From IMG/VR virus record IMGVR_UViG_3300022602_002833, positions 1-45,266 of that record: a DNA stretch of 45,266 nucleotides. The stretch is one strand, 5' to 3'. The notes under the pieces are model-generated. The model saw nothing but the letters and a program-made list of their open reading frames with translations. It ran no database searches and was not told the origin of the DNA. A program made the translations under genes and the position numbers. The DNA comes from a virus. Below are positions 1-45,266 of the stretch, piece after piece; the first letter of the stretch is position 1, and every line of letters begins with the position of its first letter.

Positions 1-14
1 TTATAGGAAGTAAA

Positions 15-479
15 ATGGCTAAGTGTTATCAACTAATCGGTGTTCCAGGCTCTGGTAAGTCTACTTGGGTTAATGCGCAAGCATGGGCCAAGGATTGTGC
101 ATACATATCTACAGACAAGTTTGTAGAACAATATGCTAAGGGACAAGGTAAAACTTATTCTGAAGTATTCGATGCTTATATGCCAATTGCTGTAAAGCTA
201 ATGGCTAACCAAGCATTGATTTGCCAAGCAAACAATTTGGATGTTATCTGGGATCAAACTAGCACTACACGGATTAGCCGTACTCGTAAGTTCAATACTT
301 TACCAAAGTACGAGCATATTGCTGTAGTGTTTAAGACACCAGATCCAGAGGAACTGGCTCGTCGTTTGGCCGGTCGCCCAGGCAAGAACATTCCAGATTA
401 CGTTATGCGTAGCATGATTGATGGGTTTGAAATGCCAACTGAAGATGAAGGTTTTACTGAAATCTGGTATGCGAGCTAA
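15..479 (+). CDS. Polynucleotide 5'-kinase, kinase domain only (T4 PseT-like)
   Basis: P-loop kinase of 154 residues expected to phosphorylate 5'-OH ends of nucleic acid, as T4 PseT does during RNA/DNA end repair. Walker A GVPGSGKST lies at residues 9-17, an STDKF segment sits where T4 PNK has its acidic DNA-binding/catalytic Asp, and WDQTSTTRISR followed by RRLAGRPGKNIP resembles the lid region. The C-terminal HAD phosphatase domain of T4 PseT is absent, so this would be a kinase without 3'-phosphatase. The ATG has an AGGAAG Shine-Dalgarno 6 nt upstream. A strong terminator follows. Alternative: a general AAA_33 kinase with another substrate. Confidence 0.8.
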   Translation: MAKCYQLIGVPGSGKSTWVNAQAWAKDCAYISTDKFVEQYAKGQGKTYSEVFDAYMPIAVKLMANQALICQANNLDVIWDQTSTTRISRTRKFNTLPKYEHIAVVFKTPDPEELARRLAGRPGKNIPDYVMRSMIDGFEMPTEDEGFTEIWYAS

Positions 480-493
480 TAACTACGCACTTT

Positions 494-521
494 AATGGGG
501 CCTTTAGGGCCCTATTTTTTT
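494..521 (+). terminator. Rho-independent terminator after the kinase gene
   Basis: A 9-bp stem (494-502 with 508-516, one G-T pair) closes a 5-nt TTTAG loop, and a T-rich tract runs to 521. It lies 14 nt after the kinase stop and separates this gene from the tail-fibre unit. Confidence 0.85.
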
Positions 522-534
522 GGCTCTGCGTTCT

Positions 535-575
535 GATCAATCGAATAAATACACTATAATGATCACACGATTGAT
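535..575 (+). promoter_or_regulatory. Late-type promoter inside an inverted repeat, upstream of the tail fibre
   Basis: AATAAATA (544-551) differs by one base from the T4 late box TATAAATA, and a TATAAT lies just after it (555-560). The pair is flanked by a perfect 8-bp inverted repeat, ATCAATCG at 536-543 and CGATTGAT at 568-575. The arrangement looks like a promoter with an operator or a hairpin spanning it. The tail-fibre ATG at 598 has its own GGAG Shine-Dalgarno, so this transcript would carry a normal leader. No good -35 element precedes the TATAAT. Confidence 0.5.
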
Positions 576-597
576 TACAGAATAATGGAGATAGCCC

Positions 598-2388
598 ATG
601 TCGCTACGTATTAGACGCGGAACAGATGCCCAAAGACAGACCGTAACCTTTGACCAAGGTGAATTGGTTTACACAACCGATACACTTAAATTGTTTGTAG
701 GAGACGGAGTTACAGCAGGCGGAAACAATATTGGTAAAGCACTAGCCGGCACAGGATTAGTGTTTGACACCATTACACAAACCCTACAGGCCACAGCGAC
801 TGGTAGTGGAGGCATCGCATCTGTTAGTGCAGACACCAATCCTGCATTAGGTGGAAATCTAAATATTAGTGGGCACAATATTGTAGGAACTGGTAATATT
901 GCTACTACAGGTACTATTTTTTCTACCGTAGGACTAGGCGGAAATTTAATACTAAATGGCAATAACGTTTCTGGAACAGGCAATATTGCTATCACAGGAA
1001 CTTTAAGTGTTACAGGACTAGGTGCTGATCTAGTTCTTAATAGCCATAATATTACTGGTGTTGGTAATATTAATCAAACAGGAACAATTTCAACTTCAGG
1101 CTTGGCAACATTTGGTTCGATATCAACAACTGGTACATTGAATGTAACAGGAGCAACTGGACTCACAACATTAACATCTACAGGTATAACTAATACAGGA
1201 AATATAACCACCACTGGAACTATTTCGGCTACTACCGGGTTGGGTGCCAATTTATCTCTAAACGGCTATAATATAACAGGATCTACTGGTGCTATTAATA
1301 TTACCGGCAATATTACTAGTGGCAACATTTCGACCGCAGGAACAATTACAGCTACTACGGGTTTAGGCGCTAATTTGCCACTCAATGGATATAACATTAC
1401 AGGATCTACTGGTGCTATTAGTATTTCAGGTGCTATTACAACAACAGGATCTCTAACTGGAGGCACAATTACTGCAACTTCGGGACTAGGTGCAGATCTA
1501 GCACTAAGTGGACATAATATTACGGGCAATGGTGGAATTAATATAACTGGTAACATTAATAATAATGGTACTATTACAACAACAGGCAATTTTACACAAT
1601 CTAGTGGTAGTTTAACTTATACAGGATCTATTCCAAACTATACCTATGTAAATGGATCTATTAATTATCCTTGTCTCAATGTAGGACAAATTAATCTTTT
1701 GCCGGCTAATGCATTTAATGGTCTTGGCGGACTATCAATGAGCACCCAGGGCGACACAAACAACGATCCATTTGCATTATTTGTAATTAACAATGCAAAT
1801 AATGTTCCTACGGCCAACCAAGCATATTTTTCGAGAAGTAGAGGAACATTAGCATCGCCAACTACTGTACAGACAGGCGATGGTATTTTTGCTTTGACAT
1901 GGACAGCTCAAGCATCTAGTAGCTCTGTTTATACTGCTGAAATACTTGTTAATGCCAGCGGTACTATAACATCTAGTGCTGTTCCTGGTCAAATGGCATT
2001 ACAGGTTGCTAATTCTTCGGGAACGATGACATCTGGTCTAACTATAGATGGGCCTACACGTACTACTACATTAAACAATTATTTGGTTGTAAACATAAAC
2101 AACTCAATCACAGCAGCCGGTAGCAATCAGGCAGGAGCAACTCCGTTGTCTAATACTGCAAATATTGTTACCAGCGTGGCTAGTAGCACCGGAGTTTCAT
2201 TACCTACAGGAATATCAGGAATGGTAATCTGGGTTTACAATGCAGGAACGAATCCACTATTGATTTATCCAGTCAATGCTGGATCAGCTAAGATTAATGC
2301 TTTGGCCACTAACTCTGCCTTTAGCTTATCAGTAGGGTCGGGTATTAAGTTCTTGGCAGCAAGTTCTACTCAATGGTATACACTCTAA
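598..2388 (+). CDS. Tail fibre / receptor-binding protein with repetitive shaft
   Basis: A 596-residue structural protein. Residues 1-50 match the N-terminal domain seen in Mtd-type phage tropism determinants: RIRRGTDAQR, then QGELVYTTDT and LFVGDG. This domain normally attaches the fibre to the tail. Residues ~80-330 are built of Gly/Thr/Asn-rich units of the type GLGANLxLNGYNITG alternating with NITTTGTI, as expected for a trimeric beta-helical shaft. Residues ~365-500 form a more complex globular domain, and the end (SLPTGISGMVIWVYNAG to the terminal QWYTL) looks like the small beta domains closing many marine phage fibres. It has a GGAG Shine-Dalgarno and its stop overlaps the leftward island by 4 bp. 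No reverse transcriptase or template repeat typical of a diversity-generating retroelement is present. Confidence 0.85.
   Translation: MSLRIRRGTDAQRQTVTFDQGELVYTTDTLKLFVGDGVTAGGNNIGKALAGTGLVFDTITQTLQATATGSGGIASVSADTNPALGGNLNISGHNIVGTGNIATTGTIFSTVGLGGNLILNGNNVSGTGNIAITGTLSVTGLGADLVLNSHNITGVGNINQTGTISTSGLATFGSISTTGTLNVTGATGLTTLTSTGITNTGNITTTGTISATTGLGANLSLNGYNITGSTGAINITGNITSGNISTAGTITATTGLGANLPLNGYNITGSTGAISISGAITTTGSLTGGTITATSGLGADLALSGHNITGNGGINITGNINNNGTITTTGNFTQSSGSLTYTGSIPNYTYVNGSINYPCLNVGQINLLPANAFNGLGGLSMSTQGDTNNDPFALFVINNANNVPTANQAYFSRSRGTLASPTTVQTGDGIFALTWTAQASSSSVYTAEILVNASGTITSSAVPGQMALQVANSSGTMTSGLTIDGPTRTTTLNNYLVVNINNSITAAGSNQAGATPLSNTANIVTSVASSTGVSLPTGISGMVIWVYNAGTNPLLIYPVNAGSAKINALATNSAFSLSVGSGIKFLAASSTQWYTL
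843..1526 (+). repeat. Six-copy coding repeat in the tail-fibre shaft
   Basis: Copies of a ~45-nt unit encoding (G/A)LG(A/G)(N/D)LxLxGxNITG start near 843, 931, 1015, 1237, 1359 and 1483. Spacing is irregular (~88, 84, 222, 122 and 124 nt). Copies 4 and 5 are most alike, including the GSTGAI that follows, which suggests a recent duplication. Length variation of the shaft by recombination would be expected. Confidence 0.8.
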
Positions 2389-2993
2389 TCGAGTAGATGA
2401 TCAGTTGATTCGTAGAATCTAAATGTAGCAACCACCCTAGGTTCATTGTGTGGATTATAAACTGCATGCGGTACATTAATTCTTAGCACAGCAGGTCTAT
2501 CTAGTTCAAATCTAAAGACTTCTTCCACACTTGATTTAGCGTGACCACCGCAGTTTGTTGCCGCATAATATATATCTGGATCGTTTTTAAGAAGTTTGTA
2601 GAACAAAGTAGCTGATCCAGCACAATTAAGTAATGGAATGTTGATTGCGTTTGTTGTTTCAAAGCCTGTGAACACTGGCATAGCATAATCAAATCTAGCT
2701 TCAGGATCGTCAGGTCTATCAGTATGAATAAACACAGCTCGCATGTCTAACGGATCTTCAATTCCTAAATCGTTATTAAGATTAGTAAAGAAAATCATTT
2801 GACGTGCAGTTAACCCTAACAAACTAAATGCTTTAACTATATCGGGAAGAAATTCCGATATTTCTTTATTGTCGTGACTCCACCATAATGCATCTAAATT
2901 ACTACGACTATTCCTGAAATCCAATAACTGTTGTCTTAAATCTTTCCAGTTAGGGATGTCTAAATACTTTGCATAGTTAATTATTGTTCCCAT
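2385..2993 (-). CDS. Putative 2OG-Fe(II) oxygenase-like / double-stranded beta-helix protein
   Basis: A 202-residue protein and the last gene of the leftward operon 10835-2385. A possible iron-binding facial triad is visible: H90-x-D92 (FIHTD) and H176 (NVPHAVYN), with R186 (EPRVVATFRF) ten residues later where these enzymes bind the 2-oxoglutarate carboxylate. The spacing fits the cupin-like oxygenase fold, but the rest of the sequence is not one I recognise. The start is supported by an AAAGGAG Shine-Dalgarno 8 nt upstream, inside the end of the preceding gene. Substrate unknown. Confidence 0.6.
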   Translation of the reverse strand: MGTIINYAKYLDIPNWKDLRQQLLDFRNSRSNLDALWWSHDNKEISEFLPDIVKAFSLLGLTARQMIFFTNLNNDLGIEDPLDMRAVFIHTDRPDDPEARFDYAMPVFTGFETTNAINIPLLNCAGSATLFYKLLKNDPDIYYAATNCGGHAKSSVEEVFRFELDRPAVLRINVPHAVYNPHNEPRVVATFRFYESTDHLLD

Positions 2994-4102
2994 ACATATT
3001 CTCCTTTTTTTGGAACTGCAAAACTTAAATAAGTTTCTATTTTATTTAAGTCTTCCTTAGTACGTAGGGCACAAAGCTCGTTAGCAAAATGTAATTCTAC
3101 ATTATAATCTAAAGCTAATTGTAATAATTCGCTCCTTCTGTTAGGATCGTCTGGCAAACTATACATGCTACACATGGCTATACCATCTGGTCGTTCTTTT
3201 ATATAATGTTCTAAAGCAGGACACCAATCTAAATGCTCATTTTCAAATTCATAGCTATTGTAACTGATTTTATTTTTAGTACAATATGGTTCGATTATAG
3301 CACGTTGCATAGGCAAGGGAATATTTTTACTGAATACACTATTCCAACCTGCGTATGTAATAAATGGTTTACCTGTATAATCTCTCGTTTCAGATACTTC
3401 GTAATCGCCCGGTAATCTCATAAATCCTCCTGGCAATCTTCGTCCCCATTCTTCACCTTCGATTAAGATACGCATATCCATGCTAACTCTTGTATAATTT
3501 TCTTCATTATTAACATTGCCGTGTAGATGCTCTTGGAAAAACAAATGACTTTGCCCCGGATCCAATGTAACTGGCCATGCATGTTTTAAGCACTCGTTTT
3601 CAAACTTCTCAAGAGACCATTTTTCTTCCATAATCTGCTTTGTAATTTTCCTGCTTATATCTAGATCCATGATCCACATGGTATTTGTTTTCTCTGCTCG
3701 AGTAAAAGGAGTCCAGATAGTTCGACAACCTCTACCATTTCCAACAAAAATACCTTGATGGAATTGTAATCTACGGCCTACACTACTTTGATTAGGAATC
3801 ACAACTCGTAAAGTTCCTTGTCTTTGTATCATGTAACGTTTATTGTCTATTCGTTGAGGAACTATCTCCTGCGCAAATTCATCAAATCGTTTCATGAAAT
3901 CTATGCGACTACATGCGTTTTGCACATGCTGACCTACACGCACAATTTCGGTAGGAGTAAGAAACTTATGCATAGTTTCTAGTTCTTTTATCTGCGGAGC
4001 AACTTCTTGAATTATACTCAGTGCCCACCCTGGCCAATTGTATTTTTCTAAATCATAATCAACCGTTTTATTATCCCAATGTTTTTGTAAAGAGGTTAGC
4101 AT
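2981..4102 (-). CDS. StrG-like 2OG oxygenase domain fused to a LIC12192-type sporadic carbohydrate cluster domain
   Basis: A 373-residue two-domain protein. Residues ~85-215 resemble the sporadic carbohydrate cluster 2OG-Fe(II) oxygenases related to StrG of streptomycin clusters: RVVIPNQSSVGRRLQFHQG, a distal HLHGNVNNEENYTR and the end of the barrel. Residues ~247-365 resemble the LIC12192 family, starting ITYAGWNSVFSKNIPLPMQ and containing IAMCSMYSLP and ELHFANE. These two families are normally separate neighbouring genes in surface-carbohydrate loci. The first motif reads H115-Q-G117, so the usual iron-binding Asp is Gly. The ATG at 4102 has AAGGA 6 nt upstream; a longer reading from 4135 would overlap the upstream gene. 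Function in sugar modification is inferred from family context. Confidence 0.7.
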   Translation of the reverse strand: MLTSLQKHWDNKTVDYDLEKYNWPGWALSIIQEVAPQIKELETMHKFLTPTEIVRVGQHVQNACSRIDFMKRFDEFAQEIVPQRIDNKRYMIQRQGTLRVVIPNQSSVGRRLQFHQGIFVGNGRGCRTIWTPFTRAEKTNTMWIMDLDISRKITKQIMEEKWSLEKFENECLKHAWPVTLDPGQSHLFFQEHLHGNVNNEENYTRVSMDMRILIEGEEWGRRLPGGFMRLPGDYEVSETRDYTGKPFITYAGWNSVFSKNIPLPMQRAIIEPYCTKNKISYNSYEFENEHLDWCPALEHYIKERPDGIAMCSMYSLPDDPNRRSELLQLALDYNVELHFANELCALRTKEDLNKIETYLSFAVPKKGEYVWEQ

Positions 4103-4110
4103 ATTTTTCC

Positions 4111-5214
4111 TTATCCTAGGGCAGTTCCTGCCCAAAACTTTTTCAAATTTTGTGTCGCTATCATAGAAGATTTAGATTCTTTTCCACATTGATGCGCACA
4201 TCTTTCTAATCTATGTTCATTAGACCAAGATTTTTCTACTGCTGTAAAAACACTGTTATTTACAATGTTTTCAATTTTATTATATTTCAGATTAATTGAA
4301 TCAAACCCGCCATTGGATTCTATCAAATTAATTAATTTCTGTCTATCAGGATGTGACTCGGCTTCGTACCCATACAGTCTATCTAATAGCCAACCACAAG
4401 GTAATACATAACCTTCAGCAGATATATAGATCAAGTTAGTGTGTTGAGCCATGCAGTTTATATCAACGGATTTAAGATAGTTATTGTATCCGTTATACTG
4501 TTTTGTAATAAGATTGTAATCATCGTATCCGTTGTTATAATAACGATTGTCGGTAGCAGGTTTTAGCCATCTTATAACTCGTTCTTTCTTGTTCATTACA
4601 GGAGTTTTATCTACTAGCTTATGTTGTTTATCCATAAACCTAGAAGTAATTTTTGTTGCAAATCCGTTAAAACCTAATTGCTGACTTAATAGTTCTGCTT
4701 GTTCCACTTGATGTTGATTATGCTCAAATACAATATAACTCCAAACAGCATTGCCACCGTTCTCTATAAAGGATTTTGCATTGTTGATAATTTTCTGCCA
4801 ATTGGTGCCAATCCTATATAAGTGATTAGTATCTTCCAATCCATCTATTCCAAAATAAACTATATCAGATGGATCCATTACTTGTGCTAAGTCTTTCCAC
4901 CATTTTTCATTTCTCAAGCTACCGTTGGTCCTAATAGCTATTTGAGCCGTCGATGCTGATTTTAACCATTTAACAATTTTGATTAGATCTGTACGTGTGC
5001 AAGGATCGCCATAAGTTCCACATAATCTAATTTCTTTCATGTTAGCTAAAAAATCATCTGTAATCTGTGACTTCATTATGTTTAGATCTAAATCTACTAA
5101 AGGTAAACTAGGCCATGTCTTTCCGCCATAATAATTCCTCGTACATTGAGGGCAGGATGCATTACATCTTGTTGTAAGTTCGATTTCGATTTGTGAAATA
5201 TTTTTATAAAACAT
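4111..5214 (-). CDS. Radical SAM protein with Cys-rich C-terminal (SPASM-like) domain
   Basis: Radical S-adenosylmethionine enzyme of 367 residues from the ATG at 5214 (a TTG at 5232 is the alternative). The [4Fe-4S] motif is C17-x3-C21-x2-C24 (TTRCNASCPQC). A GTYGDP segment takes the place of the usual GGEP motif, followed by RTNGS and VYFGIDGLED. The C-terminal part has spaced cysteines (DINCMAQ, VLPCGW, LERCAHQCGK), typical of SPASM/twitch domains that hold auxiliary Fe-S clusters. It is clearly paralogous to the gene at 18804 (shared RTNG or HTNG, GIDGLEDT, LYRIGT, KHNQHQ or EHNQHQ). It sits between a B12-type radical SAM gene and a StrG-like oxygenase. Substrate unknown; peptides are common substrates of SPASM proteins. 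Confidence 0.85.
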   Translation of the reverse strand: MFYKNISQIEIELTTRCNASCPQCTRNYYGGKTWPSLPLVDLDLNIMKSQITDDFLANMKEIRLCGTYGDPCTRTDLIKIVKWLKSASTAQIAIRTNGSLRNEKWWKDLAQVMDPSDIVYFGIDGLEDTNHLYRIGTNWQKIINNAKSFIENGGNAVWSYIVFEHNQHQVEQAELLSQQLGFNGFATKITSRFMDKQHKLVDKTPVMNKKERVIRWLKPATDNRYYNNGYDDYNLITKQYNGYNNYLKSVDINCMAQHTNLIYISAEGYVLPCGWLLDRLYGYEAESHPDRQKLINLIESNGGFDSINLKYNKIENIVNNSVFTAVEKSWSNEHRLERCAHQCGKESKSSMIATQNLKKFWAGTALG

Positions 5215-7111
5215 GTATTCTACTTTTACCAAAATTTCTTCGTCTGCTATAGTATAAAGATTCTAAAAATTTTGCAAAACTTAAATTTTTATTTTCGGGA
5301 AATTCAAATATTAAAGTAGACGGCAAATTCATATTATTGCCAGCTACGATGAATCCGTAAATGTCGAGGTCAAAATTTATAGTTTTAGGATAAAGACTAA
5401 TATCTTTATAGTCTATTATATAGTAACTCTGTAATTTAATCAAATTTATCTTAGTAAGTTCATCTAAATCGTATCTGTCTATAAATTTTTCTAGTACTGA
5501 CATTACATGTTCTTTTTTTGATTCTGCATGTACATTTATTATCGTAGTGTAAATTAAATTCCACCCATGTACAGGAATATTTGCTATAGGAGGATGATCT
5601 ATCTTGCCTTTCTGTGTCCACTGTATAGTGTATTTCCTAAAATTAGATATTTCTCCAGCCAGCCATTCATCTTTCTGTATGAATTCAAATAAATCGGAAT
5701 AAAAGTCAGCATAATCTATTGAAAGATGTTTGTACACAAATCTACTTAAAAATGTAGTTAGTCCGTTGATATGAAAACAGTTGATGAACCAATTAAACAC
5801 TTGGGCGTCTATCATATGATTAAAAGACATAGTATTAGTTTCAATTACTACATCGACACCTTCTTGTAATTCATTATCGTTATGACTGCCACTCATATAG
5901 TCGTAGACTGTAATAGATCGTATACCGTACAATGATTTTTGGAATTTATTCATTTCTGCATTTTCTAAAAGCTGTGCCTGGAAAATATCTATTCCATTAT
6001 GATTGCCAGCGCGAAATAGTTTCCAAAAATTTTCTTTCCATGTCTCTAATGTTTCGCCTGGCAACCCTAAAATCAGTTCACTATTAACTGGAACTTGATT
6101 AACCTCGGCTAGTTTGAAAATTTCTTCTACGTTAGTATCTGTGAGATTTTTTCTTTTTATATTTTCTAGAACAGAATCGTCCAGACTCTGAAAGCTCAAT
6201 GTAAGTCCGTGATTAAATGCCTTTGTTTTTATAAGTTTAGAAACAATCGCAACTACATCTCTTTTTTGATTCTTTGCCCAACTAACATTGAACGTATAAG
6301 GATACCCATATGAGTTTTGTAATTCTATAAACTTGTCTACTATAAGATTATCTCTTTCAACGAACATACCAAAATTAGCATCAGTAACACTTAGAAATCC
6401 ACATCGATTTTTTGCCATCCATTCTAATTCTGCAAATACCCTGTCTAGATTAAAGTGTTTAATTTTATTATAGGTCAAACTACCCCAATCACAAAATGTA
6501 CAAGCATAAGGACATCCCCTGTTTGTCTCTAAAGTAGCGTTCCATTCTACTGTAGGATTTGCCTGTATAATAGGATCAAAGAAGCCTGTTAAATATGGAC
6601 TAGGCAGATTGTCAAGATCATTAATACGTACACTAGGACCTGTATCAATAGCTGTACCATTTTTATTAATTACTAGGCCAGATATTGTAAAAGGATCGTC
6701 GAGTAATTCTAACAAGGTTTTGAAAGTTTGTTCGCCTTCGCTTTTAACTATGATATCTATATAAGGATGTTGTATAAAGATATTAGGATCAGAGATGGCA
6801 GGCTCTGGTCCTCCAAAGATTATCTTGCATGCTGGATTAATATCTTTAAGTGCCTTTGCTAATGCATAGTTATAATTGCGATTCCATACATAACAGCTTA
6901 TAGCCACAACATCTTGATCTTTTAATTTAACAACTACATCAGGGATAGATTCTCGACGCCATAAAATATGCTCTAGAGAATAATTTCTCTTAATGACATC
7001 AAATTGATTAGCATAAGTCCAAATTGCTCCAACACTATAAGGCAAATAATGTGCATTAAGTTCTTTAGGTCCTTGTTGGAAATTTACTTGTACCAGGCTA
7101 ATTTTTTTCAT
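5204..7111 (-). CDS. B12-binding-type radical SAM protein
   Basis: A 635-residue protein with the layout of cobalamin-dependent radical SAM enzymes. Residues ~1-135 form a Rossmann-like B12-binding-type domain (GGPEPAIS and IDIIVKSEGEQTF are characteristic). The radical SAM core follows with C200-x3-C204-x2-C207 (RGCPYACTFCDWG), then SELILGLPGET near residue 365. Residues ~430-635 are an unassigned helical C-terminal region. The DxHxxG motif that binds B12 in the base-off form is absent (ISCYVWNRNYN is in its place), which is common in the family. Members methylate unreactive carbons or phosphinates, or do other radical chemistry. The ATG at 7111 overlaps the amidinotransferase stop as ATGA, so the two are translationally coupled. 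Confidence 0.85.
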   Translation of the reverse strand: MKKISLVQVNFQQGPKELNAHYLPYSVGAIWTYANQFDVIKRNYSLEHILWRRESIPDVVVKLKDQDVVAISCYVWNRNYNYALAKALKDINPACKIIFGGPEPAISDPNIFIQHPYIDIIVKSEGEQTFKTLLELLDDPFTISGLVINKNGTAIDTGPSVRINDLDNLPSPYLTGFFDPIIQANPTVEWNATLETNRGCPYACTFCDWGSLTYNKIKHFNLDRVFAELEWMAKNRCGFLSVTDANFGMFVERDNLIVDKFIELQNSYGYPYTFNVSWAKNQKRDVVAIVSKLIKTKAFNHGLTLSFQSLDDSVLENIKRKNLTDTNVEEIFKLAEVNQVPVNSELILGLPGETLETWKENFWKLFRAGNHNGIDIFQAQLLENAEMNKFQKSLYGIRSITVYDYMSGSHNDNELQEGVDVVIETNTMSFNHMIDAQVFNWFINCFHINGLTTFLSRFVYKHLSIDYADFYSDLFEFIQKDEWLAGEISNFRKYTIQWTQKGKIDHPPIANIPVHGWNLIYTTIINVHAESKKEHVMSVLEKFIDRYDLDELTKINLIKLQSYYIIDYKDISLYPKTINFDLDIYGFIVAGNNMNLPSTLIFEFPENKNLSFAKFLESLYYSRRRNFGKSRIHVL

Positions 7112-8163
7112 GAATAATCTTCTAATTCGCCTCGTCGACGTAGATCCAATGTAGTACAATGAAATCCACCAGACAATGAATTAGCATGACGCATAGGTAA
7201 TGCTATAACATTAAATCCTTTAGATTCTAAAACACGTATTAAAGGCAACTGATCTTTGCCAACCATAACTGTGTTAGGATCTACGCTTAGTGTATTCATT
7301 CCTATATAAGGACTGCAAGTAGTCATATGTCCAGGGCAATGTGGACTAAGAGGTACCTGTACTACATCATTAAAATAAATCTTATCCCATTTTTGAAATA
7401 TCTTAGGACAATTATCCGGATTAACTCTACTACTGTTTAACAAGACTGTTCCCGCCCTAAGAGGAATAATTGTGCTGTCGAAATGACCAAAGCTATAAAT
7501 GTGTTCTGCCATATGCACACGATATCCTTTGGGCTCTAGTAGATTTTTGAGCCATTGCATGCCCCATTTATTTCCTGTATTACTGATCTGGAATAGTATG
7601 TCTTTGCCTAGTCTTACGCAATTAGGTGCGTCAAACACCGGTTCAAGATCACGTAGGGTAGGCTTTGATAAATCCTCAAATGTATAACTTTCGTCGGATA
7701 ATATAGGTTTAGGAGCACTAATCCAAGCACAGCCATCTTTGATAGCATCTAGCATGATATCATGATACGCTCTAGTTTCAAAATATCTAGCTCGCATACA
7801 ACTAGGTGTTTCTATCATAAGATTGTCTAAAGGTAAAAGCAAATCTCTTGGGCACCAGTTATAGTATCCTGTTGTCTTCCAATCGGGTGTTCCAAATTCT
7901 TTAGAATGATCTACAATCTGTGGTCTATGTACTTTGATTCCTAGTTGCTGAAATGCGTTAGCCATTTCCTCTAGATCTTCATTTGCTTCATCTATCAATG
8001 CTTGTGGATAAGGACCTGCTAAATCCTTTATGTCATCATAGTTGTATTCTGTATAAACCATACTATGGGTGCTTATATCGGGGGTAGCCACTCTTGCGCC
8101 AGTTGCAGTTCCTACTACGACTTCTTCTAATGGATCCCAATGATTATGTGTTGATATTTTCAT
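7108..8163 (-). CDS. Amidinotransferase (glycine/inosamine amidinotransferase family)
   Basis: A 351-residue enzyme of the AGAT/StrB1 family, which moves the amidino group of arginine to an amine to make a guanidino compound and ornithine. The complete triad is visible: D178 in VFDAPN, H227 in GHFDST and C336 in GGFHCTTLD. The D-to-H distance of 49 residues equals that between D254 and H303 in the human enzyme, and length and numbering are close to StrB1. R184, MRHANSLSGG and the C-terminal RRRGELEDYS are also family-like. It lies between a B12-type radical SAM gene and a glycosyltransferase-like gene with 4-bp overlaps on both sides. The amine acceptor is unknown; aminosugar, aminocyclitol, glycine or lysine are all possible. 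Confidence 0.9.
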   Translation of the reverse strand: MKISTHNHWDPLEEVVVGTATGARVATPDISTHSMVYTEYNYDDIKDLAGPYPQALIDEANEDLEEMANAFQQLGIKVHRPQIVDHSKEFGTPDWKTTGYYNWCPRDLLLPLDNLMIETPSCMRARYFETRAYHDIMLDAIKDGCAWISAPKPILSDESYTFEDLSKPTLRDLEPVFDAPNCVRLGKDILFQISNTGNKWGMQWLKNLLEPKGYRVHMAEHIYSFGHFDSTIIPLRAGTVLLNSSRVNPDNCPKIFQKWDKIYFNDVVQVPLSPHCPGHMTTCSPYIGMNTLSVDPNTVMVGKDQLPLIRVLESKGFNVIALPMRHANSLSGGFHCTTLDLRRRGELEDYS

Positions 8164-9287
8164 TCTATTCTCGTTAAATGGACAAAACTTTTTTGATTAA
8201 ACCATTTGTCAATTTCTTGTTGTTCTATTCCATATTGACTCATTAAAAATTCAAGCGTATTTTGATTATCTTGAACTTTTTTCAAGTAGACATTGTAGTT
8301 ATGTTCTATATCGCCCTGAATTTTATTTTTGTATTCATTTTTATTTTTGAAAAAAGAAACAGTAGCATTAACAACTGAATCTAAATCATCTGGTTGATAA
8401 ACATCTACATATTCTTCAAAACTTTTAAGATCTACAGATTTCAAATAGTCAAATTGTAAATATGATCCTGCAAATATAAAAGGATGTTTATTGATTACTG
8501 CTCGCCAAGTCTTTTCTGATAAAAAATTATGATCTGTTGCAGGAGGATATATGTTTGCTTCTGATATAACACTAAACATAGTATCATTAAAAATCTTTGA
8601 ATCGATCCAACCAGGATTTTCACACCATGCAGTTTTATGAACTGATTTTTCTAATAATGCCCTAGCATCTAAACGAGAATAATCTTTAGATTCTTCATAT
8701 GCTGTATCAATACTTCTTTCACAGTCTTTCAAGAACTGCTCGTAATTTAGCATAGTAGCTAACGCTTCTCTGCACCACTGTTTATCTTCATTGGTCCATG
8801 GAGGGAAGAAACTCCATTCTGCTTTTTGTAATAACCCGCGGGTATAAAATTTACTTAACAACACTATTCTGTTATGCCTAGAAGGTACACCGCCTAGAAA
8901 TAGAAATTTCTCTGCATTGTGATTCCATTCTCCAGTCGTTTGATTTTTATAACCTTGATAAACTATATTAAGATACAAATCCCATGATATAATTTCATAT
9001 TCTAAACCTAAGTTTCTTAATTTTTCTTGATAGTTTGCGCACATGCCTAATACTAAGAGAAGTTTTTTTACTTTCTTGCTATAGGCGTATTCTTGTATAG
9101 ATTTAAGGAATTCGTAATATTTAGAATTATCTTTATACAGAAACCCGTCTATCAGCATCAAGCCAATGACAGCATCACATTGAGAATTGTCTATTTCGGA
9201 CTTGATATGCTCTGCACTTAGTTCTAGTAAATCTCTGTCTTGTGTAGTGTAAAGTAAATCAAAATTTATAATTTTTCCCTTATACAT
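8160..9287 (-). CDS. Glycosyltransferase-like protein (GT-B / exostosin-like C-terminal motif)
   Basis: A 375-residue protein. The middle and C-terminal parts carry a pattern seen in fucosyltransferase- and exostosin-like phage proteins: LGGVPSRHNRIVLL at 131-144, SVISEA at 239-244, then FLSEKTW at 255-261 followed by NKHPFIFAG. In those families the SEKT segment lies in the nucleotide-sugar-binding half. The N-terminal 110 residues look like the opposite, acceptor-side Rossmann-like half. It sits between the amidinotransferase and a PLP enzyme in the same leftward operon, which fits handling of an aminated or guanidinylated sugar. The motif match is suggestive rather than decisive. Confidence 0.5.
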   Translation of the reverse strand: MYKGKIINFDLLYTTQDRDLLELSAEHIKSEIDNSQCDAVIGLMLIDGFLYKDNSKYYEFLKSIQEYAYSKKVKKLLLVLGMCANYQEKLRNLGLEYEIISWDLYLNIVYQGYKNQTTGEWNHNAEKFLFLGGVPSRHNRIVLLSKFYTRGLLQKAEWSFFPPWTNEDKQWCREALATMLNYEQFLKDCERSIDTAYEESKDYSRLDARALLEKSVHKTAWCENPGWIDSKIFNDTMFSVISEANIYPPATDHNFLSEKTWRAVINKHPFIFAGSYLQFDYLKSVDLKSFEEYVDVYQPDDLDSVVNATVSFFKNKNEYKNKIQGDIEHNYNVYLKKVQDNQNTLEFLMSQYGIEQQEIDKWFNQKSFVHLTRIE

Positions 9288-10176
9288 TCAATTCACCTAG
9301 GTGTAAAAATTTATGCAGACCTAATCGATTAATTCCGGTGCCTCTTTGATATTGCGGAAATTTATTCGAATAGTCGAGGCCAAACAGCACAGTATCACTT
9401 ACAACAATATCAAGTTGTTTACAAAATTTTATCTGAGTTTCTTTATATTTTTTAACTATATAATCGGGACTAAAATTCTTTATAAATTCTAATCCTATTG
9501 TTGCTCCTAGTCTATTTGTGTATAAATTTTTATCATACACAAATAAAGAATCATCATCGTTCGTTCGGGTCAATCTCATACCTATACGGGCATGAGCTAC
9601 CGGAAATACTTTACTAAGGCTAAAAACTATATCTGTAATACAATCAAAATTAAAATTAAATTCTATGTTGGAACATATTCCATAATATGCACAGTCTAAT
9701 AATACCGGAATATTAAGACGTGAACATTGATCAAGGATACTCTCCATCTGTGGATGTACTGTTCCTGTGTCTGCAAAGGGTAAACTAATTACTATAGCAT
9801 CATTAGTTGTTAGCGTAGCATCTTCTATAAATTTCCAATCAGGCCAGCTGTTGCGCCAAGACAATTGGTGATACATATATTCGCCTTTGAAACATCTGAA
9901 TCTTCTATTTCTGTTCTTAATATAAAATTTATCAAACGATTCGCTGGTACCATTTGAGTAACATAGATTTTGAAATTGTTCTAACCCGACTATTGTATTA
10001 AGTTTGCCCAAACTAATCCATTTTAGATACTCTGAACAAAAGTTATCTTTGATATCAAGGTCATACAACGATTCGTATAGATTAAAATCTATGCTGTCTA
10101 ATAACCGTAGTGCATATGGATCTAGTATGGCGGAACTATGACCAAATGGTAGATTACTCCTATCTGTATGATGCAT
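9280..10176 (-). CDS. PLP-dependent fold-type I enzyme (aminotransferase-like)
   Basis: A 298-residue protein with the pyridoxal-phosphate core of fold type I: D161 in LLDCAYYG contacts the pyridine nitrogen, and K189 in FSLSKVFP is the Schiff-base lysine, followed by HARIGMRL. It is short for an aminotransferase (usually ~380-400), with reduced N- and C-terminal regions. It is paralogous to the gene at 20544, sharing an RxFK/GDYRYH-like segment, LPFADTGTVHP or WPFPSTGDTHV, and the SLSK motif. Its start shares TAATG with the upstream oxygenase gene. An amination upstream of the amidinotransferase two genes away is an attractive but unproven role. Confidence 0.75.
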   Translation of the reverse strand: MHHTDRSNLPFGHSSAILDPYALRLLDSIDFNLYESLYDLDIKDNFCSEYLKWISLGKLNTIVGLEQFQNLCYSNGTSESFDKFYIKNRNRRFRCFKGEYMYHQLSWRNSWPDWKFIEDATLTTNDAIVISLPFADTGTVHPQMESILDQCSRLNIPVLLDCAYYGICSNIEFNFNFDCITDIVFSLSKVFPVAHARIGMRLTRTNDDDSLFVYDKNLYTNRLGATIGLEFIKNFSPDYIVKKYKETQIKFCKQLDIVVSDTVLFGLDYSNKFPQYQRGTGINRLGLHKFLHLGELNV

Positions 10177-10835
10177 TATCTGTAACCTTGAAAATGAAAA
10201 AGGTAATAATCTTGAAGACTAGAATTAGCCGCGGAGTGATAGGCTTTTACACTATCCCATTCCCATATATCCCCCTTCTTTTCCTTAAAAAATGTTTCAT
10301 TCCTAAAACTTAAAGTTTGCCCTGGCACAGGATCCTGCATAAAACATACAAATCTAACATGTTCTCCTAGACCATCGTAGTCGGATACATCGGGCAATAC
10401 ATCATAATGCCAGGGAGCAAATTTTCCCGGATGCAGTCTTGTTATAGAAACTCTATAAGGAATAGGAGTAACATTTACAATCTTGGCAAATCTATCTCCT
10501 AATTGTTTAACTAGCTCAAATTCTTCATAACGATAGTCGCCCCAGTCGATTTCTGAATATTTGTATCCGGCCGAAATCCAATCTTCTAAAACTCTATTAG
10601 TTTGTATTTCTAATTTTTTTACAAATTCGTAATCTTTATTTTTATACATATTACCAAAGTAAACTGCCTTCTGTTCTTTGTATCTTGTGATTGCTATGCG
10701 TTCATTTTCTTCGATACTAAGGCTTATATCGTATGCACTTGGATCTCCTACGCCTGCGGCAGGATTTAGGTCTTTTACCGAATCTATGACATGATCCCAA
10801 TTTATTATTTCAGAACAGTTAGCTATGTATTTCAT
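10176..10835 (-). CDS. 2OG-Fe(II) oxygenase, Asp/Asn beta-hydroxylase-like
   Basis: A 219-residue protein. The triad is H143-x-D145 (PGKFAPWHYD) and H200 (WDSVKAYHSAANSS). The RLHPGKF..WHxD / GDIWEWD..xxH pattern matches aspartyl/asparaginyl beta-hydroxylase-like phage proteins. It opens with MKYIANCSEIINWD, a start shared in recognisable form with the genes at 27305, 27858 and 13736, which marks one paralogous set. It is the first gene of the leftward operon; its ATG follows a late-type box by 4 nt with no Shine-Dalgarno. Expected chemistry is hydroxylation of a protein side chain or small molecule. Confidence 0.75.
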   Translation of the reverse strand: MKYIANCSEIINWDHVIDSVKDLNPAAGVGDPSAYDISLSIEENERIAITRYKEQKAVYFGNMYKNKDYEFVKKLEIQTNRVLEDWISAGYKYSEIDWGDYRYEEFELVKQLGDRFAKIVNVTPIPYRVSITRLHPGKFAPWHYDVLPDVSDYDGLGEHVRFVCFMQDPVPGQTLSFRNETFFKEKKGDIWEWDSVKAYHSAANSSLQDYYLFHFQGYR

Positions 10836-10839
10836 ATTG

Positions 10840-10847
10840 ATATTTAA
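10840..10847 (-). promoter_or_regulatory. Late-type promoter box 4 nt before ATG (leaderless)
   Basis: Read leftward the sequence is TTAAATAT-CAAT-ATG, where ATG is the start at 10835. The box resembles T4 late TATAAATA. With T4 spacing, transcription would begin at or next to the ATG. No Shine-Dalgarno is present. Confidence 0.5.
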
Positions 10848-10860
10848 CCCAACCCCAGTA

Positions 10861-11625
10861 ATGCTAATTACAGTTATGATAAGACCCGATGCATTGGCAT
10901 TTTACCAAAAAAACAAAGATTGTTCATGGAGTTTAGATTCCTTGCCAGAAGGCACTACTTTAGAACAAGCAAAATGGATTCTAAACGAATGTAAATTTGG
11001 TTGGATAGAATTGGATTTAGAAATAGACCTTGGAGGTTGGCAATTAGAAGCACTACTTAATCAAGAATTTTTAGTGCCTCACAGAGAAGATGATAACCAA
11101 GGTTGGTTAAGTGCCTCTATACACGGAATAGATATTGAAAAGACAGGGCCTTGGACTAGTTATGGTTACACAGACGAATCTCAAGTGCCTTATGAATGGA
11201 CAGATTTAGCAGAGCGTTGTCCTATTATAAAAAGATTTTGGAAGGATCAGTTTCCTACTGATAGATATAGACGTATACGATTTATGTCTTTATTATCGGA
11301 CAGTGCAATTACTCCGCATAGTGATATGCCTGGAAGATTACCCGGGGAAGATAATTTTGATGCATTAGAGTTTGGTATTCCTATTAATATTGCTGTAATA
11401 CATCCAGAAGATTGCTATATGGTCTTAGAAGGTTACGGCACTGTTCCATTCAAGGAAGGCAAAGCCTTTATTGTCAATATACGAAATTATCATACAGTGG
11501 TTAATTTATCCAATAAACAACGCATACATGTAATTGGACACAGTTATGGTTACGGCAACAGACAAAATGAGTTTGCAGAATTAGTTGTAAGAAGCTATAA
11601 TAAAATGCTAGAGAGACAAAAATGA
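10861..11625 (+). CDS. 2OG-Fe(II) oxygenase, Asp/Asn beta-hydroxylase-like
   Basis: About 254 residues. The triad is H153-x-D155 (AITPHSDMPGR) and H211 (IRNYHTVVNLS), with R221 ten residues later (NKQRIHVIGH), the classic layout of aspartyl/asparaginyl beta-hydroxylases. Residues 1-130 are unassigned. It starts the rightward block 10861-13752, overlaps the SDR gene by ATGA, and is divergent from the previous operon with almost no gap. The start is uncertain: ATG at 10861 or 10876, neither with a clear Shine-Dalgarno; a longer reading from 10825 would run into the divergent gene. Confidence 0.75.
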   Translation: MLITVMIRPDALAFYQKNKDCSWSLDSLPEGTTLEQAKWILNECKFGWIELDLEIDLGGWQLEALLNQEFLVPHREDDNQGWLSASIHGIDIEKTGPWTSYGYTDESQVPYEWTDLAERCPIIKRFWKDQFPTDRYRRIRFMSLLSDSAITPHSDMPGRLPGEDNFDALEFGIPINIAVIHPEDCYMVLEGYGTVPFKEGKAFIVNIRNYHTVVNLSNKQRIHVIGHSYGYGNRQNEFAELVVRSYNKMLERQK

Positions 11626-12545
11626 AAATATTAATGACGGGCAGTTCAGGATTTATTGGATCGCATTTAAGTCCAATTTTAGAAAAAGATTATCAAGTTT
11701 ATCATCTTAAATCCGACTTACTTAAATACGATGATGTTAAATCGGAAGTTTTAACCTTTGCGCCCGATGTTATAGTTCACCTTGCCGCAAGGACAGAAGT
11801 AGAAAAAAGTTTCTACGAACAGATAACATTTAGTGAAGTTAATTATACCGGCAGTGTAAATTTAATTGAAACAGCATCTTTAATACCTAATCTAAAGAAT
11901 TTTGTATTTGCTAGTACAATGGAGGTATACGGATGGCAACCTATCAGTGACGAAGTAGAAAGAAATATTATACCTACGGAATCGATAGCCTTTGACGAAC
12001 ATACAGCACCTAACCCTAATGCTCCATACGCTGTTGCCAAGTATGCTGTTGAAAAATATCTAGAATACATGCATAGATCCATAGGCTTTCCTTTTAGTGC
12101 TATCAGGCAGACTAATTCGTATGGACGAAAAGACAATGATTTTTTTGTAACCGAACAAATTATATGCCAAATGTTACAAAACCCAAATCAAATTCAGTTA
12201 GGATATGCGGAACCCTATAGGAATTTTATTTACATAGATGATTTATTAGAAGCGTGGATATCAGTAATTACCAATCCTGATCTAGTCCAAGGTAAGATTT
12301 TTACCATCGGCCCCGACAACCCTATTAAGATAAGAGATTATGCTAATCTAATTGCTTCTAAACTAAACTGGAACGGCGAGATAAAATGGAATATGAAGCC
12401 AAAGCGTCAAGGTGAAATTTATTGGCTCAATAGTAATCACACCCTTATAACTTCGACACTAGGATGGCAACCTAAAATTAGTCTCAGTGACGGTTTAGAT
12501 AAGACTATTGCAATCTGGCAATCAAAGCATGATAGTAGAATATAA
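11622..12545 (+). CDS. NAD-dependent sugar epimerase/dehydratase (extended SDR)
   Basis: A 307-residue nucleotide-sugar epimerase or dehydratase. The NAD-binding motif is TGSSGFIGSH at residues 6-15, followed by VIHLAA, the catalytic STMEVYG and the YAVAK active-site pair of the extended SDR family. NFIYIDDLLEAW and KIFTIGP are typical of the C-terminal half. It probably acts on an NDP-sugar for a surface or small-molecule glycan. It is coupled to the upstream oxygenase (ATGA) and overlaps the downstream gene by 17 bp. Confidence 0.9.
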   Translation: MKILMTGSSGFIGSHLSPILEKDYQVYHLKSDLLKYDDVKSEVLTFAPDVIVHLAARTEVEKSFYEQITFSEVNYTGSVNLIETASLIPNLKNFVFASTMEVYGWQPISDEVERNIIPTESIAFDEHTAPNPNAPYAVAKYAVEKYLEYMHRSIGFPFSAIRQTNSYGRKDNDFFVTEQIICQMLQNPNQIQLGYAEPYRNFIYIDDLLEAWISVITNPDLVQGKIFTIGPDNPIKIRDYANLIASKLNWNGEIKWNMKPKRQGEIYWLNSNHTLITSTLGWQPKISLSDGLDKTIAIWQSKHDSRI

Positions 12546-13752
12546 GTCATTTGACCATAAACAATCTACCATTGCATTTTGCATTGTAGACAGGACCAAA
12601 TTTTCTGCTACTTCTTGGATTAGAGAAATAGTAAAAAATCAATCTGATTATACTCTTAACAATATTGTAGGCAAACAATATGATGTTTACCAAGGAACCG
12701 ATGAAGATTTACTTTTGAAACACGTAGCCGAGTGCGGCTATGGCCATGCTGTTGTATTATCTACTGGAACTGAATTTATAAACGGTCATGATTTCTTTAA
12801 TGAAATTGAAACAATAACATCTACAGAATACAGTATTGCAGGACATATACTAGATAGAGGAGATGCTTATTATGAATTGCATCATCAGTGTTATCTTATA
12901 AATCTTAAAGACTATAAAGAACTAGGATATCCTTTTGTAGGAAAACAAGAGCTAGGAAGCAAGCATAAACAAGTTATACCATTACGCAGTATAGATAACA
13001 TTCACGATGATTATACACCGATATGGGTAGAGAAAGGATCTCAATCTAAGATTTATAATCATAAATGTCATGGTTGGAATTTATTGAAATCAATGTTTGA
13101 ACATGATAAAAAATTAATCGTGTTTAATGAAAATATACGAAATAATAAAATACACTTATATCCAGAATACCTGCTTGATTTTAATAAAAATATCAACACA
13201 ATATATCAGCGAGAATATTTTTGTGCTGCCGAATTTATTCATACTGCTAACACAGAATGGGAGATGCACATTGAACGGAAGTATAAACAGGTTCTAACAC
13301 CTGCTAGTGGACTGTGGTACAAGAATTTTGTCACACCAGATGCTAAAATTATATTTTATGATTACAATAAGAATGCCTTAACCTATTGGCAGAATCAAGT
13401 ACCTACTGCAACTTTTATTCATATTGATTTAATCAACGGAGATTTTAATATAGCAGATATTATAGATTTAGATTTAGTTGATGATACGATTATAAATTTA
13501 TCTAATATATTTTGCTATGAAGGAACTGGTCATTTTTATTCTACTGATTATAAAATTAGCAGAGAAAATTTAGTTTTACAAAATATAAAAGACTATGCTC
13601 CTACTGCAAGTTTGTACTATAGTAACCGAGCGGCAGGAGCATTTGATACTAAAGAAACATTACACGGAGAGCTAACGAGTGGGGATCAAGTTAAACTAAC
13701 GATACAGGGAAACCTAAAAGCACCTACATGGCATTTTAATGATTGGCTATAA
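12529..13752 (+). CDS. Two-domain protein of unknown function (glycosyltransferase-like N-terminus, methyltransferase-like C-terminus)
   Basis: A 407-residue protein from the ATG at 12529. Residues ~15-190 have the alternating strand/helix pattern of GT-A folds (IAFCIVDRTKFSATSW, HAVVLSTGTEFI, YYELHHQCYLINL), but I see no clear DxD. Residues ~255-400 look like a Rossmann-like methyltransferase domain (TPASGLWYKNF, AKIIFYDYNKNAL, then TFIHIDLINGDF), with a poor glycine motif. Neither assignment is secure. It ends the rightward block and its last 17 bp overlap the convergent hydroxylase gene. The context is sugar-related because of the adjacent epimerase. Confidence 0.6.
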   Translation: MIVEYKSFDHKQSTIAFCIVDRTKFSATSWIREIVKNQSDYTLNNIVGKQYDVYQGTDEDLLLKHVAECGYGHAVVLSTGTEFINGHDFFNEIETITSTEYSIAGHILDRGDAYYELHHQCYLINLKDYKELGYPFVGKQELGSKHKQVIPLRSIDNIHDDYTPIWVEKGSQSKIYNHKCHGWNLLKSMFEHDKKLIVFNENIRNNKIHLYPEYLLDFNKNINTIYQREYFCAAEFIHTANTEWEMHIERKYKQVLTPASGLWYKNFVTPDAKIIFYDYNKNALTYWQNQVPTATFIHIDLINGDFNIADIIDLDLVDDTIINLSNIFCYEGTGHFYSTDYKISRENLVLQNIKDYAPTASLYYSNRAAGAFDTKETLHGELTSGDQVKLTIQGNLKAPTWHFNDWL

Positions 13753-14239
13753 ATTCTGTTATCTGTAAGACTACTCTAGGCGAATGACCTATATTTGCGG
13801 CACCATGTAAATCTGTCGAGTTGTAGTATTCATAAACATCGCCAACACGATAGTTATGAATAAACTCATCATTATAAATGAATATATGACCGGGTTCGTA
13901 GTTCTGTAATGGAATCCAAAATCGTTTGCATAACTCCGTATGAGTGTGGGGATCAGTATGCATAGGCATATACTGCCCTGGCATTAGTTTTGTTATCCAC
14001 CAATGAATGGTGTTTTGACACCATGGAGGATTGATTTCTATAGTTAAATCTTTTTCTTCGTATACCCACCAATTAACTGCATCTAACTCATAACCTGCTT
14101 CTTTATACCTAGCGTATTCTGCAGATTCTACAGCATCAGCAGGCGGCCAATCTCTAGGACGAGCTTGACCAATAGTGTCAAGCACTAGTTGTCGCCATTC
14201 GGATTTTATCCAAGAGTCATAGTTACCTATATATTTCAT
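13736..14239 (-). CDS. 2OG-Fe(II) oxygenase, Asp/Asn beta-hydroxylase family
   Basis: A compact 167-residue member with all ligands: H94-x-D96 (GQYMPMHTDPH), H145 (STDLHGAANIG) and R155 (HSPRVVLQI). GDVYEYYNSTDLHGA is very typical of the aspartyl/asparaginyl hydroxylase barrel. The N-terminus MKYIGNYDSWIKSEW resembles that of the paralogues at 10176 and 27305. It is last in the leftward trio 16457-13736 and is coupled by ATGA to the radical SAM gene upstream, so it may act on the same substrate. Confidence 0.85.
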   Translation of the reverse strand: MKYIGNYDSWIKSEWRQLVLDTIGQARPRDWPPADAVESAEYARYKEAGYELDAVNWWVYEEKDLTIEINPPWCQNTIHWWITKLMPGQYMPMHTDPHTHTELCKRFWIPLQNYEPGHIFIYNDEFIHNYRVGDVYEYYNSTDLHGAANIGHSPRVVLQITEFIANH

Positions 14240-15642
14240 ATATCTAAAAGTTCAGGAAATACCAATCTAAAATCTGTACCTCTTATGCTATCAAGATTTT
14301 CAAAATATTCCTTGAAATCTGGTATCATATGACTATGATCCTCTGCTTCAATAAATTTCAATATGCCTTCCCATCTTTTCCAAGCGTAGGGGTTATGTAT
14401 CCAAAAATTATCATCTTGTGTATAGTTGTCCCATAACCATTGTTTGAATTCTGAAAATTTTGTTTTAACTTGATCTTTGTATTTTGCAGGTAATATCCTA
14501 GCACTTAGGAATGTTGGTATAAACAATAGATGCATACTAAAGAGTCCGCCGCCTGCTTGGTACTCTCCTAGATAATGTTTGTTTATTTTCTTAAATTTCT
14601 GGTCAATTAACCAGCGAGCAAAATCTGGCAGATGCAATACATTAATAGCCTGTACTGCAAGTTCGATGCTAGTCTGTATATTGTCCGGAGTGTTGTCTAA
14701 TCTAGTTAATACTCGCTGTATATCTTCCCATTTGGTAGGATAGCGTATGTACCAATTACGAATACCTTCTGCATCGATGCTAACAGAATATTTTACTTTT
14801 TTGAATTTTGACCATATAGCTATCATTTCCTCGTCTAGTAAAACTCCGTTGGAGTTATAGCGTAAAGTAATTCTATCGTTATATCCCCTGCTAATTATTT
14901 CTTCTAAGAATAATTTGTGCTCCTTTATCATCAAAGGTTCGCCGCCGGCAAAATATAGTTGTTCAATATTAGGAATTTGGTCAAATATATCTTGCCAGAA
15001 ATCTGGTCTCTCATACCAATAATTATTAAAAGTAGATTTGTCCCAGTCTATTTGTTGCAGTACGATAGTGCTTTTTGTTTTTGCTATCAGCTTGTCGTAA
15101 TCTTGTGTCCACTTACTGCTGTCATGCGGACTACACATAACACATTTAAGATTACAAGTGTGTCCTAATCTCAAATCGAAGTACCTTATAGCAGGAGGAA
15201 CTGTTCCATCTGGTGTAGTATCTTCTATCAGCTTAGATATGTCTAACCCGTTATTCATCCAATCATAGGCTTCCCATATACGCTTACTAGCAACTCCCTT
15301 TGATTCTTCTTCAAAACATTTAGTACAGCTAGCAGGTATTTTTCCTTGAAGCATAGTTTTGCGAACATCTCTCATATACTCGTTATTCCAAGCACTAAGA
15401 GGCGTATCTTTACCAAAGTTAGCCGGAGTACCGTCTTCTTTTTTAACAAGTCCCACAATGTGGTCCCCCGTAGCGGCTCCGCTAGCATTAGTCACACAAC
15501 ACAATCTTGCATCACCGTTAGGACGTGTGGCCATATGTATCCAAGGAATAACGCAAAAGCTATTAGACCCGGATACCTTTTTTATTTTTTGTTGTACTTG
15601 CCCTATCCTAGACTCTTCAGGTTGTAACCAAAATGTTTTCAT
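14236..15642 (-). CDS. Radical SAM protein with extra N-terminal Cys-rich (SPASM/twitch-like) domain
   Basis: A 468-residue protein. The radical SAM motif C163-x3-C167-x2-C170 (HTCNLKCVMC) is preceded by a 160-residue region whose cysteines resemble a SPASM/twitch module: C30, C48-C49, C106 and C109 (SFCVIPW, ARLCCVT, SCTKCFEEE). SPASM modules are normally C-terminal, so the order is inverted. The AdoMet-binding FAGGEPLM, the strand RYNSNG and KVKYSVSIDA follow. The gene at 22115 has the same architecture. It is flanked by two 2OG oxygenases with overlapping stops and starts. Substrate unknown; maturation of a peptide or protein is a plausible reading. Confidence 0.85.
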   Translation of the reverse strand: MKTFWLQPEESRIGQVQQKIKKVSGSNSFCVIPWIHMATRPNGDARLCCVTNASGAATGDHIVGLVKKEDGTPANFGKDTPLSAWNNEYMRDVRKTMLQGKIPASCTKCFEEESKGVASKRIWEAYDWMNNGLDISKLIEDTTPDGTVPPAIRYFDLRLGHTCNLKCVMCSPHDSSKWTQDYDKLIAKTKSTIVLQQIDWDKSTFNNYWYERPDFWQDIFDQIPNIEQLYFAGGEPLMIKEHKLFLEEIISRGYNDRITLRYNSNGVLLDEEMIAIWSKFKKVKYSVSIDAEGIRNWYIRYPTKWEDIQRVLTRLDNTPDNIQTSIELAVQAINVLHLPDFARWLIDQKFKKINKHYLGEYQAGGGLFSMHLLFIPTFLSARILPAKYKDQVKTKFSEFKQWLWDNYTQDDNFWIHNPYAWKRWEGILKFIEAEDHSHMIPDFKEYFENLDSIRGTDFRLVFPELLDI

Positions 15643-16457
15643 TAATAACTCTTAAGTTGATCGATTCCTAACTTCTTACGGAAACTATCTGTGAATACAC
15701 AATCCACTCGTAGGGCATAATCTTGTTCATTTATTCTATCACCGCCGTGCCAGTCTTGATCGTTCCAGAATCCAGCATGACTGTTGATATAATATTTGTT
15801 CTGCGTTTCGGGATCCCATATATAGAATCCTCTTTTAGTTCGATAACGTATATGTATAAATTCGTTCCGATGGTCTGTATACGAATTATTACTCAGTATG
15901 CCGTTATCGGCATCTAAATCTCTATGTTCAAACCCTAGTCCATTGTGATCACAGTGGAAAAATATCACACGTCCAATTTGACTGATTATATTATTATCTA
16001 CCAAACTGTTTACCCAGGCCACGACTCCCGGGAAGTATTTGCTTTCTATAGTCGGCTCACGCTTTGCATTGCGATAATTCCAATCACCTTGTTCCCAGAG
16101 AAAATAATATATATAAGGATCGTTAGCACCTAAAACCATTTTTAGATATCTAGTGAACAGATTTCTATTTTTGAAATCGCTTAAATCTGTATTATATAAA
16201 TCATCGCCATGTAGCCTAATAGGATGGTCTAATGGTAATTCTAGATATTCGTCTATCGCCTGGTAGATTGGTTTCCAATCTACAACATAGCTTGCATTTT
16301 TCCACTCAAATCCTGGACGCATCCAAGTGCCCTCTTTAGCGTAATCCCTAGCTAAGGCAAATCCTCGGCATATCTCCGGATGTAAATCTATAAAAGATTG
16401 TACATCTATGTGTTCATCTAAACTAATATAAGGCTTGCCGCCAATTCCTTTAATCAT
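15642..16457 (-). CDS. 2OG-Fe(II) oxygenase-like protein
   Basis: A 271-residue protein. A triad is visible as H178-x-D180 (LGFEHRDLDAD) and H237 (QDWHGGDRI), with R250 (DYALRVDCVF) as the likely 2OG anchor. The N-terminal 150 residues are not recognised. It is the first gene of its leftward trio and is preceded by the box TATAAGTA 4 nt before the ATG, with no Shine-Dalgarno. It is head-to-head with the kinase-like gene at 16484. Confidence 0.7.
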   Translation of the reverse strand: MIKGIGGKPYISLDEHIDVQSFIDLHPEICRGFALARDYAKEGTWMRPGFEWKNASYVVDWKPIYQAIDEYLELPLDHPIRLHGDDLYNTDLSDFKNRNLFTRYLKMVLGANDPYIYYFLWEQGDWNYRNAKREPTIESKYFPGVVAWVNSLVDNNIISQIGRVIFFHCDHNGLGFEHRDLDADNGILSNNSYTDHRNEFIHIRYRTKRGFYIWDPETQNKYYINSHAGFWNDQDWHGGDRINEQDYALRVDCVFTDSFRKKLGIDQLKSY

Positions 16458-16461
16458 AGCG

Positions 16462-16469
16462 TACTTATA
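16462..16469 (-). promoter_or_regulatory. Late-type promoter box 4 nt before ATG (leaderless)
   Basis: Leftward reading TATAAGTA-CGCT-ATG, one base different from the T4 late consensus TATAAATA. Same geometry as the boxes before 10835, 20532, 20544 and 36033. Confidence 0.55.
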
Positions 16470-16483
16470 CGATAATTAAGTGT

Positions 16484-17179
16484 ATGTCCAAAGAATATGA
16501 ATACTACTACAATCGCGTGCCAGGGGAAAAGCCTTGGCGGAATAATCTCATCTATACTAGTTTGATGAATCAGAAAAAGACTGTGTTTTGTAAATGGTAC
16601 AACAACGACACAGAATATCATCAAGGTCAAAATCAAGTTGTAGATCCTGACAAAATGGATGAGAAGTGGGACAGAGAATTACACTATCTTTCTAACATGG
16701 CATGGCATTATCCGGATATGGTTCCAAAAATTTTAGAAGTAAATGTACCTGAACGTAAAATATATTTAGAAATAGATGGAGTGGATTTTTGGCAACTAAG
16801 TTTAGATACGGGCAAAACATATGATGAATTATTGCCCGATTGGCGAGATCAGATGATGGAAATATTTCTTGCTTACAAAAAATTAGGATGGTACAAATAC
16901 AGTTTGCATCCTAGTAGTTATTTTATTGTCAATGGACAATTAAAAAGTATCAATTACTTTTTTACTTATAATAAATCAGAACCAATGATTAGCCTTCGTA
17001 GCGTTATGAGCCACATAAGTGAAAATAGGCAAGCAGACTTATTGCCTAAAATGTCATCTATGGGGATAGATGTAGATTCTCCTACACCCTTTGACCAAAT
17101 ACAAATTTTGGCTTTTGAAAGTTTCAAGACAAATTATCCAGACGATTTCATGGAAGAGTGTAAACGACTATATGTATAA
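16484..17179 (+). CDS. Degenerate kinase-like protein (phosphotransferase fold)
   Basis: A 231-residue protein. The stretch VPKILEV..KIYLEIDGVDF, then YSLHPSSYFIVNGQLKSINYFF, aligns in style with the hinge and catalytic loop of aminoglycoside/protein kinase-like enzymes, where one expects HGDLHPxNxxxxxGxxxxIDF. Here the catalytic Asp of the loop is not visible (Ser precedes LHP), and the metal-binding IDF Asp reads IN. It may therefore be a pseudokinase or an atypical phosphotransferase. It is paralogous to the gene at 28423. It overlaps the acetyltransferase-like gene by 8 bp. Confidence 0.6.
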   Translation: MSKEYEYYYNRVPGEKPWRNNLIYTSLMNQKKTVFCKWYNNDTEYHQGQNQVVDPDKMDEKWDRELHYLSNMAWHYPDMVPKILEVNVPERKIYLEIDGVDFWQLSLDTGKTYDELLPDWRDQMMEIFLAYKKLGWYKYSLHPSSYFIVNGQLKSINYFFTYNKSEPMISLRSVMSHISENRQADLLPKMSSMGIDVDSPTPFDQIQILAFESFKTNYPDDFMEECKRLYV

Positions 17180-17723
17180 AGTTGTTCCTTGGTCAGAAAA
17201 TTTAGATCTTACAGAGTTCTACTCAACAGCTGAAAAACTTGGCTTTGTTAATAATTCTAGCCAAAAGGTTATGATAGATTGTTTTCGAAACGAACCTGAG
17301 TGGGCGGCTTGGATCTTATATAAAGATGGAAAAGCTGTAGGTAGTGTTGCCTCTCATACATTCGCAGTGATGGGGCCAAACTCATATCGTGTATTAGCAC
17401 GTACTTGTACATTTGGAATAGCACGACCTTCCGAAGGACTTGTTACAACAAAAAGATTAATTGCAGAACATCAGAATTTAACCGATCAGTTCTTGTTGCC
17501 CGCTTGTATAAGTTGGGCCAAAGGAGACTTGTATGCCACAAGCAACGAAAGTTCGGCTGCCAGTCAGCGTCTAGTACACAGGCACTATTTTCCTACATTG
17601 TCTAAATTAGGAATAGTGGAAAAGATATGCGAAATTAATTATCGAAACACAAATCAAACTGTTTGGAGAATTTACCCAGACAGATTTCTAGAGAACTTAG
17701 AACTGTATCCTAGATGGATCTAA
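17172..17723 (+). CDS. Acetyltransferase-like (GNAT-fold) protein
   Basis: A 183-residue protein from the ATG at 17172, which overlaps the preceding stop (ATGTATAA). The pattern WAAWILYKDGKAVGSVASHTF followed by the strand YRVLARTCTF, an acceptor-like loop and ATSNESSAASQRLVHRHYFP resembles strands and the final helix of GNAT enzymes; a clear R/Q-x-x-G-x-G/A acetyl-CoA loop is not seen. The last 27 bp overlap the convergent SDR gene. The assignment is by fold pattern only. Confidence 0.45.
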   Translation: MYKVVPWSENLDLTEFYSTAEKLGFVNNSSQKVMIDCFRNEPEWAAWILYKDGKAVGSVASHTFAVMGPNSYRVLARTCTFGIARPSEGLVTTKRLIAEHQNLTDQFLLPACISWAKGDLYATSNESSAASQRLVHRHYFPTLSKLGIVEKICEINYRNTNQTVWRIYPDRFLENLELYPRWI

Positions 17724-18296
17724 ATTAGGATTAGCACGTTTCATCTGCTCGTATACAAACGGAGTTAATTTCCATCGAAATTCAATTTGTCTAATACTAG
17801 GTTTTCCTGCCCAGAAAATTATTGTATCGACTATATCCTCAAAGCTAGTTGTATAATCACTTGTAAATACATCTGGATCATTAACATCTACTTTGGTGCC
17901 CTCTATAAAACTTAAATCCAAATGAAGCAATGGTATACCGTTAGGATCTATACTGACTAAACGGCAGGCTTCCGCTAATTCTTGTTTGTGTTTAACATAT
18001 TCTGTAGGAATAAGTTCAGGATACTGTCTACTTACGCTACCCATAACTACCATCATATCTACTTTATTTTTTAGAGCATCGACAAGTTTCCGTTGTTGTT
18101 GACCACTATAGGCATTATTGATAAACAATTCACAACCTTCTGCTTCCTGTACAATTTTATCAAAATCATTATCAATATCATATCCATTACTACGCGACAT
18201 ACCTGTAATTTGTCTGCAACTAACTTCGGTGAATTTATCAAAAATTGCTTTACCGATTCCACGTGTATGTCCAGTGATTATAATTTTCTTTTCCAT
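17697..18296 (-). CDS. Short-chain dehydrogenase/reductase (SDR)
   Basis: A 199-residue classical-type SDR from the ATG at 18296. The dinucleotide-binding motif is TGHTRGIGKA near residue 7, followed by LFINNAYSGQQ (the NNAG-like motif), VMGSVSRQ with the catalytic Ser, and Y-V-K-H-K as YxxxK. It is shorter than usual (~250) at the substrate-binding end. It is adjacent to a second SDR-like gene with the same start motif; their junction is TAA-TATG. It probably oxidises a hydroxyl or reduces a ketone for the pathway. Confidence 0.8.
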   Translation of the reverse strand: MEKKIIITGHTRGIGKAIFDKFTEVSCRQITGMSRSNGYDIDNDFDKIVQEAEGCELFINNAYSGQQQRKLVDALKNKVDMMVVMGSVSRQYPELIPTEYVKHKQELAEACRLVSIDPNGIPLLHLDLSFIEGTKVDVNDPDVFTSDYTTSFEDIVDTIIFWAGKPSIRQIEFRWKLTPFVYEQMKRANPNLDPSRIQF

Positions 18297-18297
18297 A

Positions 18298-18765
18298 TTA
18301 ATCTTCAATATTAAATGTAACTGATACAACAGATTTATTTTCAAGCCAAAAATCTATCATTCTACAGACAGTGTCTGTATCCTTATATGAACTGCTAGTT
18401 AATTTTAACAGTAGCATTTTATACCTGTCAGACATTGCTAAGAAGTTCTTTTCAAGTAAATTTTTATTATTGCTATATTCTAGCATATTAGGATCTGGAA
18501 AATCACCTGCTACGCTACCGCATACTATTTGATTTTTTACTCTTGAAGCAAGAACCATCATATAATCATTTTGCATATTATTTGCATAAGCATTATTGAT
18601 AAACAGATCGGCTCCATCTATCATTTCTACAATACTTGAATAATCTGCAATTAAATCAAATCCATTTGAATTTGAGAATCCTTGCATTGTCCAACCTTTA
18701 GATTCAAAATGCTGGTATAATGCTTTTCCTAATCCATTAGTATGTCCGGTTATACAACATCTCAT
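18298..18765 (-). CDS. Short SDR-like protein
   Basis: 155 residues, paralogous to the following SDR. It has TGHTNGLGKA, LFINNAYAN, VCGSVAGDF and Y-S-N-N-K (YxxxK), so the full set of SDR motifs is present in a protein about 100 residues below the family norm. The C-terminal substrate-binding part is reduced. It may form a heterodimer with its neighbour. The ATG lacks a Shine-Dalgarno; a perfect TATAAATA lies 24 nt upstream. Confidence 0.7.
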   Translation of the reverse strand: MRCCITGHTNGLGKALYQHFESKGWTMQGFSNSNGFDLIADYSSIVEMIDGADLFINNAYANNMQNDYMMVLASRVKNQIVCGSVAGDFPDPNMLEYSNNKNLLEKNFLAMSDRYKMLLLKLTSSSYKDTDTVCRMIDFWLENKSVVSVTFNIED

Positions 18766-18789
18766 AATTATATCGCTTAAATAGTTGAC

Positions 18790-18797
18790 TATTTATA
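18790..18797 (-). promoter_or_regulatory. T4-type late promoter box (perfect TATAAATA)
   Basis: Read leftward this is an exact TATAAATA, 24 nt before the ATG at 18765, giving a leader of roughly 18-20 nt. The same segment read rightward contains TATAAAC just 3 nt before the ATG at 18804, so one short divergent region may serve both genes. Confidence 0.55.
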
Positions 18798-18803
18798 AAC
18801 TAT

Positions 18804-19889
18804 ATGTTTTCATTTAACGAACTTAGAAGCGTACACCTAGAAATAACTAATCAGTGCCAAGCTAGTTGCCCAATGTGTGCTAGGAATAATCACGGGGCCC
18901 TGCCCAATCCTCTGTTAGTGGATCAATCATGGACCTTAGAAGATTTTACAACCATTTTTAATCAGGAAGTTTTAGATACAGTTGGGTTTATCTACTTTTG
19001 CGGCAATTTTGGTGATCCAATACTTAATTCTAACCTTCCTGCTATGTGTTTATATCTTAAAAAATATAAGCCATCGGTTAGAGTCCATATACATACAAAC
19101 GGGGGTGCTAGAAATTCTGCATGGTGGAAAGAACTAGCAAAATCATTACCCGAAGACCATCTTGTTGTGTTTGGAATCGATGGATTGGAAGATACACATC
19201 ATCTTTATAGGATCGGGACAACTTACGAGAATGTAATAAAAAACGCAAGTACTTTTATAAACGAAGGCGGAAATGCCGAATGGTGTTTTATAAAATTCAA
19301 GCATAATCAACATCAAGAAGATGAAGCAAGGTCTCGGGCTATTAAACTAGGATTCAAACAATTTACTTTGAAAAATAGTAGTCGATTCCTGGGAGAACCT
19401 AAGTATCCAGTATGGGATAAATCTGGTAAGACTACCCACTATATAGAACCTCCTGAAGATAACAAAGTTCACCTTATAAGCAAATCCATGATTGAGTCGT
19501 ATAAGCAGACTATCATGCCTTTGGAAATAAAATGTAAGGTTCAGAGATCGAAAGAAATATACATAGATGCTTATAAAAATATTTTCCCTTGTTGTTGGGT
19601 AGCATCTATACCGTATACCGAATATGATAACGAAAATATTAATCTAGGTATTAGGCAAGAAATAAGAAAACAATACGACGCTCTAGTAGACTATCTTGGA
19701 GGAATTGAACAATTAAGTGCTATCCAAGTAGGAATTAAAAATGTGTTAGATTCTAGTTTCTGGCAATCTGCATGGAATATATTTTGGAATGAGAAAAAAT
19801 TAATCATGTGTGCTAGAATATGCGGAGATACCGAACTGATTTCTAAACCAGATGATCAATTTATTAAGCGCGAGCAACTACAACAGTAA
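18804..19889 (+). CDS. Radical SAM protein with Cys-rich C-terminus
   Basis: A 361-residue protein paralogous to the gene at 4111. The cluster motif is C18-x3-C22-x2-C25 (TNQCQASCPMC). FCGNFGDP replaces the usual GGEP motif, as in its paralogue, followed by HTNGG, VVFGIDGLED and LYRIGT. C-terminal cysteines occur in EIKCKV, FPCCWVA and MCARICGD, which suggests an auxiliary cluster. It is a single-gene unit between a leftward SDR pair and a convergent oxygenase, overlapping the latter by 26 bp. Substrate unknown. Confidence 0.85.
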   Translation: MFSFNELRSVHLEITNQCQASCPMCARNNHGALPNPLLVDQSWTLEDFTTIFNQEVLDTVGFIYFCGNFGDPILNSNLPAMCLYLKKYKPSVRVHIHTNGGARNSAWWKELAKSLPEDHLVVFGIDGLEDTHHLYRIGTTYENVIKNASTFINEGGNAEWCFIKFKHNQHQEDEARSRAIKLGFKQFTLKNSSRFLGEPKYPVWDKSGKTTHYIEPPEDNKVHLISKSMIESYKQTIMPLEIKCKVQRSKEIYIDAYKNIFPCCWVASIPYTEYDNENINLGIRQEIRKQYDALVDYLGGIEQLSAIQVGIKNVLDSSFWQSAWNIFWNEKKLIMCARICGDTELISKPDDQFIKREQLQQ

Positions 19890-20532
19890 AACCTCTTAGT
19901 TCTACCGATTTTTTAATATAGTCAACGACTTGCTCTTCACAATTTAACAACAGTGATCTGTCTGATATTTTTTCAATTCCTGTAATAAGATTATTTTTTA
20001 TAGCTCTATTAAGATAGCTCATAAAACTTTCGTGCAATTCTTGTTTCCAATCGTATTCTCCTCCTGAAAATTCAAATAACAATCCTGGGGATTTGAATTC
20101 TGGCAACTTGACTCTAATGTTCAAATGCACTCTATCCCTTCCTCCAAAATTACAAGCTACATGTCTTTTAGAAGTATCCATTAACCATAATTCTCCATTT
20201 ACTGGTAAATGATACATTTTTTCATCATCTAGGTCTTGCAAATAGCAATCTTTATTTGTTATAATTGCAAGTTGTAATCTATCATCTGGGTCATAGTGAG
20301 CTGTATAAGATTCTGCCGAAGATAGTTTAAGAAGCCTTGCTTCGCCGATGTCAGGAAGACTATCTAATAAATTGCCCAATGGCGTATTCTTATATTCTGG
20401 TAATGTTGTATAAGATCCTGAAAATAGTTTACCAGAAGTAGAATTCAAAATGATCCTCTTGTCAAATTTCAAATTAGAAACTTGCTCGACAATAGGTTCT
20501 ATGGGAAATTTTATACCTGTATTAGATAGCAT
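19864..20532 (-). CDS. 2OG-Fe(II) oxygenase, Asp/Asn beta-hydroxylase-like
   Basis: 222 residues from the ATG at 20532. The triad is H79-x-D81 (SYTAHYDPDDR) and H124 (DTSKRHVACNFG), with R134 (RDRVHLNIRV). This is the standard spacing of aspartyl/asparaginyl hydroxylases. The internal ATG at 20532 is preferred over 20640: it has the TATAAGTA-4 nt-ATG arrangement and removes a 97-bp overlap with the divergent PLP gene. The C-terminal 80 residues are extra to the barrel. Confidence 0.75.
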   Translation of the reverse strand: MLSNTGIKFPIEPIVEQVSNLKFDKRIILNSTSGKLFSGSYTTLPEYKNTPLGNLLDSLPDIGEARLLKLSSAESYTAHYDPDDRLQLAIITNKDCYLQDLDDEKMYHLPVNGELWLMDTSKRHVACNFGGRDRVHLNIRVKLPEFKSPGLLFEFSGGEYDWKQELHESFMSYLNRAIKNNLITGIEKISDRSLLLNCEEQVVDYIKKSVELRGFTVVVARA

Positions 20533-20544
20533 TAAATACTTATA
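20532..20544. promoter_or_regulatory. Divergent pair of late-type boxes, each 4 nt before an ATG
   Basis: Rightward: TTAAATAC (20532-20539), TTAT, ATG at 20544. Leftward: TATAAGTA (20544-20537), TTTA, ATG at 20532. The two boxes overlap within 13 bp, and both transcripts would be leaderless. This is the most compact divergent promoter in the window. Confidence 0.6.
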
Positions 20545-21398
20545 TGAATAAACTGCGGATTGCACCCTCTTATGATATAAAATACCTTCAGGTAGATAGG
20601 CCGAGTCCTTTATCCGATAATCATTTGGATAAATTGACAAAGGATGTTTTATCAGGCAACATTGATCAAGATATAAGCGACAAAGTCTACGATGATTTCA
20701 AACAGGAAATGACTGATTGGTTACAAAATTCCAAACTTAATAAAATTACAGGTCTTTCCTTATTCAATAGAACTGATATTGTCAACGGGTGTACACAATT
20801 TATAGATACTGTATACATGAATGGTCCTGTACAGGTGTTAGCAGGCGACTACAGATATCATTCTAGACTAGGTAACTGGTATACACATCCAGGATACCTT
20901 AGCAAAGAAAAACAATTAATCATAGCATGGCCGTTTCCTAGCACAGGAGACACACATGTGAATATGAAGGAGATATTAGATGAAGCGGGAGACAAAGGTA
21001 TTAGTGTACATGTGGACGGCGCTTGGCTTACTTGCTGCCGCGGAATTGACTTTGATGTATCTCATCCATCAATTAGGTCTGTCGGGATAAGTTTAAGCAA
21101 AGGTCTGGGGCTAGGATGGAATCGTATTGGTATTAGATGGAGTAAGAGTGAAGATGCTGATGCAATTACTATAATGAATGATTATCACATGAACAATAGA
21201 GCTCTAGTAAAGATAGGTTTGCATTTTTTACGACACGCAAGTTCAGACTATTTGTGGAATATGCATAGCGATAGTTACAATAAAATTTGTAAGGATTTCG
21301 ACCTCACTCCTACTAATGCTATCCATCTGGCTTTGTCAGAAAATCAACCAGTAGGTGTCAGCCCATTAATAAGGTATTTAGAAAATGCATCTACATAA
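20544..21398 (+). CDS. PLP-dependent fold-type I enzyme (aminotransferase-like)
   Basis: A 284-residue paralogue of the gene at 9280. D158 in HVDGAWL and K186 in GISLSKGLG are the pyridoxal-phosphate residues; NRIGIRW follows the lysine as in aminotransferases. AWPFPSTGDTHV corresponds to the cofactor-side loop. The protein is much shorter than normal aminotransferases. It leads the rightward block 20544-26715 and is followed directly by a PP-loop enzyme (14-bp overlap) and radical SAM genes. Amination or another PLP reaction on a pathway intermediate is inferred. Confidence 0.75.
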   Translation: MNKLRIAPSYDIKYLQVDRPSPLSDNHLDKLTKDVLSGNIDQDISDKVYDDFKQEMTDWLQNSKLNKITGLSLFNRTDIVNGCTQFIDTVYMNGPVQVLAGDYRYHSRLGNWYTHPGYLSKEKQLIIAWPFPSTGDTHVNMKEILDEAGDKGISVHVDGAWLTCCRGIDFDVSHPSIRSVGISLSKGLGLGWNRIGIRWSKSEDADAITIMNDYHMNNRALVKIGLHFLRHASSDYLWNMHSDSYNKICKDFDLTPTNAIHLALSENQPVGVSPLIRYLENAST

Positions 21399-22134
21399 CA
21401 TAGACGGTGTCATTGTTCCATTTGATAATAAATGGAAGAACATTGCAATAGGACTTAGTGGCGGAGCCGATAGTGCGTTGCTAGCATACATTTTGTGTAA
21501 CCTTGTAAAGGATCAAACAATACATGTTGTCAGCCATACTAGAATGTGGAAAAGCAGACCCTGGCAAAGTTATGATAGTTTGAATGTTCTTAATTGGCTA
21601 AAAGATCGGTTTCCTAATATTAATTTTATAAGGCATACAAATTTTATCGCTCCTGATGTGGAATATGGTAACATGGGGCCGATTATCAAAGATGAATACG
21701 GCAAGATGGTTAGCGGAGATAATGCCCAACAACGAGCATTTGGCGAGTATGTTTGCTTTAACAATAATGTTGATGCATACTATAATGCAGTCACTAGGAA
21801 TCCTAAATCTGTAGATTTAGGAGGATTACCTGAAAGAGATGTAGAACCTAATGAGAATAATAAGCATTTATCGATAATGCAACATATGGGGTTCTGGGCG
21901 CTTCACCCTTTTAGATTCGTTGAAAAATCTTGGGTAGTTAAACAGTATATAGAAAATGACCTTTGGGATTTATTTGATAGAACTCGAAGTTGCGAAGGCG
22001 ATGATACAAATAGGCCGGAAGTATTTTTAGGTATGGATTATACTAATTACAAGGCAGGCGATCTAGTTCCTATATGTGGTAGATGTTTTTGGTGTAAAGA
22101 GAGGGCATGGGCAATTGAACAAAATACAAAGTAA
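21385..22134 (+). CDS. PP-loop ATP pyrophosphatase (QueC/asparagine-synthase-like)
   Basis: A 249-residue N-type ATP pyrophosphatase that activates a carbonyl or carboxylate by adenylation. The PP-loop is SGGADS at residues 25-30. Near the end, C231-G-R-C234-F-W-C237 resembles the zinc-binding cysteines of QueC-type 7-cyano-7-deazaguanine synthases. No QueD/QueE/QueF genes accompany it here, so deazaguanine synthesis is not supported; amide or nitrile formation or thiolation of another substrate is possible. It overlaps the PLP gene and the next radical SAM gene. Confidence 0.75.
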   Translation: MHLHNIDGVIVPFDNKWKNIAIGLSGGADSALLAYILCNLVKDQTIHVVSHTRMWKSRPWQSYDSLNVLNWLKDRFPNINFIRHTNFIAPDVEYGNMGPIIKDEYGKMVSGDNAQQRAFGEYVCFNNNVDAYYNAVTRNPKSVDLGGLPERDVEPNENNKHLSIMQHMGFWALHPFRFVEKSWVVKQYIENDLWDLFDRTRSCEGDDTNRPEVFLGMDYTNYKAGDLVPICGRCFWCKERAWAIEQNTK

Positions 22135-23383
22135 AACTTTTTGTATGCATCCTTTTACAGGATTAGCAACTAGGGAAGACGGTGCAATACAAGTATGCTG
22201 TCGAAGCCATCCTATTGGTTTCATACAAGATGCTACATTAGAGCATCATTGGAATGGTGAAACTATGACACGAATACGGCGACAAGTATTACAGGGAGAA
22301 CGTCCATCCGAATGTGAACCTTGTTTTAGGTTAGAGGACCAGGGTGTCGAAAGTTTAAGGCAACGCCACATAGCTGGAAAAATACCCGAGGCGAGAATAA
22401 ATCTCTATCCAGATGCATTAGATAAAATGCAAGATGGTTATACTATGCCGTTTGAAATACCCACAATGGAATTAAAACTAAACAACTTGTGTAATCTAAA
22501 ATGTAGAATGTGCCATCCTGGGGACAGCACAAGTTGGAACGATTGGAGCGTGGTTAAAGATTATTACAAAGAAAAAGGTCGAGTAATTTTTGATTTAGTA
22601 GAAACCCACAATTTAGAAAAAAAGCCGTTATTAGATAAATTTGAAAATAACGAACAGTGGTGGGCAAGTTTAGAAAAGAATTTGCCTTACTTTAGACGAG
22701 TAGAGTTTGCAGGTGGCGAGCCTCTGATGGATCCACAGCATTATCGAATATTAGATATGTTGAAACCTTACGGGCATCAGATTGAGATTAAGTATGCTAC
22801 TAATGGTACTACTTTAGGAATTAGCAAAGGAAGGACTATACATGACTATTGGCCTCATTTTAGAAGCGTTGCCGTTAACGTCAGCATTGACGGCATTGGA
22901 GATGTTTACAATTACATCCGTGGCAACGCTGATTGGAATCAAGTTGTTGACAATGTTAAGGAAATACAAAAAATTCCTAATGTAAGTCGAGTAGTAGGAG
23001 CCGTTGCTGTACAAGTTAGTAATGTAATGCAGTTAGATAAGATGATAGAATATTTCTTAAATGATTTAGGTATAATATTCTACACTAATATGGTGAGTTA
23101 TCCTGATGTCCTGTGCATACAAGTTTTACCCGAGCACCTTAAGGAACAAGCAACCATTAATCTAAACTTTGCTAAAATGTATTTAGAGGATTACAAGTTA
23201 ATAAAAGAACATCCTATGCTTTTAGATCTTACATTGAAACAAATAGATGGTGTTATCAATTTTATGTGGGCCAATGACCTTAGTGATAAATGGCAACAAT
23301 GTATAAATTTTAATCAAGCTCTAGATGCTACTCGTAACCAATACTTCTTCAAAGTTAACAGCGACTACGACGACTATGAGTAA
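22115..23383 (+). CDS. Radical SAM protein with N-terminal Cys-rich (SPASM/twitch-like) domain
   Basis: About 422 residues, the same architecture as the gene at 14236. The N-terminal module has C10, C28-C29, C67 and C70 (TFCMHPF, VCCRSH, ECEPCF), and the radical SAM motif is C126-x3-C130-x2-C133 (NLCNLKCRMC). FAGGEPLMD, KYATNG and NVSIDG follow. I prefer the TTG at 22115 as start because a later ATG would delete the first cysteine; GAGAGGG lies upstream. It overlaps the PP-loop gene by 20 bp. It may be a peptide- or protein-modifying enzyme. Confidence 0.85.
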   Translation: MNKIQSKTFCMHPFTGLATREDGAIQVCCRSHPIGFIQDATLEHHWNGETMTRIRRQVLQGERPSECEPCFRLEDQGVESLRQRHIAGKIPEARINLYPDALDKMQDGYTMPFEIPTMELKLNNLCNLKCRMCHPGDSTSWNDWSVVKDYYKEKGRVIFDLVETHNLEKKPLLDKFENNEQWWASLEKNLPYFRRVEFAGGEPLMDPQHYRILDMLKPYGHQIEIKYATNGTTLGISKGRTIHDYWPHFRSVAVNVSIDGIGDVYNYIRGNADWNQVVDNVKEIQKIPNVSRVVGAVAVQVSNVMQLDKMIEYFLNDLGIIFYTNMVSYPDVLCIQVLPEHLKEQATINLNFAKMYLEDYKLIKEHPMLLDLTLKQIDGVINFMWANDLSDKWQQCINFNQALDATRNQYFFKVNSDYDDYE

Positions 23384-24179
23384 ATTTATTTTAAGTCTTG
23401 AAAATATAGAATTAGAATTTGATTTATTAGAAACTAGTATTGCAAGGCGTTGGGCTAAAGAAATTGAAGCAAATTATCCTTTATTTGAAACTGAAAGATT
23501 CAAGGGGTGGGATAATAAAAATGTAAATTTTTATAATCAGGAAATAAACAAACAGTTACAAACTTTAGGTAAAGATCCTTATACGATTAAATCTCAGGAA
23601 GATCTAAATAACTTGCATAAAATTTTTGAATGTTTAAGAGGTCCTGTAGAAGAAGAATCCGACTATTATAAAAACTCCGATCAAGTTATTAAAAGTAGTA
23701 TCAATAATTTGAATATACTAATTCACGAGTGCGAGCATGTATTGAGGTATGGCACAAGAAATCCCGAGTTAGTTTGTACCTATCAAAATCGTCCTAGATA
23801 CAAATTACAAGAACAAGATTACGATTTGTTTACAGCAAAATGGAAATTTGGAACTGTATATATAAATTATTGCGAAGTTGGTAAACCATTAATCGATGTG
23901 TACAAAGACCAAGATACTATAGTTGGTACCGATAATGTAAGACCTTTAGAATATTACAGCGCCGATTTTGTAATTAAATTTGGTCCTAGTATATCAGATG
24001 AAGAATATGCTAAATCTACAGAAAATTTTCAAAATTGGCTTTCTAAACAAACCTACAGCTTTCAACACCTTTCACTAGGTTTGATTCCTGTTGCAGTATT
24101 AAATACTTCTTATAGCCCAGAAGAGTTAATAGGTATCATAGCAAATAATCAAAGGATCAAATCTACATGCTTAAGATAA
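23376..24179 (+). CDS. Conserved-looking phage protein of unknown function
   Basis: 267 residues from the ATG at 23376 (ATGAGTAA overlap with the upstream stop). The N-terminus SKFILSLENIELEFDL is beta-rich; the middle is helical with LNNLHKIFE and LNILIHECEHVLR; the last third has strands (GTVYINYCEVGKPLI, ADFVIKFGP). H117-E-C-E-H121 formally matches HExxH, but nothing else looks like a metalloprotease. It lies between two radical SAM genes in a tightly coupled operon, so a substrate-binding, partner or precursor-related role is possible. Confidence 0.65.
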   Translation: MSKFILSLENIELEFDLLETSIARRWAKEIEANYPLFETERFKGWDNKNVNFYNQEINKQLQTLGKDPYTIKSQEDLNNLHKIFECLRGPVEEESDYYKNSDQVIKSSINNLNILIHECEHVLRYGTRNPELVCTYQNRPRYKLQEQDYDLFTAKWKFGTVYINYCEVGKPLIDVYKDQDTIVGTDNVRPLEYYSADFVIKFGPSISDEEYAKSTENFQNWLSKQTYSFQHLSLGLIPVAVLNTSYSPEELIGIIANNQRIKSTCLR

Positions 24180-25060
24180 CAAGTAGGTATCCTCATCAAG
24201 GTAGTATTAAAATTGAATGGAATCTTGGTAAACGCTGTAACTATGATTGTAGTTATTGCCCTAGCGAGATACACGACAATACAAGTCCGCACACTGATAT
24301 AGAAATACTAAAACATACAGTAGACAAATTAGTAGCACTGAACAAACCTATACGTTTGAGTTTCACAGGCGGCGAGCCTACAGTACATCCTAAGTTTTCA
24401 GAACTAATAAAATACTGTAATCATGTCGGTATTAGTTGGATTAGTGTAACAACTAACGGAACTTTGCCTTATGAATTTTACATTACACTTCCTGTAGATC
24501 AATTTGTGTTTAGTATTCATTTAGAATATGACTGGCAACGTGTATTCAATACAGTAGAAAGCATACGTAAACTATCAGATGCAAAAGTTATTGCACAAAT
24601 TATGGCCCATCATGATCATATGCCTGCTGTGATTCAACTACGTGCTAAATGTTTGCTAGGAAAGATTCCCAATACAGTAAGACGGATACGATGGACAAAG
24701 GGCGATCACGACTTATTTGATGATATGAGATATAATGCTAATGATTTAGATTGGCTGAAAGAAATGGAATCTACGGTGGAAGCAAACTGTATTATTGATG
24801 ACGATAAGAAAATGCATGCCAATGATATTATTAAACTTCATCTAAACAAGTACAAAGATTGGTCATGTAGCGCAGGTATAGAAAGCCTAATGATAAATTG
24901 GGACGGTGATGTACACAGAGCGACTTGTAGAGTCGGTGGTAGTCTTGGCAACATTTATGAAGGTAGCTTCGTTGTCCCTAGCGAACCCGTAACTTGTGAC
25001 CGTAATTTCTGTACCTGCGCTTCAGATATCCCTTTGACTAAAATTTCACCCAATAAATAA
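24167..25060 (+). CDS. Radical SAM/SPASM-like protein
   Basis: 297 residues. The motif is C24-x3-C28-x2-C31 (KRCNYDCSYC), followed by LSFTGGEPTVHP (GGEP), VTTNGT, and a C-terminal Cys cluster: WSCSAGIESLM, HRATCRVGGSLGNI, then TCDRNFCTCASDI. The C-terminal pattern C-x-A-G-x-E-S-L is shared with the gene at 29921 and, in altered form, with 33996, defining a third radical SAM subfamily in the island. It is 4 nt before the amidinotransferase-like gene. Confidence 0.85.
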   Translation: MLKITSRYPHQGSIKIEWNLGKRCNYDCSYCPSEIHDNTSPHTDIEILKHTVDKLVALNKPIRLSFTGGEPTVHPKFSELIKYCNHVGISWISVTTNGTLPYEFYITLPVDQFVFSIHLEYDWQRVFNTVESIRKLSDAKVIAQIMAHHDHMPAVIQLRAKCLLGKIPNTVRRIRWTKGDHDLFDDMRYNANDLDWLKEMESTVEANCIIDDDKKMHANDIIKLHLNKYKDWSCSAGIESLMINWDGDVHRATCRVGGSLGNIYEGSFVVPSEPVTCDRNFCTCASDIPLTKISPNK

Positions 25061-25064
25061 CACT

Positions 25065-26237
25065 ATGATTAAAATTAATAGCTGGGACGAATTTCAACCT
25101 TTAGAGGCGCTTGTTGTGGGTAGTACCTACGATAGTTCTTTCTTTGACGGAGTCAAGAATAAAGAAATAGGCGATGTATTGAAACGTATTGTTGACGAAA
25201 CAAACGAAGATATCGACTATTTCAAAACTCAACTACAATCACATAATATCAAAATATTTCAAGCTACACCAAAAGAATTAGGATATAAAGACAGCATTTT
25301 AGATTATTGCGATGTAAATGGAAGAATTGGTTACGGTAGTGATAATCCGCTATTAACTAAGGCTAGTCTTATTCCGACAAGTCCATTGCAAGTCAGAGAT
25401 GATAGCATAGTTATGGGTAATAAGATATTGATCACTGATAAAACTTTTGAAGTAGAAGGTTATACGAAAAAGTTTATCGAATGGTTTGGTGAAGATCAAG
25501 TAGATCTTACAATCTATAACGGTAATTTTGTATTTCCACAAACAAGAGAAAATTTAGCAGAATGTCTTAAAGAACGCAATGTTGATATCAATACATTATC
25601 TGAACAAGAAATAGAAAAAATTATAAATGATTGGGTATTAGTAGGGTTTTGTAGTCCAAACTTGACACGTATCGGTAAAAAATGTCTTGTAGATCTACAC
25701 CAGACTGCGGAGATAAAAAACTTTTTAGAAAAATATTATCCAGTATTTGATTACGAAACTCTTATGCTAGGCGGACATAACGATAGTATCTTTAGTATTG
25801 TTAAACCTGGCACTGTAATATGTGGTCCTTGGATTAAAGGGCAAGAAGGAAATTTCAAAGATTGGGATATAATATATTTTAACGATCCAAGATGGGATGG
25901 AGTAAGAGGTTGGTTAGACTTGCGCAAGAAAAATAAAGGCAAGTGGTGGGTCCCCGGTGAAGAACGTAACGATGAGTTTACAAATTTTGTAGAAACGTTT
26001 TTAACTAATTGGACAGGTTATGTCGAGGAGACTATTTTTGACATTAACACTTTAGTCATCGATGATCGCCATGTTGTAATAAACAGTAATAGTCCAGAGT
26101 TAATAAAACTATTAGAAGACAAAGGTATGACTCCTATAATTTGTCCATTAAGGCATAGATTTTTCTGGGACGGCGGATGGCATTGTTGTACACTAGATGT
26201 GAGTCGCAAAGGCGGGCAAAATGACTACGGACTATGA
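25065..26237 (+). CDS. Amidinotransferase-family protein with altered catalytic triad
   Basis: 390 residues, clearly of the AGAT/StrB1 fold: an N-terminal SWDEFQPLEALVVG, LMLGGHNDSIFS with H238, and DGGWHCCTLDVSRKGG with C374. The position of the catalytic Asp in the FDAxN motif reads F-C196-S-P-N, so Asp is replaced by Cys while Asn, Arg202 and the following Gly are kept. Two insertions relative to the gene at 7108 lie at residues ~75-160 and ~275-300. It may act on a different guanidino compound or be a hydrolase or deiminase. It overlaps the next small gene by 17 bp. Confidence 0.8.
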   Translation: MIKINSWDEFQPLEALVVGSTYDSSFFDGVKNKEIGDVLKRIVDETNEDIDYFKTQLQSHNIKIFQATPKELGYKDSILDYCDVNGRIGYGSDNPLLTKASLIPTSPLQVRDDSIVMGNKILITDKTFEVEGYTKKFIEWFGEDQVDLTIYNGNFVFPQTRENLAECLKERNVDINTLSEQEIEKIINDWVLVGFCSPNLTRIGKKCLVDLHQTAEIKNFLEKYYPVFDYETLMLGGHNDSIFSIVKPGTVICGPWIKGQEGNFKDWDIIYFNDPRWDGVRGWLDLRKKNKGKWWVPGEERNDEFTNFVETFLTNWTGYVEETIFDINTLVIDDRHVVINSNSPELIKLLEDKGMTPIICPLRHRFFWDGGWHCCTLDVSRKGGQNDYGL

Positions 26238-26715
26238 ATTATACTTACAAAATTGGATTCTTAATAACTTATCAAAACCTCAGATTTGGTTAAACAATCT
26301 GCCCAGCTGTCCATTTGCACAAGGTGCTTTAATTCGCAATAAAGTTAAATTTATACGATCGCATGATTATGTGACAGATTTAGAAACTCATTTATCAAAT
26401 TGGGACGATAATTATGAAGTACTAGTAGTCGTGTGCGATGACGATATTAGTAGTGATAAATTATCAGAAGATGTTAAAAAGATTAATAGTAAATTTGTGC
26501 CACTGGGCTATGTTAGTCTTGAAGATCATGTAGACTGCGCAGAAGCTTTCAAAGATATTGTTTTTAATAATGGTAGATACAATATAATTATTTGTCAGCC
26601 TGCTAAACAATTAGAAGAAGCAACCGTTAGTCTTGAAAAGCATGGCTACTACGAACACTGGCCAAAAGAATATTATGACGAAGTGTTTTCCTGGAGGCGG
26701 CCTAGCTCTTCATAA
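26221..26715 (+). CDS. Unknown small protein with CPFA motif
   Basis: 164 residues. IWLNNLPSCPFAQGALIRNKVKF near residue 22 contains a CPFA signature that I associate with a group of small phage/bacterial proteins without known function. The rest alternates strands and helices (YEVLVVVCDDD, YNIIICQPAKQLEE), suggesting a small alpha/beta fold. Its end overlaps the convergent acetyltransferase-like gene by 43 bp, the longest tail-to-tail overlap in the island. It closes the rightward block and is translationally coupled to the amidinotransferase-like gene. Confidence 0.65.
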   Translation: MTTDYELYLQNWILNNLSKPQIWLNNLPSCPFAQGALIRNKVKFIRSHDYVTDLETHLSNWDDNYEVLVVVCDDDISSDKLSEDVKKINSKFVPLGYVSLEDHVDCAEAFKDIVFNNGRYNIIICQPAKQLEEATVSLEKHGYYEHWPKEYYDEVFSWRRPSSS

Positions 26716-27125
26716 CCGTCTAAGGTTCTTTTATATTCATCTGCTATACCTAAGTAAAGGTATTTGAAACCTAATTTTTTATACACAGCACACTCGCTTT
26801 GTAAACTTCTTATACCAATCCTCTGACTAGGATCATGATAGTTCCAAGCAAACTGTTGTGCTTCTACATTTTCCCTGTCATGCTGACGTAGGATACTAAA
26901 TGCAACTAGATTATTCTTATCGTTATCATCGTAATATCCTATGATAGTATTTTTACTGTCTGTAAATTGACTATCAAAGATAGGCATAACACTTATAAAA
27001 TTTTTATAGTCACAGTAGTCTTTATAAATCCTTTGTAACTTTTCCACAGGCGGGTCAACAAAGAAAGTGATATTCTCCATAACCTGATAATTAGTTTCAA
27101 TCAATTTTATTCTACATTGAATCAT
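26673..27125 (-). CDS. GNAT-like acetyltransferase fold protein
   Basis: 150 residues. The layout TIIGYYDDNDKNNLVAFSILRQHDRENVEAQQFAWNY has the strand-turn-strand look of a GNAT core, and SECAVYKKLGFKYLYLG resembles the end helix with the YxxxGF motif (YKKLGFKY). A clear acetyl-CoA loop is not obvious. It starts inside the stop of the 59-residue gene (ATGA) and is the last gene of the long leftward operon 34961-26673. Confidence 0.5.
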   Translation of the reverse strand: MIQCRIKLIETNYQVMENITFFVDPPVEKLQRIYKDYCDYKNFISVMPIFDSQFTDSKNTIIGYYDDNDKNNLVAFSILRQHDRENVEAQQFAWNYHDPSQRIGIRSLQSECAVYKKLGFKYLYLGIADEYKRTLDGYEELGRLQENTSS

Positions 27126-27301
27126 GCAGGATAGTCTTTCATTTTAGAAAAAAAATCTTTACCTAGCTTTGACTCTACATAACTTTTTAGCTCGGCATCT
27201 TCCTGTATAGATAACAACATTTTATAAAGTATAATATTTTGTTGTTGTATTTCCATAAATTTATCTATATAGAAAGGATCAGTAAACACTGGCTTATTCA
27301 T
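27122..27301 (-). CDS. Small protein of 59 residues
   Basis: ATG at 27301, preceded by GGTGAAAT, and a TGA at 27122 that overlaps the next gene as ATGA. The product is amphipathic and rich in Lys, Gln and aromatic residues, beginning MNKPVFTDPFYIDKFM and ending KMKDYPA. No known motif. It fills the only space between its two neighbours exactly, which supports translation. Given the radical SAM context it could be a carrier or a modified peptide, but no cleavage site or core repeat is visible. Confidence 0.6.
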   Translation of the reverse strand: MNKPVFTDPFYIDKFMEIQQQNIILYKMLLSIQEDAELKSYVESKLGKDFFSKMKDYPA

Positions 27302-27304
27302 ATT

Positions 27305-27865
27305 TCACCATAAATTAAATTGATATTTTGGAACTAGGCCGCAATTAGATCCTGCATGCCATCTACGTCTATTGTCCCATTCAAACGCATCACCTTGTTG
27401 TTTACCATAAAATACATGTTCTTCACAAACAAATACATGACCAAACGCCGGTTTACTTATATGGCAATGCCATCTCGGTCTATCTGGCAATGCTAACATT
27501 TTTTCTTCTTCATTATTAACATCCCAGTGCCATGGACTAAATTTGCCCGGATTCAATCTACTAATCCAAGCAGAATCATATTTTTCTATTTTATAAAATT
27601 CAACAAATTTATCTACTACACTTTTATCAAAATGATCTCCTGGAAAAAACATATCCCATTCGACAGTGCCACCTTCTAACGTACTTCTGTATCCTGCTTT
27701 TTTCCAAAGTGCTACAACTTCATCTAACAAGGGGATATCATCTCCTTCTTTGTGCTCAGGGCCAGAAAATGGTCCTGGGTCAGACGTGTAGTCACATCTT
27801 TCTAAATTAGCTATTACATCATCCCAATCTATAATATGACTACAGTTCCCTAAAAATTTAATCAT
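27305..27865 (-). CDS. 2OG-Fe(II) oxygenase, Asp/Asn beta-hydroxylase-like
   Basis: 186 residues. The triad is H113-x-D115 (PGKFSPWHWDV) and H170 (NRRRWHAGSN). It begins MIKFLGNCSHIIDWDDVI, nearly the same opening as the gene at 10176 (ANCSEIINWDHVI), and shares FxGDHFD/WEWD-type segments with the tandem paralogue at 27858. The last barrel strand ends at the C-terminus (YQFNLW), so this is a minimal enzyme. It overlaps the upstream paralogue by 8 bp. Confidence 0.75.
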   Translation of the reverse strand: MIKFLGNCSHIIDWDDVIANLERCDYTSDPGPFSGPEHKEGDDIPLLDEVVALWKKAGYRSTLEGGTVEWDMFFPGDHFDKSVVDKFVEFYKIEKYDSAWISRLNPGKFSPWHWDVNNEEEKMLALPDRPRWHCHISKPAFGHVFVCEEHVFYGKQQGDAFEWDNRRRWHAGSNCGLVPKYQFNLW

Positions 27866-28430
27866 TTTGTGCTCCTAAGAAATGGAACAAATAATAAGGT
27901 TCGTATCCGGCATTGGTTCCGGCATGGAAAGATTTATACGAATCCCATTTATATACATCGTGTTGATTTGCATCAAAATAAAAACAATGGTCCTCTAAGA
28001 TTAAACTCTGCCCATGTCTTGGCTTGTGTACGAAACAGAGGTACCTTACTAGTTTATCTCCATTGTCTATCCATTCTTGTTCTTTATCTTCTATATCCCA
28101 ATGATAAGGAACCATGTTACCCGGCATTACTTCGCTTATAAAAACCCTTCTAGGTTTAGCATTAACTATCTTGCTAAATTTTTCTTGAACAGAGATATCG
28201 TAATGCTCTCCTGGATAATAATCCCACCATTGTATTTTATCAAGGTCATAATTGACATCTGTCCAAGTTTTAACAATTTTCCTGTAGGATTCTAATAACG
28301 GAGTCGATTCGGATTCGGATCTATCAACAACAGTTGTAACTGTGTTATGATCACCTGTCCTTGGTATAATAGAAGAGATTATGCTATCCCAATTGATTAT
28401 AGTTTTAGTTGAAGCAATTAGGTTAGCCAC
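27858..28430 (-). CDS. 2OG-Fe(II) oxygenase, Asp/Asn beta-hydroxylase-like (GTG start)
   Basis: 190 residues from a GTG at 28430. That start is preferred because AAGGAA lies 8 nt upstream and the product then begins MANLIASTKTIINWD, matching the paralogues; the ATG at 28481 would add 17 unrelated residues inside the upstream gene. The triad is H110-x-D112 (NMVPYHWDI) and H169 (YKSFHAGTN). It is a tandem paralogue of 27305 and close to 10176 (PGEHYD or GDHFD and KWDSYKSFHAG). Confidence 0.75.
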   Translation of the reverse strand: MANLIASTKTIINWDSIISSIIPRTGDHNTVTTVVDRSESESTPLLESYRKIVKTWTDVNYDLDKIQWWDYYPGEHYDISVQEKFSKIVNAKPRRVFISEVMPGNMVPYHWDIEDKEQEWIDNGDKLVRYLCFVHKPRHGQSLILEDHCFYFDANQHDVYKWDSYKSFHAGTNAGYEPYYLFHFLGAQND

Positions 28431-29103
28431 TGAAAATTTCCTTGTAAATAAAATCCATAGATTGATCGCCCCATTTAACATGTTCTTGCATCGATCTCTT
28501 ATACATGATTTCTAAATTGTACTTATTATCTTTTATAACACCAGTTTCTTCTAGTCTGAATCTAGCAGATTCGTGTATTATACCATCCATGTATTGTGTT
28601 TCAATGTAGGGACTATCTACCGGAACACACCCATACCAATCTATAGATTTCATCACTCCATCTTTTATGTAATGGCAATGAGGGTACATAGTGAGTTTAT
28701 AAACTCCTTCTTGATATAGATCTGTCATAATATATTTAATTTGATCTTGCCAGCCATTTGGTAGTTCTCGATCAGAAAAAACTATCTCGTTGCAAGTTTC
28801 GGCCCACTCATAAAAGACATGTTTATTTTTTTGATCTATGTCTAGTATCTTAGGAGCATAGGATTTAGTTTGAAACTTCAGTACATTATAGACTTCATTC
28901 TCAAAAAACCAATCAACTACTTCGGGTGTGTATAAAGCCCGTATAGGATCTTCTAATCTTTGATATCTATTGTTAGGATCATAATTAGCACAGAAAATAT
29001 TACCTTCAGGATTAATTAGTGGTTCGTAAGTCTGCTGACTCATGCATCGTTGTCTATCGTCTGCGTCAATCTTAAACCAAGGGTTCCAGTTACTAATATC
29101 CAT
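28423..29103 (-). CDS. Degenerate kinase-like protein
   Basis: 226 residues, paralogous to the gene at 16484. Hinge-like KHVFYEWAETCNEI and catalytic-loop-like YKLTMYPHCHYIKDGVMKSIDWYG correspond to the LHP..GxLKxIDF region of kinase-like phosphotransferases. Here the loop His/Asp are replaced (MYPHCHY), whereas the metal-binding IDW Asp is retained. The N-terminal 60 residues (NPEGNIFCANYDPNNRYQR) have no glycine-rich loop. It shares TAATG with the cold-shock/hydroxylase fusion upstream. Small-molecule phosphorylation or a scaffold role are both possible. Confidence 0.55.
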   Translation of the reverse strand: MDISNWNPWFKIDADDRQRCMSQQTYEPLINPEGNIFCANYDPNNRYQRLEDPIRALYTPEVVDWFFENEVYNVLKFQTKSYAPKILDIDQKNKHVFYEWAETCNEIVFSDRELPNGWQDQIKYIMTDLYQEGVYKLTMYPHCHYIKDGVMKSIDWYGCVPVDSPYIETQYMDGIIHESARFRLEETGVIKDNKYNLEIMYKRSMQEHVKWGDQSMDFIYKEIFSG

Positions 29104-29924
29104 TAAAAATCCCTTTCAGAATAACCTACACGAGGTTGATCACTAAAGAAGCAACTAGCGATCCATTTACACCCACTAGTTATCAATTTACTTTCGTGTA
29201 TAGTTGACCAATTAGTTGCTTCATCATATCCTTGTTCAAAGTACAAAAACGATCCTTTTTTAGGAATTACATTTACATTTAATTTAGGAAAATACGTTTC
29301 TCCTCCCAAAAAATCATCGTTGAGATAAAAGATTCCTGTTCCTACTCTGTCGCCGCCATGCTTATAATAATTAATCTGTTTTGGATCGTACGGGTAATCG
29401 TGGTGAAGATCTAAGTATTGACCTTCCACATAGTTGTAGATGTCACATGCTTCAATGTGGCTAAAAGGAATCTGTGCAGTATTAAAAATAGCAGTGGCTA
29501 ACACATCATAATGATATGGATCTACACCAAGGCTTATGCCTCTGTTCTCTACCATTTCTGTAACTTGCGCAAATGACTCCTGTCTGCTTTGTTTTCCTGA
29601 ACTAGGATTCATACCTAATCTTGTATGTCGTTCTATTACTTCATCGCAAAACTTGTCCGATAATACATTATCAAATACACTAATCCTTGGAAAATCTAAA
29701 AGTCGATTTTCTATTACAGATTTAATAATACTAATATTGATAGCTTTGTATCCTCGATCAGTTTGAGTTCTTAAAAAACTTACTTGTTGTAATTCAAACA
29801 GTACCTGCGGAGTTGCCCGTACGTCCCACTTTTCGGCTAGTACCAATGCATGATCTTTATCGGCTATTATGAAACCATAATCTTTAGCATCATTAAACCA
29901 TTTAACTACTCCCGTCTCAATCAT
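29103..29924 (-). CDS. Cold-shock domain fused to prolyl-4-hydroxylase-like 2OG oxygenase
   Basis: A 273-residue two-domain protein. Residues 1-68 are a cold-shock (OB) domain: GVVKWFNDAKDYGFI at 5-19 is the RNP1 region, and RGYKAINISII at 57-67 matches the closing strand of CspA-type proteins; the RNP2 segment is weak. Residues ~78-260 are a prolyl-4-hydroxylase-type barrel with H174-x-D176 (LDLHHDYPYD), H243 (STIHESK) and K253 (GCKWIASCFF), plus FYLNDDFLGGETYF and KKGSFLYF, all typical of P4H. AAGGAG lies 6 nt before the ATG. The fusion suggests an RNA-binding hydroxylase, acting on a ribonucleoprotein or RNA-bound protein. Confidence 0.85.
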   Translation of the reverse strand: MIETGVVKWFNDAKDYGFIIADKDHALVLAEKWDVRATPQVLFELQQVSFLRTQTDRGYKAINISIIKSVIENRLLDFPRISVFDNVLSDKFCDEVIERHTRLGMNPSSGKQSRQESFAQVTEMVENRGISLGVDPYHYDVLATAIFNTAQIPFSHIEACDIYNYVEGQYLDLHHDYPYDPKQINYYKHGGDRVGTGIFYLNDDFLGGETYFPKLNVNVIPKKGSFLYFEQGYDEATNWSTIHESKLITSGCKWIASCFFSDQPRVGYSERDF

Positions 29925-30850
29925 ATCATCTCCTTACTAGCTCTAATATCGGCTCCGCATGTACACCAATCAAAATTACAAATATAAGATTTGTCTATTG
30001 AACTTTTATCTAACTGGGAATAGTGTCCTAGTGATTCTCTGGCACAGTTTCCCCAATAAACATTGCCATCCGGATGTATCATAAGACTTTCTTTTCCGGC
30101 ATGACATTCCCAATCTCTGAAACTGTTTATTCCTGTCTTCATCAACATGTCTGGATCTAGTATAGATTGTGTTCCATCGTCCCAATAGGCAATCGTGTCA
30201 GTGTCTAACATCCAAGAATGACTTTGTTCTAATTCTTTTCTTCTCTGATCTGTAAACTGCCACTTTGGTTCAGTTTTTAGGAATTCTAATTGTGCAGGCA
30301 TCCATATATGTTGATAATTAGCTCCGGCCCAATTATCAACTGGTCGCAACAAGATCAATTTTATATTATCGACCTTTTTTAATTCTTCATACCATGACAT
30401 GGCAAGATCCCAATGTTTAGGGTCCATCATTAGATAAACAAGTGTTAGAGATTTATTAGTTAGTGCATAGACTCTTTCAATATTAAATTTATGCTGACTA
30501 GGGTGAAAACACATACACCATACATCAGCTAGGTGCGCATGTTCTTGGTACCATCGTGGAGTCCTCACACCATTTGTATCTATTTTTACTTTAGCCCCGT
30601 GTTGTCGTATTACTGTCATTAAATCAGCAATCTGCGGATGTGTAGTTACTTCACCTCCTGTAAGATTGAATAACATAGGCCTATCTAAATTTTTAATAAA
30701 ATTACCAATGCTGTCTAAATCTATTTTTGGATGATTGCCGTTTTGAAATTCGGGAGGACAATATTCGCAAGAGTAAACACAATTTCTAGTCAATTGATAA
30801 GAAATGTGTATGTATTTAGGATCAGATTTTAATTTAATCAGGTTTGGCAT
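29921..30850 (-). CDS. Radical SAM/SPASM-like protein
   Basis: 309 residues from the ATG at 30850 (AGG upstream; a longer start at 30865 is possible). The motif is C24-x3-C28-x2-C31 (TRNCVYSCEYC). FNLTGGEVTTHP carries the GGE motif, KIDTNG follows, and the C-terminal cysteines read WECHAGKESLM, WGNCARESLGHY and NFDWCTCGADI, the same pattern as the gene at 24167. It is coupled to the cold-shock/hydroxylase gene (ATGA) and overlaps the sulfotransferase-like gene. Substrate unknown. Confidence 0.85.
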   Translation of the reverse strand: MPNLIKLKSDPKYIHISYQLTRNCVYSCEYCPPEFQNGNHPKIDLDSIGNFIKNLDRPMLFNLTGGEVTTHPQIADLMTVIRQHGAKVKIDTNGVRTPRWYQEHAHLADVWCMCFHPSQHKFNIERVYALTNKSLTLVYLMMDPKHWDLAMSWYEELKKVDNIKLILLRPVDNWAGANYQHIWMPAQLEFLKTEPKWQFTDQRRKELEQSHSWMLDTDTIAYWDDGTQSILDPDMLMKTGINSFRDWECHAGKESLMIHPDGNVYWGNCARESLGHYSQLDKSSIDKSYICNFDWCTCGADIRASKEMI

Positions 30851-31436
30851 TAAAATACCTATCAACTATTTTCTCTATCTCAACTTTAGCCCAATCTAAA
30901 TTTTTAATATATTTGTATTTGTCTTGGCTATTTTGATTCTCTGAGTTTCTCATCTTGTTGTTGAAATGAGATTCTGGCATAGTATCTGCTGTTATCTTAG
31001 TTGAATTTTTAGGGTACCACTTTAAGTATGCTTGTATTTCTTTTTCTATGTCTTCTAGCTCACGCTCCTCTATGGAAAATTCAAAAGGATCTTTTTCATT
31101 TCGTAAATTAAAACCAAATCTATTAGCGATACAAACAGATAAAAAACAATTTACCCAATCGGGCCTTTCTACAACAAATATATCATAGACATCATTCGCT
31201 AAAACACTTTGATACCAATCTTGTACTCTTACACTATGTTCTATATGATTTCCATGTATTTTTAATACAGCTTTAGGATCATCTATATCTCTAAATGCTT
31301 GTTTCCAACTGTCTTCACTATTGATATCTAAGTTATCTAGAGAAAATACTTCGTCTTTAATTATAGCTCTTCTGGCACAAAAGAACACAACTGTTGCCCT
31401 TGTACGCGGCATTGTATAAATCATTATAGGTTTCAT
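30834..31436 (-). CDS. Sulfotransferase-like protein
   Basis: 200 residues. TMPRTRAT at 8-15 resembles the 5'-phosphosulfate-binding loop of PAPS-dependent sulfotransferases, and VVERPDWVNCFLS with R91 and S100 resembles the 3'-phosphate-binding segment. It is shorter than typical cytosolic enzymes. It lies two genes from an APS-kinase-domain protein that could supply PAPS, which strengthens the reading. The sulfate acceptor is unknown. It is coupled by ATGA to the 119-residue gene. Confidence 0.65.
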   Translation of the reverse strand: MKPIMIYTMPRTRATVVFFCARRAIIKDEVFSLDNLDINSEDSWKQAFRDIDDPKAVLKIHGNHIEHSVRVQDWYQSVLANDVYDIFVVERPDWVNCFLSVCIANRFGFNLRNEKDPFEFSIEERELEDIEKEIQAYLKWYPKNSTKITADTMPESHFNNKMRNSENQNSQDKYKYIKNLDWAKVEIEKIVDRYFNAKPD

Positions 31437-31792
31437 AATTCAGTTATAGTCGGACCATCTTTAATCCAACCCCTTTGTAAAAATTCATTTTCTATTTCCG
31501 ACCAATATGCATTATTGAAAAAAATATCTATAAAATTTTCTATATTGCTGTACCCGTCAAAAGCAATATTAATGACATTAGATACTAAATTTTGCTGATT
31601 AATAGGTATTGGATGATTGTAGATGTCATGGTCAATGCAACACTGTCTCTCCCAGATTGCACAATCATAGCCAAAGTCTGGATGTAACTTCTGATTTAGA
31701 CTATTCTCCATAGATTGCAATAAATCACCTATATGTTCCGCTATCCCGTCGCTCTTAACAAATTTTATAAGGCACCTATGAGTCTGTATCAT
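31433..31792 (-). CDS. Small protein of unknown function
   Basis: 119 residues, mostly helical, with four cysteines (CLIKF, YDCAIW, QCCIDH) and an acidic tail (NEFLQRGWIKDGPTITEL). No recognised motif. It is wedged between the APS-kinase fusion and the sulfotransferase-like gene with 4-bp overlaps on both sides, so it is surely translated with them and may be a partner protein. Confidence 0.6.
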   Translation of the reverse strand: MIQTHRCLIKFVKSDGIAEHIGDLLQSMENSLNQKLHPDFGYDCAIWERQCCIDHDIYNHPIPINQQNLVSNVINIAFDGYSNIENFIDIFFNNAYWSEIENEFLQRGWIKDGPTITEL

Positions 31793-32607
31793 TTTAATCC
31801 TAACTCCTTGCGTATTTTTGTAGCACTAATGTCAGTTACCGATTGATCAAAAGTTTCTTCCCCGGCTGTGTATCCTACGCCTCTTCCCCAACCAATATGA
31901 ACTATATTAGGAACAACTTGTATTTCATATTGTCCTTGGTACAATGGATCCAAATCACGTTTAATAAAACTCTTAACTTGTTCTATGGCAAATGGATTTG
32001 ATCCTTGCCAACCTTGTACATCACGTACTTGAATAATTACTTGACCTGTCTTGGCTAGCAAACGTTCAAATAAAGTCCTATGCCCATTATGCCAAGGTTG
32101 CCAACGACCTAGCATCTGTACAGTTTCTTTCTTCCAATCAAATACAGGACGTCTGCGATTATCAATAATGTGCTCGGCAATAAAGTCAGCCCATTTTTCT
32201 GCATCTTGTTCTGTAATACGGAAGTCATAATACTCTGGCTCTTGAAACATAGCATTAGTATCTGCGTATCTACCTTCACGAATAGTGTCTACCCAGATAG
32301 TCCAATCTGCTTTGAAGTTATTTCGCATCTCCACTATAGGAGCAACAAAGTCGCAGATAACATATTCTGTTCCTGCTTCTATACTAAATTGAAACATACG
32401 CAGACTTTGACGAATACGCCCTTCTTTACTAAAGTCCCAATCGTTATACTTACGGCGTACATCGTCTGCATTGAACCAAGTTACTTTAGGGAATATTGGT
32501 TCAAGTTCTGCGTTAGTTACTCTTTCTTCTAAACGATTTTTTAATGCTTCTGCTAGAATAGTTTTACCTGCACCAGGTAGCCCCATAATTAAAATTCGTT
32601 GTGTCAT
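31789..32607 (-). CDS. APS-kinase-like P-loop kinase fused to HxGH nucleotidyltransferase
   Basis: A 272-residue bifunctional protein from the ATG at 32607 (GGAAAAAAATA upstream, TAATG with the previous stop). Residues 1-150 are a P-loop kinase with GLPGAGKT at 9-16, WFNADDVRRKYNDWDF and VICDFVAP, in the order of adenylylsulfate kinases. Residues 165-270 are a nucleotidyltransferase with GRWQPWHNGH (HxGH at 173-176) and the closing ISATKIR at 260-266, most like NMN adenylyl- or cytidylyltransferases. Animal PAPS synthase has the same order, but its sulfurylase domain is much larger. Roles in PAPS supply or in NAD metabolism are both possible. Confidence 0.8.
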   Translation of the reverse strand: MTQRILIMGLPGAGKTILAEALKNRLEERVTNAELEPIFPKVTWFNADDVRRKYNDWDFSKEGRIRQSLRMFQFSIEAGTEYVICDFVAPIVEMRNNFKADWTIWVDTIREGRYADTNAMFQEPEYYDFRITEQDAEKWADFIAEHIIDNRRRPVFDWKKETVQMLGRWQPWHNGHRTLFERLLAKTGQVIIQVRDVQGWQGSNPFAIEQVKSFIKRDLDPLYQGQYEIQVVPNIVHIGWGRGVGYTAGEETFDQSVTDISATKIRKELGLK

Positions 32608-33209
32608 TATTTTTTTCCTATTATCATATATCGTGTGTACAACGGTAATGCAAACTCGCCTGCCCAAATGATATCTACACAGCATTGTTTTTTGAATTCA
32701 TCTAAATTATTTGCTGTTCTTATATGTTCGGGTATGTTATAGTTATTGCTTTGCAAAACTAATAAACTGTTATCGGGTGTATGGCTTAACCAACTTTCAT
32801 ATTGTTTTTGTGTTAGATGTTCACAACTTGTGTTAATAATAATATCTGCACTCATATGCATAGGTTGACTAATATCCACAACACTGGCACGGAATCTGCC
32901 TGCCATTTCCTCTAGCTTATTCATATTTTCTGCGATAGGTTTACATACTGGATCGATATCATAACTTGTAATATAGGAAATAGGTATAGTACTTTGGAAC
33001 AACATGCTAGCCAAGACCCCTACCCATCCAGCACAGATTTCAACACTATAAGGATCTCTCTTCACTGAACAATGTAGCTGTAATACTTCTATTAACCATT
33101 CTTTGCTTTTAATTTGTCCAGACCAAAAGGCATCCATAGTCCTCAACGGCTCGGGACTTTGGCGGATTGCTTGCATCCAATGATGCAAATGATCTGTATC
33201 TATCATCAT
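32607..33209 (-). CDS. Class I SAM-dependent methyltransferase-like protein
   Basis: 200 residues. VEICAGWVGVLASM is the motif I AdoMet loop, SYDIDPVCKPIAENMN is the acidic strand and helix of motif II, and ADIIINTSCEHL the motif IV strand. The fold is that of small phage methyltransferases; the target base, protein or small molecule cannot be read from the sequence. The double ATG start overlaps the preceding stop (TTATGATG), and the gene ends in TAATG with the kinase fusion. Confidence 0.75.
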   Translation of the reverse strand: MMIDTDHLHHWMQAIRQSPEPLRTMDAFWSGQIKSKEWLIEVLQLHCSVKRDPYSVEICAGWVGVLASMLFQSTIPISYITSYDIDPVCKPIAENMNKLEEMAGRFRASVVDISQPMHMSADIIINTSCEHLTQKQYESWLSHTPDNSLLVLQSNNYNIPEHIRTANNLDEFKKQCCVDIIWAGEFALPLYTRYMIIGKK

Positions 33210-34006
33210 AAGTTTAATTTCTTTGCTATCAGTACTGCCGCATTATAGGCAGTTTTTATCCCCGAGTGCATCATGTCTCTAGAGAAGTCGGCAGGTTGAT
33301 CCTTGAGAAATTTATCTATAAGATTATATCCTGCCGTGTGTACATGATCCACATTAAGAACCGATGCTGTATTTTCATGCCAGGACGCCTCACAATAAGC
33401 ACATCTATCTTCCCAAAGTTGCCTTGTTATCTTTGATATAAACACAGCATTTAATTCGGCATGATATTTATTTTTGTTCCAAATATCCATAAGATCGTTA
33501 GGTTCAAGATTCCACGCACCTAAATGTTCTACATAAGTTTTTTCATATCTTGTTATTCTGTCTAATTCAGGCCATGCCATAATTACTCCCCTTGGAGTCG
33601 GATACGCATCTCTAAGTATAGAGGAATTATGAAAATTAAAAAACATCGATGATCCGCCTACTCCCATATTAACAACAGGTAATCCTAGGATATTTTCTAT
33701 CTGACTGGATACAGTATCTTTATCATCTAAACCTACGCCTAATACATGGGAACAACCAAAGATAACCACCGAGTTAGCCCAATCGATGTTGTTAAACTCT
33801 TGAGTTCTATAACCTTCGGAATTAAAAGTGTAGGTCACTGAATGTGTTCTATAGTGCCAATCCGGTGGTTGTTTTTTTAAGTTTTCCTTATAACGGTTTT
33901 CTGTATCAGTACCTGACCAATATTTTGTACTATCATTGTCGCCCGGCAAAAACTTATTTGCATTAATTTTCGATCGTATAGTATATGAGAACAATTTATT
34001 CAGCAT
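33206..34006 (-). CDS. SGNH/GDSL-type hydrolase-like protein
   Basis: 266 residues. VVIFGCSHVLG holds the nucleophile S86 (GDSL block read as GCSH), VVNMGVGGSS resembles the Gly/Asn oxyanion block, and DFSRDMMHSG gives D244 and H247 near the C-terminus. NSEGYR near residue 62 is also common in this group of esterases and acyltransferases. Such enzymes add or remove O-acyl groups on glycans. No signal peptide. It overlaps the radical SAM gene upstream by 11 bp. Confidence 0.7.
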   Translation of the reverse strand: MLNKLFSYTIRSKINANKFLPGDNDSTKYWSGTDTENRYKENLKKQPPDWHYRTHSVTYTFNSEGYRTQEFNNIDWANSVVIFGCSHVLGVGLDDKDTVSSQIENILGLPVVNMGVGGSSMFFNFHNSSILRDAYPTPRGVIMAWPELDRITRYEKTYVEHLGAWNLEPNDLMDIWNKNKYHAELNAVFISKITRQLWEDRCAYCEASWHENTASVLNVDHVHTAGYNLIDKFLKDQPADFSRDMMHSGIKTAYNAAVLIAKKLNL

Positions 34007-34961
34007 TTTTTATCTTTGGTATTTTGCTATCAGCGCTACTGACACATCTATCAGTTACGCAAAGTCTAGGGGCGGAAAACAAAGTAAATTTTTCTATCGT
34101 TCCCAAACTTTCTTCCTTGCAACTGTATGCTCGTTTTACTTCGTTACCTCTTATTATAACACTCTGATAGCCACTATTGCAAGTCCATCCGGCAAACTGA
34201 TTGAAACCTAATGCATTAAATCTTTCTGCTTGATCGATATAGTAATCTTGCTCGCCGTCGGTAAGTCTTATTTGAAACCCTTCCTGTTGCTCAAAATCAT
34301 TCTGCATGATATCAATCATCTCAGGCGTATAACCATCTACTATGGCTGTGGCAGTATCGTTACTCTGCGGTTTGAGTGTTACGTTGATACCACGCTCTCG
34401 CAGGCGATTACAACGTTCTAATGTTTCATAAAACAGTGCCGGCACCATAACTTGGTTAACTGTTACGTGTACACGTTCGTACATTAGTTGTAAACACTTG
34501 TCTCCAAACTCTTGCTCTTTGGCAAACTCTGCGTGAAAACTGGCCGTAATACTTCTACGCTGTAGACAGTCAGAAACATCGCACCAATTCTTCCACCATT
34601 TTGATCCTGGCGACAAATTGGTTGTCATATGGATACTTTGGTAAGAACTTTTGGTTTCATCCAAGTGTTTGATTAGTTTGGGAAGATCTTTATAGGCTGT
34701 TGGCTCGCCTCCACTAAAACTCCAGTGGAATTGGGTAAATCCGTTCAAACCGGCTTGACGTTTTATCTCATCTACTGTAGACTTATATACTTCTAAAGTT
34801 TGGTAATCCAAACTATCACTTCTAGCATAGGGCCAACAGTATGAGCATTTATAGTTACAAAATCTGCCCAATATCCAACTAATGTTAAATAATGGATGAT
34901 CCAACATAGTCTGTTGTCCAAATTTGATTATTTTCGAAAACGGTATGTTAGAGAATTCCAT
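33996..34961 (-). CDS. Radical SAM protein, first gene of the long leftward operon
   Basis: 321 residues. The motif is C35-x3-C39-x2-C42 (GRFCNYKCSYC), followed by HWSFSGGEPTAY (GGEP), HMTTNL and the C-terminal cysteines WTCNSGYQSV, AYSCKEESLG and LCVTDRCVSS, a divergent version of the pattern at 24167 and 29921. Its ATG at 34961 is head-to-head with the RNA gene; leftward the box TGTAAATA lies 6 nt upstream and there is no Shine-Dalgarno. It heads a run of 13 leftward genes. Confidence 0.85.
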   Translation of the reverse strand: MEFSNIPFSKIIKFGQQTMLDHPLFNISWILGRFCNYKCSYCWPYARSDSLDYQTLEVYKSTVDEIKRQAGLNGFTQFHWSFSGGEPTAYKDLPKLIKHLDETKSSYQSIHMTTNLSPGSKWWKNWCDVSDCLQRRSITASFHAEFAKEQEFGDKCLQLMYERVHVTVNQVMVPALFYETLERCNRLRERGINVTLKPQSNDTATAIVDGYTPEMIDIMQNDFEQQEGFQIRLTDGEQDYYIDQAERFNALGFNQFAGWTCNSGYQSVIIRGNEVKRAYSCKEESLGTIEKFTLFSAPRLCVTDRCVSSADSKIPKIKNAE

Positions 34962-34989
34962 TGACAGTATTTACACGAGGTGTTATAAT
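34961..34989 (+). promoter_or_regulatory. Consensus sigma70 promoter for the tRNA-like RNA
   Basis: TTGACA at 34961-34966, a 17-nt spacer, and TATAAT at 34984-34989: a perfect match to the host housekeeping consensus. The predicted start, ~7 nt on, coincides with the first base of the acceptor stem at 34996. The -35 overlaps the start codon of the leftward radical SAM gene by one base, so the two units could interfere. Confidence 0.85.
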
Positions 34990-34995
34990 ATATAC

Positions 34996-35113
34996 GTGGA
35001 CGTGAGTGTAACTTGGTAAACCTCCTCCTAGTAAGCTGTTCCCCAGCTGAACGGAGGGAACGGGTCTAGCTCATTGAGTGACTTTGAAGGTTCGAATCCT
35101 TCCGTCCACACCA
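34996..35113 (+). tRNA. Atypical 118-nt tRNA-like RNA with encoded CCA
   Basis: The ends are those of a tRNA: a perfect 7-bp acceptor stem (GTGGACG with CGTCCAC), a perfect 5-bp T stem around the loop TTCGAAT (35091-35097), discriminator A and encoded CCA at 35111-35113, then five T residues. A D-loop-like AACTTGGTA is at 35010-35018. The centre is abnormal: 83 nt lie between the acceptor and T stems instead of ~41-55. It holds a hairpin AGCT-GTTCCCC-AGCT (35034-35048), which would give anticodon UCC (Gly) but with C at position 37. An outer helix CCTCC/GGAGG (35024-35028 with 35053-35057) surrounds it, and a variable-arm-like region follows at 35064-35082. It could be a tRNA with an insertion, a decayed tRNA or a tRNA mimic. 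No long intron is present. Confidence 0.55.
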
Positions 35114-35140
35114 TTTTTAACTTAGGCAACAGAAGGCAAT

Positions 35141-35488
35141 ATGAAAAAAACGTTACTAGTGTTAGCAGTTGTTTCGTCTAATGTGTTTGCATACACAGAA
35201 GATCCACATCATGCATTTGATATGACCCATAATGAAGTCAATTCATTTCAGGTTACTTTTCAAGTAGCAAATGATGTCAATGCCGCATGCGTGGCCGCAA
35301 GTAAGAAGCGTGGTGGTGGTGGGTTTGGCTATAGGGTAGATGCCTGTAGCTTCTGGGACGATACAGTATCAGGACGTAAATGCACAGTGATCACACAACC
35401 TAGCGCCAATTTCCATACTATCGGTCATGAGATCAGACATTGTTTGCAAGGTGTATTTCATGATGCTTACGGTGAAATCAAAAGATGA
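35141..35488 (+). CDS. Small secreted zincin-like protein
   Basis: 115 residues. MKKTLLVLAVVSSNVFA is a clean signal peptide with likely cleavage after residue 17. The mature part has four cysteines (50, 69, 81, 101), which could form two disulfides in the periplasm. IGHEIRHCLQGVFH gives H96-E97-x-x-H100 with H107 as a possible third zinc ligand. This suggests a mini metallopeptidase acting on an envelope substrate, perhaps peptidoglycan or host proteins. It overlaps the next gene by ATGA. Confidence 0.65.
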   Translation: MKKTLLVLAVVSSNVFAYTEDPHHAFDMTHNEVNSFQVTFQVANDVNAACVAASKKRGGGGFGYRVDACSFWDDTVSGRKCTVITQPSANFHTIGHEIRHCLQGVFHDAYGEIKR

Positions 35489-36018
35489 AAAAAGTAGCAA
35501 GCAGTCCCGAACGACATACCTTTCAAAAAGAAGGGTATATCAAACGTTGTGAGAAAGAAGGCAAAGAACCCAATTCCGACTATGTGGCCATGTACAAGAC
35601 TTGGCGTGAACAGGATGAGGAGAATCTAAAAGACCCTATGTGGCAAAAGAACAATATGGAATATGATCTACGTAGTTCCAAAGAACTATGCGACAAAGTC
35701 AAACAGTCGGATAACTACGCTCAAAACTTATATGCGGCCATGTGTAACATGACTTGGCAAAGCAGAGAGTTTTGGCAGGAAATGAAAGGTGAAACTTGGT
35801 CTTGCTCTTGGCGTCACTCTGGCGGTATAATTGCCGATATGCGTGAAGAAGGTGATTACATCGATTGGTATTGTAGCGGTATCGGCGGAGGCCTTGGTAA
35901 TGGAGATGAAGAGGGTACTAAAGGCTATGTACCAGAAGGTGTAGTCACTGAAGAAATTGAATTGGACTTGAACCGTTTGGGGTGGAGACCAGTTCCTTAT
36001 GAGGATGACGAAGTTTAA
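35485..36018 (+). CDS. Conserved T4-like phage protein of unknown function
   Basis: 177 residues. The central part (QNLYAAMCNMTWQSREFW, then WSCSWRHSGGIIADM, DYIDWYCSGIG and GYVPEGVVTEEI) matches from memory a protein carried by many T4-like marine phages, whose role is unknown. It is soluble, Trp-rich, with an acidic C-terminus. It is coupled to the upstream secreted protein and followed by a late-type box. Confidence 0.7.
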   Translation: MKKVASSPERHTFQKEGYIKRCEKEGKEPNSDYVAMYKTWREQDEENLKDPMWQKNNMEYDLRSSKELCDKVKQSDNYAQNLYAAMCNMTWQSREFWQEMKGETWSCSWRHSGGIIADMREEGDYIDWYCSGIGGGLGNGDEEGTKGYVPEGVVTEEIELDLNRLGWRPVPYEDDEV

Positions 36019-36020
36019 GG

Positions 36021-36028
36021 TTAAATAT
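36021..36028 (+). promoter_or_regulatory. Late-type promoter box 4 nt before ATG (leaderless)
   Basis: TTAAATAT, then TTAT, then ATG at 36033; it differs from the box before 20544 in a single base. No Shine-Dalgarno lies between box and start. It would drive the AbrB-like gene and IF-1. Confidence 0.6.
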
Positions 36029-36032
36029 TTAT

Positions 36033-36203
36033 ATGGCTAGATGGACTGTAACAGTTGAAGAAGCAGATGATAGTAGTGGAGATTTGGTTATCCCATTGCC
36101 TCAAGAACTTCTCGACCTTCAAGGATGGGTAGAAGGAGATACATTAGAATGGGAGAAAGCTGACGATGGATCTTGGATTATTTCAAAAGTAAAAGATGAG
36201 TAA
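36033..36203 (+). CDS. AbrB/SpoVT-like small DNA-binding protein
   Basis: 56 residues. The sequence opens MARWTVTVEE, continues GDLVIPLPQELLDLQGW, then EGDTLEWEKADDGSWII. This is the swapped-hairpin AbrB pattern (I-P-x-E-x-x-x-x-G-W-x-x-G-D) in a form I associate with T4-like cyanophages. It probably binds DNA as a dimer. It overlaps the IF-1 gene by 8 bp, so both come from one transcript. Confidence 0.75.
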   Translation: MARWTVTVEEADDSSGDLVIPLPQELLDLQGWVEGDTLEWEKADDGSWIISKVKDE

Positions 36204-36417
36204 CAAAGACGATATACTAGAACTAACAGGCACTGTTGAAGAAGTACTACCGGGCAATATGTTTAGAGTTAAGGTAGAAAATATGGACAAACCACTGTTA
36301 TGTTATTTAGGTGGTAAATTGAAACAAAACAAGATAAGGATCATACTCGGCGACGAAGTGCAGATAGAAGTCAGCGTCTATGATCTGAGCAAGGGCAGAA
36401 TAACTTATAGGTTATAA
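36196..36417 (+). CDS. infA: Translation initiation factor IF-1
   Basis: 73 residues, the full length of bacterial IF-1. Signature segments are ELTGTVEEVLPGNMFRVKVEN, GGKLKQNKIRIILGDEV and the closing YDLSKGRITYRL. These match the bacterial S1-type OB fold that binds the ribosomal A site of the 30S subunit. The first residues (MSNKDDILEL) are phage-like rather than a copy of a typical host gene. A phage copy is uncommon and may retune initiation on the 30S subunit during infection. Confidence 0.93.
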   Translation: MSNKDDILELTGTVEEVLPGNMFRVKVENMDKPLLCYLGGKLKQNKIRIILGDEVQIEVSVYDLSKGRITYRL

Positions 36418-36418
36418 A

Positions 36419-37087
36419 ATGAATATAATTCTCGAACGTGTTTTTAACGTATGCAAGGAAGTTCGAGAACAAAGCCCCGAGCAGACCAATTTCAAAAAGA
36501 TAATCAATCGTACTAGAAAAACTTTCAAGCGTCACGAATTCGATATATCAATTAAAACTAAAAGAGACAAGACTTTAGATAATGACAAATGGTATGTCAT
36601 GGCCTTTTATGACAGCGAGAATGATTATCATAATGAAACAGCCATCGAAGTCATTGTATATCACAATCTAGACGGCACTGAGAAATTTGGGCAACATCAA
36701 ACTGTATTATTTCTTACAGAAATTTTCGATGCTGTTGTACATGAATTTCGGCACCAATATCAAAGTATGCGTAGAGACTTTGCCGAATTTAATCCCAGAG
36801 CTCCTTATAACGGTGCATATGAACAATACCTAGCAGATCAAGACGAACTAGATGCCTATGCATTTAGTATTGCTATCGAACTATTAAGAGTGATGGATAG
36901 ATCTCGTGCTATGAGAAATCTAAGTAGAATCTCTATAATGAGCAAGATGCGTACTGGCTCGGTCTATTCTAGCCCAACCTTACGTGCCTATATAGACCAT
37001 TTTGGACTAAATCCTTTGACGAAAAAATTAGCCAAAAAAATCTATCAACATCTAGAAACGATTGACAAGCGATTGGTTTTCATGTAA
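36419..37087 (+). CDS. Zincin-like metallopeptidase domain protein
   Basis: 222 residues, starting 1 nt after the IF-1 stop. VVHEFRHQYQS holds H108-E109-x-x-H112, and ADQDELDAYAFS ~30 residues later supplies acidic residues (D142, E143) that could complete the zinc site, as in gluzincin-type enzymes. There is no signal peptide, so it would act in the cytoplasm or in the virion. The remaining sequence is not recognised. The next promoter lies in its last codons. Confidence 0.65.
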   Translation: MNIILERVFNVCKEVREQSPEQTNFKKIINRTRKTFKRHEFDISIKTKRDKTLDNDKWYVMAFYDSENDYHNETAIEVIVYHNLDGTEKFGQHQTVLFLTEIFDAVVHEFRHQYQSMRRDFAEFNPRAPYNGAYEQYLADQDELDAYAFSIAIELLRVMDRSRAMRNLSRISIMSKMRTGSVYSSPTLRAYIDHFGLNPLTKKLAKKIYQHLETIDKRLVFM

Positions 37088-37090
37088 AAT
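37062..37090 (+). promoter_or_regulatory. Sigma70-type promoter
   Basis: TTGACA (37062-37067), a 17-nt spacer and TAAAAT (37085-37090), one base off the -10 consensus. It lies at the very end of the preceding gene, and the start would be near 37097, ~24 nt before the ATG at 37121. Confidence 0.75.
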
Positions 37091-37120
37091 ACTTGTATTG
37101 AAACTACTAAAGTGAGCGAC

Positions 37121-37795
37121 ATGAAAACGTTTCCTATTCAGCAAGTTCTAGAATTGGCCTGTGCGGCACAGCGTACTAATGGTGCTTATCTTAAAGATCA
37201 GGAATCGGTTTATGCCGATGATGGTGTCTTCATGTACACTAAGTATCCAAACAAAGTTCTAATGCTTTACACTTTGGATGACCGAATGATTATCCCCGAT
37301 ACTAAGGCACTTAAAATTGAACCTGAAGATACGGTTTGGGCAGAAGAAATCAAAACCTACTACAAGCGACTAATGTTTTCCGCTATTGATGGCGAGAATG
37401 ATTTCCTTACTACCATCAATACTATTTTGAATAGTGAAACTGTTAAGGAAAACCAATTAGGTTATGTGGCCTGTTTGCCTAGCGTACAATTAAGAGATTA
37501 TGTTCATAATCAAGTCAAGCGAGCCGCAAAGTCAGTTGAAGAAGGTTTCCTGGGCAAACCTGGAGATCGTTTGGCAGATTTAGATTGTGAGATCCTGGAA
37601 GTAATTAAGTCAAAGAACTTTGAAGGATGGAATATCTGTGCTATAATAAACAACAAAATGGCTAGTTGGATGAGCCAAGTAGAACTTAAAAGAGGCCCTT
37701 GTGTTGTAGTAAAAGCCAAGGTAAAAGATAACAGCAAACACTGGAAACATCAGAATGATGAAACCAGACTTAACTATGTGAAAGCGGCACAATAA
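37121..37795 (+). CDS. Unknown protein with OB-fold-like C-terminal segment
   Basis: 224 residues from the ATG at 37121 (GTG at 37112 would add three). The C-terminal ~80 residues (GKPGDRLADLDCEILEVI, NICAIINNKMASWM, CVVVKAKVKDNSKHW, ETRLNYVK) recall an OB-like module found in several phage replication-associated proteins. The N-terminal two thirds is unassigned. A strong host-type promoter directly precedes it, so it is likely expressed early. Its stop shares TAATG with the next small gene. Confidence 0.65.
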   Translation: MKTFPIQQVLELACAAQRTNGAYLKDQESVYADDGVFMYTKYPNKVLMLYTLDDRMIIPDTKALKIEPEDTVWAEEIKTYYKRLMFSAIDGENDFLTTINTILNSETVKENQLGYVACLPSVQLRDYVHNQVKRAAKSVEEGFLGKPGDRLADLDCEILEVIKSKNFEGWNICAIINNKMASWMSQVELKRGPCVVVKAKVKDNSKHWKHQNDETRLNYVKAAQ

Positions 37796-37968
37796 TGGCG
37801 GGTACAGCTAAATCAGTTTACTTAACGATCAATAAAATTGGTAGTTACAAGACAGAATTCACCAAAGTGTTTTTCAATGCTAAGGACTACAATGATTATA
37901 TTAAAACTGAAGAGTTCAAAGCCAAGTGGCCTAAAGATCAATATGTAATAAACAAAGAGGTTTACTGA
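37795..37968 (+). CDS. Small basic protein of 57 residues
   Basis: ATG at 37795 inside TAATG of the previous gene; TGA at 37966-37968 overlaps the next ATG. The product is MAGTAKSVYLTINKIG followed by a Lys- and aromatic-rich region ending VINKEVY. No motif recognised. The perfect fit between its neighbours supports it. Confidence 0.65.
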   Translation: MAGTAKSVYLTINKIGSYKTEFTKVFFNAKDYNDYIKTEEFKAKWPKDQYVINKEVY

Positions 37969-38222
37969 TGAGCAAAGCAAAACACAAGCCCTATCAGTGG
38001 ATCGATGGCGAAACTGCGGATCGTATTACTAGTCTCAATTTGAAAGACTATCGTGCATATCTAAAGAAAGAATTGAAGCAGTGGAAGAAGAATCCTAAGA
38101 CTGACGCTAACCCAGATGGCTATTGGATGCACGATGAAGACGTAGGTATTAACATGCGTACTATTGCCGCACTGGATTTGATTATCAGCCACTTTCCAGA
38201 AACATCGGATGAAATAAAATGA
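37968..38222 (+). CDS. Small protein of unknown function
   Basis: 84 residues, helical and highly charged (DYRAYLKKELKQWKKNPKTD), with GYWMHDEDVGINMRT in the second half. It is coupled on both sides (TGATG, ATGA). No recognised family. Confidence 0.65.
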   Translation: MSKAKHKPYQWIDGETADRITSLNLKDYRAYLKKELKQWKKNPKTDANPDGYWMHDEDVGINMRTIAALDLIISHFPETSDEIK

Positions 38223-38446
38223 GCAGATATACTACGGTTTATAAAGAAGTTGAAATTGATGTTGACTTAGACGATTTCGATGATGAAGACATTTTAGAAG
38301 AAATGGAAAAACGTGGGCTTGCGGTTGGAGCCACCGGTGATGGTCGAGAACTACTCACTGCCATTTGGCTCAAACGTAGGCAAGGTCAAGACTATCAAAC
38401 AGAGTTGGATCAACTAATTTACAACGGATTAGGAAAGATTGTATGA
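38219..38446 (+). CDS. Small acidic protein
   Basis: 75 residues. The first half is strongly acidic (EVEIDVDLDDFDDEDILEEM) and the second half helical. Acidic phage proteins of this size often mimic DNA or bind host enzymes, but nothing specific can be said. It overlaps both neighbours by 4 bp. Confidence 0.65.
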   Translation: MSRYTTVYKEVEIDVDLDDFDDEDILEEMEKRGLAVGATGDGRELLTAIWLKRRQGQDYQTELDQLIYNGLGKIV

Positions 38447-39015
38447 AACGAGAACTAGATGAATACCTATGTAAAGTATACCCTAAGATGATGGTGAACC
38501 GTGACAAGCCTATGTCTGAAACTTGTATGTGTTGGGGATTTGATTGTGGTGATGGTTGGTTCAATATTTTGAATCAACTTATGGGTAATATTCAACATCA
38601 CATTGATTGGAAGGAACGTCAGCGAGAAGTATCTATCAAATTTAACCGGATAGCTGAACAACTCAAGGCCGGCGACTCTACATTATTTGATGAAGAGTAC
38701 AAGGATATGATTAATCAAGAGTACAAAGAAAAGCGTAGACAAGAACTAATTGATCGCTACCCCATAAGTATTCCCGAACCTATCCCACAAGTAACATTAG
38801 ATCAGGTTAAGGAAAAGTTTGGTACACTACGTTTTTATTACACAGGTGGTGATGACTATATCAGTGGTATGGTTAGCCTAGCAGAATCAATGTCGGGTGT
38901 CACTTGTGAAGAATGTGGTAACCCAAGCGAAGTGCAAAATGACGGCGGGTGGATGCGTTCTATCTGTAACTCATGCGAAGAAAAAAGACTACTTAAAGAA
39001 GGATACGAACAATGA
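38443..39015 (+). CDS. Phage protein with C-terminal four-cysteine zinc ribbon
   Basis: 190 residues. The end has QVKEKFGTLRFYYTGGDDYI, then VTCEECGNPSE and RSICNSCEEKR, giving two CxxC pairs for one zinc ion. I recall this arrangement (the KFGTLRFYY strand plus zinc ribbon) in many phage proteins of unknown function. The N-terminal half has MCWGFDCGDGWFNIL. The following gene starts 4 bp before its stop. Confidence 0.7.
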   Translation: MKRELDEYLCKVYPKMMVNRDKPMSETCMCWGFDCGDGWFNILNQLMGNIQHHIDWKERQREVSIKFNRIAEQLKAGDSTLFDEEYKDMINQEYKEKRRQELIDRYPISIPEPIPQVTLDQVKEKFGTLRFYYTGGDDYISGMVSLAESMSGVTCEECGNPSEVQNDGGWMRSICNSCEEKRLLKEGYEQ

Positions 39016-39185
39016 ATTCATTTATAACATGGTTTTCAGAAAATAGAAAAACTATCGGTTATACCATAGGTACACTTAATGTATTATCGGGTATTGCGGG
39101 GTTACTTAATGACGAATACGAATATGGACTTATTTGGTTAATCATAGGTGCTACAATTATTTTTGACACAAAGGAATTCAAATGA
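39012..39185 (+). CDS. Small membrane protein of 57 residues
   Basis: ATG at 39012 (ATGA overlap) to TGA at 39185. Two hydrophobic segments, residues ~16-32 (IGYTIGTLNVLSGIAGLL) and ~39-52 (GLIWLIIGATIIF), separated by a short acidic loop NDEYEY, suggest a two-pass inner-membrane hairpin. No family recognised. It could be an early inner-membrane effector. Confidence 0.65.
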   Translation: MNSFITWFSENRKTIGYTIGTLNVLSGIAGLLNDEYEYGLIWLIIGATIIFDTKEFK

Positions 39186-39781
39186 TTACTATAAAGGAAT
39201 GGATGGAGTTAGTGGACTATAAGATCACCGAAGGTAGTGATTACATGTGGCGCTGTTACGGTAACCATGCCTATCAATTAAGCAGTTGGAATGGAGTTCA
39301 CGGCAAAGGTGGATACAGTTTCAATATTGTGTTCAGCACTAAGAGTCAGCGTGTGTTTGAAGTAGAAGTCTGCGACTATACTAATAATCGTGTTTATCGT
39401 ATGATTGCCGAAAACAAACGTGAAAAACATGCCAAGGAAGCCAAACGTCATTTAGTTAACTTAAATGAAGCATGGGACGATGTTGACTATATTGATTTGG
39501 AAGTTGATGATGATTTTATTTCCAAATGTCTAGCAATTAAAGCAGGTGAAGAATACAGTACAGATGTCAGCGTTCCGTTGGACTTGCCTGATGAGTTACT
39601 AATGTTTGCTTTCAAGGCCGCACATGCTGAGAATATGACATTCAACGATTGGATGAACAAGATGCTCAAAGCATTCATTGACAAAGTTGAGAAAGGCGAG
39701 TATACTAAGGAAGATGCAGAAAAGTTTAAGAAAGAAAAATTAGACTATTCATTTTTGGACGAATACAGCGAAGGGGAATAG
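39182..39781 (+). CDS. Phage protein of unknown function with a helix-rich C-terminal module
   Basis: 199 residues. The N-terminus has ITEGSDYMWRCYG and YSFNIVFSTKSQRVFEVEV strands. The C-terminal DLPDELLMFAFKAAHAENM followed by TFNDWMNKMLKAFID resembles short helix-helix modules seen in other phage proteins (ribbon-helix-helix-like spacing). Function unknown. Stop and next start are adjacent. Confidence 0.65.
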   Translation: MITIKEWMELVDYKITEGSDYMWRCYGNHAYQLSSWNGVHGKGGYSFNIVFSTKSQRVFEVEVCDYTNNRVYRMIAENKREKHAKEAKRHLVNLNEAWDDVDYIDLEVDDDFISKCLAIKAGEEYSTDVSVPLDLPDELLMFAFKAAHAENMTFNDWMNKMLKAFIDKVEKGEYTKEDAEKFKKEKLDYSFLDEYSEGE

Positions 39782-40642
39782 ATGCGTATCAAATTAGTCA
39801 GTGACCTACACTTAGAGTTCAGTGACATTAACATTCAAAATGATCAGGACTATGATGTCCTAATCCTTGGTGGCGATATCTGTATCGCCCAGGATCTACA
39901 CGATCATCCTGAACCTGCCAACACAACAGATCAGCAAGCTATCGCTGACGGCACCGGGTTAGGTCGTAAGCAACAGCGGGCGCAGGCTTATCGTGATTTC
40001 TTCAAGCGTTGTAGTTTCCAATTCCCACATGTTGTTTATGTAATGGGCAATCACGAATTTTATCATGGCAAGTTCTATGCGGCTATTGATTATATGCGTG
40101 ACGAGTGTGCCAAGTATCCTAACATCTATTTGTTAGAACAAGATACTAAGATTATCGATGATGTTGTGTTTGTCGGTGGCACACTTTGGACCAACATGAA
40201 CCGTCGAGATCCCTTGACCATGCATGCCATTGAAGGTATGATGAACGATTTTCGTATCATCCGTAACGACTTTAGAAGCTATGCTCCTATGAGTTCGTTA
40301 GATGTTGCAGTTAGACATGACAAGACTCTTGCCTATATCAAAATTGTTGTTGAACAAAACAAAGATAAAAAATGTGTAGTAGTGGGTCATCATGCGCCTA
40401 GTATGTTAAGCATACACGAACAGTATGCTAACGACTCGCTTATGAATGGTGGTTATGCTAGTGATCTGAGTGAGTTTATTTTAGATCACCCGCAGATTAA
40501 ACTTTGGACGCACGGACACATGCATCAGCCTTTTGATTATGTAATTGGTGAAACGAGAATCGTATGTAACCCACGTGGTTATGAAAATGATGGTTACAGC
40601 GAAGATAGTGGCTGGAACCCAAATATTCTATTGGAGATCTAA
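39782..40642 (+). CDS. Calcineurin-like metallophosphoesterase
   Basis: 286 residues with all metal-binding blocks in order: D8-L-H10 in VSDLHLEF, LILGGDICIA, VMGNHEFYHG, VVGHHAPS and WTHGHMHQPF. These define a two-metal phosphodiesterase or phosphatase. Relatives cleave cyclic nucleotides, nucleic acids or other phosphoesters; the substrate cannot be assigned. Anti-defence roles against cyclic-nucleotide signalling are possible but not shown. Confidence 0.9.
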   Translation: MRIKLVSDLHLEFSDINIQNDQDYDVLILGGDICIAQDLHDHPEPANTTDQQAIADGTGLGRKQQRAQAYRDFFKRCSFQFPHVVYVMGNHEFYHGKFYAAIDYMRDECAKYPNIYLLEQDTKIIDDVVFVGGTLWTNMNRRDPLTMHAIEGMMNDFRIIRNDFRSYAPMSSLDVAVRHDKTLAYIKIVVEQNKDKKCVVVGHHAPSMLSIHEQYANDSLMNGGYASDLSEFILDHPQIKLWTHGHMHQPFDYVIGETRIVCNPRGYENDGYSEDSGWNPNILLEI

Positions 40643-40643
40643 A

Positions 40644-40802
40644 ATGACAGACGGAGTAAAAACAGTTGGCGACATGGTTCGTGTTACAGCAGATAACACA
40701 GCAGAATTCATGAAACAAGTGGCCGATCACATTGAAAAATTAGAGGATGCGGTGAAACAGTTGCAAAATCGTGTCTCGGAGCTCGAGGACGATGGTAAAT
40801 GA
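40644..40802 (+). CDS. Small coiled-coil protein
   Basis: 52 residues from the ATG at 40644, one base after the previous stop. The second half (HIEKLEDAVKQLQNRVSELE) shows heptads typical of a coiled coil, so it likely oligomerises. Its stop overlaps the next ATG by 4 bp. Confidence 0.65.
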   Translation: MTDGVKTVGDMVRVTADNTAEFMKQVADHIEKLEDAVKQLQNRVSELEDDGK

Positions 40803-41218
40803 AAATCGGCCTTAGTTATAGCCGGTGTGTTAGAGATATCGTCGATGGTGTTATAGACATCGACGATGTTCTCGTTGTTATTAGCCGTACAGATTTTGAT
40901 CCTCGTAATGATGTACAATGGGCAAGTATTTGGGGAGGCTATCACGATCCTTATGGATTGAGTAATCCAGAATGGGCGGCATACCCAGACGGCGATGAAG
41001 ATCGTTTCCGTAGTGTCAGCATTGAACTTTGGGAAAGAGGCAAGTTACATCAGCCTAGACAGTTTGGAGCACACCCTACTCGCCGTAGAGAAATTTGGCT
41101 AGAAGCTGTACTACCAAATAGCGAGCTAGCCAAAAATCCTGCTGCCAAAAAGGCTTTTGAAAAGTTCCAAACTATTGCCGGACTTTCGAGCGTCGAATTG
41201 GATGACAAATATCAGTAA
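40799..41218 (+). CDS. Conserved T4-like phage protein of unknown function
   Basis: 139 residues beginning MKIGLSYSRCVRDIVDG, then DVLVVISRTDFDP and IWGGYHDPYGLSNPEW. I recall closely similar proteins in T4-like cyanophages; no function is known to me. The last third is helical (NPAAKKAFEKFQTIAGL). Confidence 0.7.
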   Translation: MKIGLSYSRCVRDIVDGVIDIDDVLVVISRTDFDPRNDVQWASIWGGYHDPYGLSNPEWAAYPDGDEDRFRSVSIELWERGKLHQPRQFGAHPTRRREIWLEAVLPNSELAKNPAAKKAFEKFQTIAGLSSVELDDKYQ

Positions 41219-41230
41219 TGAACATATAAT
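41202..41230 (+). promoter_or_regulatory. Sigma70-type promoter
   Basis: ATGACA (41202-41207), a 17-nt spacer and a perfect TATAAT (41225-41230). It directly precedes the lipoprotein gene at 41263 and overlaps the end of the previous gene. Confidence 0.7.
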
Positions 41231-41262
41231 ACTACTATCGTAACAACACTTGAAGGTGTCAA

Positions 41263-41685
41263 ATGAAGTATGTATTATTGTTGTCTGCTCTACTATTGAC
41301 AGCATGTGATCGACCCTCTTCCACTCTTATAGCAGAAGCCGCTCCTGTCGAACAAACTAAACCTATGGGTCCTGATGGTTGTAATGTGGATACATCTAGT
41401 AAATTAGTAAATCAACATTCAGTTAGCCAAATTCGAAATCTAGTTAAAGAAGAATTTGAGTTTGGGTATAAAAACGAATGTACTGTCAAATTTGACATCG
41501 ATGTAGATGGAAAAACTTATCACTTAGAAGAAACAGAGTCTGGTTTAGAACAAATGGCTAGTGAGTGCTATTACGCTAGAGAACGAGCTAGAAAAAATCT
41601 TCTTTTGGATTTGGGCGGAGACTTCAAAAGCGAAGCCAATATTCAATGCCAATATCACGACACTATTGGTAAATCAGGCAGTTGA
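41263..41685 (+). CDS. Lipoprotein of unknown function
   Basis: 140 residues. MKYVLLLSALLLTAC is a type II signal sequence with lipobox LTAC at 12-15, so the product should be lipid-anchored in the envelope. The mature part has four cysteines and helical segments; it is not recognised. It has a GAAGGTG Shine-Dalgarno and its own promoter. A second promoter begins in its last codons. Confidence 0.7.
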   Translation: MKYVLLLSALLLTACDRPSSTLIAEAAPVEQTKPMGPDGCNVDTSSKLVNQHSVSQIRNLVKEEFEFGYKNECTVKFDIDVDGKTYHLEETESGLEQMASECYYARERARKNLLLDLGGDFKSEANIQCQYHDTIGKSGS

Positions 41686-41710
41686 CATTTGACATAATAT
41701 CAACTATAAT
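41682..41710 (+). promoter_or_regulatory. Consensus sigma70 promoter
   Basis: TTGACA (41682-41687), a 17-nt spacer and TATAAT (41705-41710), the second perfect consensus promoter in the window. It drives the run 41741 onward (small membrane protein, two lipoproteins and SPFH protein). Confidence 0.85.
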
Positions 41711-41740
41711 CAATATACATTAACACACAGAGAGGCACTT

Positions 41741-41869
41741 ATGAAGGCATTTATAGCAGGCACTATCTTTGGATTGATACTGGCTACTGTTGGGTTCAGC
41801 GGTATTGCTCGTATGTTAGACAAAGGTGTAGACACAGTTAAAACACAAAGTCAGGAGTTAGCAAAATGA
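41741..41869 (+). CDS. Small single-pass membrane protein of 42 residues
   Basis: ATG at 41741 with AGAGAGG upstream; TGA overlaps the next ATG. Residues 4-23 (FIAGTIFGLILATVGFSGIA) form one membrane segment, followed by an amphipathic tail KGVDTVKTQSQELAK. No family recognised. Confidence 0.65.
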   Translation: MKAFIAGTIFGLILATVGFSGIARMLDKGVDTVKTQSQELAK

Positions 41870-41991
41870 GAATGGTAGTTGCTCTTATTTTGATTTCGGC
41901 CCTTGCCGCTTGCTCAACAGTAGCAGGTGTAGGTAAGGATATTCAATCCACAGCAGAGTGGACAAAAGAAAAGATGGGTGGTTCAAAATGA
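41866..41991 (+). CDS. Entericidin-like small lipoprotein
   Basis: 41 residues. MRMVVALILISALAAC ends in lipobox LAAC at 13-16, and the mature peptide STVAGVGKDIQSTAEWTKEK closely follows the entericidin A/B pattern (C-x-T-x-x-G-x-G-x-D-I-Q). In E. coli entericidins form a lipoprotein antidote/toxin pair that affects lysis. Only one such gene is seen here. It is coupled by ATGA to genes on both sides. Such small lipoproteins are too short for most automatic gene callers. Confidence 0.7.
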   Translation: MRMVVALILISALAACSTVAGVGKDIQSTAEWTKEKMGGSK

Positions 41992-42542
41992 AAAAGTTTT
42001 TATTGCTAGTTCCTCTAGTTGCTATTCTAGCGGCTTGTGGTTCAACTCGTGACCCGTATGAGCGTCGAGCTGATGCTGAACGTGAACGTCAAGAAAAGTA
42101 TGTTGAACGTACTATTGACCAAGCACCTAAGTGGATGTCAAATCCTCCACTGAGTAATAGTGCTGTTTACGAAGCTGGTACGGCTGTTAGTGGTGACTTT
42201 AGTATGGCCGATATCAAAGCCAAAGCAGATGCTTATGGCAAGATTTGTATGGCCGCTGGCGGTACTGCTAGCCAACGTACAAAGGTTTATCGTACAGATA
42301 GCGAACGTGCCAGCACTGAAATGACAGAAATGGCTATGCGAACTAGCTGTTCAACCGTAGATCTTACAGGTGTAGAAGTTAAGGAAATCAAGCGCATAGC
42401 AGAAGGTACACGTTTCCGTACTTATGTACTAGTTGCCTTGCCAACAGGTGATGCTAACATTTTGCGCCGTGCAAAAGAAGAAGCAAAACAACGTGAGTTC
42501 GCGGCTAGTCGCCAAGAACAAGCATTCAAAGAACTTAACTAA
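41988..42542 (+). CDS. LPP20-like lipoprotein
   Basis: 184 residues from the ATG at 41988. MKKFLLLVPLVAILAAC is a type II signal with lipobox LAAC. APKWMSNPP followed by VYEAGTAVSGDFSMADIKAKADAYGKIC resembles the LPP20-type domain of surface lipoproteins. The last 30 residues are a charged helix. It is probably anchored in the outer or inner membrane of the infected cell. It is followed by the SPFH gene after 8 nt. Confidence 0.7.
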   Translation: MKKFLLLVPLVAILAACGSTRDPYERRADAERERQEKYVERTIDQAPKWMSNPPLSNSAVYEAGTAVSGDFSMADIKAKADAYGKICMAAGGTASQRTKVYRTDSERASTEMTEMAMRTSCSTVDLTGVEVKEIKRIAEGTRFRTYVLVALPTGDANILRRAKEEAKQREFAASRQEQAFKELN

Positions 42543-42550
42543 GGAAAAAT

Positions 42551-43480
42551 ATGTTCACAATCGTTCTCGGAGTATTACTCGGTATTGTAGTCTTAGTGGG
42601 CCTTGGCCTGATTGATTACAATAACAAAACCAATTATGAAAACGCTATTGAGCGGGCACAGCGTTACAAGGAAGATACAGATAGCATCAAAGCACATCCA
42701 AGTATGCTCAAACGTCTTTGGGTATTGTCTTTGTTGCCTGTAATCTTGTTTACAGCATTTGAGTCATTTACAATCGTACCAGCAGGTTACATTGGTGTAC
42801 AGGTTACGCTAGGAACTGTTAATCCAGAAACACTGAGTGAAGGTTTGCATTTTGTAAACCCAATCAGTCAGGTTAAGGAAGTTGAAGTTCGTGTTGTAAA
42901 AGCGGACTTGAAAGGTGCTCAAGCAGGTACTAAAGACTTGCAGGTTGTGCATACAGACATCGTAGTTAACTATCGTATTGATGGTGCCAAAGCGGCTACT
43001 ATGTACAAAGAGTTTGGCTTAGATTTGGAAAACAAGATCCTGTTGCCAGCTATTAACGAATCATTCAAAGCTACCACTGCCCACTATAACAGTGAAGAAT
43101 TGGTAACCAAGCGTGATGAAGTTAGCTCTGCTATCCATACTGAACTACAAAATAAAGTAGGCAAGTACGGATTGGACATTAGTGAAATCAGTTTGGTTAA
43201 CTTTGGATTCAGTCAAGAGTACCAAGCGGCTGTTGAACAGAAAGTCATTGCTACACAGAACAAGCAAAAGGCTGAACAAGACTTGGCTCGTATCAAAGTA
43301 GAAGCTGAACAGCGTATTGCTCAAGCAGATGGTGAAGCTAAGGCTATTGCTATCCAAGCACAGGCTATCCAGTCAAATGGTGGCGCACAGTATGTTCAGC
43401 TACAAGCGATTGAAAAGTGGGACGGCAAGTTACCTAGCACTATGTCAGGTGTTGTACCGTTCATCAACGTAGGCAAGTAA
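42551..43480 (+). CDS. SPFH/prohibitin-family membrane protein
   Basis: 309 residues. Hydrophobic segments lie at 2-21 and 55-72, the second leading straight into the SPFH core (PAGYIGVQVTLGTV, GLHFVNPISQVKEVEV, VVNYRI), and a long coiled coil follows (QNKQKAEQDLARIKVEAEQ) with the alternating Gln/Ala/Lys of stomatin/prohibitin proteins. Family members form large membrane rings that organise proteases such as FtsH. Here it lies near a phage ClpP gene and lipoproteins, so it may organise the host membrane during infection. Confidence 0.9.
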   Translation: MFTIVLGVLLGIVVLVGLGLIDYNNKTNYENAIERAQRYKEDTDSIKAHPSMLKRLWVLSLLPVILFTAFESFTIVPAGYIGVQVTLGTVNPETLSEGLHFVNPISQVKEVEVRVVKADLKGAQAGTKDLQVVHTDIVVNYRIDGAKAATMYKEFGLDLENKILLPAINESFKATTAHYNSEELVTKRDEVSSAIHTELQNKVGKYGLDISEISLVNFGFSQEYQAAVEQKVIATQNKQKAEQDLARIKVEAEQRIAQADGEAKAIAIQAQAIQSNGGAQYVQLQAIEKWDGKLPSTMSGVVPFINVGK

Positions 43481-43481
43481 C

Positions 43482-43955
43482 ATGAAATTGTTTGACCGCA
43501 CTGGGGGGCATTGGCTGTTCTGGTGCGGTTTTACATATCTCAGTTTAACCGCAGTGGTTGCTCTTAGTCCTTACAGAGACTATACTATGCTTGTAGAGTT
43601 AGTATGGCTTGTTATGGTAGCTTTACCCTTGATATGTAATCCGCTGGCTCGCTGGCTTAACATGAGAGAGAATCATATGTTAGATAAATTATTTTTTAAG
43701 AAACCTAGTAACGTAGTTCCATTTCCTAAAGAGCCTGAACACGGTGGCGGAGATGGTGGCGGTTATACTCCCGAACCAAAGAAACCTGCTGTAACTTATT
43801 ATAGTCTAGGAATGAACAGTGATAACAGGCTAGAGTTCAAAATGGGCTATAGTGCTATTACTATGAACCATGGCGGTGTTAGTAATTTAATTGAACAGCT
43901 CGAAACCTTTAAGAAGCAACTTGCCCAATACGAAGGCATAGGGGAACAAGAATGA
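43482..43955 (+). CDS. Membrane protein with Gly-rich linker
   Basis: 157 residues, starting 1 nt after the SPFH stop. Two membrane segments (residues ~11-29 and ~36-55) are followed by a proline/glycine linker (EHGGGDGGGYTPEPKKP) and a soluble beta/helix tail (TYYSLGMNSDNRLEFKM). It is probably a partner of the SPFH protein. Not recognised. Confidence 0.65.
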   Translation: MKLFDRTGGHWLFWCGFTYLSLTAVVALSPYRDYTMLVELVWLVMVALPLICNPLARWLNMRENHMLDKLFFKKPSNVVPFPKEPEHGGGDGGGYTPEPKKPAVTYYSLGMNSDNRLEFKMGYSAITMNHGGVSNLIEQLETFKKQLAQYEGIGEQE

Positions 43956-44398
43956 TTAGAGAATTTATTAATATTGTTGAAACGATGGAAGGTATTACTG
44001 ACGATTGGTTCAAGACAGGTTCGTTTGAAACTTATAAGCACCCTACACCTATCCATTATAAAACTGCTATCGCTCCAGGCACAGTTAATACACTTGAAGG
44101 TCCGGTCGACTATCTAGCCGGACATAAAATCATCACAGGGCCAAAAGGTGAGCAGTATCCAGTAGATGCAAAAAAGTTTGCTGAGTACTACGACGACAAC
44201 GGCGATGGCACAGCTACTCCCAAGAAAATACACAAACATGCCAAGCTGGCAGATCATGATGGTGTGGTACATGCAAGTTACGGAGATTTGAATTACAAAG
44301 CCGGTGAGGACTATATTGTTCGACACGGTGCTGGAGACTACGGTGTAGTCAAGAAAGATATCTTTGCAAAGACATACGACACATCAAATGCTGTATAA
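43952..44398 (+). CDS. PGDYG-like domain protein
   Basis: 148 residues. Two imperfect copies of a short motif are visible: AGHKIITGPKGEQYPVDAKKF and AGEDYIVRHGAGDYGVVKKDIF, the second with the (P/A)GDYG turn that names the PGDYG family. Each copy looks like a small beta hairpin with an ending K-K/x-x-F-A-x-x-Y. The N-terminal FINIVETMEGI helix is common at the start of T4-like phage proteins. Function unknown. Confidence 0.6.
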   Translation: MIREFINIVETMEGITDDWFKTGSFETYKHPTPIHYKTAIAPGTVNTLEGPVDYLAGHKIITGPKGEQYPVDAKKFAEYYDDNGDGTATPKKIHKHAKLADHDGVVHASYGDLNYKAGEDYIVRHGAGDYGVVKKDIFAKTYDTSNAV

Positions 44399-44603
44399 CG
44401 AAATTGAACTAATAGAAATGGCTCGAGATTATGAAGCCATGGAGCGTCAAGCACTACAGGACGCAGAAGAATTGCGTCAATTACGAGACGGTGAACGTAT
44501 TATTGTTCCTGTAGATATCGAGCATGCCCGCACAATGTTCAAATTGGCTAGTTACTATCTTAGCCAACACGACAAAGAATTTACTTTAACAATGGAGAAA
44601 TAA
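44388..44603 (+). CDS. Small helical protein of 71 residues
   Basis: The ATG at 44388 overlaps the previous gene by 11 bp; the stop shares TAATG with clpP. The sequence is helical and acidic ([24 protein letters not shown]), then [21 protein letters not shown]. Not recognised. Its coupling to clpP could mean a regulatory or adaptor role. Confidence 0.6.
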
Positions 44604-45193
44604 TGCCAACCTTAGTGCCAATGGTAATCGAGCAAGAAGCTCGAGGAGAACGTAGTTACGACATTTATAGTCGTCTACTTAAAGATCGTATCGTTATGTT
44701 AGATACAGATGTAAATGAACATTCAGCAAGTTTAATCGTAGCACAGCTACTTTTCTTAGAAAGTCAAGGCAATGAAGATATTAACTTTTTCATTAATAGC
44801 CCTGGCGGTGTTGTTACCGCTGGCATGGCAATTTACGATACAATTCAGTTCATAAAACCAGATGTATCGACCATCGTTATGGGACAGGCTTGCTCAATGG
44901 GTAGTTTACTCGCCACTGCTGGCGCTCCTGGCAAACGCAAGATTCTACCTAACGCTCGCCACATGATTCATCAACCTAGCGGTGGTGCTGGAGGACAAGC
45001 TACAGACATGGAAATCCAAGTAAAGGAAATCCTAAAGATGAAACAAAGTCTTACACAAATTTATGTAAACCACAATAGCAAAGGTAAGACATTTGAAGAG
45101 TTTTATACAGCCATGGAACGTGACAATTTCATGACAGCACAGGAAGCTGTAGATTTTGGACTAGTTGACGAGATCGTTACTAAACGCTCTTAA
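44603..45193 (+). CDS. clpP: ATP-dependent Clp protease proteolytic subunit ClpP
   Basis: 196 residues, the length of mature bacterial ClpP. The triad is S98 ([10 protein letters not shown]), H123 ([10 protein letters not shown]) and D174 (MERDNFM), with the NSPGG strand at 65-69. The first residues ([23 protein letters not shown]) match the mature N-terminus of host ClpP, so no propeptide is needed. It would form a 14-subunit chamber and needs a ClpX/A-type unfoldase, presumably from the host, or it might form mixed rings with host ClpP. Its last 4 bp overlap the convergent gene. Confidence 0.95.
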
Positions 45194-45266
45194 TCTTCAG
45201 AGCCTGCTGTTAATGGTTTAATATTGGCGGCAGGTTCAATGCTGGCAACTAATTTTTGAAATTGCG
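45190..45266 (-). CDS. 3' end of a leftward gene (partial)
   Basis: An open frame enters from the right edge and stops at TAA (45192-45190), encoding at least 24 residues that end [11 protein letters not shown]. It overlaps the clpP stop by 4 bp, the same tight tail-to-tail layout as elsewhere in the window. Too short to assign. Confidence 0.45.

What the first reader, a model, noticed from the sequence alone, without database searches (positions are those of the whole stretch)
2385..34961. A 32.6-kb phage island dominated by radical SAM and 2OG-Fe(II) oxygenase genes
About 40 consecutive genes include eight proteins with a CxxxCxxC radical SAM motif, ten with an HxD...H (or HxG...H) oxygenase triad, two amidinotransferase-family proteins, two PLP enzymes, three SDRs, a PP-loop ATPase, a sulfotransferase-like protein and a methyltransferase. 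I know of no described phage system with this content. Paralogous enzymes are shared between blocks (rSAM 4111/18804, 14236/22115, 24167/29921/33996; PLP 9280/20544; kinase-like 16484/28423), which suggests growth by duplication of modules. It is flanked on both sides by ordinary phage genes, so it is part of the phage genome.
Basis: partly seen in the sequence, partly recalled or inferred. Interest (0 to 1): 0.92.

Follow-up and report, generated by a model that had tools for sequence, protein, structure and literature searches.

The report
Virus-borne sugar-tailoring island beside tail fibre
Large T4-related phages known mostly from environmental DNA carry, usually near a tail-fibre gene, a conserved set of about twenty enzymes (radical-SAM, iron oxygenase, amidinotransferase, likely glycosyltransferases) that probably build an unusual sugar decoration, and the set's core is missing from every deposited phage genome searched.

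Summary
Between 2385 and 34961 lie 39 genes. Eight radical SAM proteins pass Pfam's cut-off. About ten proteins look like Fe(II)/2OG oxygenases; four oxygenase families keep H-x-D...H in every homologue aligned. There are two amidinotransferase-family proteins (7108 is StrB1-like, 1bwd E 1.7e-94), two PLP-like proteins, three SDRs and a QueC-like PP-loop protein.

The island is no chimera. About 20 of its families recur in syntenic, rearranged blocks in a 364-kb jumbo phage and two other contigs, and one marker oxygenase has 236 relatives in IMG/VR. Large carriers have a T4-type capsid protein. In 16 of 19 testable records a tail-fibre gene lies within 16.5 kb.

Core markers match none of 50,697 deposited phages, and two gave no relative in scans of 84,980 bacterial and archaeal genomes. 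The idea has precedents: pelagimyophage host-recognition clusters, radical SAM plus amidinotransferase cassettes of Campylobacter phages, and a marine T4-like genome with 12 radical SAM genes.

Best reading: a modular pathway that makes and attaches a heavily tailored, sometimes guanidinylated sugar to the host surface or the virion. GT-B and GT-A candidates and sporadic-carbohydrate-cluster relatives support it. Product and target are unproven. Recent growth by duplication is not supported.

The parts
598..2388 (+). tail fibre-like protein with Mtd_N (major tropism determinant) N-terminus, convergent with the island
   Evidence: PF18454 E 1.4e-9
2385..2993 (-). possible oxygenase-like protein, conserved in G002 and G004
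   Evidence: 45% and 28% identity; no Pfam family; metal triad not established
2981..4135 (-). fusion of SpoChoClust_2-like 2OG-Fe(II) oxygenase and SpoChoClust_1-like domain
   Evidence: TIGR04324 E 1.9e-20, TIGR04323 E 1.8e-12, both below curated cut-off; 80-83% identity to G002/G004
4111..5232 (-). radical SAM protein
   Evidence: PF04055 2.5e-9
5204..7159 (-). B12-binding radical SAM, KedN5-like C-methyltransferase relative
   Evidence: PF04055 1.2e-10, PF02310 2e-10; NF033712 E 1.5e-75, below cut-off
7108..8163 (-). StrB1-like inosamine-phosphate/glycine amidinotransferase
   Evidence: PDB 1bwd E 1.7e-94; H227, D229, C336 invariant in 20/20
8160..9287 (-). probable GT-B fold glycosyltransferase
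   Evidence: AF2 pLDDT 90.3; top Foldseek hits GT-B enzymes, best E 7e-3, prob 0.98
9280..10176 (-). small PLP fold-type I aminotransferase-like
   Evidence: PF00155 E 0.003; lysine K189 conserved in alignment A3
10176..10835 (-). 2OG oxygenase of the 13736 family
   Evidence: triad kept in alignment A11
10825..11625 (+). Asp/Asn beta-hydroxylase-type oxygenase
   Evidence: PF05118 4.8e-8; triad 31/31
11622..12545 (+). NAD-dependent sugar epimerase/dehydratase
   Evidence: PF01370 2.4e-36
12508..13752 (+). GT-A-like glycosyltransferase domain, C-terminal part unassigned
   Evidence: low-confidence model (pLDDT 59.8); Foldseek top hits almost all GT-A enzymes, best E 5.5e-5, TM 0.27
13736..14239 (-). 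2OG oxygenase
   Evidence: triad H94-x-D96...H145 in 52/52; weak PF05118
14236..15642 (-). radical SAM with N-terminal twitch domain
   Evidence: NF033640 391.9 bits, cut-off 170
15642..16457 (-). marker oxygenase-like protein, 236 relatives in IMG/VR
   Evidence: no relative in cellular genome scan or deposited phages
16484..17179 (+). kinase-fold-like protein lacking the catalytic Asp
   Evidence: profile to TTK kinase E 0.004; SLHPSSYF and NYF in place of HRD and DFG
17091..17723 (+). acyltransferase-like protein (GNAT by eye; no family match)
   Evidence: 63-74% identity to G003/G004; no Pfam match
17697..18344 (-). short-chain dehydrogenase
   Evidence: weak PF00106; conserved pair with 18298
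18298..18765 (-). short SDR-like partner
   Evidence: 40-48% identity in three other records
18804..19889 (+). radical SAM protein
   Evidence: PF04055 2.1e-7
19864..20640 (-). Asp/Asn beta-hydroxylase-type oxygenase
   Evidence: PF05118 3.8e-6; triad 48/48
20544..21398 (+). second PLP-like protein
   Evidence: 28% identity to 9280
21385..22134 (+). PP-loop ATPase with QueC-like TRSCEG...CGxCFWCKER cysteines
   Evidence: SGGADS and cysteines invariant in 14 sequences
22076..23383 (+). radical SAM with N-terminal twitch domain
   Evidence: NF033640 332 bits, cut-off 170
24167..25060 (+). radical SAM protein
   Evidence: PF04055 2.1e-12
25065..26237 (+). second amidinotransferase-like protein
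   Evidence: 23% identity to 7108, conserved GG-x-HC-x-T
26673..27125 (-). aminoacyl-transferase-like (ATE_C) weak match
   Evidence: PF04377 E 0.003, below cut-off
27305..27865 (-). 2OG oxygenase
   Evidence: 13736 family, triad kept
27858..28481 (-). 2OG oxygenase
   Evidence: 13736 family, triad kept
28423..29103 (-). second kinase-fold-like protein
   Evidence: 51-58% identity in three other records
29103..29924 (-). cold-shock domain fused to prolyl-hydroxylase-type 2OG oxygenase
   Evidence: PF00313 7e-9, PF13640 4e-8
29921..30865 (-). radical SAM protein
   Evidence: PF04055 1e-8
31789..32685 (-). P-loop kinase plus nucleotidyltransferase-like fusion
   Evidence: PF01583 1.5e-5; adenylyltransferase half weak
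32607..33209 (-). methyltransferase-like protein
   Evidence: annotated methyltransferase homologue in phage Mosig, HMM E 1.8e-22
33996..34961 (-). radical SAM protein, strongly conserved
   Evidence: PF04055 5.6e-13; 64-73% identity in three records

Best explanation
The island is a modular tailoring pathway that belongs to the phage and sits, in most carriers, near the tail-fibre locus. It most likely builds and transfers an unusual sugar. The SDR/epimerase and PLP enzymes prepare an amino- or keto-sugar. The amidinotransferase moves a guanidino group from arginine onto an amine in those variants that have it. The radical SAM and Fe(II)/2OG enzymes oxidise, epimerise, dehydrate or methylate unactivated carbons. 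The QueC-like, acyltransferase-like and methyltransferase-like enzymes add further groups. The GT-B (8160) and GT-A-like (12508) proteins attach the sugar to an acceptor. The likely targets are the host surface polysaccharide (to exclude competing phages) or the phage's own tail fibre or capsid. Shown: real and conserved enzymes, invariant active-site residues in the families tested, virus-borne synteny, closeness to tail fibres. Inferred: that the product is a glycoside, the order of steps, and the target.
For: 7108 matches inosamine-phosphate amidinotransferase (1bwd, E 1.7e-94) far better than glycine amidinotransferase (about 1e-60) or SxtG (6e-60). 8160 models confidently and its best structural matches are GT-B glycosyltransferases. 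The N-terminal half of 12508 matches GT-A enzymes. 2981 is related to two 'sporadic carbohydrate cluster' families. 11622 is a nucleotide-sugar-type epimerase. Outside this group, the same amidinotransferase family sits with rSAM and glycosyltransferase genes in Synechococcus phage S-SCSM2R and Campylobacter phage CP220. Tail fibre within 16.5 kb in 16 of 19 records, chance mean 7, never reached in 20,000 random placements (the cut-off was chosen after seeing the distances). No conserved small peptide gene in the island gaps.
Against: Within 10 kb of the marker gene, an amidinotransferase or a GT-like gene is seen in only 54 of 80 loci, although the windows are truncated. The most constant genes (15642, 16484, 22076, 19864, 21385) have no specific sugar signature. 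The structural matches are modest (no E below 0.001 for 8160; low-confidence model for 12508). PF05118-type oxygenases often act on peptides. In G002 no Mtd_N tail fibre lies near the island. No export or polymerase genes were seen.
Confidence: 0.5

Rival explanations
1. Post-translational modification of the neighbouring tail fibre or another virion protein: the 2OG oxygenases hydroxylate side chains, radical SAM enzymes cross-link, epimerise or methylate residues, and the GT-like proteins glycosylate the hydroxyl groups.
For: Tail fibre nearby in most carriers. PF05118 and prolyl-hydroxylase-type oxygenases are typical protein or peptide hydroxylases (general knowledge). rSAM/SPASM-type proteins often modify peptides. 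The best structural matches of 12508 include lysyl hydroxylase/glucosyltransferase LH3 and collagen galactosyltransferase, though through the GT-A part.
Against: An inosamine-type amidinotransferase, a sugar epimerase and sporadic-carbohydrate relatives fit sugars better. No conserved precursor peptide in the gaps. No peptide-recognition domain was found, though none was specifically searched for.
Confidence: 0.22
2. A diffusible natural product (aminoglycoside- or guanidino-alkaloid-like) released by the infected cell against competitors or grazers.
For: The enzyme mix resembles antibiotic clusters (StrB1-like, KedN5-like B12-rSAM).
Against: No scaffold synthase, transporter or self-resistance gene was recognised. 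Lysis leaves little time for secretion. The tail-fibre association is unexplained.
Confidence: 0.1
3. Hypermodification of phage DNA or RNA.
For: Phages do use rSAM, PLP and 2OG enzymes on nucleobases (general knowledge). 21385 is QueC-like. 29103 carries a cold-shock nucleic-acid-binding domain.
Against: The oxygenases found are PF05118/PF13640 types, not recognised TET/JBP types. No deazaguanine partner genes were recognised in the island. The location is near tail fibres, not replication genes.
Confidence: 0.07
4. No single pathway: a hotspot by the tail fibre collects unrelated metabolic cassettes that turn over.
For: Gene order and content vary, several genes occur once, and GC differs from the flanks.
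Against: About 20 families recur together, with fixed neighbours such as 19864-21385 (49 of 71 loci), 15642-16484 (43 of 71) and 21385-22076 (39 of 71), and with invariant catalytic residues.
Confidence: 0.11

Closest known systems
Host recognition cluster (HRC) of pelagimyophages and cyanomyophages (PMC7029224; cultured phage Mosig EXVC030M)
   Same: Hypervariable island at the tail-fibre locus of T4-superfamily marine phages, with rSAM cassettes, glycosyltransferases, Asp/Asn hydroxylases, aminotransferases. Mosig shares the 9280 PLP, 32607, 11622, 10825-type and 18804/29921-type families.
   Different: Different phages, the largest carriers much bigger; a recurrent ~20-gene core with several core markers (15642, 16484, 22076) not detected in any deposited phage; more rSAM and oxygenase genes.
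Radical SAM plus amidinotransferase module of Campylobacter phages CP220/CPt10 (PMC2853527)
   Same: Amidinotransferase of the same family (HMM E 6e-69), several rSAM proteins related to 18804 and 24167, two sugar-transferase-like genes alongside; behaves as a swappable block.
   Different: 10-12 genes, no 2OG oxygenases annotated, none of the 15642/16484/21385 core detected (its rSAM proteins fit other families better than 22076).
Glycosyltransferase operon of Synechococcus phage S-SCSM2R
   Same: Adjacent amidinotransferase and 2OG oxygenase (E 7e-67 and 2e-26 to window families), rSAM gene, AHBA-synthase-type aminotransferase, several glycosyltransferases.
   Different: Short operon, a single rSAM gene, none of the marker families.
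T4-like marine environmental genome with 12 radical SAM genes (PMC5332604)
   Same: Many rSAM genes in one T4-like marine virus.
   Different: Discussed as Fe-S metabolism; island organisation not described in the passages read; genome not compared here.
Sporadic carbohydrate cluster families TIGR04323/TIGR04324
   Same: 2981 is a fusion of relatives of both.
   Different: Scores below both curated cut-offs; in a phage and fused.

Membership tests
Host recognition cluster (HRC) of T4-like marine phages | hypervariable region containing or beside tail-fibre genes | tested here: met
   Mtd_N fibre at 598-2388; fibre within 16.5 kb in 16 of 19 records
Host recognition cluster (HRC) of T4-like marine phages | phage belongs to the T4 superfamily | tested here: met
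   PF07068 Gp23 in 5 of the 9 large related records searched, E down to 4e-99; not present in the window fragment itself
Host recognition cluster (HRC) of T4-like marine phages | located between VrlC and neck gene gp14 | not tested
   window too short; these genes were not looked for in the relatives
Host recognition cluster (HRC) of T4-like marine phages | non-syntenic between phages | tested here: not met
   core blocks are conserved in order and adjacency
StrB1-type inosamine-phosphate amidinotransferase (protein 7108) | full-length similarity and Cys-His-Asp catalytic residues | tested here: met
   1bwd residues 4-346 aligned, E 1.7e-94; H227, D229, C336 in 20/20
StrB1-type inosamine-phosphate amidinotransferase (protein 7108) | acts on scyllo-inosamine phosphate | not testable with these tools
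   substrate unknown
Twitch-domain radical SAM NF033640 (14236, 22076) | score above curated cut-off | tested here: met
   391.9 and 332.1 against 170 bits
KedN5-family B12 radical SAM C-methyltransferase (5204) | score above curated cut-off | tested here: not met
   254.7 against 700 bits
SpoChoClust_1/2 (2981) | score above curated cut-off | tested here: not met
   47.3 against 55 and 73.5 against 150 bits
RiPP cluster | small precursor peptide gene beside the maturases | tested here: not met
   no convincing small ORF in island gaps conserved across loci; in the cases mapped, the commonest family lies outside the island, mostly beyond the tail fibre
Protein kinase (16484, 28423) | HRD Asp and DFG Asp | tested here: not met
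   16484 family has SLHPSS and NYF nearly invariant

The most novel reading that the evidence does not exclude
A pathway of about twenty genes that exists only in viruses makes a chemically new, radical-SAM- and oxygenase-tailored guanidino sugar with which these large phages decorate their own tail fibres or rewrite the host surface, with variant modules giving each phage its own decoration.
Probability: 0.3. Interest if true: 0.9.

Novelty: new variant of a known kind. Interest (0 to 1): 0.73.

Why it matters
A phage that spends 25-33 kb on a conserved, chemically demanding pathway must gain much from the product. The system appears in at least 236 environmental contig stretches, yet its core markers are absent from deposited phage genomes, so it has been invisible to work on isolates. 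If it makes a surface sugar, it would be a large virus-borne reservoir of carbohydrate chemistry and a direct handle on how large phages control recognition, superinfection or receptor escape. If it modifies proteins, it would be a new scale of virion modification. The conserved core (15642, 16484, 19864, 21385, 22076) gives a short, testable gene list.

Tried and rejected
Chimeric contig: rejected, because both flanks are related to the same jumbo record and the core recurs in four mapped records and 80 further loci. Recent duplication: rejected, because paralogues (22-33%) are far more diverged than cross-phage counterparts. Bacterial origin: pattern scans of 84,980 species genomes with the 15642 and PP-loop families found no relative; such scans reach only moderately close relatives, so absence is not proven. 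RiPP with a small precursor: no candidate. A 5-kb stretch without ORFs beside the island in G002 is a tRNA array of 28 genes, not a broken fibre gene. PDB profile searches for 15642, 8160 and the PP-loop family gave nothing useful. A weak GT10 match in 5 of 16 members of the 15642 family (best E 0.007) was treated as inconclusive. DNA search of part of the island against deposited phages: no match.
Full report
WHAT IS THERE. The window is a 45,266-base virus record without further sequence. From 2385 to 34961 there are 39 tightly packed genes in alternating strand blocks. The block is 34.9% GC against 40.2% and 40.3% on its two sides. Eight proteins pass the Pfam radical SAM cut-off. 14236 and 22076 are twitch-domain radical SAM proteins well above the NCBIfam cut-off, and 5204 is a B12-dependent relative of the KedN5 C-methyltransferases, below that family's cut-off. 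7108 is an amidinotransferase nearest to the streptomycin enzyme StrB1. The oxygenases fall into several families. For 10825, 13736, 15642 and 19864 the H-x-D...H triad is invariant in 31, 52, 53 and 48 sequences, and 10176, 27305 and 27858 belong to the 13736 family and keep it. 2981 fuses relatives of two sporadic-carbohydrate-cluster families. 21385 is a PP-loop protein with QueC-like cysteines. 16484 and 28423 look like kinase folds; the 16484 family has lost the catalytic aspartates in every sequence aligned.

IT IS A RECURRENT VIRAL SYSTEM. Searching IMG/VR with the amidinotransferase found syntenic islands in a 363,943-base jumbo phage record (G002) and in contigs of 54.6 and 46.8 kb (G003, G004), plus a partial one. 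About 20 families are shared by all four at roughly 40-80% identity. G002, G003 and G004 carry 10, 10 and 9 radical SAM matches, against 8 in the window; in G002 nearly all lie in the island. A profile of 15642 found 236 relatives in IMG/VR. In 80 loci around it, 16484 is present in 73, 22076 in 71, 19864 in 66, 21385 in 64 and 28423 in 58. After removing duplicate loci, fixed neighbour pairs remain: 19864-21385 divergent in 49 of 71, 15642-16484 divergent in 43 of 71, 21385-22076 in 39 of 71. The island is therefore neither an assembly artefact nor a random pile of genes.

WHICH PHAGES. Five of nine large carrier records encode a T4-type Gp23 capsid protein. The G002 Gp23 is about 70% identical to those of Vibrio phage 2.275.O, Sinorhizobium phage Phosso and Pseudomonas phage PA5oct, all large phages. 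Genes on both sides of the window's island are related to G002 genes, so the window is probably a fragment of such a phage. Core proteins 15642, 16484, 22076 and 33996 match none of 50,697 deposited phage records, and pattern scans of 84,980 bacterial and archaeal species with the 15642 and 21385 families found no relative. These scans see only moderately close relatives. A profile built from the 22076 family does find distant relatives in Vibrio phage K566, so 'absent' means absent at single-sequence tblastn sensitivity.

LOCATION. In the window the island ends tail-to-tail with a fibre gene carrying a major-tropism-determinant N-terminus. Of 25 large carrier records 19 have this domain, and in 16 of the 19 it lies within 16.5 kb of the marker gene. 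Random placement gives 7 on average and never 16 in 20,000 trials; the distance cut-off was chosen after looking, and some records are near-duplicates, so the number is indicative. G002 is an exception; its island lies beside an array of 28 tRNA genes.

WHAT IT PROBABLY DOES. The amidinotransferase type, the sugar epimerase, the sporadic-carbohydrate relatives, a well-modelled GT-B-like protein (8160) and a GT-A-like protein (12508) point to a sugar product. The same amidinotransferase family sits among rSAM and glycosyltransferase genes in two unrelated deposited phages. The radical SAM and 2OG enzymes would tailor that sugar. The acceptor is unknown: closeness to fibre genes fits both decoration of the virion and alteration of the host surface, the second being what the authors of the pelagimyophage study proposed for their clusters (PMC7029224). 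The main weakness is that the most constant genes carry no specific sugar signature, and modification of a virion protein remains a serious rival. No conserved precursor peptide was found.

WHAT IS KNOWN. The kind is not new. Pelagimyophages have a hypervariable host-recognition cluster with radical SAM cassettes (PMC7029224). The cultured Pelagibacter phage Mosig has an annotated island of about 30 genes beside its fibres, sharing several families with this window. Campylobacter phages CP220 and CPt10 swap clusters with five radical SAM genes and an amidinotransferase (PMC2853527). A marine T4-like genome with twelve radical SAM genes was noted in 2017 (PMC5332604). New here are the conserved core, its spread in environmental phages, its apparent absence from isolates, and its density of radical and oxygenase chemistry.

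Noticed in passing
G002 (locus L007), 10111-15855: 28 tRNA genes in about 6 kb directly beside the island of the jumbo phage; the window fragment has none.
   Followed up: yes
window 29103-29924: Cold-shock domain fused to a 2OG oxygenase; homologues of the same length in G002 and G004, while the G003 version is 75 residues shorter and may lack the cold-shock part.
   Followed up: partly
window 16484-17179 and 28423-29103: Kinase-like families; in the 16484 family the HRD and DFG aspartates are replaced by other nearly invariant residues (SLHPSS, NYF), suggesting a different conserved chemistry or a binding role.
   Followed up: partly
window 26673-27125: Weak match to the C-terminus of arginyl-tRNA-protein transferase in a small protein found only in this window among those compared.
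   Followed up: no
window 31789-32685: P-loop kinase fused to a nucleotidyltransferase-like domain; the kinase half has a relative in G004.
   Followed up: no
Vibrio phage K566, locus L019 14845-21614: Four neighbouring genes match the twitch-type radical SAM families 22076 and 14236 in a 255-kb Vibrio phage; only three are annotated as radical SAM.
   Followed up: partly

Follow-up and report, generated by a model that had tools for sequence, protein, structure and literature searches.

The window analyzed here, the whole 45,266-base fragment of a virus genome, encodes a translation initiation factor IF-1 in an operon that appears to begin with a leaderless message made from a T4-type late promoter, and the same promoter layout recurs at many genes of related phages. 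Our best explanation of the whole, to which we give somewhat better than even chances, is that IF-1 is made late in infection from a leaderless, gp55-type late operon, acts on the host 30S subunit, and raises initiation on late phage messages. Catalogs of phage translation factors exist, yet there is little idea of which messages such factors would favor. Since these genomes carry a bimodal start-site architecture, the steering of ribosomes between leadered and leaderless messages would be directly testable with a 73-aa protein. For a specialist, the surprise would lie in the leaderless late class, whose combination with IF-1 gives a clean test.

The window encodes an IF-1 of a separate viral lineage

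The IF-1 gene and its surroundings are laid out as follows.

33996-34961, minus strand: divergent radical-SAM gene, present in 67 of the 79 loci that reach it
35485..36018, plus strand: 177-aa protein (p177), conserved upstream neighbor (79/79 loci)
36022..36027, plus strand: TAAATA, core of a T4-type late promoter; 6 nt separate its last A from the ATG at 36033, the position of the predicted +1
36033..36203, plus strand: AbrB/MazE-like protein, 56 aa, first gene of the operon (PF04014, PHROG 661)
36196..36417, plus strand: translation initiation factor IF-1, 73 aa, full length
36419..37087, plus strand: protein of 222 aa containing HEFRH, an HExxH motif; its gene immediately follows IF-1; homologue in 65/65 loci reaching it
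44603-45193: head-maturation protease, near the right end of the window

The product of 36196-36417 is a genuine IF-1 by sequence and predicted fold, as an earlier note on this DNA had proposed. It matched Pfam PF01176 over positions 2-64 of the 64-position profile (65 bits against a curated cutoff of 30.2; E = 4.8e-18) and PHROG 30201 (E = 1.2e-21), which the PHROG library lists as of unknown function, and a sequence search recovered solved IF-1 structures down to E = 3e-20. The 14 best PDB matches of an AlphaFold2 model (pLDDT 79.9) were all IF-1; E. coli IF1 on the 30S subunit was matched with a TM score of 0.79, Thermus IF1 on the 30S was also among the matches, and the fold matches included 1hr0 and 9fco, both IF-1 on 30S. 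In an alignment of 36 phage and bacterial IF-1s, the invariant residues were kept here (G12, L18, P19, Y62, D63, L64, K66, G67, R68, and R72 among others), and R48 was nearly invariant. This invariant core includes R46, R66, and R70 (numbered as in E. coli, counting Met), which were kept; among the residues compared for 30S binding, H30, R41, and the basic residue at the C terminus were altered. The whole viral clade carries replacements of H30, A34, R41, and the C-terminal K/R at otherwise conserved IF-1 sites, as well as a one-residue loop insertion after N28, and because conserved sites are altered, affinity for the 30S could differ.

The changed 30S-side residues could also point off the ribosome, to an OB-fold protein that serves as an RNA chaperone, in transcription antitermination, or as a regulator, perhaps together with the AbrB-like protein. 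Bacterial IF1 has RNA-chaperone-like activity, and the neighboring gene encodes a predicted DNA-binding protein. However, the whole clade retains the residues that never vary among ribosome-binding IF-1s, and the viral IF-1s are under strong purifying selection, with a median dN/dS of 0.046 over 138 usable pairs, most pairs being saturated at synonymous sites. We regard such a role as very improbable.

Close relatives of this IF-1 were present on 369 IMG/VR viral contig stretches, of which the best 80 were 77-100% identical, and IF-1 itself was found in 73/73 loci that reach its position. Among INPHARED phages, 36 records matched, each at <60% identity; the carriers that look genuine are Phosso (469 kb), the Lak phages, Bacteroides DAC/SJC phages, and two uncultured huge phages. 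The Acinetobacter MD-2021a record was rejected as a phage, being host chromosome in which truA, leuB, leuD, and ansA surround infA, and unverified wastewater contigs of Staphylococcus, Enterococcus, and Listeria, which look like host chromosome, were not counted as phage evidence. We note that CAKLQH020000005.1 and similar INPHARED records are host chromosome and inflate counts of phage-encoded infA. No near-identical DNA was found among cultured phages. IF1 and IF3 were listed among huge-phage genes by Al-Shayeb et al. in 2020 (PMC7162821). Phage-borne IF-1 is not new, and in this lake-phage group it is not rare; with 369 contigs carrying relatives and the 2020 report of huge phages, the earlier view that IF-1 is rarely seen in phages does not hold.

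A phylogeny against bacterial IF-1s, which the earlier note had called for, was built from 93 rows. The viral clade was monophyletic (100/100) with a long stem and grouped with betaproteobacterial IF-1s (88/87, an open fork in a tree of 72 columns that is weak beyond monophyly), and the other phage IF-1s (Lak, Phosso, DAC) were placed elsewhere. The best bacterial proteins were 47-57% identical to the phage protein. Recent capture from a host is ruled out by this 57% ceiling together with the monophyly and long stem of the viral clade, and a single origin of all phage IF-1s was borderline rejected (p-AU 0.049, on only 72 columns). As a phage IF-1 the gene is of a known kind, within which it represents a new lineage.

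IF-1 is coupled to an AbrB-like gene behind a probable late promoter

The first gene of the operon matched PF04014 weakly (24.1 bits, just under the 24.7 cutoff; E = 3.6e-5) and PHROG 661 (E = 5.1e-15), in line with the earlier description of an AbrB-like gene ahead of IF-1. A homologue was present in 68/76 loci that reach its place. In the window the IF-1 start overlaps the end of the AbrB-like frame by 8 nt, and a similarly tight junction, in which the ATG of IF-1 overlaps or directly adjoins the stop of the AbrB-like gene (-11, -8, -4, or -1), was seen in 54 of 55 distinct relatives. None of the 55 had a Shine-Dalgarno (SD)-like sequence before IF-1, and the window gene also lacks one. The gene for the HExxH protein is probably part of the same operon.

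The script located TAAATA 5-6 nt before the AbrB-like gene in 45 of 55 distinct upstreams. Inspection by eye gave the same spacing in another three, where the gene start had been called wrongly, and a clear TAAATA was absent at the AbrB start in 4/55 relatives. The AbrB-like/IF-1 operon thus appears to start with leaderless spacing in nearly all relatives. A TAAATA 6 nt before the ATG stands at the distance from which T4 late promoters start, so the earlier wording of a leaderless-type promoter was fair: the core is a conserved T4-type late promoter core used in the same way at many genes. The phage context assumed earlier is likewise sound, given a viral record and the head-maturation protease.

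Two further observations concern the window. ARAGORN and Rfam called no tRNA in it, and a tRNA-like 3′ end (a T-arm, then CCA) lies uncalled by either upstream of the operon, at 35000-35115. Positions 1-35000 hold an extended island in which genes for radical-SAM, amidinotransferase, methyltransferase, and sugar-modifying proteins are unusually numerous.

The late promoter core occurs in two spacing classes

In G004, the 265,680-base relative, no hexamer was more strongly enriched ahead of ATG starts than TAAATA (51 of 262 ATG genes, 3.2 expected). Reading frames were called with a simple longest-ORF script that accepted any in-frame ATG within the first 30 codons as a possible start, and spacing was measured from the last A of TAAATA to the ATG. 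Pooled over six contigs (the window, G004, G016, G017, G001, and G006; G003 was left out as it shares its IF-1 sequence with G004 and is not independent), the distances were bimodal: 79 genes had the core at 5-8 nt and about 106 had it at 15-30 nt, with 5 in the interval of 9-14 nt between them. Against expectations derived from the genome-wide TAAATA frequency, the 5-8-nt counts were 5 vs 0.13 in the window, 31 vs 0.66 in G004, 4 vs 0.14 in G001, 6 vs 0.19 in G006, 21 vs 0.96 in G016, and 12 vs 0.32 in G017. Besides the operon promoter, the short-class sites in the window were these.

10841..10846, minus strand: TAAATA, leaderless class, 6 nt before the ATG at 10835 (gene 10176-10835, minus strand)
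20533..20538, plus strand: TAAATA, leaderless class, 6 nt before the ATG at 20544
25054..25059, plus strand: TAAATA, leaderless class, 6 nt before the ATG at 25065
34968..34973, minus strand: TAAATA, leaderless class, 7 nt before the ATG of the radical-SAM gene

The T4 late TATAAATA spans -13 to -6 (PMC1524935), which places +1 at 6 nt past the last A and, in the short class, on the AUG to within two bases. In the leadered class, A was enriched around the predicted start positions, as expected for a start site, and in G004 an SD-like sequence was present in 26 of 33 long-class leaders. Short-class starts were ATG-specific, with 81 ATG vs 1 GTG/TTG, compared with 108 vs 19 in the leadered class. 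Promoter geometry and this ATG-specificity suggest that short-class AUGs lie at, or within a few nucleotides of, the 5′ end.

It is also conceivable, though unlikely, that the short-spaced TAAATA acts as a signal for translation or reflects composition, the genes being read from longer upstream transcripts, and many genes do overlap or abut the gene before them. However, the same hexamer heads the leadered class at 15-30 nt, where an SD is present, and neither the gap at 9-14 nt nor the ATG-specificity fits such an origin. Other hexamers of the same letters were not enriched to this degree: in the group, TAAATA was the top hexamer 5-8 nt before ATG (81, followed by AAGGAG with 77), and the counts for the other 14 arrangements of its letters ranged between 3 and 34, the top ones coming from this very site read in a shifted register. 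The class was also kept between orthologues. Short spacing was retained in 94/109 distinct upstreams of orthologues of G004 short-class genes and in 39/40 for the radical-SAM gene; orthologues of G004 leadered-class genes had long spacing in 37 cases, short in 1, and none in 34. Finally, the gp55 late sigma factor (PHROG 12791) is encoded in G016 (E = 1.7e-72) and G017 (E = 5.5e-76). It was not found in the window or G004, both fragments; G004 also lacks DNA polymerase B, which marks it as a fragment.

Six comparator phages together had 10 TAAATA at 5-8 nt among 3519 ATGs: none in T4 and CBB, 1 in X1, 2 in PA5oct (2.5 expected), 2 in Phosso (0.43 expected), and 5 in P-SSM2 (0.87 expected). The class is at or near background in T4, PA5oct, CBB, X1, and Phosso. 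In the cyanophage P-SSM2 (AY939844), which is without IF-1, TAAATA lies exactly 6 nt before the ATG in 4 genes, possibly a weak leaderless late class. A leaderless late-promoter class would affect gene calling and expression models for abundant lake viruses.

The carriers are T4-type jumbo phages with a translation kit

The virus belongs to a group of T4-type jumbo phages, with fragments of up to 345 kb (G016, 345,369 bases). The G004 terminase is T4-type and nearest to those of PA5oct (52%) and Phosso (51%); a Pfam search for gp23 gave no match, but no positive control matched either. About 30 tRNAs are encoded in G004 and 29 in G016, each of which also carries a tmRNA, and ribosomal protein bS21 is encoded in G003, G004, and G016.

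G004 172450-172869 (L170:12450-12869) and G016 283032-283475: permuted (two-piece) tmRNA, tag ends ANDAEFAIAA / ANDAEFALAA
G004 153166-153321 and G016 303984-304139: bS21 gene, close behind another gene, then a sigma70-like promoter
G004 154358-156271: DnaK of the phage, sharing 64-67% identity with DnaK from records that carry the labels Pseudomonas, Salmonella, and Acinetobacter

The permuted G004 tmRNA is of betaproteobacterial type (RF01850, 118.5 bits). Because of this tmRNA type and the position of IF-1 in the tree, the host is probably a betaproteobacterium. IF-3 (PF00707) was absent from all eight group records searched, in which the controls matched. A phage tRNA-Met considered for an initiator role has the acceptor C1:U72 mismatch, and by eye the three G:C pairs are absent.

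Proposed role of the phage IF-1

We propose that a T4-type late promoter, dependent on gp55, drives the operon with its +1 on the AUG of the AbrB-like gene, which would make the messenger leaderless, and that translation of IF-1 proceeds by coupling, with termination at the overlapping AbrB stop followed by reinitiation. The protein would be made late in infection and bind host 30S subunits at the A site, and the same promoter layout would drive several dozen other late genes. Beside bS21, about 30 tRNAs, and tmRNA, the extra IF-1 would most likely raise initiation on late phage messages, leaderless ones included. The identity and conservation of IF-1, the coupling, the TAAATA spacing class, and gp55 in the group are the elements read from sequence.

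That the phage IF-1 preferentially helps leaderless messages is plausible and the weakest part of this proposal. According to a review (PMC9031893), leaderless translation in vitro is promoted by IF1 as well as IF2 and inhibited when IF3 is raised, and 70S scanning, the way in which coupled cistrons are read, is strongly stimulated by IF1. Adding IF-1 but not IF-3 would fit a push toward the leaderless and 70S-scanning modes, and the IF-1 gene itself may be expressed through both the leaderless and the coupled mode. A more elaborate scheme, a dual late program in which gp55 promoter spacing sets a leadered SD class beside a leaderless one and the phage's own IF-1 and bS21 shift host ribosomes to the latter, strikes us as less likely than not.

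The main rival to our best explanation, to which we give about one chance in three, is that phage IF-1 supplements or replaces host IF-1 and boosts all initiation, the leaderless class being real and unrelated. Phosso, Lak, and Bacteroides DAC phages carry IF-1, and the tRNAs, tmRNA, and bS21 of the group make up a general translation kit. Phosso has IF-1 without the leaderless class, so a phage IF-1 does not require that class. We know of no system in which IF-1 is specific for leaderless messages. What such a dosage effect leaves unexplained is why nearly all relatives have IF-1 in a coupled operon that lacks an SD and opens with a predicted leaderless start, although this may be a positional accident. 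We favor the reading in which IF-1, made late from this operon, raises initiation on late messages.

Comparison with known systems

The phage protein resembles bacterial IF-1 (infA; PF01176) in its full-length OB-fold of 73 aa, its invariant core, and the motif YDLSKGRI; the viral clade differs in being at most 57% identical, in its one-residue loop insertion, and in the replacement of H30, A34, R41, and the C-terminal basic residue. The huge phages of Al-Shayeb et al. (PMC7162821) also encode initiation factors, proposed there to redirect host translation. In contrast to their IF1/IF3, the present gene belongs to a T4-type group, to an IF-1 lineage apart from those of Lak, Phosso, and DAC, and to a predicted leaderless late operon. 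The freshwater phages described with bS21 (PMC9723584) are likewise lake phages of about 300 kb with many tRNAs; the report gives Bacteroidetes hosts and leaves IF-1 unmentioned, whereas the beta-type tmRNA and IF-1 tree of this group point to Betaproteobacteria.

The late promoters share the TATAAATA-type core with the gp55-dependent late promoters of T4, and a gp55 homologue is encoded in two contigs of the group. They differ in forming two spacing classes, of which the 5-8-nt class is absent in T4 and CBB. Within the limited collection of phage literature searched, T4-like phages and cyanophages included, no leaderless late-promoter class was described, and to that extent the leaderless late-gene class looks new. 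Like known leaderless mRNAs, for example that of lambda cI (PMC9031893), its messages would have AUG, and AUG only, at or next to the predicted 5′ end and no SD. Unlike the lambda cI type, which concerns a single regulator gene, the arrangement predicted here extends genome-wide through a T4-type late program.
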